DNA of 64,000 nucleotides, taken from positions 8,019,383-8,083,382 of the forward strand of contig NC_135252.1 of the NCBI RefSeq assembly GCF_964204865.1, written 5' to 3'. Each line of letters starts with the position of its first letter. The first letter of the stretch is position 1. The notes beneath the pieces are model-generated. The model was given only the letters and a program-made list of their open reading frames with translations. It was not told the origin of the DNA and made no database searches. Positions 1-64,000 of the stretch are shown here, piece after piece. The translations under genes and the position numbers were made by a program. The DNA is from Styela clava (lineage: Eukaryota; Chordata; Ascidiacea; Stolidobranchia; Styelidae).

Positions 1-3000
1 TTTAATTAAATGCTGTATCTTGTGCATCAAGCTTGGTTCATAAAAAGACACCCTATATGTAAAAAAAAATGGTTACTATTTTTGTAGGTACATACAAGTT
101 CCATACGTATTTATACTATACACTATTTAAAATAAACGGTCTTGTCACCGATGAGTGCTTTATTGAAATAAAATACTACAACCGACAGAAGCACTCATAT
201 CATACCACGCTGTTTTGCATGTTATATTTTATAGCACTCGTTCTTGACACTCATAGATATACCAATCTCAGTCGTCATGTAGGCCACAGATAAACTACTA
301 CCTATTTGGCCCGAAATCATATCAATAAGCATTTCTCGTCGTGGAAAGTTTTTATTTTGTTTAATATATAGTTTTCAAAATACGTTCCTTCAACCTGCTG
401 TTAGAAGTATTGGGCACTGGTGGAGAATTTCGGCTCAATTGTACTACGCAACTACATAATTTTTATGTGTCTACTACAAGAATTTGAGTTCACAGACAAC
501 CGTGATGATACACTACTACAAGTTACGGCAAGTATATGCGACTTTCACAAATATTTGTGTCTGAATGGATTTTTTACGAGCGGCTTTGAAAACTGTAATT
601 TGGAACAAAGATCCGGTAAATTTCAAACAACTGAAAGAATAACGAAGTTGCCGGTACTATTAAGTGAATATGCCCCGTGTTTTTCAAATGTTATTCAACA
701 ACAGTACACCAAATGGCATATTTAACAAGACTCAAAACATTCCTTTTCCGTAGTGGGTAATATGGAGAAAATAGAAATACTTAGGAAACTAAAATTGAAA
801 TAGATAAGCCTACTATCATACTTACTTTTTCCATACACATTCATTTCTCAGTTTAGTTCTGTATAAATTTATGAACTGCCTGAAAGAATGTTTTCACAAT
901 CTTTTGCTTTCCATTCATTGTATGCATAGACACTGTGTCTACTTGCCAAATAAAAGTCAATCAGATTTTGGCGGACAAAAGGCAAAGAAATTTGAGCCGC
1001 TCCACTAATGGATTAGAACCCGCTGACCTCTGATGGTCGGTAGCGCTGACCACCGATGGTCGGTGGCTCGGACACAGTTAAAAATATATAAAATTATCAC
1101 GCAAATTTTAGCTCAATTGCTGTTGGTGATGTATTTATATTTCGATGAGAGAAAACACATATTTAATATCTATTGAAATATTTCAAAACCCTTTTGAGTG
1201 TGGCGTGAGCCGAGTCATATATGATTCAAAGCTTCGTAAGTTGAACAAATTTAGTTAATAACTAGATTCACGACATCACACATTACTCGAGAAGATATGC
1301 ATATAATATTAAGGCGGTTTCAAAACAGTGGTGTGGACTCCGGGATTAGTACGCTTTCATGGGCATCAAAACAAAGAGCTGATAAAAAATTATGAAGTAG
1401 AGAGCTAGATGCTGCTGAGGATAACATTGTCATTAATTTTAATTTTTCAGAGTCGAGAGTCGAAAACTGAGTCAAATCATTATATTATGGAGGTAACACT
1501 ATTTTAGCCTTCCCGGCCTGGTACCTACTAATGTTTAACGTTTGAGAGGTTGGTGATTAACTTCGCTTTTTACGCAGGCACACTGAGAAATGGATTGAAC
1601 GATAAACATTATACTGCGGGTTACAATTTCTATGGTTGTTACGCCTGGATTACCACGCCATAAAATGTCTCTTTTCCACTGTACATATCTAGTGGATTCG
1701 TCGCACATGCTCTTGTAAAAAACAAGACGCCTGTTTCTTTTTGGAAAAGATAACCCAGACACGGTCTACGATATGCGTATACTGAACAGTCAATTTGTTT
1801 CATAACAGTATTACAAATTTGCCAAAATGTTCCTTGGTAATTGATACGAATCATTTGGTAAGTTAAGCTTCGAACCATGTATTTTAGTGTAATAACTCTC
1901 GCGTAATCATATTCATAAACATGTCAACTGATGTTTGTCGCTCTCGATAATTTGAACGGTAATTTATGTAAGGAAAGTTTGTTCCAGGAGCTTTCAAATA
2001 TTGATACATGGATAAAATTATTCACTATCAATGAAAGTTATATTTATACTCATCTTGTAGGCAAGATATCATGAGACGATGCGTGATTGCACGTGTGCAA
2101 TTAGGAAAAGCGCGGTACAATGTACCAGGCCGGCACATATTCTTGCGAATATAATGTATTTGTGTTCTAGCAAGTATAGTACTAGTATACATGCATATGT
2201 GCATATATACTCTGTATTCTGTAATATGTACGATATCAAAATCGCGCTGAATTCATATTATGCAGATAAAGAATTTTCTGAAAATTGGCATGGAGACAAA
2301 AAAGATGTCATTTTCCCAGCCTCGTGTTATAAAGTCCTTCAGATATGAAGCTGGCTTAGCAGAAACGGCGAACAATATAGGCAAAACAAACTGTACGCTT
2401 ACAGACTTTCAATACTTTTAAATCTGATTACGAAACGAGAGAGCGAAGTTTTCGTACTTGGCGTTGGGTTCCTTTTGATAATTATAGGCAAGAATTCTGT
2501 TCCCGCGCCTCCATTATATTTTTATTTTATTTTGTACGTTGGGAAATGTTTTCTTTAAATAGACGCCGATCGGCGACGATGCGGGAGTTTTGCTCATATA
2601 ACCTTATAAGGTATGGAAGTGAATACCAATTTCAATTTGATCGTCGAGGTCTTTCTAAAATAAAGGGCTTCAGTTTTTGGATGAAATGATTTTGAAAATT
2701 CCTTGACAAATTGAGCCAAAAATAAGGCGCTACTAAAATAATGAGACGAACTGTTGAATCAAGTACCAAAGGCATATAAAAAGATAAGGTGTAACAAACG
2801 TTATTTGTTTTTCCAGCAAGAGCATAGCCATTTTTACTATAGTAGCATTTTAAATGCGCTTAACACCATTATTATATTATAGGCGGCATTATAAATTTGT
2901 TTAACTCCAAGCTGTCGTTCAACAGGGACTCGTGATGAGCAGTAAAAGTGTATATATTAATGACTTAGACAAGATTTATGGTCATTTCGCTATGAAACTT

Positions 3001-5298
3001 CAAAGTTAGCCGATCGCAGATCGATATCTAGTTGTGAGAGGCACTTCAAACTATTTGTACTGGACGCAACAATAGGCTGATATCAGTTACAGAGCAACCT
3101 ACCGAACAAGTAAGTAATCAAACGAATGGTGTAAGATAATTAAGGGCATTTTGCTTTCGATAACGGGTCTGTACTATCGTTGTGACATGGGAAGTTGTGG
3201 TTTACGATTACCGGTAGAGTAAACAGGACGCTATACGGATAAATAGAGGAAATAATGAAACTTGTATATTGGTACTCACAGATGGGGTGGATCACATTAA
3301 ATCTGTAATGGGTCCGCGTGGATCTGTTTCTATGGACGAATTCTTGTGAGCATATGCTATAGAAGCGCAGAAAATATTGGTTTCATGGGCTTTTTAAAAT
3401 AAATTAGGACAAGGCCAAAACAAATTTATTTCGTTTTTCGTAATATGAACTCAAGATATCAATGCAGTCAAGGTTCATTGCTCATGTGTCATATGTACCT
3501 CGACGTCGCAAAAGAAGTTTCAGTAGTTTATTCAAGATCTTTTTAACATAGGCCTGCATGGCAGCTAAAAACGACGTAGTTCGATTTTCTAAAGAGAAAG
3601 AGTTAGGGTTATAGGCTCAAAATCTCGAAGTAAAATCATCGACACCCTGAAACAAGTCGATCATGTTAATAGATAGCTGATAATAAAACCGCTGCAGAAA
3701 TAACCGTTTTCGAGACTTCTATTAGCCAAACCCTTGTTTTCCAGTATTAGTTCATCCACTTTAGTCGGAGATGAACAAAGAATGACCCATCAAGAATTTC
3801 TATTCTTTGACAACAAAATATATATATTCAAAATAATGTGCATCTAACTGCTGAATCCGTTTCTGCGCTATCGACCTCACACTCATTCATAATTTATAGA
3901 GGAGATATAGGTGAAAAATGTGAAGAAAACGAATTTTACATGAAAGAAGGTCGTGCAAATTTCGCCTGGAATGTATCGATGTTCTTTAGCATTGGCATTT
4001 TGTCCTAAAACATAAAAATGTGATATTTGGCATATTTTGACGACGAAAACGTGTACAATTTTTAAGTGTCTTGATTGATATACGAAAATGTTATATGGAA
4101 AATCCGATCACTGTTAACTTGATAACATGAATTTTGAATCATCATCGAAAGCCGCCGGAATTGGCGGACGATTACTATTTCAAAGACTCTTTTTTCTGGG
4201 TCGATACATCCTACAGAAAATTCATTAAGATTTTCTAACACGGGCGTCCGATAAATTATGATTCGAGTGTAGAACACGCTTGGCCTAGGTATAGGATGTC
4301 TATAAATTTAAGCTTCATCGTGGGCAAATAAGCGCTCGCAATCGAGTGGTATTTATTAACCAAGGAACGAAGAGCAATCGTGGGGTTCAGCATACACAAA
4401 CGGTTTCTTTTGAGAGGGCTCGAGCAGATTAACGTTGAGGAAAGCGTCGAGTTCTGCCATTCGGCCGCTGTTATAAAACGAACTGAAGCGAAAGGCAACG
4501 TGAACTGAGATGACACGTTTCGAGTCAGTTCGCACGGTCATTGGTTGCGAAAGCTACCAACGGGGTAAACTAGAGTTAGTTCGCTACGCTATTTGAGCAT
4601 ACTCCATTATTTCTCTTGACTGTGGTTTTGTGTTTATCAGAAGAGGAATGTTTGAATAAAAGATACGAAGTATATTGGAAACGGAATCGTCAACATGATG
4701 AAAAAGATTTTATATATCGCAACGCGAAGAAGTCTGTTTTGGAGTGGTCTTACAATAAATATTAGTATTCTAGCTATTCAACTATTTGAGAAAACAGATA
4801 AAGATTCAGCATGAATTGTCGAGTAATATCTTTATTCGAACAGTGTATTGTTATAAATCCTGTCATATTATGAATTTTTTCGTCAATTAAAATTATTCCA
4901 CGAACGAGTGGTATCATAGATAGTTTTATGACACAAAAAATCGTTAATATAATATCCTGGCGTATTTCGGCCTACAAAACACTAACCTTGCCTGAGCTTG
5001 AAGTCGATTTTAAGTCTTAAGAAGTGAACACGTTTATGTTCTTTTCTATGTAGTTAAACTTGCAAACTATCAAACACCTTTAGCCTACTTTGAAGAATAA
5101 CTTCCTTACTTAGACACGGGACGCCCGATGTATCCACCTAATTTGCATTAGGCGGCGTTATAACTAACCCGCTGCATTGGATGGAATTTCAGATTTTAAT
5201 ATAACTGTACTTTAATGTTTGAGAATCCGTTTGGGAAGGTCGAGTACGTAACATCCACACCAAAATCCTATTTGTCAAGCCAAGTCGAATCAAAAAAT
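1..5298. other. No convincing gene; AT-rich noncoding stretch
   Basis: I see no recognisable protein family here. The longest open stretch, 420-725 (+), about 100 codons, lacks convincing splice sites or family motifs. A GC-richer patch at 4340-4570 holds a short minus-strand ORF that is listed separately. Near 1010-1075 a motif around GATGGTCGGT is repeated twice and its reverse strand has weak A-box and B-box like sequences, but not a foldable tRNA. Confidence 0.5.
4356..4460 (-). CDS. Possible short coding exon, unknown product (34 codons)
   Basis: On the minus strand an ATG at 4460 opens a 34-residue reading frame that begins MAELDAFLNVNLLEP and ends YAEPHDCSSFLG. The stop codon overlaps an AATAAA hexamer (plus-strand TTTATT at 4352-4357), which is how a compact terminal exon could look. 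It sits in a locally GC-richer patch. I do not recognise a family. It could be a terminal exon, a small ORF or chance. Confidence 0.2.
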   Translation of the reverse strand: MAELDAFLNVNLLEPSQKKPFVYAEPHDCSSFLG

Positions 5299-5311
5299 AT
5301 GGAACAGAAAG
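5299..5311 (+). CDS. Candidate first coding exon of the intermediate-filament gene
   Basis: The head-domain exon at 7951 opens in a frame that needs one base from an upstream exon. The stretch ATGGAACAGAAAG followed by gtaaga supplies a start codon in good context (A at -3, G at +4), a strong donor, and exactly the required phase. It would give the N-terminus [13 protein letters not shown]. The intron would be about 2.6 kb. A rival is ATGCTTG at 7304-7310 followed by gtaact, which has the same phase and lies about 70 bp downstream of a TATAAAAG at 7232. The choice is an inference. Confidence 0.4.
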
Positions 5312-7231
5312 GTAAGATAAAAGATTAATACTTGAAAAGTTAAAATTTGGTATAAAGTCAACCTATACATAAATATACGGTATCATACAAAACACAAACA
5401 AATATATATGCCCTAATCTGTGATGTGGTGTCAAGATTTGAATTTCGTGCAGTCGGGAGTCGGAGTTTTATACTTCTAATATTTGGAGCTAGATTTAAAT
5501 TTTTTTGCAACCCGGATTTGGTAGTCGTTAGTCAATTTTTCCTCGTGCCCTTAATGGTGTAGCTTAGGGGTGGCCAACCTGCTTTCGACTAAAATCTTTA
5601 AAATAGCCCGCGATCGGCTGATCGGTAATAAGGTCATAAACAAAAATGTATGAATACTGAATACGCAGATAACCTCACACACGCCTACAAAATCTCCACC
5701 GCTGTCAATAAGCATGGCTCTGCGGGGCGCATTCTCATTGAAATTGCCACAAAAATTTGCATTTTTACCTCAATTCAATTTGATTATATAATTGTAAAAA
5801 CTTTTTCATCCTTAGTTTTGCTATGTTCCGGTGTCCGCCATCTTGGTTAACATACTTCGTAAGCACCGGAATAATTTCGGTATTTCCGAATAATAGTAGT
5901 GTCTTACATGTCGTTAAATATCAGTGGTAGCTCATACAAAGCCTAGTTCATGGCGAACGGCGTAAATGAGTGTCAAGCCAAATTATTGTTTTTTGAGTAT
6001 TAGGAAGTTTTGAGTCATTTTATCGTCATTGAAATTCTGCGATTCCGACTCTTGGAGTTACAAATCACGTGATAAAGCGTGAACCTTGCAAATTTTCAAA
6101 GAAGAAAAAATCAACGTGTTTCATGTCCATGAATCGCGGTATTTTCAATGCATTTCTACGTCTGATATGCCAGTTTTTGGAAATATAATAAGGGCTTTGA
6201 TTAAAATTATATTTCAGAATACCTTATGTTATATTTAGTGTTGAATTTGCGTTGCGCTGTTTGAACAGAAACTAAATGATTTACGTGAACTTCCGCGATT
6301 TTTTTTAAACGATATTAATCTTTTATAAGCATGATTGTGTTTTGAAATTGCGATACTTTAAATCATGGTGTCACCTATGAACAATACAACGGAAATTTAG
6401 TTCAATGATAGCTGGAATTGCACAGGAAGTTTTGATAATATTATGTGGTTCTCAGCGCCATATGCTATACTGTAGCTAAACCAAACTGTCAAGATTGAAG
6501 GAACCCTAAATTCAGACCTATTCAATCGAAGAGAGTGCATTGTGCAACCTATGCTTTCGATTTTTTTTATGTGGAAGAATTTTCTATTGTCTCAACAGAG
6601 GCAGATTACATTCCTAAGATGTCGTTGTTCTAATTCCTGCATACGACTCCGACCCGTTTTTGAACGTAAAACGCGACGTTGACATATGCAATATGTGTAT
6701 ACTTGAAACCACCTGGAAGGTTGAATATTAACATTTTAAAATATGAGGATTTAAAAGAAAATAAGGATCAAGTCATTCTCCGAACTAAATGGTTGAATAC
6801 TAAATAAATTTGGTCCGCAAAAACAATTTTCGTCGATGAGATCAACTGTTAAAACACAAATATACGGGTCGCTTCATTTGATAAGCATCATCCCTATCAA
6901 TTACTGACATCGACGCTTGACATGAAGTAGATTTATTTAAACGTTATCAATACAATAGTATTGTATTTTGCAATTTTCAAGAGGGACCATTTAAATGCAA
7001 CGATACGAGTTTCGTTCTTTAAAGCGGGTGTCAGATTAATAGCGAACAACCCTCTTGTGAGCTCTTTCGATAAACATATATATATACTATAGTTCGAAAA
7101 TATTCAAGTATTCACTGCATATACACAGTCAATTTGTGCCGTTGGCAATTGTGAGTGTTAAAAATATATATTTGTATGTTAATCACACCCGACGTCTCCC
7201 CGTAACCTGTCCATCTCAATCAGCAACTACA

Positions 7232-7239
7232 TATAAAAG
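7232..7239 (+). promoter_or_regulatory. TATA-like box, possible promoter of the intermediate-filament gene
   Basis: TATAAAAG lies about 720 bp upstream of the first certain coding exon. A short exon at about 7262-7310, ending at the donor gtaact, would place an in-phase ATG at 7304, although two out-of-frame ATGs come first (7291 and 7296). A start at 5299 is the alternative model. Confidence 0.25.
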
Positions 7240-7950
7240 CGTGGCGTTTTCTGGCAATGCGCACCACGTGGATTTTATTTTGAACCGCCGATGTCATGAA
7301 TGAATGCTTGGTAACTTTCAAGGAAGTTCATCATTATATGATTGAATGAGCATGGTGCTAAATTTGGATTTCCACTAAATGCTACAATATATCAATCAGA
7401 ATATCAACCGATGTTACTTTCGAATTATGAGGTATTCCCTTACAATACTCTAACAAGAGCCGTATGGGAATCTTTTCTGTACAACTTTTGACCCGCGGGG
7501 TTCCACTACTCACAATAAACAATGTAATTTTGCTACAATGAAGAGCTATCTAGGTTGAGTTGTCCTAATAAATGACTCGATTCAAAATTGGTAATATACC
7601 GTACGATAGAGAGAGACTTGACTCGAAGATCGAAACATGACTTTTCACAATCGTTCTTATGTTGCCAATACAGACAAAGTAACGTATGGTTTATATTTTC
7701 CTTCAAGTTTTGGGGAAGTACGAGCCTGTTCGGATCTAGCTTGTGTATAAATATTGACAAGTGAATTTAAAAGTCAGCCCAGCAACAAAATTCTATACCT
7801 TTTCACTAAACGAAATTTATACACCACTGAAACATATCGTTTTATCGAATGTTTTATTATTCAAAGAGTTGTTTCAGTATGAAATTCAAAGAAGAGCACT
7901 TCATTCGCATTCTTTGGCATACGCAAAAATCAAAGTGATTTAAATTTTAG

Positions 7951-10900
7951 AAGTCGCTTACAACAGTTACGATGGAGTCAGTGGAGGTAAAGTTACGTAC
8001 CAGTCAACGTCGGTATCCTACGGACCATCCAGTTATCAAGCTATGTTCGGTAAAAGCCACAAGTCTGGATATGCAACGTCTGGGTATGCAACGTATGGAA
8101 AGCTGAATAGATACGGGTAAGGGATTTCAATAGTCATTTTCCATCAATAAAATGTATGATGAGTTGTAATTTAACAAAACTGACTTTTCTAGCTTTCCGA
8201 GAGCAGTGAATATCTACTTTTTTACTCGCAGCGAAGAGATTGCTGGTGTGATGGCGGTTATAAAACCTCATAGCGTCTTTAGGATTTTGGGTCCCTTCTC
8301 CTCGGTTTTCTATAAGGAAATATTTTGGTATCACAACATTAAAAGGGAAAAGAGTAACGCCCATCAAAATGTTAAGTCCATAGACTATTAAGATTGGAAA
8401 AACTAAAAACTGCCCTGTATCGTAATACTTTTTTATACGACGATTCCTCTGACCTATATTCCTAATTGTGAACAAAGCTCATTGTTCATATAGATTCAAC
8501 GATAATGTGTATTGAAAATGTTGACGAAGGGCGGTAGCTTGCTGTATGTTACCTTATTCACTCAAATGGGTCTGCCGAGTGAGTCATGATTTATGATATT
8601 GGGAAAGTATATGGACAAAAACTGAGTCGTGTTAGGTAGATACGAACATGTTTCATCCAAGAAAGTGTAACAATCTTATTTTTAATTACTTACTTTCATG
8701 AAGAGATGTGTCCTAATGTATTTTTACGAGCATGCAAACGGTAATGGTGGAAATGCTATAATAAACTAATGTACAGTCTCTTATATTTTTTGAATTCGGT
8801 ATATGAATCGTTATCATTTTATGTAGGTCATTAATGTTAATCATTATCGTGCTGAAAGCTCATATACTTTGACATTTCTTAATAATTTGTAGGCGGTTTC
8901 CGAAAATAAATCGTACCTATAAACTAAGACATGCCCTTTTGTCAGTATTACAAAAGTTCTTTTCGACGTAAATTATCTAGCGACATATATATACGGTGCT
9001 AATGGAAGTTGCAAATGTTGAAAGCGTTTCATTTCCACTCTAACTCAAACACGAAAATTTACTTATATTTTGTCATATACATGTATAATCAAGTAACTGT
9101 GAGCGTTGTAACATGAGGAAACATGAAAAAACATTGTGTGCCCGAAAATTGCCAATATGTGCGAATCTATTTTTAAAAAGAATTTCAAAAAAATAAATTG
9201 CAATTTTGAAATCTAAACAATCGCTATCTACTGGTATTAGCCTAATCTTGTTTTTAAGTATGAACACTATCTTCACTATACCACAGCGTCGTGACGAGAG
9301 TATTAATTACACTTTTAGAACAAAAGAACGGATAATGGTAACGCCGTATAGTGACAGTGATTCTTTTGACTATTCGTCTCACATTCTTATGCATAGGAGT
9401 TACGCGCACGACTGAAATTCATGAAATGATTTTATAGATAGAGGATCAAATATGTAACTTTACAAACAAAATCTATTACAGATATGGGGAAGGCTCCATT
9501 CAAGCCACATCTGTAAGTGAAAGCTTCGCCCAACTCCCTGGTATTCTGAGCACACGAAGCGAAGAAAAACAAGAATTGAGCGTCCTTAACAATCGATTTG
9601 CTACTTACATCGACAAAGTAAGAAGGTTGGAATCGCAAAACAGAGCCTTGGCGACAAAAATTACGGAGGTTAGTAAGTTTGAATCCAATTTTCACAAGTC
9701 GTAAGCTTATACCAACACATATTGTCCTTTGCGAAATAATCCCAGTATTTTTACCTATAAATATTCGTTCCGAAGAAAATCACAAACCCTCAGGGAAAAT
9801 GAAAGATGCGTACTTCAAACATATATTACTTGCTGAAGTAATGCAAAGAGATACCATTAATAAAGTTGGCAAAATTTATATCTCAATCAACTGATCCCAA
9901 TTAAAAACTTTAGATCACACTAAACAAAGATATGAAGATTTTTTTCTATTGCCTCTCAGTTTTTGCATATTAAGGTTTAGAGTCGGAGTGTTTTGGGCAA
10001 AGTCGTATTTTTGAAACGTCCCAATCGCGGGAAAAAGGTGAAACTTAGTAGATTATCAAACCTAAATTCCGGTGGTCCTTCGGTTCGTCATTCAACTATT
10101 CCATAAGTAACTTATGTATATATAACTTTACAATCAAGAGCACAAAATAATAATGTGCTCACAAAGCCACGAGATCATGTTTGTGGTGGGTTATAAACGG
10201 AAAACAACGATCCGGTTGATGAAACAGTGTTTGCGGAATTAGATTATAGAATTAAATCTACAGGATTGTGGTCGTCATGGAAATTAAACCTCAAATACTA
10301 GAACCGCGATGAAGTAATTTTCCTCCTATATGTGAAAAGATCCTAAAATAGATTGCTTCCGAAAGGATTTCGAAGTATTGCAATAAATATCTCATCGTCG
10401 CCAATCCATTCATCAAATTTGTGGCCTGCTAAGACAAAGAAAATGTTTGAGATTATAAAGCATTCCGAAATTCAATGACTATTCTCACGAAAATGCAAAA
10501 TCTGAGTATGCAATCACCTCTTCAACCTAATCTTTACTTCCGAAGGGCATGTTCAAACACAGGTTCAGCCAAAGTCAACATGTTTACCAGACGGCGTATT
10601 ATTCCCGCTTGAATACACATTGAGCGCCGCGCGACTCAAAGGTACCGCTATTAATCATATATCACTGAACATAAAATCGAATCCAACACTAAATGAACAA
10701 CGCCCATGTAGACTCGATGTCTATGTAAACTAATCACTATGAATTTATTTTGAGCTTTCGAAATCTGATGTATGAACGAGGCTGATCTAAATTACCTAGT
10801 TAAAATACTGTAAATACCGAGTAAAATTCATAGATATTTTTAAAATTATAGCTTACACGACACACATATTTTGAAACTTAAATATTAGTACATCCTACCG

Positions 10901-13900
10901 ACTGATTACGTGACATTTTATAAACAGCAGCTCTGATAAATGTTGTCTGTCAATTTATTTAGATTGTGGTTAGTGCGCAGGATTTTTTCTTTATATATTC
11001 ACGGAGTAGAGATTTCGCACGTATACTAAATATCAGCGCAGATTGTATATAAGCCGAAAAGATACGAATTCGGCTTTTACAACGTATATATGCTAGTTTT
11101 GTATGGGTGATTTCTTGGTTCAAGTTTGGTTTGGGACGAATCATCTATTAAAATTATTCCCTGCTCATGTTGCATCAACGCAACGCAGGAACTATTGACT
11201 GAGACGGATTGCGCTTAGTCGGGTATGATAATAGATATTTTCATTATATGTTGCACATGCTCTGATTGCGTTAGACATACTACCGTGGCAAGGAGCTCAG
11301 AAATCATCTAACACTGAAAATTGCCAGCAGTTTGTTTCCCACTAATTGCAATAATCCGTGCAATGGTCACCATGTTTCACAATATCCTCAAGACTGAAGG
11401 TTTACGTGTATTTCAACTATTTTTAGCTCGAATCCACAAGAACAGTAGTCAGTAGATCTGGAGATATATATGATGATGAACTAGCAAGACTCCGACGCGA
11501 GATTGAGAAATTAACTCATGACAAGGCTGAAGCCGAAATTCAATTGCACAACTGTGTCATGGAGCTTAAAGATTGTGAAAAGAGGTAATTGGCCCAATGG
11601 ATATGCCCTAATCTAACTTAAATTGGGGGTTTAGAGTTTCATCCAGCATGTTCAATAATTTTTTTTTCTGTTTTACTCTTCAAGACTCAAGGCCGAGAGC
11701 GATGCTAGGTGTAATGCAGAAAAATTGGTCAAATCTCTTAGAAAAGACGTTGACGATGCCACTTTGTCAAGAATCGATTTGGAAAGAAAACTGGAAACTC
11801 TTCAAGAAGAACTTGAACTTTTAAAGGCTACAACGTCTGAGGTATAACTTTATTAATGTAAAACGTTAACAACAGAGTATATAAGGCTGTCTCTGTCCAC
11901 TTACTTATTCTCCAACATCCCATTACGTATTTAGGCAAATGTAGTGTATGACAGCTCTGATCCAACAATGTCATCTGATTCAGAAAATGTGAGCAATGCA
12001 CAATAAATGAACACGAAATTTCTATTGGAGAAACCATCATACTCAGGGAACATACGCTATTTGTGCTGTGCTAAATTTTCATGAAAACCCGCAAAATCTA
12101 GGTTAAAACTGAAACTGTTGAAACTCACGAACATTTTTTTTCAAAAGTATAAAAGTAATGGCTTGTGAGATGTCCTACTCCTAACTATTGGGCGATTGGT
12201 CTCAACAAAATGAATTATTTCTGAAAAGCACACTTTCTATTAGTTTACTAAGCGAAGTTGAGAGTATGCAATATTTTAGGATATGGAAATGATGAAATCA
12301 CAAGTGACGGTGAAACATGAAGAAGTCTTCGATGCTCCAATTCCGACCGCTGATTTGACTGACTCACTGAGGGATATTCGCATTGCATATGAGCAACTGT
12401 CAAAGAGCAATGCGTATGATGTAGAGAAGGTCTACAAGAATACGGTAAACACAATGTGCATACTCATTGTGATTTTTTTCTATATTGAATTGGATATATA
12501 AATAGGATTGTTGTAGTTAGTTTTACGTCAATCAAAGAGACTAGCATGTACTATGTCTCAACAATTTTCTAAAAATGCCACAATACAAATGAATGCGATA
12601 AACGTATTTGTGTAAAATTTTCAATCTCAAATCCTCGCCTTTATAATATTTGTTCAAATACTTGGTTCAAACGACTAATTTAAGTAACGTGTGCCGTGTA
12701 GTGCTTGGAAGAGCATATATATGTATTTAGGAACGGATTAAAGACTTGCTCACGGTTTTTAATAAAACTTCATTGTTGAGGTTGAATGGTGGTACTGAGA
12801 CTAAGACATTCTTGACAAAACGTGACCATATAAAGGAATTGTACGCTAGTTTAATTGTATATGTACTTAATGAAAGATATTTACTGAAAATTATGACGCT
12901 TTTGTCAATCATACAGATCGCAGATCTTCAGCAGCAGATAAAGACCAGCAATGCAGCTCTTGGCGATTCAAAGTCTGCTCTGTTGGATACTCGTCGTCAG
13001 CTGCAAAGCATTTCTGTGGAAATCGAAGGATTGAGAAGCACGGTGAGCAATAGCTGCTATTGAATAGCATTATTATATATATATCGATTTATAACTTGCT
13101 CAGAAAATAAAAACTCATCCCTCCTCTAGACATTTTATATATCTATTTGTATTTTTTGATCACTTAGCGAACCACTATTACAGATTAGACACTCACGGTC
13201 GGCGTTTACAAGAAAAAATTGTTTCGATGAAAATTATCTTGAAGTCTATCACTTTCAGAACTTCGCGACTGAACAAAATGAGAATGACTATTATAGTATT
13301 TCATAAAAAGTTTACATTTTTCTTAAATTAAACAAAGAAAGAAATATATCTCAAATTACAATCGCTATAGAGATATATAGTTTCTCTGCACTCTTTCCCA
13401 TTCTATTTAATTTTATGCTAATTTACAATGAAATAATGGCATTGTGTTTGGATATTGTTATGTAAGAAGAGATATTTTGAAACAGTTCTATATTCAGATT
13501 AGTAATTTAACATAGTTCTTAGAAGTGGTTACGTTTCCCAGAATTTCTCATTTGCAAGACAGAGATTTCATCTCTGCATCCACATTTATCGAATGATGCT
13601 ATAGTTAGAAGAAAGAGAGTCAATGTCGATTATCTTAAAATAGTTGCACTAGACTAGACCATAGATATTTCAGACTACATCACAACATTATTTTCAACAT
13701 TGATATATACAGAATTCTTCCTTGGAAGGCCAAGTTTCGGACTTGCAAGATCGCATGGAGAAAGAGGGTGAGCAATCTCAAAGAAGGATTGACGTAAGTA
13801 TTTAGGGTAAATGTTCTCGAAATGATTATAACAATGTTCAAATTCTTACTCCTTGGTTTAATCAAATGTAATAGTGATTAAATAGTTGACAATGGTTCAG

Positions 13901-16556
13901 TAATAAAATATCTGTATGACTCTTTATGAAACATGGCAGTGTTCTTGGTAACATTTCGAGGATTGATAATTATTTAAATTTTTATGTATGATATTCTAAT
14001 TCTCCCATCTTGATTTCCATAAAATCGAGTAAGGATATTAATATATTGAAATTTCCTGATCCATTAACAACTATTAAATCACATCTTGATTGTTATTTTT
14101 GTTGCAATGTAATCGAAGCAAATAACAATTATTACGTATCATCGCTTTCGCACTTCTTTATACACACCTCATTATAAAAATACAGGAACTGGAGGAAGAA
14201 TTACAAAAATCCAGGGATGATATGGCACGCCATCTTGCTGATTACAACAAGTTGATGAACATCAAACTTTCCTTGGATCTCGAGATTTCTACATACAGAA
14301 AGCTGCTGGAAGGAGAAGAAGTGAGGTAATACAGACATCACACATATTGTCATTGGGGGCTGAAGTTGGGAGTTGAAGGGGTCGTTATGAAGTATGGTTA
14401 GGAGCGAAAGCTGTGTCAAGTAGCGTGAGACAACAATTTACTTTGTGATTGTTAGTGACAATCCGTGTATAACATCCTGCTCGTAAAATTTTGTAGTGAT
14501 GACAAAATATTCTCCACTTATACCTCCCAATCCATGCTATATAGCTCCTCCCACCTTCACTTCACACTATTTATGAGGTACGGAATTTTATCAAAATATC
14601 ATTTTCATGTAACATAGCATGCTGCACCATCAGCAGCGTTGGGCGAAGTAGTTTTAGTTTACATTTGATAGACGAAACAGATATGTTCATCGTAATTTTG
14701 CGAAATGAAGCATTTTGTGCTGTTCATTTTCAATAGAAGTAATCAAGCATATTCATTTATTTTAGGATCAGTAAGAATTCTAGTAGAGATGCAAGTGGAT
14801 ATGACATCGAGAAGAGTATTACAGGTAAATTATATATTTACATATCGAATAAAGCTATGCGCAATTTGTAGATGTAGATGGTCAGCGCGCGCAAACTTCT
14901 GCATGGAGAAAATTACGAGGTTGTCACTAATCATATGATAAGTTGTATTTATCTTACCAAAGAATATGCCCAAATATGTATGTGCTCCAGCGTCAGAGAT
15001 TTGCGCAATAGTCGACTAATGTGAATACATAGTGTCTTTGCGGTTCCCAAGACTGGCATTTAACTAGAGCTTGCTGAACCTATCTAGCTGCATGCCACAA
15101 GTATCCAGAAGATGTCGGTAAAGAACACGTAAAATTACAGGTAAGCGGCGTGGCATTTCATCAGCTGACAGTGACAAAAATCACGATGCATCATCGTATC
15201 ACGAAGATGATATTATAAATCTCATGATAGACGGAGATGACGTAGAAGCCCTAGAAGAATGCAGCCAAAATATTGCTCCAAATGACGCGAAGAGGGATAA
15301 CTCGTCATCTGATAGCCATTCCGAAGAGGGTGATCCAGCATGAAACACAAAACATTTTTTAGCACACCATTGAATTTATCTGGAACGAACAACCAAAATT
15401 CACTTTGATTGTTTCCAGCAGTGGATAGTGCCTCTGCATTATGAAGCTTGCATGCAATATTCAAAAAGAATCATATCTTTGTGTAATTTTTTCCAAAGAT
15501 TCGTGGTTAAACTTACACTTGTACCTGATGCATGTTTCATTCAATGATTCTGGATTACGACAACGAATGCGTAATTTCAAAAATACTGGCTCCCACTGAG
15601 GCAGGTAGCAAAATCGTCTGTGTCAACCGTATTAGATCATGACTATCATGTATACTGGTATATTAAATTACTTTAGTCATATATATTAGACGTAGCATTA
15701 ATTGTAGCTTCCAAATTTATGAAATCTCATGGTATTCTATGCACTGCGATAATTACAGTGTTCACTGACGTTGGTTATCATATGTACTTTTTCGAAAGAT
15801 ATGCATCCGTGTTGAACTTATTATCTATCATTCGTGACAGACAGCATCAAGTACATAGAACATACAATAAAGATTTACATTCATAGACAACAACATCGAT
15901 TTTTGTACAAGATATTAGAGAAACAAATTGTTCAAAATTTCACTGCCATTAGTTAATAGATATATTTACTTGATTTTACTGGCGATGATTTCAGAAATAT
16001 ACTGTAAAATTTATCTTCCTGTTTTTACATAAGCCAGAAATCCTATCTTTGCGGAAATATTTTTATTAGTTACATACTAGTCTTACGGATATCACTTAAT
16101 AAATCGAAACAACTTAGTATAGCAATTTTGTATGGTAACACGCTCCGTTATTTTTTCCTGAGGGTAGTTCATCAGTATGTTGCGATCGCAGAACACGCGA
16201 TGGCGATCTCGAGCTCTTTTTCAAGAATATTGCGTTTTTCAAGAATATTGCGTAGATATGACGAATTCTAATTCATGGTATATATTCATAATTATTCGAT
16301 TATTGTCTCAAACACGACAAGCTGCAGGCGTCTGGTCTCATTCTAGCATGTTCCAGAATGAAGAAGAAATACCGGTCTTATTACCTATATCACCTGGCAA
16401 AATATTGTGTTTTCAATTTGAATTTATTTTCCAGTACAATCCGTGTCTGTATCGTCAACCAAGTCAATTGAGAGCCAACCAAGGATTCTGGTGAGAGAAG
16501 AAGTTACCACGAGATCCGGTTCAAGCTCGTCCTCGTCGTCTTCAGATTCCGACTAG
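7951..16556 (+). CDS. Cytoplasmic intermediate filament protein, type III-like (vimentin/desmin class)
   Basis: This gene encodes a structural protein that assembles by coiled-coil dimerisation into cytoplasmic filaments. Exons read from splice sites: 7951-8116, 9482-9668, 11427-11584, 11685-11841, optional 11935-11988, 12280-12444, 12917-13042, 13713-13793, 14186-14325, 14766-14824, then either 15141-15343 or 16435-16556. All phases join. With the candidate first exon the products are about 484 or 457 residues. The head is rich in Gly, Tyr and Ser (two SGYAT units). Coil 1A contains [19 protein letters not shown]. Coil 1B has the short, chordate-type length. Linker 12 is followed by [16 protein letters not shown] of coil 2, and the rod ends [16 protein letters not shown], the classic helix-termination motif. 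From memory, the intron positions resemble vertebrate type III genes. It may correspond to the tunicate IF-A class (inference). Its exact first exon is uncertain. Confidence 0.96.
11935..11988 (+). CDS. Possible 54-bp cassette exon inside coil 1B
   Basis: The segment is flanked by gtatttag and gtgagc, is in phase 0 at both ends, and reads [18 protein letters not shown]. Exon 11685-11841 joins exon 12280-12444 in frame without it, and that join aligns nearly gap-free with vimentin. Inclusion would therefore insert 18 acidic, Ser-rich, Pro-containing residues into the coiled coil. It may be an alternatively spliced insert or a chance pair of splice-like sites. Confidence 0.35.
15141..15343 (+). 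CDS. Alternative terminal exon A of the intermediate-filament gene (acidic tail)
   Basis: The acceptor aaaattacag joins the phase-1 end of exon 14766-14824. The exon encodes about 67 residues rich in Asp, Ser and Glu, including [20 protein letters not shown], and ends at TGA 15341-15343. An AATAAA at 15866-15871 could serve as its poly(A) signal. A random stretch would seldom keep a 200-base frame this acidic. If exon B is used instead, this exon is skipped. Confidence 0.6.
15866..15871 (+). other. Poly(A) signal candidate for terminal exon A
   Basis: An AATAAA hexamer about 520 bases after the TGA of terminal exon A and upstream of terminal exon B. It would allow exon A to act as a true 3' terminal exon. 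Confidence 0.4.
16217..16252 (+). repeat. 18-bp tandem duplication within the last intron
   Basis: The unit TTTTTCAAGAATATTGCG occurs twice back to back between the two alternative terminal exons of the intermediate-filament gene. It is probably replication slippage. Confidence 0.7.
16435..16556 (+). CDS. Alternative terminal exon B of the intermediate-filament gene (serine-rich tail)
   Basis: The acceptor tttattttccag fits the same phase-1 donor at 14824. The exon encodes [20 protein letters not shown], then a short VTTRSGS segment and a run of serines ending SDSD and TAG 16554-16556. The layout, a short basic/Val-rich stretch then an acidic end, resembles typical type III tails, so this may be the main isoform. 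An AATAAA lies at 17113-17118. Confidence 0.75.
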
Positions 16557-17112
16557 ATATTTTTCTCCAGTCTCGTTCCACAAATAGGATTTTTAGCTAT
16601 TTAGATTACAAGCATACAAAAATGATAATTTTGCCTAATTCTTTGGTAGTGCTGTGAATGTTTCGTTTAAAAACATAAAATTATTTTTGAGCCGAACTTT
16701 GCCAGCAAACATATAATATTATGTAAAACATTCCTCGCAAATTTGCAAACAAATTATTCCAAGAATTTTATTCACCTGATTGCGTGTTAAAAAATATTCG
16801 ATTTAATAGACATATTTGAAACATTCTAAAAATTTCAATCAATTATTTAGCGAACTTAAGTGCTTACAGGTACCGATAACGTTACTGAATCCGCAGCAAT
16901 GTTGTGTTTAATTATCTGAAACATTGAAGTTACATGGCGATCGCTTGTTTGTGCATCAACATATATGACACACGCTTCTGCAAATATATTCCTCAGGCTG
17001 AAAAATGACTGTCTATATAAATTTCCTGGTACATGTGAGCGAAAATATAAAATCAGGGTACTCCTTACCTATTCTCGTCAGATTATTTGGTCTATATTGA
17101 AACGCTTGATTT

Positions 17113-17118
17113 AATAAA
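17113..17118 (+). other. Poly(A) signal candidate for terminal exon B
   Basis: An AATAAA hexamer about 560 bases after the TAG of terminal exon B, consistent with the long form of the intermediate-filament transcript. Confidence 0.35.
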
Positions 17119-19012
17119 ACATTGTGTCCATAATTTCCATACTCGTATAAGTATTTCCTAACTCGTTTTCGTTCGGTTTTAAAAATCCGCTACTACCTGT
17201 AAACGCTTCATTGCCTTGTAGTTTTTGCTTTTGCATATATTGGACACTAATCACGAACTTGCACAATATAATAATCGAATACACACATTTCATATTTGTG
17301 TTTCTGTCAAACCACAAGGCGAGAGTGGGTATAAGGATGGTTACAAATCACAATGGCATAGGATATTTTGGGTGAACGCTGGATAGTCTTCAAAGGATTC
17401 TTTGTGGAGAGGATTAGCCATCAAATAGATCAGGAATATATTTTATCTCTATACATAAAAATACTTTTAAACTTGACAAATCCTCAATGAATGGAATATT
17501 TGTTGCAAGATTAAAATTATTCTATATCCATTTGAATATGGTTCTGTCTTTATTGGTGGTTTTTACAGTTTACCTAAAAGCAAATCTATACAAACAGTCA
17601 CATACGTGTTAAGCCTCCGTGGTTAATGGTGCCGAAGTTGCTTTCATGTATCATTGGCAAGTGAAAACTTTTGTAAAGTGTTTACAAACACAATGTGGGA
17701 ACTGGCAAAGCATGGGTATTTCCTTCAATTTTAATATAACAGTGGCCTTCTCGAGTGTGAATTTATTATTTTCTAAAATGATCTTAACTTATTTGCCCCA
17801 GTAGTTTGTATGCATGTTCACAGAAATTGAAAATTCATTAAATTGGGCCTACCGGTACTACTATTTAGATAAAACCCAGTTAATAACTAGACAATAAGGC
17901 TGTTATTTTTATAAATATCATTTACCAACTGCAGTCGTAATACGGTTGTAAATCGCGGCTGTTCTACAAATTACTTTTCAGTTGATTACTATTCATAACC
18001 TTTCTATGTTATAGGCAATATTGTATGCTGATATGGCGAATGATACTATTGAAGATGTTGGTAATAGGGTTGTAGCAAGTGTCATTTGCTCGGTTTGAGA
18101 CATGATTTTGATGAAATTTATGTGACGTCGGTGAAAAAGGTGTTCTACAAAACGTGTCAGTCATAATAAATAATGCAGACGAAACAATATCAAAGTGACG
18201 CAAGCACAATAGTCATACGCGTCAGTCCACATGTGCATGCTCACGCATTTGAGGGGACATGTGGTCATTAACGTCATAAATCGCGCTTAAGCCGATTCTT
18301 AAAATCGTCAGCAAAGAGGAAAAATCTTTCTTTACCCTGCTTTGAGCTTTTCACCATTTTGATGTAGCGTTTGACTAATTGTGTGGTGATATACTTCGTA
18401 AAAGTTCAACTTTCTGATACATTTTGCAAAACAAAGTGCATTTTTTACAATACCTGTAATATTAAGATAATGTTTGCGCAAGTTAGAAATTTACCTAGCT
18501 TCATGATCCAAATTTAGAAAACATAACTACTATAATGAGAACTTAAAATTATCAAGTTTTGTATCTGCAAATATAGCAGAGTAATTTATCAAAAATATAT
18601 CTTATACACATTGAAAATTAAACCAGTAATGAAAGTAAATACAGATCGAGCGATAAACTTATCGACAAAACAATTTGATTGTGATCAGAATAAAAAAAAA
18701 ACGATAAAAGCGTTATACCAGCCTGCGGGAATAACTTGTCTGATCGTGACAAAACAAAAGCAATTCTAAACATGGCTTAGAAGGGAGTATTTTCAAGAAC
18801 GCATCTCATAAAAGTAAACAAAACATTGCCAGGGGGGCCTAAATTTTGATTGCAAAAACGATTAGATGAAATTTGAATCGCAAAGGAGTCTCGCTATTAA
18901 AACATATTATAAATTGTAGAATCATGATAGCAAGGGATGGTGGATAATAAAGAAAAACACATCCGAAACCCTTTCCTCTCAAATGTTCAGAGATCGAGAT
19001 GTCCATCTAGAA
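17119..19012. other. Intergenic, nothing recognised
   Basis: AT-rich sequence downstream of the intermediate-filament gene, with only short ORFs and no family motifs or repeats that I could support. Confidence 0.5.
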
Positions 19013-20628
19013 CAGTGTTTCCCAAACTTTTTTTTGCCAGCGCCCCCTTGGACGACCTTTTAACTAACAAACGCCCCCCTGACAAAAATGTTGAAGCAAC
19101 TTTATTGTCCATTTATCATTAGTATATTGTGAAAGTTGAGCCTAGGGAAATACCACCAGCTTGATAATATCTGGCTTCTTTTCAGTCAAAAACAGTCTTG
19201 AGCCGCGTCTGACACTGCCGAGAGAATCTCTCGATATGTGAAAGTGCAGACACTGCACCAAATACACACTCTATCCAGAATAAGCTGGTAAGAGCAATAA
19301 CAAAAATTTTGACCCAAGCTAACACGTGAAGATATTTTAATTTTATTCTGTTGCCAAAAAGATGGAACACTGAAAGACTGAACATGGGTTTGAAAGTATA
19401 GACCCAATGATAGTGGCGCATTTTCTCTTCTGGACATTCAGGGTTATCCAGAAAATGAAAACCAAAAATTATCTCTAAAAAACTTTTTTATTGTTATTTG
19501 CACTTGAGCTTCTGTATGCGTATGATTATACTAAGAAGTTTTGCAAAATTTTCAACCACTCAGTTTTCTGCTGAAGCGCACCTTCTGTTGTCAGGACATG
19601 GAAATGAAAGATTTCAAACGGTGAATACAGAACATTACGCGTTTGTGCCGAGAAAAATCGGGACATAACTTGAGGGATTGATAGGAATGACCAGCAATGG
19701 TTCCAGCATGGCAGGGCGACCCGCAATACATCAAATCAGACGCTTGCTTCCCTGAGAGAAAAGTCAGCAATGACATCCAGTGGGCACCTTAAATATCGGA
19801 CTGAAACCTCTCAGATTTTGATATTTAGGGTGATTGAAGGACAATTTGTATCAAGACAATCCTCAAACGATTGGTGAACACAAGGCTGCAATTGCAGAAA
19901 TAAAATAAAGAAATACTCAAAAAAGAGATTGACATTGTTGCAAAAATAATGCAATTCTTTCTTCAATGTCGAGGAGAGCATTTGGAACATATTCTAGGAA
20001 CAACATAATTTTTGTGCAAAACGTCCTAGATTTTCCGACACTTTTGGGTACAAACATACGCAAACAGAAGTCAAGTGTGGACAAAATTAAATAATTCACT
20101 CCATTTTCGTAGAAGTACCGGGTAATTGGAAATTGATGATTCCGTTTTTTGGGGACGACGCTGTATAATACTGTTTTTAATATACATAAGTTAAATATGC
20201 TGCTTATGTCACTGTATTCGATAGTTTGCCGCAACACAAATAATGTACTTACGCAACACAAATGATAAACAAACACTAAACAATTTCAAACACTTTTATA
20301 ACATACGGGTGTTGTACTTATACTTATCAAAGCACCATAGAACCCGATAGTGAAATAAAACGGTTATTCAATACAGTACAACAAAACGTAGAATGCATGG
20401 TGAAGGGAGCATATGCCGTATGCGCTAGACTAGAAATTTTATGAAACAATACGGGTTTGAAGAAGTCATAATACCTATTCCATGTTAAGCGAGAAATTTC
20501 CAACACCGAAGGCACAAACAAACTCTAGAGTTTTAACCAAAGCATAGATGAGTAAATGACATAAAATATCTCACTTCTTGTGAGTTCCCGTATTGATGTC
20601 AGCGCCCCCACTTTGGGATTTGGGAAGA
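19013..20628 (+). mobile_element. hAT-like element remnant (degenerate)
   Basis: The segment starts CAGTGTTTCCCAAAC followed by a T-run and AGCGCCCCC, a form common for hAT-superfamily termini. Near 20600-20628 there is another AGCGCCCCC block followed by CTTTGGGATTTGGGAA, which resembles the opposite end. I find no clean target-site duplication for the ATCTAGAA that precedes the left end. No transposase domain is readable. The right boundary is uncertain. Confidence 0.35.
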
Positions 20629-22200
20629 AAAATGATTCTCAAGGGAGGGAAATTGAACGATTCATTGCATATAAAATGGCAAAATGAAGAAACATGATCA
20701 AAAATGGAAAATTTTAAGATGTATGCACAATAATTGATTATTTTATATGATTGGTGATTGATTACGTGGTAGTCTTTGTAGATATACCCGATCAACTGTG
20801 TTTTAAATATTAATAAATATACAAGAAAAATAAATGATTCTTTGGAATTTTTCTAGATTCACGCTGGCCTCGTCAAAGCCTGTTGTTTTACCCAAAGCTA
20901 TTCTGGTTTTGAAATAAATTACATTACCATGCGAACTCTCCGCTGATCTATTTTGGCGAACTCGTGCTTGCGGAACTGAACTTCGAAAAGCAAGTTTGTG
21001 TACGAGTATTTATTTCCGTGCGTTGTCCTTCGGTATAATATGTATGTTTATCGCTACTTGGATTCATACTTAGCCTCGATTCTAACTCCACGAAAAAAAG
21101 AATTGTTATTACTTGAAACATAGGCATTTGAACCGATAATAGTCATAAAACCCAAATGACACCCCAAAAATTCTTCTGTATGCGAAAATTACAGACCTCA
21201 TGTATATTTTATGGCGCGAATGTGGCCCACATGAAAAAAATAATCATATCTGAAATTTGTGATTGACGTTTAAAGTATTTTACAGTGAATGGCAATAAAA
21301 CGAATCATGAGGTAGTTTCGGTGCGTACTCTTTGCCGAAATACAAAGTTACTGACGTTGTTGCCATTTTTATGGTATGAATCCGGACCACATGAAAAAAA
21401 AAATACATCAATGCTGAAATTCGTAATAGGCATTTTAAAGATTTTGAGGTGAATGATAATATTAAAAAGTTGCAGTGGGTGGCGTAGTCTTTGTCGTAAA
21501 ACTACAATGAAATGAGTCTATATTGTCTGTGTCAACAAAATTATGATTTGGACGAATTCATTATGTGTGTGTTCCACAGATCATAAACCATGATTAAAGT
21601 TTTTAAATACTCGAGATGTTTGTTTGTTTTTTAAAACTTTGCTTTGAGGATCGCTTAACCTGATATTACTAAAAAGTATTGTAATAAAAAATTCTAATGC
21701 TCGAAACTAAAAATTATATATAATTTATTATATTTACTTTAATGAATATAAAACTGTGTACTTGCTTTTCATGTCACATAGGATATGATTCCTAGGATTT
21801 TAGTTGAATCACAAAAAAAAACTGTTGTGTAATATCTGCCCTAAAGTTATTTTTCACATGAAAATGTTTTTACTCTCCTCGCAAGTATACTTCGTGCAGA
21901 TTCACTATCGTATTTCCAAATATCAATCTACGACGAGGTAACTGTTGGGTCCAGTGTGGTTTAAAGATATACATTATTTATTTTGTTAAGGCCAATATTA
22001 GTTAAGATAACATTCGATAAAAAATGCATTAACATGACATCCCCGCTAATCACAATATAATACAAAAACAATTGAGATACATATTTCTCTTTTACTCATG
22101 TCGTGATTTTTCAGATAAGCTTATAAACATCAACATCATTCATACATTTCCACGAAATCACAGAAAACAATATGCAATTAAGCAATAATTGAGAGTAATT
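20629..22200. other. Intergenic stretch containing one tandem duplication
   Basis: No gene is recognised. The only structure that I can support is the duplication at 21205-21512, listed separately. Confidence 0.45.
21205..21512 (+). repeat. Diverged ~160-bp tandem duplication
   Basis: The segment from about 21205 recurs from about 21365. Each copy has a TTTTATGG start, then a GAATSYGG-like block, CACATGAAAAAAA, CTGAAATT, and later a GTAGT...CTTTG(C/T)CG block ending near an ACTACAA or ATACAAAG motif. Copies differ at many positions, so the duplication is old. It does not encode a continuous protein. Confidence 0.55.
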
Positions 22201-22204
22201 GCTA

Positions 22205-22532
22205 AAATAATAAGACTTAAAGCACGCGTTGGCTCATTCTTTGGTGTTGTTGTTGAGACAAGAAATCTCTTTTTTCCATAACTATTAGCTCCTTCTGCAG
22301 TTTAAATCTAAAAATGTGACATATACAAAGCGATTACTTTTATTAATTCCTCAAATGTCTCCTGGACTGAGGTCGTCGTGTTAATTAAACCGAATTTTTC
22401 AGGCTCTGAGAATAAGTTGTCCTGCTGATTTTCCACTGAAAAAGGGATCACCGGCTCAGTGAATGGTGGCACATGGCTATAACCTTTGTGTACATTGTTC
22501 TCCATGCAAACTATATGGTGCAAAATACCCAC
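22205..22532 (-). CDS. Possible minus-strand exons of an unknown protein
   Basis: On the minus strand, 22532-22308 is open and includes HVPPFTEPVIPFSVENQQDN and a frame ending TFEELIK just before a gtaatc donor. Another frame after a cacatttttag acceptor (about 22310) reads QKELIVMEKRDFLSQQQHQR and stops. The two cannot be joined directly in frame, since the gap would be only about 30 bases and breaks the frame. They may be pieces of a cytoplasmic domain, or chance. Confidence 0.2.
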
Positions 22533-22989
22533 GAACGCTGAATTCGCGTATAAGTATAATAAATGATAAACGTGAATAGTCCATGAGCTGTATTAGCATA
22601 GAATATAGATGTTCTCGAGAAAACATATGGCAAATGTGATTTACTTTGTCAAGAAACTGTTAGTCTGCAACAAGTTTTATCAACATCTCTTTTTCGGGTG
22701 GAATCCCGATATACTCTCTGAGAAAACAATTTGTTAATTTTGGAACTATACGAACTAAACTACTAAAGGATCAAAATGATGAAATTCAACCGGAAAGAAA
22801 ACATCAAGTATGCTATATTCTTAGATTCCGCATGTTACATGTATGTATAAATAACAATGTGTCTAGTTATAATGAACATAATCCGTAGTTTCAGTTTTGT
22901 AAATAATGAATAATATGTTTCACAATGTGAAATACACAAACTGGATTATTAAGTCATTTGAAATCAAACAATGACGTGTATTTACATCG

Positions 22990-23144
22990 CGATTATGGCC
23001 ACATTGCGTGTCACAAGTCGAGGTTATTTCGTGACAAAACCGAAGCATGGCATTTATAATGTGGTCGATACATGATAATTTCAAGGACGTGAGACTGATT
23101 CCACAACGCAATGTACACACAAAATTATACAATGAGTATGCCAT
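22990..23144 (-). CDS. Possible cysteine-rich minus-strand exon, unknown
   Basis: The minus strand carries a frame with LSCIDHIINAMLRFCHEITS followed by TCDTQCGHNRD and a gtaaat donor. The six cysteines in about 50 residues suggest an extracellular segment. With the neighbouring minus-strand frames it could belong to a receptor-like gene, but I recognise no domain and no confirmed start. Confidence 0.2.
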
Positions 23145-23861
23145 ATTTCCACAGTAAACAGGTTAATTTATTATACATTTTTTTTATCCAAATAAAGGCC
23201 ATTATGTTTTGTCAACGCCTGTGATGAATGTGGTCAGGATTTTTACCTTTGACCTACTGAGGTACGAAGCAAAGGGAAATCTCTTTCAAGACAATTATAT
23301 ATTTAGCTCAAAGTTCAGAGCAGAATCAAAAGCTTCAACTCAAAAAAAAAATACAGCCCCGAAATAAATGAATTCAACAAATATAGCATTGCAAATGAAT
23401 TTCTCTCGGTTTTGATTCCCTCCTAAACGTTATGCGCAAAAATTTCATATGCGCTTTTCAGATCAGTTTTCATACTTTACTTACAATACTGTTTTATCTT
23501 AGTATTTGGTTGGTCTTTTTCTTGATAGTGGTAACTTAGTTATCACTAAGATATGAATAATTATATTAATATGATCACTGAGATGTAAAAAACTGAAGTA
23601 ACAAATATCGACTGGTAAAAAGTTTTATTTATACACGTATACATACTACAATACTGGCAATTCCCAAACAAGTTCCTTAATAAAAACAGACGGAAAGATG
23701 TGCTTCAAGGCCGAGTGGGTATTCATCATTTTTCTTTGTCAGTGTATCTTTATTCACATTTTCTGTTTGTAGAATGTATTTGTGGCAATAAAGTGTTACT
23801 TCATAATAGGTTTGAAAGAAATACACAAGAGCAAAAGCAAAAAGAGCTAAACCTCATATGG

Positions 23862-24266
23862 CAGGTGTCGGCAACCTCGTTTAATGAGCGTATGCTTTAA
23901 TTATAATTAGACAACAATGGCGCCGAAAATATTCAAATGAAATTAAATCAATATTCTTTTATCCGAGAGATGTATCACTGGTTGATATTTATTATAAAAA
24001 TTATCACCCGTTCGGTTTTCAACTTTCTAAAAATATGTGCTGCCCGCCAATGACCCTAGACAACAATGACCCTAGATTATAATTAGACAACAATTAATTA
24101 TAATTGGGAAACAAAACGCAGAAAAGTTGATGCTAAGTGCAAAAGGTTCAATGGTTGATATTTATTATAAAAAGTATCACCCGTTCGGTTTTCAACTTGT
24201 TTGTCCAGCCAATGACTTGCAACTTTTAATTTTGGCCCGCGATCGACAAAAGGTTGCCAACCTCTG
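23862..24266. mobile_element. hAT-type MITE with 8-bp target-site duplication
   Basis: The terminal inverted repeats are CAGGTGTCGGCAACCT on the left and, read in reverse, CAGAGGTTGGCAACCT on the right, matching at about 13 of 16 positions. Flanks are TCATATGG (23854-23861) and CCATATGG (24267-24274), an 8-bp duplication with one mismatch, the length that hAT transposases make. The element is 405 bp and has no transposase. Inside it a block from about 23974 (TTGATATTTATTATAAAA and the following CACCCGTTCGGTTTTCAAC) recurs at about 24152. Confidence 0.8.
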
Positions 24267-24305
24267 CCATATGGTGTATGGTGACAGCACATTTTCACCC
24301 GTATA

Positions 24306-24394
24306 TTTTCACTCGTGAACTGCACCCAGGACATTTGCACCCACAGATGTTAGCACCCGAATATAATGTCCTGGGTGCAACTTACGGGTGCAAA
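24306..24394. repeat. Imperfect palindrome built on GCACCC repeats
   Basis: TGCACCCAGGACATT at 24321-24335 is repeated exactly in reverse complement at 24365-24379, and the pairing continues outward through TTTKCACYCG-like arms to about 24306 and 24394. The loop also holds TTTGCACCC and TAGCACCCG. It could form a strong hairpin. It is probably a MITE fragment adjoining the hAT element. Confidence 0.7.
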
Positions 24395-24881
24395 TGTACG
24401 TGGATGCGGAGATGACGGAACAATGTTGTAGAAACGTATATCTAGATTCTTTTGAACATACCATTGAACAGCTCCTACAAATCGCAACGCAATTAAAGTG
24501 GATGAAAAATGTGAATATAAAATATAGGTTTACAGTGAATTCCTTTACACTCAAGCACGAAGACAAAAATGGTCGTGCAATTTTTGAATAAGTTGCTTGA
24601 AAGTGGATACTGAATAAACCACGAACTCCACAGTCATTTATACGTATTCCAATAAGCTTGCAATTAGAAATTTGACGAAAGCTTTGTTTGTTTATCACGA
24701 ATTCACAGAATTTAAACGGAGTCAAGTTTTAATCGGTTCAATAAACACAGTGGAAGATTTATCGATAACAACTTATTTTATGAGAAATCTTGGAAAGTGA
24801 TGATTATTTCAGTCCAGTAGATACCTTATTCACAAGCCATATGAATTTTTTTCGTACGAAGCAATATTTTTTAAAATAATA

Positions 24882-25084
24882 TTAATATTCCTCTGACAAA
24901 CACATGATGAAAAAGTCGTAAACAATAAGAATATATAGAATCAGACAAGCCGTTGTGAGCAAAACAAATTTTAATGCATTCTTTTTATTTAAATTCAATT
25001 GCGTGCATACCAATGATACAGTAAACAAAACAACAAACAATATGACCACGCGAGCACGATAATCTAAAGCACTTTCCACGTTCT
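24882..25084 (-). CDS. Possible terminal exon encoding two membrane segments
   Basis: After a strong acceptor (gtggtttgtttttag) the minus strand reads ENVESALDYRAR, a hydrophobic span VVILFVVLFTVSLVC, a short QLNLNKKNA loop, a second span FVLLTTACLILYILIVY, and ends MCLSEEY and TAA (24882-24884). Two transmembrane helices with a short loop look like a real protein end. It enters in phase 1. It could share a gene with the frame at 26755-27034, but I could not find linking exons. The family is unknown. Confidence 0.3.
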
Positions 25085-26754
25085 CTAAAAACAAACCACA
25101 AAATTTCAATCACAATAATCATCATTCAACATCGTGTACTTGCTACATAGATAAATAGTTGGTACAGTAATCATAGCCTAGATCTCAACTTGAAACGAGG
25201 AAGAAGTAACCAGCAATAACACCAAAAAGTACAATATTAACACATTTTACTATATTCTTGCATGTTCAAATTTAAAAACGAATCATATAATAATATTAAA
25301 ATGTTTCATTTTTAAATACATGTACATTTTCATCCATACTGATGCAAACGGATATGGGTTTAGTTTATAAATTGAATTGGACAAAATATCTGAATTCACA
25401 ACATCGTCAAAGAATTTAATATCTAAGTTCAAATCCATCGTGTACAGTGTACACAGTAACAATTGAGATGTAAAGAGTGTAAAAATAATTAGGTTTAACA
25501 AAAACGAAAAACAAAACTGTGATTCCGAGAAACATATTATGCGCACTTATTGAACAATGGGAGTTGAGTTTTTATGGAGGCTACTTTCCGCATTTGAACC
25601 ATACCTTTATTTATCAAAAACTATCATCAAATAGAAAGCCGAAATCTATTACAAATTTAATAGAAAGTGAGATTCTCTCCTGTGGCCTCGGACCCCGTTG
25701 TAAACAATTTGGCGGTGCTGTAAAAATACCAAGAGAACTACCCCCACATGTCGTTTATTATGATGTTTTTAGTATTGCGGATGATATCAGACACGTTATT
25801 ATTAAATTTTTCTTCAATAACTGAAAAAAAAAGTTAAATATTAATCGCGACTTCGCTGTAAAAGTTCACGAGATTGAAAAAGGTCATTGACACTAAAACC
25901 TACCGAAATGGTGAAATAATGGGTAATGGAATAAAAGATCTGTCAACTAAAATTATGTTATCAATCACAGTGAGTGCGTATGTTCAGTTAACCATGTGAA
26001 ATAGACTTTGATCGTGAGTACCTAAAATAAGTCATATAGAGAACAATAAAGTTTTGCAATGATTCCATATTTTAGAATCGGGGTGCTCGTGATACCAAAT
26101 AATGTTAAACAAAGTAATGACGCTCATTCATTCACATGCAAACCATTGTTAAATATTTAACGATGAACGCGAACGAGAAGACGCGGAAAATATTATGAAA
26201 CTATAATCAAAACATAAAATGTAATTTAACGTATATACAAATTGCGAGATGCATAACATTAAAAGTATGGAAGGGCGACCGCGGATGAGAGGGACAAATG
26301 AGCTAATCTCTCACGGAATATAATAGAAATATTAATGCTCTTAGTTTGAAATCATCAACAAACAGATACTACAATTATGAGAAATGACGAAGCGGTAAGA
26401 ATTCCACGCAAAAAAACATCCTTGAAGTATCAAGAAAACGATTACTTAGTTCCGGGCTATATATTTATAAATACTATGACGCCATATGTATTGAGATGCG
26501 TAGAACTAGTTGGAACATATTACGTTTTCTAAAACAGTATGTCAGTTATTCAAGGGAAAGAAGGAAAATATTCGGTGTCAATTTTTACGTTTTAACTACA
26601 AAGGGCGTCAACAAAAATTACGATTCATTTCGGAAGCAGGAATGTGTACACTGCACATTGTGTAAAGATCATGGATACGCAAACAAAAAGAAAGAATTGA
26701 TATTTAAGATAATTTCGACGACATTCCAAATGCGCGAAGCTAGGATATATTTAC

Positions 26755-27034
26755 TTCTTCTATTTGTTCCTCACTCATTCTTCCAGCCACGCAAAGGATA
26801 GTAAATTGTATCATGGGGGGCAAAAATAGAAATGCCATCAAGCTGCCGCCCAGATTCGCGCCGAAAAAAGAAAAGAACTCGCACGCAACGTGGTAACTCG
26901 TAAACTGGTCTTTAAATATTCTGTCCATCGAAATATAAAAATTTCTTATGTTTTCAGGTAGGCGTTTTCTGATGTCGTTCGTTGATAGGACGGCAAAGAG
27001 AAAAACCTTACATATTAAAAGGCATGGGCTGGTT
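26755..27034 (-). CDS. Possible membrane-protein exon, unknown family
   Basis: On the minus strand a good acceptor (tttctttgtttttcag) opens a 93-codon frame that ends in GRMSEEQIEE just before a gtaaat donor. It contains a hydrophobic start (CLLICKVFLFAVL), a polar segment, and a second hydrophobic region LGGSLMAFLFLPPMIQFTIL. The acceptor, donor and phase (2 in, 0 out) are what an internal exon would show. The opposite strand is also open (26496-26801), so this frame could be chance. I do not recognise a family. Confidence 0.3.
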
Positions 27035-27394
27035 CTGAAAAACAAAGAAATTTAATTCATTCATATTTGTTTAAACTCAAAAATAACGTTATGTATTAAA
27101 CAAAATGGGGTTATTGTTTCTATAGTAGAAGTGAGTAATATCTCATACTTGAGTGAGATTCAAAATGTGAACAACCGCGCATTATTTGAGATTGATTAGG
27201 TTAACATTAATAATTTAAACCGAAAAACAGTGATCAATTAACAATATATAAACGTACATATTTACACCATGCCCAAATGGGCACAACCACGTTATTCAAT
27301 ACTATTATCGGCGCTTAGTCTGTACTGTATAGCATCAATAGTCTTGAGAGCAAAAATTACAAACCGGACAATCTTAGACTTTTTTTGCAAATGT

Positions 27395-27540
27395 ATGAAA
27401 AAACGAAAAAGCTTGGATAAAATTTCCAGTTTTCGGTCTAGTCTTGCATTAAGAACGTGTGAAAACTAAAAACCTAGAAAGCTTTGATAAAATAAAAAAT
27501 TCAGTTTTAGGTTTAGTGTTAAACTAAGGGTGTGCCAATA
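27395..27540 (+). repeat. Short diverged tandem duplication
   Basis: A block of about 65 bp (AAAGCTTGGATAAAAT, then CAGTTTTCGGTCTAGT) recurs directly after itself in diverged form (AAAGCTTTGATAAAAT, then CAGTTTTAGGTTTAGT), about 500 bases upstream of the first peptide gene. Confidence 0.5.
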
Positions 27541-28025
27541 CTTTACGGTTCAGTGGAAACTGACCGATCCGTATAGAGACGCATCTGGTAGGCGTAAAAT
27601 ACTGTTTTTTTGGCAGTGCCATGAGTCAAAGTAAACTCAAAAAATTATTCCTTCTTCAATTTACTAAGTTATCTTGCGCGTCCGAATGATACACTCGAGT
27701 ATTGATCGAGTTGACATGACAGATTTTGAATAGAACGGTTAAAAACACCAAAATGAACTGAATAAAATACCAGTATGTCAACGGGAGGCATGTGCTTTCA
27801 CCAGAAAGATCTTTAAACAATCATTGTGAAATTTCCTATTAACGTTTCTCTCTAAGACGAATTGTGACGACTCACATTTGTTAGTTTTTCGATTTTTTCT
27901 TTGTCAATTCTCCCAATGATATATTCTCTCTCAACGTATATATACAGAAAAATCACACGGAAAATCATTACCCTTCATCTAATACACGGGAAGAACAGTA
28001 TCCAGCAAAGAATACCAAAAGCAAC

Positions 28026-29167
28026 ATGCGGACTGAAACAATTTTGGATTGCACATCACGTTTTGCGACGATATTTCTTGTAGTTGCGTGTTTAACTCAA
28101 ACTACCAAAGCTTTGCCATTAAAAGAGTGAGTATATATATTTTTTTACGATTGCAAATTGGACAAAACTAATGTAGTGTAGTATTATATAAGAATTTTTT
28201 TATTGAATGAGTGAAACTAATTTTACTAGAATTTTATTTTACATATGCTGATATCAAGTTTAAAACTTTCTAATTTTAAAACTTGGCCACTTCTACAATA
28301 AAATATGAATTCTTTTTGTTTAGCACTGACAATGATTCTCTTTTACGCATTATCAACTTTTGGAGGAATAGAGAAATCCGAGAAGCTTCAATGTACGATG
28401 TCAAAGCCAACGAACCAGAATCTATTTTCCGAGAAGGTAAATTGATTTTTCTTTCCCAGCGTAAAATAAGATTGTTCAAGATTTTCATGGAATACTAAAT
28501 ACCGCATTCTATGGTAAAAGTCAAATATATTTACTTTCTTGTATATAACTTAATTTTAAAATCTCAAGTATGAAAAGAAGTTAGGTATAGTCAGAAATGT
28601 TGAATTTAACAATCAAAACAATTAAAAAAAGCATTATTTCTAAAATCACTAGCTAAGGAAAGACATATTCATGAAAGTAATACAGAGATTTACATTTTTC
28701 AATAATCGTTTTTAGAAGAGGATGATACACAGTTGGAACACCTTGAGCGTCTTCGGCGATATTCGGACGGAACACATATGAGCCTATTATCTCATTATCA
28801 AGACGCAAAGGCAGCAGGGAACCTGAGGAAAATGTTAAGAGGGTATGTCGAGTTTTCTCTATCTTTCTAATTCATCTAAAGGAATGACAACCTAATCTAC
28901 TTCAAATATCATAAGAATGAGATGGTCGATTTCCAAATAAATTGTGTAAATAAAGCGCATAGTAGTAATATTCTGGAAAGTCACCGTATTCATGGCTTAT
29001 GTATGGCAAATATGTTATTATATCGTTCACTATTATTAAATATACACACACTTTCTCTTTTTAGGTCCTCGCCTAAAACACACGATACTGTTTGCTTGGG
29101 AGATCTGATACCATACGTCGAGTCCCTTAAAGAACTGCAATTTGCATTGGAAAGCTGCGCATACTGA
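28026..29167 (+). CDS. Secretin/glucagon-superfamily-like peptide precursor 1 (Y-S-D-G type)
   Basis: Exons: 28026-28126, 28324-28436, 28716-28842, 29065-29167. All phases join to give 147 residues. A signal peptide (hydrophobic FATIFLVVACL, cleavage near TKA) is followed by an acidic propeptide, then RLRR and a peptide starting YSDGTHMSLLSHYQ, which has the N-terminal spacing of secretin-like hormones. Against secretin as I remember it, residues 2-5, 8, 10, 11 and 22 match. Unusually residue 1 is Tyr and residue 6 is His instead of the near-invariant Phe. The last exon encodes a tail with two cysteines 20 residues apart (VCLGDL ... ALESCAY). No dibasic site separates peptide and tail (MLRGSSPK). 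An extra phase-1 intron splits the propeptide, unlike the two relatives. It is probably secreted and acts on a family B GPCR (inference). Confidence 0.82.
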
Positions 29168-29418
29168 TCTTTCGAAAACAAATGTGATATCCTTATGCAC
29201 CTAAATCTTGCAAAACTTTTCCCCAGTTTTTATTTTCTATATTTGTGTTTTTTGCTCCATTTGCCGGTATGTGTTGCAATATATTTACTGTAAACGTTAA
29301 GTGTGATTCATTGATCATCGCAAATACTGCCTTTTTGCCGACGCAAAAACTCCTTTGTGTTATGTTTCGTATCAGTTAGTATTTATTTATTATTTTTGCT
29401 ATTATTACTACTACGCCA

Positions 29419-29424
29419 AATAAA
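29419..29424 (+). other. Poly(A) signal candidate of peptide gene 1
   Basis: AATAAA about 250 bases after the stop codon of peptide precursor 1, in the context CGCCAAATAAAATTTAG. Confidence 0.5.
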
Positions 29425-29429
29425 ATTTA

Positions 29430-30165
29430 GAAAATGTCCTTGAATGTCATATTCGTTGGAAGAATATTTTCGGGAAGACACACGTCAAATTACTAAAATG
29501 CAATCGCTAAGACAATCACATATAGGGAGTATACCGGGTCACCATAGTGAAAAATGTGGTTATTTTAGTTCATATAGAAAAGTAGTAAAAAGTGACAATA
29601 ACGGGCCTGAAAAATATGGATGATGGATCTGCGATTTTTCATAGTGGCGACGGATAACGTTCCATATCTTTTCGCAGGATTCTTGTAACTATTCGATGTG
29701 GCGTGCTCTGGGAATATAGTTAGTGAGAGTGAATTTGACAATTAATGTTGCCCAGAAACGTTTTGGCATTATATTAGTCATTGATAGTTAAGTGGTCACT
29801 GAGTTAATATATAATATCGTTGTACGTCTTAGTCATGGTGATATCGCAGATCATCAGCTTCGGTTACGTCGATATTCTATTAGTATTATTAATTTAATTC
29901 AGTGTGTAAATATAGACATTTATTCCATTGAGAATATTGTTGTCCTGTTATGATATTGGTCAAGACATCATGCTGATTTATTCTCACCAAACGGCGTTTA
30001 TATGTTGTTCCGTATCAGTACGACCAAATTTCGTGACTGTACTGTGTACACTGAATCTTGTAAATAGGCGGGAACGCACAGTTAGCAATTTGAAAGGATA
30101 TATCTTTAGGGGTATATACTGATCGTCATTTGAATACCGTCTTTCGTATGCCTCCTGTAGGCTAA
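29430..30165. other. Intergenic, nothing recognised
   Basis: AT-rich sequence between peptide gene 1 and the duplicated block, with no family motifs. Confidence 0.4.
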
Positions 30166-31717
30166 GGTATGGACAGCTTGCATCGGTTCGAAACTAGATA
30201 TGCGAACGATCGAGGAGGGTCAGCTGTTCGATACTTGTTACCATCGATAACAAGTGAATATAACGATGCTACTGTTAAGTCCACGTAAGATATTAGTTAC
30301 GGCCCACGGGTACGTGCTATTTCGCAATGAAATATTTATTCGTACACAAAAAACAGTTTTCTAAATTTGCAAAATATATGGACCATGAATTTAACCATTT
30401 ATGAATGCAGAATTTTAAAATCCGACTTACAAGTTTCACGAAAAATGATGTCACGAAACACCCATCGAATTTGGTCACTCAGTTTTGTTACCAGGAATCG
30501 TTTCGAAGCGCACGGGTGGATTAAGGTTAAGTTGATATTTCCGATTATTGCGACGTTGCCATCGCAAATAGGGTCTCGAACTCTAAATTACACAAGTCGT
30601 CATTTATGTATCAAGCTATCTAATATAATTGTATCTTTATCCTGTATAGAGATCTTCTCAGAATATGGTAATATGGTCATGTTCTTCTGTGTCGATACGT
30701 AGAAATTTGCGCGATTGGTTAGGTTAAAACTCATAGAACAGGGTGATCCAAATCCAGGCCCGCGGGCCACATTTGGCCCGACACTTCATTATCTGTGGCC
30801 CGCGTTACCTTTTCGAGAGGGTGACAAAAAAACGCATTTGGTGTTGTTCCGTCATCAAAATACCCAGAAAAATCTTTCGAAATATTGTTACATAACTAAT
30901 GTCACTGAATTGACTAATGTTATGGCTAGCTGAGGCAACTAGCGAAGTTGAATAATGTGCTTGGCTAGTCTAAATTGTTAACTGGCTTTCTATCTTTTTG
31001 GTCGGGAATATATGCTAACAAAATAGGCTTTATAGAAAACTAAAAATCGAATGAGGAATCTATTAGCCTAAGTTGGCTATGCCTGATAAATAAATATTAA
31101 TATTGTGACCGAATATATAATGCCTGCCGGATGGTCTTTTGCAACCAGTCTAAACAGTATTACAAAAAATGCTGCCTATATGTCAAACAATTTAGTAATT
31201 ACCAATTACACTTCTGTATCTAAAATTCTAAAACGGCATTTTCTCTTTATGGCACTTTTTCCGTTTTGAAGAGTTTGAAAGCGCACACTATAGTGTATAC
31301 ATGTAGGATATATATAGTAAGATTTTTGCACGTTTAATTGAGTTTTTTTGGTGGTTCTTCCATGTTTTAGCTTGGTAAAAGACAAATAATGATAATGTGT
31401 TTGAACAATGAAAGTGTTTGTTTTGTATCACAATGTTTGCCTATTCTTGGCACTATTGTGGCCAGCAAAAAATGCAAAAATAATTTTGTGGCCCGCGAGG
31501 CCGACAACATTGGACCACCTGTCATGGAAGGATATTTGGTAGTATAAAATAAATGACCGTAATAAGTGGATTTAACAAATATCACGTGAGTTTGATCTCA
31601 TCCCCACGCGCTCTGGCCGTGGACTCCGGACTTGGGGAGAATCAGCGTGTGGTGCAAGCTCACAGACGTCATAAAAAGATCATTTAGATAAATTGCCATC
31701 AATGGGGTTATCGGCTG
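30166..31717 (+). repeat. Diverged duplication, copy 1 (interrupted by a hAT MITE)
   Basis: The block shares its order of landmarks with 31998-32735: ATATGNGAACGNTCGAGG near the start, then TTCTAAAAT, GTCACGAAAC, a TATGGTCATGTTCTTCTGT-type block, and near the end a GTGG...AAGCTCA motif followed by AGATAAATTGC. Removing the MITE and one target copy leaves about 760 bp, close to the 738 bp of copy 2. Both copies keep a long frame with similar residues (for example FEAHGW and FKARGW), but no start, splice sites or known domain support a gene. Confidence 0.65.
30739..31521. mobile_element. hAT-type MITE, 783 bp, with target-site duplication
   Basis: The left end reads CAGGGTGATCCAA followed by CCCGCGGGCCACA, and the right end in reverse complement reads CAGGTGGTCCAA followed by CTCGCGGGCCACA, a clear long terminal inverted repeat of hAT type. 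Flanks are TCATAGAA (30731-30738) and TCATGGAA (31522-31529), 7 of 8 matching. There is no transposase frame. It sits inside copy 1 of the local duplication and is absent from copy 2, so it inserted after the duplication. Confidence 0.88.
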
Positions 31718-31997
31718 AGTGAATATTGACAACTGGGTCAATGGTGAAAGGTTCATTATGAACATGGCTTCAAATGGATAATATCATTTATAATGAAGAT
31801 GAATGCTAACAATATATTAAATGTCCTAATAAATGTCATCGATATTTTGTGGTAACAGGGGTGTGTTCATACATTATTGGGTAAGTAAATGCAAAACAAA
31901 AATGAATTTGATTCAATATTACGAAATACGAATTAGTGAGAATTCTAATCTATAACATGGAAAAAACTTTGATTTCTTGCACAATGCGGTCAGAAAT

Positions 31998-32735
31998 AGG
32001 GATGGACATACGAAACCGGATATGTGAACGGTCGAGGCGGTTCAGTTGTGCGGCAATTGCTTCTATCAATACTTGGTGAACTTGGTGGGTTCTGTTAAGC
32101 GTGGACGTCCAGGTAAGTTGCCGATTTACTAACAAATGGACTATTCAAAACAAGGAAATCGCCCTCTTTGGTGGGGAATTTGAACTTTTTTCGTGTCATA
32201 TGACAGCGGAATTCTAAAATCGAGTTACACGTCCACCGACGACGAATGGTGTCACGAAACTGCCAGCAAACCCGATCATTCGGTTTTATTGCCAGAAATG
32301 GTTTCAAAGCACGCGGATGGACGCAACGTGAGTTGACATTTTCGATTATTATGACTTTGCCAATACGAATAAAAGATCGAATACTAAACTACATTGCAAC
32401 TATACAACTACAACTCGTCATTAATGTACCAAGCAATCTATCACATTCTTGGATAAAGCCATGTCCATTATATGACAATATGATCATGTTCTTCTGTAGT
32501 ATTATGCGGAAATTTCATCGATTTATCAAAAATAAAGCAGTTGTTGGAGAAATGTTCCACGAGGATTTTTTGGAGCATGAAGTATACTAAAATAAGTCGA
32601 CGTATATAACACATGATTCTGATACCACCCGCGTGCCCAGCTCGTGGCTTGTGGGAGAAGGACGTGTGGAACAAGCTCAACGGCGCCGTGAACAGACGAT
32701 TCAACAGATAAATTGCTGTGAAGTGATGGTGTAAT
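31998..32735 (+). repeat. Diverged duplication, copy 2 (without the MITE)
   Basis: The second copy of the block at 30166-31717, separated by about 280 bp. It keeps TATGATCATG-type and AGATAAATTGC landmarks in the same order. It carries a 114-codon open frame (32246-32590) whose residues resemble the frame in copy 1, which could reflect an ancestral coding origin or just shared ancestry of a noncoding block. Confidence 0.65.
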
Positions 32736-33415
32736 GATTGCGTGAAAGGTAAATGGCCATGATAAACACGAATTGCGTTAAACGAGAATCAAAGGAAGAA
32801 ACGGTTTCTCGGTCAAATGTTAAAAATCACCAAAATATTTACTGTAGGAGTCAATAATTTACCTTCAAACACTTTCTTCCATTTCCAGATGCCATTTGAC
32901 ATTACACTTAGAACCGAAATGTCATTTGGGAACACGTGATTTCTGTAAAAAGATGGATGGAAAACCAAGTGAAGCAATTTATTTTTTCAAATGTTTTCGC
33001 TACTCAAGCACATTATTGGCAGCCGGTATTCGGAAATGTATATCGATAATTTACGAACTATTTCACAACCACAGATTTTGCAACAGTGTGGTTTAGCGCG
33101 CGTATATTGGTTACGCAACGCCCTGTATGAAAATGGAATCGAACTCATTTCACCGGTCAATTGTGGGCTGATTATCGTAGGACTGTTTTGCGCAATATAA
33201 AACAAACAAGCATCAAATTGTACATTTGAATATGAAATTCAAAAACGCGTGATGCTTAAAACAATCGGTTCTATATAACAAATTTAATATCCCATCTTGT
33301 ATAACAAAGATGAAAAGTTACCCATTGTTATGCAAACTACAAAGCGCCCTTTTAACCTTTTTTTCAGATTTGAATCAAATGAGAACAAAAATGGAAAAAA
33401 TATTTGACTCAAGAG

Positions 33416-33828
33416 CAGTGGTTTTCAACCTTTTTCAGTGTCGGAGACAAATTTCAAACCTTAAAGTTATAAGGAGCGCACATAAAAAAAAACGCAAAAT
33501 TAAAATGTATTTTAAAATAACAACATCAACAAAAGAAAATATCTGAACTTTGCACAGTGTAAGGGGTAGCCTGCTTGTGACTACTGGAAACAATGAAATC
33601 AGTTTACCAAAACGTAGGCTAAACATTGGGGGAAAACACCATGACATCGTGATTAAAAGTTGCATTCAAAACGACCTAAAAGCTACGATGACATCAATTC
33701 AACTAATGCACTTCCTTTTATCAAATTCGAGTCATTGATTAATTTTAATTTTCGAAGGATAATGAAAGCCGCAGAAGAAGTAATTATAAGGCGCATGCAG
33801 CTTTAAGAGCCGCGGTTGAGAATTACTG
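33416..33828. mobile_element. hAT-type MITE, 413 bp, with exact 8-bp target-site duplication
   Basis: The left end reads CAGTGGTTTTCAACC and the right end in reverse complement reads CAGTAATTCTCAACC. The flanks are CTCAAGAG on both sides (33408-33415 and 33829-33836), an exact 8-bp duplication. No transposase is present. Its termini differ from the other two MITEs, so it belongs to another hAT family. Confidence 0.88.
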
Positions 33829-33836
33829 CTCAAGAG

Positions 33837-36800
33837 TATATTTGAGTAGGCGAAAAAAGAAACGCTGATTCAATGTTGAGTAAATCGAAAGTATTAATGG
33901 ACACAAGTTTTCAAAAATTTGGAATACGTCAAAGTCGAATCACACACAGCTATATAATAGATAACCACTACATATATCAGGAGATGTGATACTCAAAGTT
34001 GTTTTGTGTCATGTCATGATGATAAGAAGACCCTTCAAGCAAAATGCCGGAAACAGAACGTATATGCTTTTATTAACAAAGCAAAAGTTCATCTAGTCGG
34101 AATATGTAGATTCAAAAATCTAGTACAAGAGTCGAATAGTTCGCATTCATGATCATACCAACCTACGGAATTGGTGTGACGCCCGGCACGCACTAACTTT
34201 GAAATATTGCCTCATCAGACTGGTGACGTGAATAAATTACAACATTTCGAGAGAGAGAGAGGGGTCGACGCGCAATACGACGGCATAATATGTCATAACA
34301 GTCGCTGTAAAGTGACGTGGGCGTTGCTCACCTCCTACCAAATTCCAGCACCTTAAATGGAGGCGGATATCATGGAGGTGTGAGATAGACAAGGCAAGAA
34401 CAATATAAGAAAAAGTTTACTTCATAAGATAAGACACAAAGAAACGTTATTGAAAACGTTTTGACAACCAGGGGGTCACAAAAGTATTGTCAGAAGCAGT
34501 TCCCCAGGAGAATCGTGTCTTGTTTCTATAAAAATCATGAATCCAATGGGGGTGTTATATGAATATATAATGAACAGGTGCTCGAAGTTTGATGTTGAAA
34601 TATTTTCTTCGCGTTGGCAAAAACAAACTTTACAAACTGCGTACGTGAATCTAAAATTAGGTGCTCGCTTTTTATCTTCAACGCCCTTTCTAAATTGCGA
34701 GCGTAATTTGCTATTTACACAATAAATTTCATTCAATGTTTGAATCAGTTCATCAAGTCATCAACATTTCACGATATCATTAGAATGTTTATATCGTAAT
34801 CTTACTCCATGGCATTTTTCCCGCCTCGTCCACAAACTATTGACCAATTGATCCTGTGGGTGTAAGTGACGTGCATGTGTTACACCTGAGATATGATTTG
34901 CAAAAGGACATTTTTGAGATCTAAAACCGATTTTTGAAGCAACAAATCACAAAAAAAAAACATGTTAAATACTTGCTTAACCATTCCGAATATTTGCTAA
35001 TCGGGGATAATATCTTAGACCGCGGGGTAGCGCTAGCCAGAATAAACATCTCAATTCTCAACTGTCACAATAAAAGATCGCGTAAACACGGTTCCGTTAA
35101 AATTGTTGTTTTTGAGATAAAAAGAATTTCAGCCCTCAACTATTGAACCAATCCAACTTGAAAAAATTACCAGTAGTTGAAGGTGGACATCGGTATGATA
35201 TTTTTAAGAAAAATCGCTGATTTAAATAAAAATTGGACTTTTTGCCAATCGATTTCAGCAATCGGTTGCGCAACAGGAGGGCATGTATATAGTTGCACCG
35301 GTATAACATTCGCGTTCATGTATTTGGGTATCGCTTGCTCACTTTTAATAGATCGTATTGGGATATAATGATACTCAACAAATATTCACTATCCATAACA
35401 GTAAAATCGTCAACGGAGTCAATATAGAAAAGGCTGTATACGTAGAACTCATTCTGAGAAGCCATAATAATAAAAAAACTTCAACATTTTAATATCGTAA
35501 ATGACGAGATATCATGTGTTATCAAAAACTATTCTATAATCGCAATGTATTCGAACACTGAATTTCCAAATGGCATTATTTTCATGTGATTCGGATCGTC
35601 ACCGAGCCAATCTAATCCAACTCTACTTGGGAAACAATAATATTTGTATAATAAGTTACGTATGTATTATATTTTGAAGTGTAAAATAAACAAATATAAT
35701 TGGGTCCTTGGGTAAATAATTTTTGGAAATTTTGCGAAAACCTTGCAAAGTTAAACATTGCATAAACTGTTACAAAATGAGTGAATTTCACTCTGATTTT
35801 ACCATTATTGTATCGTGTCATTTGAAGACAAAATGGAATTGCTATTAATTAATCTTGTAAAGAGAATATAAGAACAAGCCCTGGAAACAAATATCGATTA
35901 CTTTACGAAACAATTTGTTAGATGGACGGTATGGTTGCAACTACGAATAAAGACTAGAAAATTTACTGATATGAGACAACTCATTTAATATGACAGTATT
36001 TCGGTAAGGGTGGTCACGTGGGCGGTTCTGGGAACTAGCACCGTTATACTGCTAAAATGAGGGGGCGTAAATGTTTTCATGTGACCTATTTCAAAAACAC
36101 GCTGCTTCGGATGAGCAAAATTGTTGTTTGAAACAATATTCCAGATATGCACGTGATAAACAAACTAATATCACTAATGGAAAAGCGATTTTTATTTGAT
36201 TTCATAAAATTTGTAGAGAATATTAAATTCATATCTTAAAAGCAACTGATGCAAAACCTTAACTTTCGATCATAACTAAGGTTTTAAGTATTGGGTAAAA
36301 ACGTGCCAGTCTAAAGGACGATCGCCAATTACTGACACGTTTGTGCGTCTTGACAGACCATCAACGTGTAAATAATGACTGCAATATATACTATGATAGT
36401 GATCGTGTGATTTCTAAAAATAATGGGAGATAAATCACAAAATGAGAGCCCACGCCTTCACATATATTAAAAATCCTCAACAGGATAAGATAATGATCTT
36501 TGTAATATCATTTGTGATTGACGTGAATCTAAATTTAATAAAAAAAAGATTCAAACGTTCGATTCGTTCCGTGGCTCATTTTGACAAAATACCACCAAAA
36601 CCTTCTGAATTTTTTCCATTGATAAATATCGCATAGACAGGTCAAATGGTATCATGTCGTTCTTTTGAAAAAAAAAGGTTGAAACAGTTTTGCTATAAGC
36701 CGACATGTCGCAGAAGTTTCCAGCAATGAAGTCGTCACACTACGAGTCAGTAAAAAAGTTATAACAATATTGATATTTGGCGAGAGAAACACTTAATGGG

Positions 36801-38634
36801 TTTTGCCTAGGTAAGCTATTGGTAGTTGGTTCCGCTGTTAAACATAAAGCCATAATTGGTCGACTTATAGCACGCCTGCCACACGCCTTTAAGTTTAGTA
36901 AAACATTGGTAGTCTATCTGTAATTATTACCGATGTTTATATTATGCCTACTCCATTCATTTCACATAAAGTATCTCGCAACACAAGGTTTTCCAGGACG
37001 GGCAATGACAGTAAATTGATCTAACCGGTTCTGGCCTTGAATTGTCGGAGATTGAGATTGTTCAACTTTCGACAACTCTTATCTATAGATCACTAGCGGA
37101 AAATTCTAAACAATTACGAGAGATTAAAATTATATCCAGGATATGAGGTCACATATCAGTCATAATTTTAGGGGTCTTAGTGATTTATTTTCTGAACCAG
37201 AATCATATATCCAAATAGGGAAAGATTGTAAGATTTTATACTAACAAAGTTGACTCATCCAGATATGATATGATGCCCTGCGTGAAACAAATCATCAGAA
37301 CGGAAGGAAAACTCTGAATAAGGCACTTAAATTGAATAAACATTCGAAATGAATGTTGTTGAAACCCATTACAGGCTATAATCGATGATTCACATTAACT
37401 GGTTCCACTTCCGACACGATATAATGACAATAGACTAATGAGCCCGCGTAATTTGCCAAATTTCATCCTCCTTATTTAAGGAAATAAATATCGATATATC
37501 AAAGCTGATTTTTTCCGATTCGACAGTTAAACTTCGATGTAGTTACAAAATATACTTAAATGTGTATATCGACAAACTTCACAGTTCTTCAACCAGTGTT
37601 GGCGATGAAGCTAGACAAAAAAAAAAACGCAATGTTGTGGGCCGCACAAACACTTTAAGAAATGCGTTCTATCTGATGTATAACAACTTTTCTCTATACG
37701 AGACTATATAAACAAGCATGGATGCGTATATGGTGTCGGCTACAATCATTCGTAAGACCGACATGGATGGAATATGTTTTCGTTTGTTAAATTGAAGCTA
37801 TCTATACATGGTGTATGGAGAAAAGTTAATTATGAATCGAAAACTTTACGATGCAAAGCATACTAGTTATGGATGCCGACTTTCAGAGCATTTCCATTAA
37901 TTTTTAAATACGGCTTTATATAACCGTTAATTTCAACATAATACGTCAAACTAGTGCTAAATTTATCTGCTAATTACTATTGATATTCATTCAAAAATAG
38001 ATGTCGATATTAGTACAAACGGATGGGTGTCGTAGACTGGAAGGGGCCATATGTTTGATCAGCACATGTAAACAGATAACAAAGCCTTTTAATATCAAGG
38101 TATTTATTATGCTATGAACTAGTTATGAATGGAGCGTGCTTTCAGTTCGCCAATATTAACGCTCAACGACACGTGGTATGTTGCAATCGCGCTTATTGCG
38201 TCACTACGTATTAACGTTTACTACAAAATGCAATGACAACAATAGAAAACGGTTACGGGAACTGCTTTGTACCTTGTGGTAGTCCGCTATGACGGAAGAT
38301 AATTCGGAAATATTTTGCAATGTGGGATATTTCCCAACAATGTCCTCGGGTGTCGCCATTATCAAACAGAAGTAAACCAACCAGTCGCATGAAAGTGTCA
38401 ATCATAAAGCCATGGTATATAGAAATAAATCAATTAATAATATTCATCGGTTTGGAATCTCTTTTATCTACGACCGTTTGAATATTTCAAACTGGGGTGG
38501 TCCACGCTTTATTCTTTGTTGAACATCTGGCTCAATCATTTTATAACGGTAAATTGAAAAGGAAGAATTAAGAGTATGCAAACGAAAGATGTGCCAAGAT
38601 TTCGCAACTTTTGGATTTTGCGATTAGTCACTGA
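33837..38634. other. Intergenic, no gene recognised
   Basis: The sequence is AT-rich with only short open frames. A GC-richer block at 34140-34400 (GAGAGAGAGAG and neighbouring CACCTCCTACC) may be a repeat but I cannot name it. A minus-strand frame near 38270-38370 is listed separately. Confidence 0.4.
38204..38365 (-). CDS. Possible short minus-strand ORF or first exon, unknown
   Basis: On the minus strand an ATG near 38362 in fair context opens MATPEDIVGKYPTLQNISEL, and after YHK the bases gtacaa form a weak donor. If read through, the frame continues to a stop at 38204 with a hydrophobic end. I recognise no family and found no partner exon. It lies just upstream of the likely promoter of peptide gene 2 on the opposite strand. 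Confidence 0.2.
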   Translation of the reverse strand: MIMATPEDIVGKYPTLQNISELSSVIADYHKVQSSSRNRFLLLSLHFVVNVNT

Positions 38635-38642
38635 TATAAAGG
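38635..38642 (+). promoter_or_regulatory. TATA-like box, possible promoter of peptide gene 2
   Basis: TATAAAGG, preceded by CTGA. The same ten bases CTGATATAAA precede the likely start of peptide gene 3 (51953 onward). A leader exon would then splice to an acceptor near 39555 (atatatacag). The distance to the coding exon is about 1 kb, so this is tentative. Confidence 0.25.
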
Positions 38643-39690
38643 CAGATAAAAAGGCGTTTTCTTAGCAAGTGTCACTGAACTCCACGCACCATTATATGAG
38701 TATATAAACTTCATAACAAAATGAATGAGGAAAAAATCGAGATCTAGATGATAAAATTCGTTCTAATTTCATAAATTGCTATTCTCACTAAACTATACAT
38801 GTCAGCTGCACGGATGTGAGTCGTAAAAGTGCCACACACAAAAGTACAGAGAACAACACGTAAGAAATATAAATCTATGGAAAGTTGCAATTCGGTAGCC
38901 AAATAATAATTTCACGTTTATTTGAAGCATAAACATTAATAGGCCAAATAAATTCTTTAAGAGTTTGTATTATTTACGAAACGACAAAGGCGGCCGATTT
39001 TTATGACTGATTATAGGGGTCAACGAACGCCGTGCCTAACTTCTGTCTGAGTCAATATTTTTCAACACAAGATAATTTCCTAAACCCGGAGGAGCTCTAC
39101 AACTGATAAAGGGAAATATATTCTTCACAAGGTGGGATAGTATAAAAATTATGTTGATGATAAGCAAAGTTTATGAAAAAATTAAAACCTAGAACTAATA
39201 TCACATTGGTTTGAAAGTGAAAAAATCCATATTTGAAATAAATATGTGCTATGTTTCGCATCGTCCCGTCAACTACCAGAGCAATTGAAGGGCATTACAC
39301 GGCGGGACCATGCTCTATTATTCCAACGCTTGGTGGCGAAAGGTCGAATAACATATTAATTGAAATTTCAAAATCCATGCGAAAAGATCGCAATACAGTA
39401 TCAATGGAACACGAAACAAAATATCAATTGGCCCTATATTGGTACCGCTCGTCGTACTAGCTTCAGGATGTTAAATGATAACGGAGCCTTTTTCTTCATC
39501 TCCAAACGGAAACTAATGCGGAAAACATGAGAAGAAGTTTAGATAATATATATACAGCACGAACGAGTGACGCTTGTCAAAACCATACGAAACACGATTG
39601 CTGAAACAGTATCAATCGGAGCGAGAAACGGTCAATTATTGGACCAAACTTTACATATCCTACAAACTGTATCATAACGTACAAAAGAAG

Positions 39691-40789
39691 ATGCGAGTTA
39701 TCGAAGTCTTGACAATGACAATTGGATGCGTCTTACTGTTAAGGATGAGCGAATCTGAAGCATCGCCTTTAAAAAGGTGAGCATCGGTCCTACAATATTT
39801 CTATTTTTGTAAAGATATATTTTCAGTTCAACCAAACTCGCCCTACCCAATAGTACACGGAGCTTTAGCGATTACCGAGAGATTAGTGATTAGTGTACAG
39901 GCCAAATTTTGATTGTATCGTTGGTACCAGATTTCGGCATATGAGCCCTGGTCCGATGATAACTAAGATTGTGATAACAACTTACACAGTGTTTTGTAAT
40001 TTGGGTTGGCTTACTCGAAGCGCCTCATAAGAATAACATATTTTATTTATAAACAAATCGGATTGCGCATAATCAGATATAAGCAGTATTGAAATGAGTT
40101 GGTCACAAAACTTTTCAATTACCATTTTGTCAAAATGCCAAGTGAAAAAAAGTGAAATCTGTATGAAGAATTGCGGATGAAGGTTCGTCCATGGGCGTGT
40201 TGGAGGTGTGTTGCTACCACTTTATGTCACAAACTGGGTTCCAAAGTCCGTAATTTGAGTAACACGAAGTGTTCTATTTTTATTCCGTAGTAGAATATTA
40301 TGTACACAACCCCGTGTAATCCCCCATTGTTTTTAGAGGGCACGTTGCCGGACACGACGCCAAAAAACCATCACACATGGTGAGAGAACAGGCGATATTG
40401 AAAGCCCTTCATCACCTTGTTCGCCAAGAATCGAACCCCACCGTGAGACATGAAATATCACACTTCCTCGCAAAGATGAGAAAACTCCGATCTCGAAGAC
40501 ATGTAGATGGTTTGTTCAGCGCAATTTCGGGAAAAGCTTACGATGAAGAATATACAAGAGTTTTCATCCGATCCTTGTAAGCCTGAATTTATGTGTATAT
40601 TTTCACTTAAAATGGTCTAGAACAAAATACCTATTAAAAGCACCAACACGAGTGATATATTCGACTAAATAATGTTATTTTAACAGGAAACAAAGATACT
40701 TTGAGCGACAGAGAGAATGCTACAATGCAATTTTGGTATTTGCCGATCAACCAGAATTGTTCAAAGCAGCTCTTGAACAATGCGGTTGA
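39691..40789 (+). CDS. Secretin/glucagon-superfamily-like peptide precursor 2 (H-V-D-G type)
   Basis: Exons: 39691-39776, 40337-40576, 40687-40789. They join in phase 2 and phase 2 to give 142 residues. The signal peptide (IEVLTMTIGCVLLL, cleavage near SEA) ends exon 1 with PLKR, matching PLKE of precursor 1. A basic, His-rich propeptide leads to RSRR and a peptide starting HVDGLFSAISGKAYDEEY, with Phe at position 6 as the family expects. Further along, F22, I23 and L26 follow the glucagon/GLP pattern (VFIRSL). The final 103-base exon, the same length as in precursor 1, has two cysteines 20 residues apart (RECYNA ... ALEQCG). Between them there is no dibasic site, only KQR. The open frame extends upstream of the ATG chosen here (in-frame from 39574), but the signal peptide fixes this start. 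Confidence 0.85.
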
Positions 40790-40838
40790 GTACGATGGAT
40801 TTCAATTGGTAAATGGCTGACAGTATATTTATTGAATG

Positions 40839-40844
40839 AATAAA
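40839..40844 (+). other. Poly(A) signal candidate of peptide gene 2
   Basis: AATAAA only 50 bases after the stop codon of peptide precursor 2. Confidence 0.55.
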
Positions 40845-43800
40845 AGGAGAAACCTTATTGAGACGTGCTCTGAATGAACTGGAGGTGTAAGCGGTGTCAT
40901 TTCGCTGATGAAAAGGTGACTTTCGTTCGTCGACATCGAGTTACAATAAACGAAGCTGCACGAGACTATATACCCCAGAAGACATGTCTTAAATTGACAC
41001 GGCGACATTTCATCGTTACAATCATTAATCATTACTTTTGCTTCAATATTTTTATATTTCACACAATACTATTTGCCGTAATGTATATTTTGCCTAGTTC
41101 TCGCCTATTCAAAAATGTATAATTTATTGCTATTCATTTCGATATATATGTCTACTATAATTTACTGTTATTATTATTCTTTTACAACAAATGCAATTTT
41201 TAACTTTAAATATTTGATCTATAAATCCTTACATCAAGATTTGGTTAATATTACTTAATTAAAGCAGATTTTACGGCAGGTTGTCTTATCGCTTCCGACC
41301 GCCTTCCGAAGTATAAATAAATATACACGCAAGGTGCAATAAGACGATCCAATAATGAAATAAAATATCCGCAGACACGTTGGAAGGTTAATGAGCGGAA
41401 AATAAATAAGCGTTTACATCTTTCTGATGTCAAATACTTTTTGTACCACAAATTCCGAATGTGATCTTAGTCGAAATAACGATTTTTGTGGGTGAAATTC
41501 TAGGAATGCAGAATGCAGAATTTAGAAGTAGACAACACAACTTGATTATATCTTGTTTTGGATAGCCATTTGATAAATAAATAAACAAAAGTGTAACAAA
41601 ATAAAACGTGAAAGTCGGATTTAATAATCCATTAGGGTTTTTTAACATAAATATTTTGATTTGATTGATATCAGTTAGCTACAAAGAACTACATCAAACA
41701 CTATGAATAGCGAGACAACAACAAAGGTTCTGAATACAACATACGGGTGGTCAAAGGGGGAGAAAAGCAATTTCAAGCGCTTTAATTTGTGAGATGCCAA
41801 AAATAGTCAATTGAGTAACAAAAGACTTTAACACTTGCTTTATATGAGAAATGCCAAAGTAAAACACGTTTTCTTACAAAGGCTTTCTTTGGCAAGTGTT
41901 CACGCGCGATTATTTGATGTGATGAGGTAAGCCTTCCAAAAGCCGTAAAATGCGTGTGAGTTGACCTGATTTTAGTTCTCAAATAAAGATTCATTACTCT
42001 ATTGGTCTATAATATATAATGCCGATCAAAAATAGCTTTTTCCATTTCACATGAAAATGATCACTAAATAACATGCTAATTATTTCACATCAATAAATCA
42101 TTTAAACTGTTCAGAAAGAATGTTTTACTATTAACGAACATTGTATCCATACTTGTTCAATGCATAATGATCGCTTTTCCACTCGGTTATGTAAGTTTGA
42201 GGAATAGGTCAAAAACGTGCAACCCCAAAAAGTCCTGCGAGCCTCTTTTACGAGTAGGCCTTTCCTCTAGTCTAGTTCAAACACGAGAGGAGCAGAGCCA
42301 ATTAAAACTTTTTGAGTTAATCTAAATAGACACGCACAACGGTAGTATTGGAATTTCATGAATTGTGCACTGAAACTCAATAAATATTGTAGACTAGTCA
42401 TTTTATATATTTGATACAGTCAGTACAGGAAATTTGTACGAAAACATCATTGCTGCGGATTCAACATGCGATTTAACAAGATCATCAAATTTGTGAATTA
42501 AATTAATAATATTATGCAAAATCTTTTGGACAACGACCAGACAAAATAATAAATAAACTGTTAATTACTTGTTTCAAACAAATCATGTTTAAAAATTATT
42601 TCTTGATCCACATTGCTTGGTTTAATGTGGAGGTGCTTTAATATAAGAACCGGTGAACATATGAGAGCATTTTGCAAAAAAAAACATACATCATGCGAGA
42701 AGAAATTTACGCGAATTTACTTTTGCAAAATTGTATTGTTGTAAAAAGAACATTCGCGCGAATATTGCTGAAATGGTATTTGCACGGTTCTCACCCTGAA
42801 CACACTTCTGTAGTGACGTACATTTTTTAAAGATTATGGATTTGTGAGAATGGACTTTTGTTCATTCTCGCCGAACTATATTCGCACACGAAATCTTTCT
42901 TGAAAAAGTGGCGACACACCAAATTCATCCTAATTTTGCAAATTAGTTGATTTATATACGGTGCATAGAGGGTTTATTAAAACCATCTGACATACGGCTC
43001 CAGAATTTGTACATACCCAATAACGTATAGGAAACACATATATACCCAATTGATTTTAATAAGTTTATTCTGCATACGTAGTCATTCGGAGAGAAACGGA
43101 CTTTGTTTTGATGAAGATGGTTGCTTCCAAAGGTCACTTGGTATAGCCAAAATAAATACGGTAAATGCAATGCATTGTTGCAAATACGGTTGTTGACAAA
43201 ACGAGCACTGTTTTCCATTCGTCGAAAACAGTAGAATACAATATCTGGAGGCGAATAATATATGAAATTACGGGCTGAACTACCCCCGCGTAGTTGTTTT
43301 GCGGACACGAAGAACTGCGCAATTCGAATATAATACATTATGCAAATTTAAGATTGGCATCCTCCAAGTGATAAAATGTTGATGATAAAACTAGTCAATG
43401 GTTGGAAAAAATCAGCTGCAAAACTAATGGACTTGAAGTAAATTGACAAATGTAATACACGCGTGTTAATAGTAGCATATTTGTGTAATACCGACCATTT
43501 TCTAAAGTTGGGATCGTGGTCGCTATGTTTTAATTGACTGTAAGGCATACGATTTCAAGGCAAGTATGTTAATATTAAACTACCAAGATGACGTGTCATA
43601 AAAAAAATTTACAATGTTAACGCAAAGTGATCACAAATTTAATGTAAAATTTCAGAACGTTGCTGCCATGTTCTACGGCAACGATCGGGACACACTTGCA
43701 GTTGATTTTATCCATTTTTGAGAAGATTTGCTCAAAGCAAGGTCACGATAACTTGCTCAGAATTAGAGAGAATGATTATAAGCGAAGCTATGGTGACCAC

Positions 43801-46800
43801 TGAGATGCCAAGAGAATTATAGCGTGGGAATGCTCGTTGGTAAATACCATTGACGTGGGGCTTGTAAATACACTTACATTCGAATTCACATTTTGCAAAC
43901 AGTATTTATTCAGCGAAATTACTAGATACTAAATATTTATGAGGTCTGCTACCAGTCCCATAATAATTCCTCTTTGAAATATGTACTAATTCGAATCTAA
44001 TTATAGGAGCGTTATGCAGTTTGGAATAGTGTCAAAAAGTAGATATTGTCGGCAGGTGGAATAGTGTCCGCAATTGGATGGTTGGCCCAAAGGTAATGTT
44101 ACTTAAGTTCACCAGATCATGAGAATCATACCATAGTCTGCATGTGGGAAATTCATGCCTCTTTCGCGACGCTGTGCCACAAGTAAAAAGGTGGCAGCCA
44201 TTTATATTTCCTAATAAGAAAAGGCGATCGGGTAATCGGCCATTTAGTTTTTTGTCTTTATTTAATTAAAGGAAAAAATATTCAACCAACAATACTACTA
44301 TCGCAACTTACACATTTTTCTTATTGTTTGCTCTAATAATCAACTCGTGTTTTCACTACACATGGAGTCGGTTTTATGGCAAGTACATATTTCATTTCAA
44401 TCTCTGATGATAAGTCACAATTTCTGAATGCCGTCAACGACATATGAATAGGGCTACTACAAAAATTATCGAGAACTTCAGCATTATTGCATTGTTAGTA
44501 CAGAATTAAATGCTGTTACCCTTTAGAGAACAACTTACACTTACGTGCATAATTCAAAATGGCGTCAAGACGTAAATCGTCGGGTATCTATAGCAAATTG
44601 ACGTAAATATTCACCTGTAGGTCGGAGCACCGTGTTTGGTGCACTTAAATTCCTAAGTTTGACGATCGCAGTATAAATTTTCGACGACAGGTAGTGAATA
44701 TTTGGGAAAGTTATGCGAGCTAATATCATTACTTGAACAAATTAGAGCACAGAATGTGAGTGTACCTGGACACCAACATTTTTATTTTATTTCAGAACCT
44801 CAATATAGCCCACTGAGAATTTCTAATATGTATAACGAAAGTTGCTGTTGCCGCTTATCATCTTTCCTAAAAGTTTCTTGCCACCAGTGAATCTGTAATT
44901 CGCTAGATACTATGGGTCAGTAGATGTAATCTGTAGTATAAGTGGGAATAACGAGTTGTACATACTTTCCGGTAGAGTGATGTACGACAGGCGTTGTCGA
45001 TTAAGACCAATAAAATACCTCGAATTTGCCCGCCCAGAACCATCCCACGTTTTAATTTATCTTCATTTAATTCAAAGGCGCCTCTTAGCGACAAGTGCTC
45101 AACAAATTGGAAATCCAAAATATGCCAATAGCACATCACCAGTGACCTCCAGTGATGAATTTAAATGAGTGTTGTTTGAAACTTTAATTTGCTTTGATGG
45201 AGTTTGTTGGAGTCGGATGCGAAGTCGAATTCTCCCCAAAGTTGGAGATGGAAAGAAAATTTGGAACTAAGATGATGAAGAATATACGCAGAAACTAAAA
45301 CCGGCGGAACGTCGAAGCAAAGAAAATATTAGTCAGGGGTTGCTCGGGTTCGGGTCCAATTTTCAAAACTTGTAGTAGAGGCCTGGAACAGAAAGATGTC
45401 GAGGGTCGCATAGATCTGTCAGAAATGTTTCCACCATTATTGGATGCGAAGGGATCATATTGCTAAATTTTTGTTGATGAAGACGATGAATTTAATGTTG
45501 TCGTGGTCGCCATGACAAAGGAAATTTTTGGATCTTACTACTGAAAATTTTTAAAAACAAATGTTTCGATAATTGGCGGCAAAAATATATTTCATATGTT
45601 TAATCTATAAAGCTGCTGTCACATTCATGATTTTTAATTTTTCTTTGGATATCGTAGTGCCTGTTTTGTTATCACTGACTTGCGCCAACAGGCTAACTTT
45701 TCGCTGATCGACATAACAAGCTGGTACTCAAAAACAACCCAGTAATGGTAAAGATACCTTTGTGTCCAATAACGCGCAAAATAGCAATCAAGTGATAAAC
45801 ATGTTGAACCTAAAATAGCTTTCAAATTTCAAATTCTAATACATATTTATACATTGTATAAATTATCATGATATAACATTCTGACTCATTATCAAATTAT
45901 TAATAACTATATTTCTACATAAATTCCCCGCATTGATATAAAACTACTTGAAACGAAGAGTATACTGAAGAATTCCGCATGACCTTCGCAATAATAGTTA
46001 TAGTCGACAATTTCAATATTGAGTCGGTACTCGAATATGTCCTATTTATTCATTACCATTAATTCCTATCATTTCTAAATAGCCCTTGAAGCTACCGAAG
46101 TATTTTACCAATGACGTCATTTGACCACTGATGATGGTGTAAAGATCTCAATGTACAATGGTAATTATCATGGAGTAGCCATTTATCATATCGTTTCTGT
46201 AAACATAAATTTTATAATCCTGTTTAATTAAACTCAAGTGCAAACGCGGTCAAAACAATACCAACGCCATACTTTACTTGATGTTTCATATCCTAGATGA
46301 TTTATTTTATAGCAACAGTTATAAACAATCAGAAAACAAAATACATATATCAGCACAATTGTGTACATTTTGTGTAACCTGCGCAATGTCGTCGCATACT
46401 TCAAACAAAGACAAGACTCGTGACAACGCACATTCTCACAGTTCATCATTTGCGGGCAGTTCTGTAATTACTGAATATAGCATAGAAATACTCAGTGGGG
46501 TGATGCTCAAGATGTGAACTTCACTTCATGACGGTGCACTCGCTATTGGCAAAGCGTAAAGTTTTAAATATTTCTCAAAATATTTTGATTAATAATGTGT
46601 ACAACCGAGTGAGAGCACGTTATGAAATTCAATGTTCAGAAAAAACTCACGATATTCAGGATGGATATACATACGACATCACATACACATTTGTATCCAT
46701 GAATATTAGAGAATAACTTGAGAAAAGTATTTACAGAAATAGCTTTTACACATATATCTTTAACTAATAGCCAATACATTATAGACGTTAATATATTTAA

Positions 46801-49030
46801 AAACATTAATGGTCGTCATAAAAAATTTATTTATACTTGAGTTTGGGTACATGTAATGGCGTCAATGGTGATACTATTATTTTCTATTCTTTGGCTTATT
46901 CCTATTTCTTCAATATTGTCATTGATAATAAGAAAAAATTCGTTCGTCGTAGTTTTCAAAATGCAATCAATGTGGTTGTAAGCATTGGATTGCGTCACTT
47001 CATATTGTAACTAGTTACAGCTTTTCTAGGTTCGGCAGAAATGGAGCGTGTTCATAGACAAGCCCCGAAGAAATAATAATCATATTCACAAGTGTATGAG
47101 TTCACATTTTTTGTATATGATTCAACAATTCAAACGGAGTTTTTAATAAATATTGTTGTCATTTTTACTGGCCACAAAATTCAGGTGCGGTGCTAAAAAG
47201 GTGTGGACAAAATCACCACAGAAATCAACATGATGTGTGTTTTTCTAAGTCTTTACCAAGAATGAAGATAATTAAAAAGCGAAACCTGATTAAAATAAAG
47301 ACCATTGAATATTTTTGAATATCCTTCTACAAATCACACAGTGATAATCATTTACGCTTCCTTTCTAAATTGAGAAAATGAATTTCGCTCTGACCTATCT
47401 GATCTTTTTGTGATGAAAAAAGACGAAAGTATTACACTGAAGATCTTCCGAAACGACTGGATGAAAAAAAAAATTGGTCAAAATGCCCGAAAAGCTGTAA
47501 CAGCCAGCCTCCAAATGACAGATTCAGAATTCGGTACTTAAGACATGGATTTTCATAAATCAGAAAACACTGAGAAAATATCAAGGTCATTGTTCTTTCA
47601 TTAAACCTAACATTTGTACGACAAAGTGAAGAAAAATTAGTATCTCAAAGCTTTCAAAACTATTCATTTTTTGCAGTGTTCGTTGTGGTATGTTTAAAAT
47701 AACATTTGTTTCGCTATTTTGAAGTGAGTATATGCAAATTACCCACTCTGATTTTTTATTATTGGATATGTTTTAGTTATAGTCATTCGCAATTAAGATT
47801 TTCAGAGGCGTAATGTTCTAACACAAATATTATACATTTTCGATAGGTAGAGCGGCACTCCTCCAAAGCATACACCCAAAATAAAGAATTAAAATAACTT
47901 TTATTGAAAGAGTCCGCTGAATGCAAACCATAAAACACTTCAAAATTTTCACGGTGGATTTATGGAATCCGGTACCTGCGAAAATGTTAAGTACGTTCGA
48001 CAACACAAACATTTTACCAACCAAGGCGGTGGTTTTACGTAAGATAGTGCATTCACAAGAGAATAGCGTTATGGCGACTATGCTGTTCTCATTTCCATTG
48101 AGGGTGATAAGGATCAGATAAAGTTAGGTTCCACATGACGGTTGGCGGATGTCGTGAAATGACCTCATGATCTCAGGGTATATTTTGATCTACTAATTGC
48201 GATGAAAAACCTTTTAAATATGGGTGAGTACTAAAACAGCGTTAGTATAAATTAAACCGATAAGATAAAAATCTAAGCTGATAATAGGTAACGATTTCGT
48301 ATTTACTTTCCTTTCCATACCATGCTCAGCGACTACAAATATCACATCGAAAAGTTTAAATAGTTTTTATAGTGGTCGAATATCATTAGAATATGTCATA
48401 AAAAATTCCGCTCAGCCTGAAAAAAATTACTTTTAACATTATGGAAGAAAAGTTAAAAAAAAGATATACCACCAATTCAAATAACACCAATTTAAAAATA
48501 ATATATTGACGTAGTCGGTCTGTCTTTAGTTGGCAGTGTTTCATGATGATCAATTCTGAATGGAGCTTTCGATATCGACAGACGGACTTCGAACATCGAT
48601 TATAGAAATAATTTGAAGACCTACAAAGGTATAATTCAATTTCACAAACATTAAAACCTCTTCTTTAAAAAAACATTCTCATTTTTCAAAAGGGTTATAA
48701 ATTACGGGTATAAAGCGCAATTAGCGTTTTGGGTTGAATTTAAACTTCAGTGGACTTTGATTTCTCATTTGAACGCACTACACTACTTGTATAATCACCG
48801 GGTGAGAGGTCGTGATTCGTTATAAAATTAAGTATGTTTTTAAGCCAAACCCGACCGCGCTCTTACTCCATAGTGACACTTTGTGTCCCAGCACTAATTA
48901 ATTAATAACTCGCTGATTATACGACATAATTCATCTAAAATCAATAGGCATCTGGTACGACATATGATGAATGCACATGCAAAATCTGGAGCAGATTCAA
49001 TCTCGCTTTCGTGAGATATCGTGTGCATCT

Positions 49031-49060
49031 AACAGACAGACAAACAAACAGACAGACAAA
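49031..49060 (+). repeat. CAGA/CAAA simple repeat, possible retroelement tail
   Basis: Tandem CAGA and CAAA units (ACAGACAGACAAACAAAC) follow a GAGATATCGTGTGCATCT motif. Such a short conserved motif followed by CAGA units is a common 3' end of repeated elements in invertebrate genomes; the family cannot be named here. Confidence 0.35.
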
Positions 49061-49795
49061 TACCTATCAACATACTTACCGATTAAAATCGATAAGTAAC
49101 AACTAGCAAGATATGTTTCCAACCGTGCATGATTTGTAATGGAATTTTCACTGCTATACAAATAAATTATTGGCATGTTAGAAATATAATTTATTAATGT
49201 CGAGAAAACTCAAATATCTCATTGATTTGAAAGTAAAAATAAATTAAATTGCGGTATTTGTATATTTATGTATTTGAGTGAAATAAATGGTTTACTTTTT
49301 GGAATATGCTAGAAGACAATTGTTTCAAAAAGTTAAAAATTACTTTCCCCGACTGAGTAAATGTATTCGCATTGCCCGTGCGAGTAAGAAACTAGAGCTA
49401 CAAATAAATCCAAGAGATTGCGGAAAATTATGTTAATGTTACTTGAGTATACTTGAAAAATGATTTACGAAAATATATGTTACTGCGATATCTAAGATAA
49501 CATGTGAAAATCAGTACTGAAACCTGTAGAAGTGAAACTGTGCCAGGCGACGTTAAATGAATTACGGTAAGATGACGCCGTTCGTCCCCTCTCGTACGTG
49601 AACCAAAATATTTGGAGAGATTGTTAAAACATATTATTCCCTTATTCGTCAGTGACATGAAGAACATACCGCAACTGCCAACTCATCAATTGACTAATTC
49701 AGTTATTTATTTATCTGCTCTTAACATCGGAAGCAATCGATTTGCTCTCATTTCGCACTACTTAGTAACCTGTAAATATTCTCGTGGTTCATTGT

Positions 49796-50328
49796 TTACA
49801 TTAAAATAGCGTCAAGGATTTCACAATCGCGTATGACGTGTAACACTGCGAGTTTTGCGTCCATATTCGTCCACACAGAAAAATATTTGACAGAAATTGT
49901 TTTTAAGGCCGAATACCACGCCTCACTGGAAGTGATTTTCTCTCGCATACTCAAGGTTATGGTCGTGGAATTATTATACTCGCCAGTAAAAATATCTAAA
50001 AATATTCTCATTCCTCTATAGTTGGTATAGTTGGTTGTTGACGCAAAAAACCGCGCAAGGGGAATGTAACATATAGTGGTAGCAATGCCTGCGATAATCC
50101 ACAAAAAGCCATGAGAATTGTTGAAGTCACCGACACATTTGACCCGAATCTTTTCCTTTTTTTCGGAATTCGGATTTTTTGGAAAAACACTAGTCATGAT
50201 GATACATTTACTACTATATTTGTAATCAAAATAATTCCAACCCTTATGTAAATTCGCAACAGATGAAAGTTGTGCTTGTTTTACTCCGTCGAGGATATCG
50301 ATGTGGCCCAACAGACCAGATACCCCAT
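49796..50328 (-). CDS. Long minus-strand ORF, unknown, possible membrane-protein exon
   Basis: This is the longest open frame in the window (about 177 codons from the acceptor-like aataattag near 50328). It contains one hydrophobic helix, FLWIIAGIATTICYIPLARF, and downstream SMREKITSSEAWYSALK. It lacks an ATG at its start, so it would need an upstream exon, or an internal start at ATG in CIIMTSVFPKN. I recognise no domain. A real exon, a pseudogene or a chance frame are all possible. Confidence 0.3.
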
Positions 50329-51956
50329 CTAATTATTAATCTTGACGAAGTTAATTTTTTATTAAGTAAATATTAAGTATATATAACCTGCCTAAATGTA
50401 AAATAAATAGAAGCCAATTTCAAGCACATTCATATGTAAATATAGACGCCTTATGATGATGCTGAATTACTGTCTACACCAGAGGACACATCTGTGCTTA
50501 TCGTTGTATGTTAATTCTTTCAATGAAATTTTTGAATGAAAATTCAAGGAATGGGCAGTGTATGCAAGAAAATAATGCTTGAGTCGCGCATTTTACCAAG
50601 AACGCGAAATTTATTGGTATAAGTCTTATTTTTGTGTAAAAGTGTTTGTTAATTCATAACTGATTACTTTGACAAAATACCGAATCGGTGATGACATATG
50701 ATGACATGTCGAGTTTTGTAAACTTGTTGATCAAAACATGAAGCCAAGTAAAATCAAATTCTACAAGCGAGAATCTGCATCATATGCCGCATAATTGCTA
50801 TCGACGCCTCGGCAATGCGCAAAAATTTGAAAGCTTACCAAAAAGAAGAAAAAGGTAATCCACGTGATGTAAGCGCAAATAGTGGTTGCATCGAACAAAA
50901 CACAAAAAAAGCGTTGACTCGATTTTTAATCAGATCAATCATCGACATCTGCTGTTACTTTATATGCTATTCTACGGTAACAGGATTACTGTTTCATATG
51001 TTTTGTTTCCAGCTATCTCAACCTAATTTAAGCTACATTTTAGGCGTAAAGTCAATTCGGTATCAATTTTACTTTGAAATTCACATGTGTATATACACAA
51101 AAAGAGACATACAGGTAAAAACCCATATACGCAACCCGGAAATTCGGTAGTTTATATACTAATTTAGCATCAACACATGTAAGTGCACAAAAACATGCTT
51201 ATCAATTTAATCTAGCACGTTCTACGATGTAAGATCTTTATCTTGCGATATTTAATTCCATCATTTCCAAAATGGTCAACATGTCTGTTGACATCTGAAA
51301 GTTTACTTGCTTATCTTGATGAGCTTGCATTATTGGGGAACCTATTTGGTCCTTTTTAATTAAAAAATATTCCACAGAACGAGGGTATGAATGTGCGTTT
51401 GTCATCATTTGACTCATTTGTTTAAGTGCCCACGCTCTTCAAATTCACACGAAATATTGGGCATATATATATTTCTCTACCAGCGAGACATATTGCGAAA
51501 TTGTTTGGCCTAGATAACATGTCAACCGAATCGCAAGCAATTTTACCAACATTGTCACTTATTAATATCTAGAATTTAACTGCTTTACGCGTCGTTCGAG
51601 ATTATTTTTAGCGATGACAATAAGAGCGTACTCATTCCGCTCCGCAGAAAAAAATGTCGTTACCGAAAATTAATATTTAAACGACCGATTCGATGAATGC
51701 GACATCATAATCTCCAAGTGCAAGATAATAGCCAGGAATCAACATTTGATTCCTTGTCAAGGCCACACAAGTTTATATCAATCTCAAGAAAAAATATCAA
51801 GTCGGAAACGAAATATCTTGAGACTTCGGTGAGTTTGTTTATTTCTGTTCGACGATTAGCGATGAAACAATGTTCGCCGAGCTAAAAAAAAAAAGAAGTT
51901 TCAATTCTTCATTTATTTATAAGCTTGTCGGGAAAAAAAGTTATATGTTGGGCTGA

Positions 51957-51964
51957 TATAAAAC
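51957..51964 (+). promoter_or_regulatory. TATA-like box, likely promoter of peptide gene 3
   Basis: TATAAAAC about 30 bases upstream of a short leader that ends at TGCCGCTGTG and a gtaact donor (52011). The leader would splice to the acceptor tttgttttacag at 52253, 42 bases before the start codon. The ten bases CTGATATAAA also occur at the candidate promoter of peptide gene 2. Confidence 0.4.
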
Positions 51965-52294
51965 TTAGAAAGCAACATCTGTTAAGCCTGTTATCTATTT
52001 TGCCGCTGTGGTAACTCGCCTAAATTTTGAAATGCGAAATTATAATTTTAATCACGGAAGTATAAAGTGAATGTTGTAGAAAGTCCTTTAGTTAAATTTA
52101 ATTAGTCTGAATACAAAGAAGTTTGAATGGTAGAATAAAAGTATTTTATTAAAAAAAAATTAAATGCGACATATATGATATGTACGCGAATACAATATAT
52201 ATTATTATTACCTCAATAAATTAATACCCCATGTTTGCATGTTTGTTTTACAGAATCTAAATCCTTTCTACAAAACACGTAAACTACAAACAAG

Positions 52295-53112
52295 ATGAAA
52301 ACAATCATTTTTTGCGTATTCGTTATCTTCGTCGTTTTTGTGGAGACTGTTTACACACGCTCTATCGCGAAAAGGTAAGATTACTTTTAATCAAAAATCA
52401 TGAACCAAATAGCACACAATTATAACTTATTTACGAACGACATTAATAATTATATGACAAATAATATAAAAAATATCCTGTTTTTCTCAGATCTCATAAA
52501 ACGCCCCACATCGATGGAATGAATGAGAAACACGAAGAAAGACCCATGTTCCTGTCTCGTCGTCGTCGCCATGCCGATGGCACAATGACCGATAGACTCG
52601 GAAAACTTTTAGGAAGACAGGGTGCTAAAGATGTCGTTAATTTAGTGAAGGGGTGAGTTTGAGCTTATACATACATACGTACATACACAAATAATACATA
52701 TTGTAACAAGCAAAACGATACAAGTATTCCAGTACTTTGCAGTGCACATTGATAAACGAGAACACGAGTAAATTGGCTACACGAGTAAATTGGTAAACTT
52801 TCACGCTCATGCCAGGAAGATTAATGTACAAACCGCCACGAGCCAGATATTATTGCGCGTTAGTTATTTTTTGTATTGGCGATGGATGAATTGGAAATTT
52901 CGAGAGTTATCTTTTCTCTATTACAGCAAAACAATCAAAAAAAACACAACTAATATAAGTAAATAATAATTTTTTTTATTAACAGAAAAGATGCTTCTTC
53001 AAATTCACCTCTAACAAAGTGTATTTCACGACGTTTGCGTAACAGAAAGAAGGTCACAAACAGATTTTACAAAAGAGTGATGATGTCCTGTGTGCGACAT
53101 GTATTCAAGTGA
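52295..53112 (+). CDS. Secretin/glucagon-superfamily-like peptide precursor 3 (H-A-D-G type)
   Basis: Exons: 52295-52374, 52491-52652, 52986-53112. They join in phase 2 and phase 2 to give 122 residues. A strongly hydrophobic signal peptide (IIFCVFVIFVVFV, cleavage near VYT) ends with SIAKR. A short propeptide is followed by four arginines and a peptide starting HADGTMTDRLGKLLGRQGAK. From memory, mammalian PHI starts HADG and also has T7, K12-G15 and A19-K20, so 11 of 27 positions match without gaps. Residue 6 is Met instead of Phe. The final exon is basic and has two cysteines 22 residues apart (TKCISRR ... MMSCVRH). A possible GK amidation site (LVKGKD) lies between them, with no dibasic pair. 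The family call is strong; ligand activity is inferred. Confidence 0.87.
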
Positions 53113-53453
53113 AAATATTGTCGATAAACTAATGCAAACAACGTGAAAGTGGTACGATGGAACCTGGTGAATCTTCAATCACATTCCACCGTTAGAGGTT
53201 TTCAACTGTGTAACTGACTCAAATATGCAAATACGGATTTTAAGCTTATGACTGCTCAACATTCACCGGCTATATTTTTTAAAGAATACTCTTATCGTGA
53301 TAAACCAAATGTAATTGGAACACATGTAATGGCTTCCATATCGACTATACACACGAGAGGGATTTTGATAACAATAAGAAACTGATCACCAGACTTGCAA
53401 AAAGAACATTTGAAGCTAAAAAAAATGACGAAATTTGTGTAACATTATTATAT

Positions 53454-53454
<1 letters not shown>

Positions 53455-53487
<33 letters not shown>
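53455..53487 (+). repeat. (TA)n simple repeat
   Basis: About 30 bases of alternating TA in the 3' region of peptide gene 3, upstream of the possible poly(A) signal. Confidence 0.8.
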
Positions 53488-53489
<2 letters not shown>

Positions 53490-53732
53490 CGAATATAGGT
53501 TAAGATGTTAAGTATTTGTATTATTCAAATAGTTGGACGATGCTAAACAAGCATTATGCATATATTATATATATTCTTATGCCTCATGCGCTGAAAAATG
53601 CAACGACGTATAAAGGCATATATATGTATAACAAAAAAATTGAAACCATTATGACTAATTTATTAATAATGTTACTTGATGTTTTAAACACGTATTTATT
53701 TCTTTTTACCAACGCCGCAGTAATGCTGTCTA

Positions 53733-53738
53733 AATAAA
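53733..53738 (+). other. Poly(A) signal candidate of peptide gene 3
   Basis: AATAAA followed by an A-run, about 620 bases after the stop codon. No closer AATAAA was seen. Confidence 0.35.
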
Positions 53739-53739
53739 A

Positions 53740-56700
53740 AAAAGTTTAAAACACTTGATCAATCTATCATTATACACGTTCAAACAATGACAGCCGAGAA
53801 AGGGGAGCTAGCATGCAAGTGATACAACGGTCGGTTAGAGTGTGAGAGTCATCGTTTCAGAATGCAGAGTGACGATAAAATTGGAACATCAAGTGATCAT
53901 CACTTAAATTAAGAGACTATCGTCGCGAGGCACGTGGCAACCTCGCTCGAAATAGCACGGTCATTTCGCGGGTATTTAGCTGCGGGTAAAAGAAATGTAT
54001 TTTATCTTTTAGCGAAACATAACGTTTCTATTAAAGTCGTGTTCGCGATCATATGATCAAACGTTTTTAAGACTAGAGCCGAAAAAACAACAAACAAAAG
54101 CTTTAATGAAAGGATAAAATTGTGAGTCTATTTTTTCTCGCTTTTCATAAAATTCACGCAACAAAACCATCTGCATTTCTGTCGAAGGATTGTCGCTATA
54201 CATGTTTTAATGGTCCGGGCATGTCAACATCTTGAGGAAGTATAAACAACAAATTTATTTACATTAGATAAATTCATGACACACTTAGATTTAATATATC
54301 ACGATGGCCCAAGATGGGAGTGGAAATGGCCCGATTCATTGTGTTTATCTTTGGGATTATTTTATATATCTTACATCTACTTTCATTTTGAATGATGAAT
54401 TATATAAATGGGAAAATATTCATCCCGTGGACTTTCGCCCTGAAAACAAAATACTTGCCAAATTCAAAAAATTGGTGAAAATGTATGCTTTATCTTACGG
54501 AGTTTCGAAATATTAACTGACTGGTTCTTTAGATGCGTGGAAGGGAATTTCCATACAACAGAAACAGTATTTTGATGTAATTTTTTTTGGCCTTTTACTG
54601 GTTTTAATTGTTGTCACCACTTGGACATGCAAATTTACTACGGGTTGACTGTAAAATTAGATCCTGAGAGCAAGGAGTGGATTTTCGAGATTATTCTAAA
54701 CACATAAGCAATAGATATAAGTCGCGGTCAGATGAGTCAAAACCATTCTTCTGTTGCAATTACACATGAACTAATAAGCCGAATATTTTCATATTTTTTT
54801 TTGCGTCACTCAAACGGATGAAAGTTAATCAATTTTCATTCATCCGGAATGAAAGTTGACCGATTATGCTAAATATCTAGAAAAACAATCCGTGACAACA
54901 CTATATAAAGGAATATGATTCCTACAAATGCGTAGGAGAACTAATTGTGACATTTGATTCTGATCAGTGAAATTTTCAATTGCTAAAATAAAGCACTGAC
55001 TAAATCGGGATAACTAATTTCAACCACCTTTGTAAAGCATTTACGTACTAAGCATTTATTTTGGTGACAAACACACCTTATAATTAACATTCTTTAGAAA
55101 GATAGGATCCAACATACTTGTTTTCTTTTGTTTTTATGATCATTTGTTTGGAAATGTATGATATATCGCGCAAGAACCGTTTTATACTAGAGAAGAATTC
55201 GGAAAGTCAAAGATGAATTTCGGTTTGTCAGAAAAATTATTTATTTGTACAGAGATTTAATTTTCTACAAACACATATAAAGCAAAATGAACTGAGCCAA
55301 GAATAACCCTAAATCTTGTGATGAAAAATATTGTTTACCTCAGCAGAAAAGCTATAAAACGAGAAGAGAATGTAACAAAATATTGCTAGAGGGTGGGTAA
55401 AGACAGGTTTTATAACTGGAAAGACATAAAATATTTGTGGCGAGTTTATCACTGAATTACACCTAATTTTTATTATAAACAATGACAAATACAACATTGA
55501 ATCACAAGTCATAAACATAGACTCCTGTCTAGATATGAACTTCAAACCGAATATCTCGGCTTAAATGTTAGATCGATATTAATAATATCACGATATCTCA
55601 AACATACATATTTAAGTTCTAACAAAAACGTTACTATTGAAAAACTATCAAAATGTTCTGATGATATAAAATCATTGGTTTCGGGCACAAAATTTCATTT
55701 TTTACCATAGTATCAAAAGTTTATGATTGGGTGCTGCATCTTCGCCTTTTTCTTTATTTTTAAAATTTACAGCTATATGCAATCACTCATCTGAACAATG
55801 ATTTTGTTGTAACAGTTACCGGACATGAACAGGATACCTTATCCTTTTATATTCCATCCATTTATCATTTGAAAATATTTGACCAGCTATTTAATCGGAA
55901 GACAGGTTGATTAGGATGACGGATAGCAAGCCAAAACAAAGAACGATTCCGCAATCGTGCGGCCATTTTTTGAAAAATGAGTCATTAAACCTGATTTCGA
56001 AACAGCTTCCACTCGTTGGATAGAAATCTAAACTAAAACACCTACTTGAGAAATTGCCACAACAAGGAGATTAGAATGAGGGCTCACGTCACCTATTCAC
56101 GCGCATATGTCATCTGACGAGTTATTCAAATTGCGAAATTCCAATTTCGAAATAACGTCAAATATGTGATTAACAACGGTCTTTATCGCAAGCTTATGTT
56201 TTCAGTAAAATAAGGCCCTCTTTATAAATGAGTCCCTTTTTAATTACTTTAAAAAATCCAAGCTATCCTTATATGATTATTATACAAGTGAAATGAGGTA
56301 AAAGCCAACTCCGATAGCAACTTGTTAAATTACATTTAAAATGAATGCCTTACACGTCGGAGCCATATGAATTCTCAGTTCGTAATATTAAAATGAAGAA
56401 ATGTTTATTTATGTGTGGGGGCATCACAAACTAAGCGTACAAATTAATAATTGTGAAGCAAGGTAATTTGTACAGTATAAACGTCCATGTGAATTTTTGA
56501 CGGGATGAATGGCACAGAAAAATCGATTTCCTCCTTGTAAAAGAACAAAATAAATTATACACAATACATAAAAATGTAAACATTCAAAAAAAAAAGATAT
56601 TTACGAAGAATACGGGAGGATACGAATTCATAACTTGTAACTAGATTTTATATATGTGGCCAAATTGTGATTTATTTTTAAAATCGTAATACGGAATAGC

Positions 56701-59700
56701 AGAAAACAAATATTTAGAAAAGTAGGATTACATACGTAATCGTCAATATTTTATTTTACTTCATGTAAATATGCACATAAAAATGAAAATAAAAGATATT
56801 TCAATATCAAAAAACTCAACGAACAGAGACTACGTCGATATTTAAGAATTACGGAAGTATCACATGCAGTTATACAAAATGCAATATAGTTATGACGTTA
56901 AGATACTTAGGAAACTTTTCTGTACATTAATGACGAGAAATACGACTTTACTAATCGCATGTACTAAAAGCACGTACTGATCGGCTAAAACGTCATGCAT
57001 TTATATGAGTCAATTACTATTTAACTGTACAATCATAATTCAAACGGTATGTTTACGCATAATGTAATCAAATCATAGATAAAAATCTATTTCGCGAGTT
57101 TGTAGTCGCTAAAACCGCTTTTAAAGGAAGCACGGAGACCACAAGTCCGCAATAGCTGAACGTCAAATTCCTTATTTGGAGTTTGTACACGTGAATTTAC
57201 GTCTTGGAGGGGCATACGATACCAAATTTAACAAGTAGAACTAGCATTATCGGTATTGTTTTTCCAGAACTTACGTCCTGAAATAACATTTTCTCATACC
57301 GAAGACGCATTTATTAAAAAATTTTGTGCGCATAGGTGTTTGCTGTTTTGTTGATACTTTGCAGGTTGATTCCACTTAACAAAGTTTATATACAATGCTT
57401 TGTTCGAGTTGATGTAAACAAACCATATCGATAGATTCAGAATTTTACTTCAAAAAGCACAGGGATTGACAAAGCACAGAGAACAATAACGGTTCATTTT
57501 TTAGTAGGATTCATTTAATATCCAGTCCCAATATTATTCAGAATTTCAAATGAGTGAGTAACTTCACTTGCAACATTAAATCCTTTCCGAACAAAAAATG
57601 CCATACAACACAAGTGTAATATTTCTAAAATTACCTTACACAGCCACAAATTAAAAAGGCGAACACAGTTACGCTGTCAATAGCCAAGATCGAAGTTCAA
57701 TAGCCATTCGCCAAGAACAACATAAAATACCGAGTCTGAAGTAATGTTACGCAATATTATGAAACCATCCGTGTAAATCCTGAAATGGAGTAGCTTATCC
57801 GACAAAAATAGATCAATATAATTATGCATTTGCTTGTTGTTAGTTCGCACCACGCAAAGTTAAGAAATTAGACCGTTTTAACTCACGAATAAGACACTCG
57901 ATTGAAGAAATATATTTTAAAATTTCACCAAACAATATTAAAATAAGTGCTTTTCCGAAAAAGTTGCGCAACAAACGAGAGTATTAACTGTGAATCAAAG
58001 CAGGGCGCCAACCAACGTTCAGCTATACGAGACGAGCGTCTGAATTACGACATAAATTTTAGAAATCGACGGGGCGTCGACTGCGAATATAGTTGTATAA
58101 AGTAAAATAAAATTATTTGGAAATCCAAAAATAGTTTTGATACAATTCATTCAAATCAATCAAACAAGACGATTCTATTCAATTATGGGTAATGGGCTTA
58201 AATGATTTCCACAGGGTGTTAAACTTTCCACATATTACTAGCTGTTATTGGAAGAGTGAAAAGTAACATAAAAGGCGATGACGACAAGACGAAGTTTTTA
58301 GGATCACTTCATCCATTAATAAGTCATACCTAATGCGAAGAGAAAATCATTAAAAAAATAAGCATGGGGAACGAGAATCAACGTCATGGTATTCAAATCG
58401 CCTTTCTCCAAACGATCTGCCCTGGTGCTTAGTCACAATAACATATCACATTTCTGCAGTAAAAATAAGATTAAAAGTATGTTGCAACCCCATGTAAAAT
58501 AATACCAAACCACAAATATCTTTTCATTCCAGATCAGAACAATTGAACGTGAACAGCTCAGCCCCCACTTGGAAATATGAGGATGACAATTAAGTTACCT
58601 ATTGCGTCATTACGCGCAAATTTCAAAAGTGTATTTCAAGTCGAAGTACAAATACTATCTAGTTGGAATAGGGAAACCCAGTGATATGAATCATGAAGTT
58701 ATTGCATGAAAATTCCTAATGGACTCTGTGAAGTTGATTTGAGGTACACTTATATGCGGAAATTGAGAGATCACTTGAACTACGAAAACTAAACAAACAT
58801 TGATACAATCCACGCGAGAAAAATTCAATGAAGTGGTGATTATAAATGATTTATGGTATACGTGTTAAAATGAAGAATACCAACTTTTCCGTAACGATAA
58901 CAAAAAATTAGCTTGGACTAATAGAACCTAACTGAAAAAACTTTAAATGTTTGATCGTCACATCTGTACATATCATCGTGGTGCCGTACCTCTTTGTCCT
59001 GTGTATTGTACAAAAGTTTTATTTGTATATTTCATGTCTGTTGTCCTACTATAACGCAGCAGTCCTAAACTGCAGTTATACTTGTTGGGGTGCATGTCGC
59101 ACATCTGTGTCTTAGGTCAGTAGGTTATTGAACATGTACCCCGTCTCTTTTATACCGTTTAACTATTATGCAGATACTGTTACATTTTTGAGGCAAATAA
59201 ACATACATACATCTGACATAGATGCATGAAAAATAGCTCAAGCTATAAGTCTAATGGGAAACGTGATGCTTCACTGACTTCAGGTATCTTATTGAGGACA
59301 GCCAATTTGTAAACACTTGTCACCGAAAGTGCGGACTGAATAACCGCCGATAATGACTCCGATAGAGGTGTATAATAAATATTCCCAAGAGGCGGGCCCG
59401 TGAGGTTGTTTCGACTGACCCACGATATAATAAGATTTTTCAATATTTTAGTAATTTTTTAATAGGCTCGTGTATGTTTTGTGTTTTTGACGTGACTGTT
59501 TCAGCCATCTACATTCAATTATGTATAGGCTATATTTCCACCAGTTTTCCTTATTTCGCATGTATTAAGTCTTACGTTTGACGGACATCGATGTTTAGTT
59601 TTTTTTTTATTTCTCGCGGAACCGCACATTCCGAAAGTTAAGTGTTTGGTCATTCTTCTCGTCGTTATGAAAAAAAGGGAGCCAAATTTTTGCCCATGGC

Positions 59701-60660
59701 TCCTAGATTTGTCCTCCGTTTTTTTCAGTTCGTGTCGGTTTCATTATGAAAACTTGCCAAAGTCGTCAAGAGGTATATCAGTACGATAAGCCACATGAAA
59801 ACATCCGCTGAAAAGCACCTTGGTGACTTTTGAGGCCATTATGACTGCCAAGAAAACGCGTGATCACGCTGGTGCAGCCAATTCTTTTTTTACTTTGCAG
59901 ATGGCATCATGTAGCTTTTTTGTCTTGGAACAACACACCCATAAGCAAATTTGAAATACAATAAAAGTGTATTTACAAGAAAATATTACACTGCTGAAAA
60001 AGCACCATATTATGACACAATATAAAATAGTTCGGGTATAAAAATTGACATAATTATACTCACACAGCAAAATAATACCTCACTTCTTATTATAATCAAT
60101 TAGGATGCCAGTAAATCAACTTAAACGATCTCTTAGAAGCAGAAACAAGTATTATGGTAATCGGTTGAGGGAAACGGGTAGGCTGTGAAGCCTTTGGCTC
60201 GATGAATCCAATAAAACCATGCTCACATCACTTTGATTACTCCTATCTACATTAATTAAAAAAGAAAAAATGACCATGACAAATAAAAAAAAAACATTAC
60301 AAAATTTGCAAAATCTTTCATCAGTAAAAACAACCAAATGTAAAGATCAGGTAAATGAAAAGGAACTAGAACAAAGACAAAACATTTTGATATGAAAACA
60401 TTATCACTATACACACCACTTTATAGAAACCATGATTATGGTGGATGCATGTATTTCGAAATGAATTTGATTGAAAAAATATTGAGCCATCTAACAAATG
60501 TTCAAACATATTAATAATTTAAATTCTTAGCAGGAATATCGCAGCTTTATAGGTTGAACAAATACAGTCAGTGATACAAGCTGAATCATAGTCAAAGCAC
60601 CTTGTTTTGTTACAAAAGCTTTCCATTGGTGTGTAAACAAACCCATAGAACCTGATATCT
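53740..60660. other. Intergenic, no gene recognised
   Basis: About 7 kb of AT-rich DNA between the peptide gene and the convergent receptor gene. The open frame at 54304-54516 (MAQDGSGNGPIH onward) has no recognisable family. A repeat-like block lies at 58980-59470. Confidence 0.45.
58980..59470. repeat. Repeat-like block ending in AAATAAACATACATACAT
   Basis: A GC-richer block (CAGCAGTCCTAAACTGCAG, CATGTACCCCGTCTC) ends in GGCAAATAAACATACATACA near 59193-59212, which is the usual look of a non-LTR retroelement or SINE 3' tail. Directly after it lies a block with CGGTGACA-type bases on the minus strand and GCGGGCCCGTGAGG at 59392-59405. The family cannot be named. Confidence 0.35.
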
Positions 60661-60666
60661 TTTATT
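60661..60666 (-). other. Poly(A) signal candidate of the receptor gene
   Basis: TTTATT on the plus strand reads AATAAA on the minus strand, about 225 bases beyond the receptor stop codon. Confidence 0.35.
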
Positions 60667-60889
60667 TAGATAAACACAGCATCTGCAGACAAAGTTCGAA
60701 AACTCACTACCATCCGCCAAACCGACCAGTACAGGAAAATATCATCAGATTCAGAAGTCCCATGATTCTAAAAAAATACTAAAAACGAAGTAGTCAAAAG
60801 TCAAAAGACAAGGTTTGGCAATTTTTAACACTTTGTAAAATATAGTCTATATTCATGATTCCAACTGGTCAGTTCACAATATTATTTCG

Positions 60890-63692
60890 TCAGGCAATGT
60901 TTTCATCGGATTGTTTCAACAAGTTTGGTGCATAAGCACTATCATCAACTTTATCTGATCTTGGTATCAGCAACTCTTTTTCACAGAAACCAGCTTTAGG
61001 ATACTTTTTCACTTCAATCGAGTCCAATGCTTTTGACAATGTTTTCTTAACTCTGAGCATAGTGAGACGGGAAGCTGCATTTGAAGTCCACATTTCTTTC
61101 ATCAATTTCACAATTATATTCATGTTCTGCAGTACAGGAAATAAGCAAAATAGGTAAGGAACTTTTTGCCGCCTGACACATTGTGTCAGTGAAGAACTAC
61201 AATGAATTGAAATTCCAATTAAATATGCTGACCACAGTCAACACTGAGCATTGAAATATTGATTTTATACACATACCATATTATATTATATTTGACATGA
61301 ACATTAAAATACATATTTAAAAAATATGCCAATATAACCTATACTGCTTGAACCTGGTACCCTAATTGTAAAAAAACTGTAATATAGTCGTTACAATTAA
61401 ATCACTACAACCTAGATTGGATTAATTTTTACTGGTATTTTATAACCTCACCTGACCTTACCTTTTGATGGCGCTGTTTCCAGGAAATATTCTAACTATT
61501 TCCAATCTCAGTCTCAAAAAAGGTGAAATCTGCTCTGCCATGCGAACTAACTAATGAAAGATATTCCCAACTAATGAAAGATATAAATTCAAATCTCCCT
61601 ATGCAATGCTTCTGTCTCACCTCTTTTAGTGCAACACTCTCTGATCTTCCATTCTCATGCAAATCAACTAATGTGCTCACTAATTTGTTTAGCTGGGTAT
61701 TATATTAAATAAGATAAGTTTTCTCAGGCATGGACTAATGAATTTTATTTGGTGTTGAAACATAAGAAGTATATGAATAATTCGTAGTTGTGAACACTAA
61801 CAGCCACACAGCTGTGTAGTCCCATCTAAGTAGCTTTTCCTAGATTTTTCAATCTTACTTGTATAAATTGAATTTATTATTTTTCTTGTATAAATTTTAC
61901 TGGCAGTAGTTAAAATCTATTATATTTTAGTAGCTTTCATTGTAAAATTGTGCTGATATTTTGCATGATTTGGTTATATTTCTACTCATCAGGTTTACAT
62001 CTCTGCGTATAATGATATATTTCAACCAAGCTCATTATCTCTATACTTGGTTGATCTGATGTTTTTTTGTGAAGTTCTTTCATGCTATTTAATAATCTCA
62101 CCGAAAATTCACTTAAATAATATATTGCTTGCTTCCAACTTTAAATCATATGATAATAAACTCCTAAATGATCGCTATACTGTAGCTTTCTACATAATCT
62201 TAAATTTGAATCTGAAGAATTCAAGTACGCATTGTGTACTTATATTACTGATTTGAAATAAGAAATATGTTTGATTTTCAAATAGAATATGTATGAGACA
62301 GCACTTTGAATTTTAATTAAGTTATGAAAAACATACTCGTTTATATTCACAATTGCCACATACCTGGTCAGTCTGCCATCTATTAGGTATAACTGGCCTG
62401 TGGTTACAGTCACATACAATCTTTCGCATCTCTTCAAAGCTTGGATCATGCCCAACTACATCATGGAAAGGTGGTTTGTATTCCTCAGCAATACCTACAA
62501 AATCAATAAGACCGTGTCATTTTTATTTACAAAATAATATTATGCAACAATTCAAATATTTCAAAGTGGTATGTTAATTAAAAGGCTCCGAAATTTAAAA
62601 CCTACCTCCGATAAGACCACGCCTACAAACTTCCCACAAAACAAGGCTGAAAGCATAAACATCGGCTTGGCGAAAACTATCGAAATTTTTCACATTTAGT
62701 GTTTCATCAAGAACTTCCGGAGCCATGTAGCGCTTCGTTCCAACCCGATAGTTGTTCTTACATATATCAACTGAATTATCATCCTTCAATAACACTGCAA
62801 GGCCTACGCACAAAACAAAAATGTTGAGTTCATTGTTCAAACAATACCGTGTCTTCATTAGTTTATTAAAATTGTTAGTTTATAAAATTCAAAAATTATT
62901 ATTTAGTCCATTAAAATCCCTGCTTTTCTTATTCTTCATAAAAAAATAAATTCTTATATTTCGATTCTCTTCCTAAACTCATTTGTATTACATTATCATG
63001 CTATGAAAAAGAAACAGATAAATTCAATTACCCAAAGGGGCACACTTTAAGAATCAAACAATGGGCATAAAATATAAAACAAAGGTATATACCAAGATCA
63101 GCAATACAGCTAGTCAAATCGGTTTTAACAAGAATGTTTTTAGTCTTCACATCTCGGTGAGCAATTGGTGGTTTTCCCTGGAGAAGAAATGAATAAGTGT
63201 GAGCATCCAAAGCAAATGTATCATATGTGAACTTTGATTTGGGGCTTTATTGGGGACAAATCTATTCCATTACTGTATTTGGAAAACAATTAGTTTTCAA
63301 ATGATCACAATACAAAAGTTGGCTATCAGAAGTACCAAGCTGAAATGGGAACTGTTACAATATTCAATCCTTCAGAATGACGTTAGACTGCTGGTTGTTA
63401 CCAGTGTGTATTGCATACACTGTAAATGCTTAATACACGAAAGAGTTCAAAACTTGAAAAAAAATCCTATTCCTATCTTTAGTAACTGCTGGCCATGCAT
63501 GGAAAATCTACAGGCAGCAAAGGATATATTCATTCATTCACTCACTTTAACACCAGTGATGTCACTATGCAGATGAGAAAGACCCAGGGCTGCAGTCTTG
63601 CACAAGTTAATCATTGTTCTTTGATCAAGTGTAGCTCTTTGTAAATATTCATATAAAGAACCATATGGATGATATGAACAAATAAGCCACAA
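60890..63692 (-). CDS. ALK1/2-like TGF-beta superfamily type I receptor, kinase domain (5' part beyond window)
   Basis: This is a serine/threonine kinase receptor that phosphorylates receptor SMADs after BMP/activin-type ligand binding. Minus-strand exons: 63692-63546, 63177-63093, 62803-62606, 62494-62364, 61126-60890, all in phase, 265 residues before TGA. It starts in the hinge after the N-lobe ([18 protein letters not shown]). The catalytic loop is [12 protein letters not shown], the metal-binding motif is ADLGLAV, and the activation segment has [35 protein letters not shown] and [12 protein letters not shown] resemble ALK1/2 rather than ALK3/6 or ALK4/5/7. RPVIPNRW and [16 protein letters not shown] finish the kinase fold. 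About 45 extra residues follow (KKYPKAGF onward to SDENIA), longer than known relatives. Extracellular, transmembrane, GS-box and N-lobe exons lie past the window end. Confidence 0.95.
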
Positions 63693-64000
63693 CTGTAAAA
63701 TATATCAACAGACGGTGTTATTAAAAATTAACTAAAATTTATGTATAAGTCTTATCAATTTACCAAGTAAAATTCACATCATTTCTATCATTACAATCAT
63801 TAATAATTTCAGAATAATTACAACAAGCAGGTAGAATGAACCAAATCTTCATATTATATTAACCGGCATATGCAAGTATGCTGTAAAGTTTCATGAAGTG
63901 GTAAAACTATGGGTTACTTCGGATGCTACATAGTCTAGCAAATCAAACAAGATCCTAATGCCTAATTTTACTCATAAAATTGCTACATCAGAAATATTGA

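Follow-up and report, generated by a model that had tools for sequence, protein, structure and literature searches.

Three tandem prohormone genes in Styela clava with probable membership of the glucagon/secretin superfamily

Three tandem paralogous genes of the ascidian Styela clava very probably encode prohormones of the glucagon/secretin superfamily, and the glucagon-like branch is currently their closest group. They lie within a 64,000-nt stretch of contig NC_135252.1 (the window) and are numbered genes 1 to 3 in their order on the + strand. Their products most likely serve as ligands of tunicate class B receptors of the glucagon/GLP type and carry an unusual extension with a Cys pair.

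Gene structure and local duplication

The first-pass annotation of the window had proposed three + strand genes with named splice junctions, and these models held: all seven introns have GT..AG borders, the frames are open from ATG to stop (147, 142 and 122 aa for genes 1, 2 and 3), and the public proteins agree. The exons are listed below, with the tail cysteines counted from hormone residue 1 and a slash marking the first intron.

28026..28126, + strand: gene 1 (LOC120342681), exon 1; start, signal peptide (by eye), ALPLK/D at the end, phase-2 intron
28324..28436, + strand: gene 1, exon 2; propeptide, followed by a phase-1 intron
28716..28842, + strand: gene 1, exon 3; end of propeptide, RLRR, hormone core YSDGTHMSLLSHYQDAKAAGNLRKMLR(G) from 28760; codon 28 holds the intron
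29065..29167, + strand: gene 1, exon 4; C-terminal tail, Cys38-x20-Cys59, stop
39691..39776, + strand: gene 2 (LOC120342661), exon 1; start, signal peptide (by eye), ASPLK/R at the end, phase 2
40337..40576, + strand: gene 2, exon 2; propeptide, RSRR, hormone core HVDGLFSAISGKAYDEEYTRVFIRS(L) from 40500; codon 26 holds the intron
40687..40789, + strand: gene 2, exon 3; C-terminal tail, Cys37-x20-Cys58, stop
52295..52374, + strand: gene 3 (LOC120342487), exon 1; start, signal peptide (by eye), SIAK/R at the end, phase 2
52491..52652, + strand: gene 3, exon 2; propeptide, RRRR, hormone core HADGTMTDRLGKLLGRQGAKDVVNLVK(G) from 52570; codon 28 holds the intron
52986..53112, + strand: gene 3, exon 3; basic C-terminal tail, Cys40-x22-Cys63, stop

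The common phase-2 introns that had been described are seen in all three genes, one following the exon of the signal peptide and the other at hormone residue 28 (genes 1 and 3) or 26 (gene 2); gene 1 has one additional phase-1 intron inside the propeptide. The hormone core lies within a single exon in each gene, directly preceded by RLRR, RSRR or RRRR, and the precursor N-termini are hydrophobic when judged by eye. The exon scheme of vertebrate hormone genes is given in an excerpt of section 8 of PMC2880984.

The predicted splicing is supported by agreement with public Styela clava gene models. Gene 1 shows 0 differences over 147 residues from the LOC120342681 protein (P0001), which has 32 additional N-terminal residues, the public model having a further 5' exon with an in-frame upstream ATG at 26377. 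Gene 2 differs from the LOC120342661 protein (P0002) by the single change K75R, and gene 3 is identical to the LOC120342487 protein (P0003). The tunicate host suspected from the DNA alone is thereby borne out, the matching proteins belonging to Styela clava. A six-frame scan for [HYF]x[DE]G preceded by a basic site yielded just three places, which are the three genes. The stricter pattern [RK]x[RK][RK][HY]xDG followed by 20 open codons, which was set after the genes had been seen, has three occurrences, whereas 60 dinucleotide shuffles averaged 0.017 and never exceeded 1. A chance motif is rejected on the basis of these shuffles and of the reversed-tail control profile given below.

Local gene duplication, also put forward in the first-pass annotation, is supported by the common exon layout, by the position of intron 1 (in the codon following PLK, PLK and IAK in genes 1, 2 and 3) and by a last exon with a Cys pair in each gene. 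The hormones of the paralogs are identical at only 4-6 of 27 residues. No direct DNA repeats of at least 60 nt were found in 26300-54000 with a 12-base seed. This seed missed a 155-nt, 71% intergenic repeat within 29500-34500 that a 9-base seed detected, and older remnants of the duplication may therefore persist in the DNA. The cluster is flanked by an intermediate-filament gene and an activin-receptor-1-like gene.

Similarity to the glucagon/secretin superfamily

Membership of the three predicted peptides in the glucagon/secretin superfamily is supported, with a similarity that extends beyond the H/Y-x-D-G motif. This identity, proposed in the annotation, draws its support from a profile search with its reversed-tail control, from shuffle and register comparisons in which the motif is disregarded, and from a published consensus (marginal for gene 2). 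The suggested check against Hormone_2 turned out differently, in that a significant match was absent and the cores of gene 3 and of its ortholog P0004 alone scored, below threshold. The curated cut-off of Pfam PF00123 Hormone_2 is 21.2 bits; the gene 3 core reached 14.2-14.4 bits (E=0.04) and the P0004 core 14.1 bits, and Hormone_2 was the sole Pfam family matched by the 28/29-mers of both. Genes 1 and 2 had no Hormone_2 match in any form searched, nor had the full precursors or the 59-69-residue post-cleavage forms, and the 69-residue forms of gene 3 and P0004 had no Pfam match at all. The NCBIfam search gave nothing beyond noise, and the relatives found in protein-database searches were Styela proteins and P0004 only.

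The main profile was made from the three Styela 28-mers and P0004, and run against 177,635 PDB sequences at E<=10. (Whole-precursor MAFFT alignments put the hormones out of register, and one served purely as a search seed.) Of the 50 rows returned, rows 1-31 are glucagon/secretin-family peptides or engineered agonists, counting among them code-named agonists that we take to be agonists of this family. The E-values were 2e-4 for 1bh0 (labelled glucagon), 3.7e-4 for native glucagon 1gcn, 0.0048 for GLP-2, 0.006 for GLP-1 and 0.029 for secretin, and the best non-family row had E=0.17. Because glucagon, GLP-1 and exendin entries abound in the PDB, the rows are biased towards that branch. A single control profile, with the motif retained and the tail columns reversed, gave two PDB rows, neither of the glucagon/secretin family. 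With a profile of genes 1 and 2 only, 42 rows were obtained; the first eight are designed repeat or fusion proteins, 17 lack any stretch passing alone, and 24 of the 25 with an independently passing stretch are family. In single-peptide PDB searches, gene 1 gave no rows, gene 2 exendin-3 alone (0.98), gene 3 GLP-2 as its top row (0.17), and P0004 a superoxide dismutase as its sole row (E=1.1). The AlphaFold models are of low confidence (pLDDT 58 and 51).

Residues 5-27 were furthermore scored with the motif ignored, the reference being nine human hormones; z was 2.7, 3.2 and 5.1 for genes 1, 2 and 3 and 4.2 for P0004. With residues 1-4 ignored, the post-cleavage register ranked first of 121, 116 and 96 registers in genes 1, 2 and 3; its lead over the runner-up is narrow in gene 1 (2.6 vs 0.6) and gene 2 (8 vs 5). 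None of 15 non-family peptides reached p<0.01 over residues 5-27; motilin (0.039) and TIP39 (0.046) fell below p<0.05. Among the window's 368 open 27-mers that follow a dibasic site, ranked on the same residues, gene 3 came 1st and gene 1 4th, gene 2 being outside this ranking because an intron breaks its 27-mer. Past residue 4, the published glucagon-like consensus is matched at five positions by gene 1 (p=0.00025) and gene 3 (p=0.0004), at four by P0004 (p=0.007) and at three by gene 2 (p=0.056). Convergence on the motif alone was rejected on the motif-independent shuffles and registers.

The cysteine-pair tail and alternative explanations

The Cys-pair tail in the last exon of each gene is a new observation, absent from the earlier reading of this DNA. 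Mature hormones of this superfamily stop at the end of the helix or shortly past it and are not known to carry a disulfide. None of the three genes has a dibasic site in the stretch that separates the core from the first tail Cys, so that the released product probably has 59-69 residues; its net charge is +14 in gene 3 and -1 in genes 1 and 2. Between gene 3 and P0004, identity is 22/28 in the hormone, 30/41 in the tail and 13/47 in the propeptide, that is, 52/69 residues agree C-terminal of RRRR and 13/47 N-terminal of it. By this two-sequence comparison, conservation of the gene 3 tail nearly equals that of the hormone. The gene 3 tail gave no rows against the PDB.

For processing, disulfide, receptor and function, we infer the following. 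The precursor would be secreted via the putative signal peptide, and a furin/prohormone-convertase type enzyme would cut after RxRR. In the manner of glucagon and GLP-1, the N-terminal H/Y-x-D-G freed by this cut would reach into the core of a class B1 receptor, and the helical residues ~7-27 would engage the receptor's extracellular domain. The product would be a glucagon-like helix with a Cys-pair tail, and this tail may make the peptide more stable or provide further contacts with the receptor.

It is quite possible, if somewhat doubtful, that the family is right and the tail is removed, leaving an active 26-28-mer (amidated in gene 3) and a tail for sorting or folding; this concerns processing and overlaps the main reading. 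Directly after the core, gene 3 and P0004 have V/I-K-G-K, which could yield an amidated K27, and GLP-1 is amidated. Gene 2 has K-Q-R and R-Q-R, of which K-Q-R could be a site of tail removal, as V-K-G-K could in gene 3, and the RR, RKK and KR between the two cysteines of gene 3 mean that its tail could be cut. Against removal, gene 1 has just a lone K between residue 28 and the first Cys, a dibasic pair there is found in 0/3 genes, and a gene 3 tail identical at 30/41 residues across species, against 13/47 in the propeptide, argues that the tail is not a discarded spacer.

Other secreted peptides, for instance an antimicrobial or structural ascidian-specific family with a convergent H/Y-x-D-G start, are an unlikely explanation. 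Styela produces antimicrobial peptides, the gene 3 product is very basic with two Cys, the paralogs are strongly diverged, and a non-Styela relative was found for gene 3 alone. However, the products of genes 1 and 2 are not basic, the glucagon-family likeness is in register over residues 5-27 and is gone on tail reversal, and the human antimicrobial LL-37 does not match (p=0.42). A PTH-type or other class B1 ligand is highly improbable: two PTHR-like, two CRHR-like and one CALCR/CALCRL-like receptor reported for Ciona in an excerpt of PMC2396169 lead one to expect further class B1 ligands in tunicates, but human PTH, PTHrP, CRF and urocortin match the glucagon/secretin set at chance level and TIP39 weakly, whereas genes 1-3 match, PTH or CRF entries make up 0/50 of the main-profile rows, and the PTH/CRF family is rejected on residues 5-27.

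Known relatives and the tunicate ligand gap

With the vertebrate glucagon-like subfamily (GCG, GLP1, GLP2, GIP, GCRP), the Styela peptides share H/Y1 and G4 in all three genes, T5 in genes 1 and 3, and the in-register core, native glucagon and the GLPs being among the top profile rows. Of the 15 published consensus residues, 8 are present in gene 3, 6 in gene 1 and 5 in gene 2, with F22 in gene 2 alone, L26 in genes 1 and 2, and W25 in none. Unlike this subfamily, Styela has one hormone per gene, a final exon coding for a Cys-pair tail, and three local tandem genes. With the PHI/PHM and GHRH branch of the PACAP-like subfamily, gene 3 and P0004 have A2, K12, L14, G15 and A19 in common, and P0004 also S18; PHM is the top ungapped identity of P0004 (12/27) among the nine human hormones. 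In contrast to that group, position 6 is M or L and not F, and genes 1 and 2 have at most two of seven group residues. Receptors of the GHRHR/PACAP/SCTR/VIPR group are absent from Ciona in the survey excerpted from PMC2396169.

According to excerpts of PMC9049855 and PMC7251081, the amphioxus PACAP/GCG precursor is one four-exon gene with two splice forms and three peptides; it is likewise an invertebrate chordate ligand of low vertebrate similarity, and it activates its own receptor. As described there, peptides were multiplied within one gene in amphioxus, whereas in Styela whole genes were tandemly copied. The 'PACAP' cDNAs of Chelyosoma and Halocynthia were also reported from tunicates. 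Identity to human PACAP is 96 and 85% for the Chelyosoma peptides, whose authenticity later searches questioned (excerpts of PMC7251081 and PMC2880984). Those of Styela are divergent and are encoded within a window of genomic DNA.

In its excerpted text, a 2010 survey found secretin-family ligands absent from two Ciona genomes and tunicate ESTs and questioned the older PACAP cDNA claims; a 2020 survey, likewise excerpted, found no ligand in four tunicate transcriptomes (two Ciona, Oikopleura and Salpa, without Styela) and questioned the PACAP cDNAs. GLPR/GCGR-like receptors number three in Ciona in the excerpt of PMC2396169, and two in another count, also from an excerpt. Among the matches listed in a literature search (titles and abstract starts of open-licence papers, without preprints), neither these nor other genuine tunicate glucagon-type genes were described.

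Synteny of the cluster with the GCG/GIP/GCRP paralogon is a lead only. Human ACVR1, ACVR1B/ACVRL1 and keratin genes are presumably situated near GCG, GIP and GCRP. GCRP lies near HOXC13, and GCRP, GCG and GIP are termed ohnologs, in an excerpt of PMC3679108. As a tentative proposal, the three genes may form a tunicate tandem glucagon-branch family in which a disulfide-closed helical tail stays permanently attached to the glucagon-like helix, giving two-part ligands. These would be the ligands still missing for the GLP/glucagon-type receptors of tunicates, and the cluster may keep part of the HOX-linked chromosome region from which GCG, GIP and GCRP later arose. Such an architecture is not known from any vertebrate member.

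If the three genes are ligands, the origin of glucagon/GLP signalling would be directly testable in the closest relatives of vertebrates, with three named loci, three peptides and a few receptors as the handle. Furthermore, the Cys-pair tail could represent a natural stabilised class B1 ligand.

Gene structures and genomic neighbourhood

The tandem cluster and its two flanking genes are arranged as follows:

9486-14323, + strand: intermediate-filament gene, upstream of the trio
28026 (start), + strand: gene 1, LOC120342681
39691 (start), + strand: gene 2, LOC120342661
52295 (start), + strand: gene 3, LOC120342487
62322-63704, - strand: activin-receptor-type-1-like (TGF-beta type I) kinase gene, downstream

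The gene structures drawn in the first-pass annotation held up on scripted re-splicing. All seven introns have GT..AG ends, and the reading frame is intact from ATG to stop in 3/3 genes. Every gene has a phase-2 intron behind the signal-peptide exon and another within a hormone codon (codon 28, 26 and 28 in genes 1, 2 and 3); gene 1 has an additional phase-1 intron. Scanning all six frames of the window for [HYF]x[DE]G behind a basic site gave only three places, those of the three genes. A stricter pattern, [RK]x[RK][RK][HY]xDG plus 20 open codons, defined post hoc with the genes already known, was observed 3 times against a mean of 0.017 and a maximum of 1 in 60 dinucleotide shuffles.

A search of 5.8 billion proteins matched the genes to the three Styela clava loci, each labelled 'uncharacterized protein'. 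The public proteins for genes 1 and 3 (P0001 and P0003) are assigned to contigs of equal length, 25,587,678 bases. Gene 2 differs from its public protein only at residue 75 (exon 40337-40576), K in the window and R in the public sequence, perhaps reflecting another haplotype or assembly. The public gene 1 model begins at an upstream in-frame ATG, with its first coding exon at 26377; this start is probably wrong, because it leaves 32 extra residues ahead of the likely signal peptide, which, judged by eye, is better placed from the ATG at 28026. Gene 3 has an ortholog, P0004 (120 aa, from a 1073-base contig), with 57% overall identity.

The Pfam Filament model was found in 3/3 scanned stretches of the upstream gene (E 5e-12, 8e-11 and 2e-18), and kinase models in 3/4 stretches of the downstream one. 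The kinase matches activin receptor type-1 best in PDB (E=3e-35), followed by TGF-beta receptor type-1 (1e-32), and its gene probably extends beyond the window end. The human relatives of both flanking genes presumably lie on HOX-bearing chromosomes. One study places GCRP in the vicinity of HOXC13 and describes GCRP, GCG and GIP as ohnologs (PMC3679108).

Two other features were recorded. An open, acidic stretch of 67 residues at 15140-15340 (+) has coding-like composition and no Pfam match. Two 155-nt copies within open frames (30438-30592 and 32239-32393, +), 71% identical and 1.8 kb apart, may represent an ancient dispersed repeat in the interval that separates gene 1 from gene 2.

Assignment to the glucagon/secretin superfamily

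Judged by standard tests alone, the predicted membership would be weak. The Pfam Hormone_2 match anticipated at first was not obtained with any full precursor, nor with genes 1 and 2 in any form searched. For the 28/29-residue cores of gene 3 and P0004, Hormone_2 was the sole Pfam match, below cut-off (E 0.04-0.05); their 69-residue forms gave no Pfam match. Searched singly against PDB, the gene 3 peptide matched GLP-2 (E 0.17) and GLP-1 (E 0.86), that of gene 2 exendin-3 (E 0.98) and that of P0004 an unrelated enzyme (E 1.1), and the gene 1 peptide gave no match.

The family claim was better supported by a profile of the four hormones (genes 1-3 and P0004), built with vertebrate sequences left out. 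It gave 50 PDB rows. Peptides of the family and engineered agonists (we take the code-named entries to be the latter) fill the top 31, including native glucagon (1gcn, E 3.7e-4), and the first non-family row stands at E 0.17. The glucagon/GLP-1/exendin-type branch is favoured among these rows because PDB is rich in such entries. One control profile, with the four N-terminal H/Y-x-D-G motifs unchanged and the other 24 columns reversed, returned 2 rows, 0 from the family. A profile of genes 1 and 2 returned 42 rows, the first eight being designed repeat or fusion proteins; 17/42 have no stretch that passes alone, and 24 of the other 25 are family members.

Similarity also extends past the motif. 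With residues 1-4 omitted and nine human hormones as reference, residues 5-27 scored above shuffles by 2.7, 3.2, 5.1 and 4.2 SD for genes 1, 2, 3 and P0004. None of 15 non-family peptides reached p<0.01, motilin (0.039) and TIP39 (0.046) falling under 0.05. The cleavage-site register ranks top in each precursor, among 121, 116 and 96 registers for genes 1, 2 and 3; it leads the runner-up narrowly in gene 1 (2.6 vs 0.6) and gene 2 (8 vs 5) and widely in gene 3 (18 vs -2). Among the window's 368 open 27-mers following a dibasic pair, gene 3 ranks first and gene 1 fourth by residues 5-27, or first and second by residues 1-27; gene 2 is absent because an intron interrupts its hormone. Past position 4, the published glucagon-like consensus is matched by gene 1 (p=0.00025), gene 3 (p=0.0004) and P0004 (p=0.007), and marginally by gene 2 (p=0.056). 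The published PH/GHRH group is also matched by gene 3 (p=0.0007) and P0004 (p=0.0001).

The cysteine-pair tail and proposed action

In all three genes, the final coding exon starts where the hormone ends and carries two cysteines, at residues 38/59, 37/58 and 40/63 from hormone residue 1 in genes 1, 2 and 3. In none of them does a dibasic pair separate hormone residue 28 from the first cysteine; gene 3 has four such pairs between its cysteines, two of them overlapping, and gene 1 has one RK within the hormone core. The last-exon coding length is 103 nt in both gene 1 and gene 2, whose 20 residues between the cysteines resemble each other at p=0.011 against shuffles. Gene 3 and P0004 share 13/47 pre-cleavage residues, 4/4 at the cleavage site, 22/28 in the hormone and 30/41 in the tail, identities which argue that the gene 3 tail is under constraint. 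An AlphaFold model of P0004, built with one relative as input, offers hints only of tail helices at 87-96 and 104-119 (block means 66-77; pLDDT 58 overall), and gene 2 alone gave pLDDT 51.

By analogy with the family, cleavage at RxRR would release the hormone, its N-terminus would enter the receptor core while its helix would sit on the extracellular domain, and the receptor would signal through cAMP. In Ciona, a receptor survey reports three GLPR/GCGR-like receptors and zero of the PACAP/VIP/secretin/GHRH group (PMC2396169). A 2020 review (PMC7251081) counts two Ciona GCGR-like receptors and names a cephalochordate gene as the only superfamily ligand outside vertebrates; the tunicate transcriptomes it used came from two Ciona species, Oikopleura and Salpa. 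The words 'secretin', 'PACAP' and 'glucagon' are absent from the main texts of a 2022 ascidian peptide review (PMC8936170) and a 2025 Ciona neuropeptide atlas (PMC12441681). The sequence evidence indicates that the three Styela clava genes form a genuine tandem cluster encoding tunicate prohormones of the glucagon/secretin family, each carrying an extra cysteine-pair tail.
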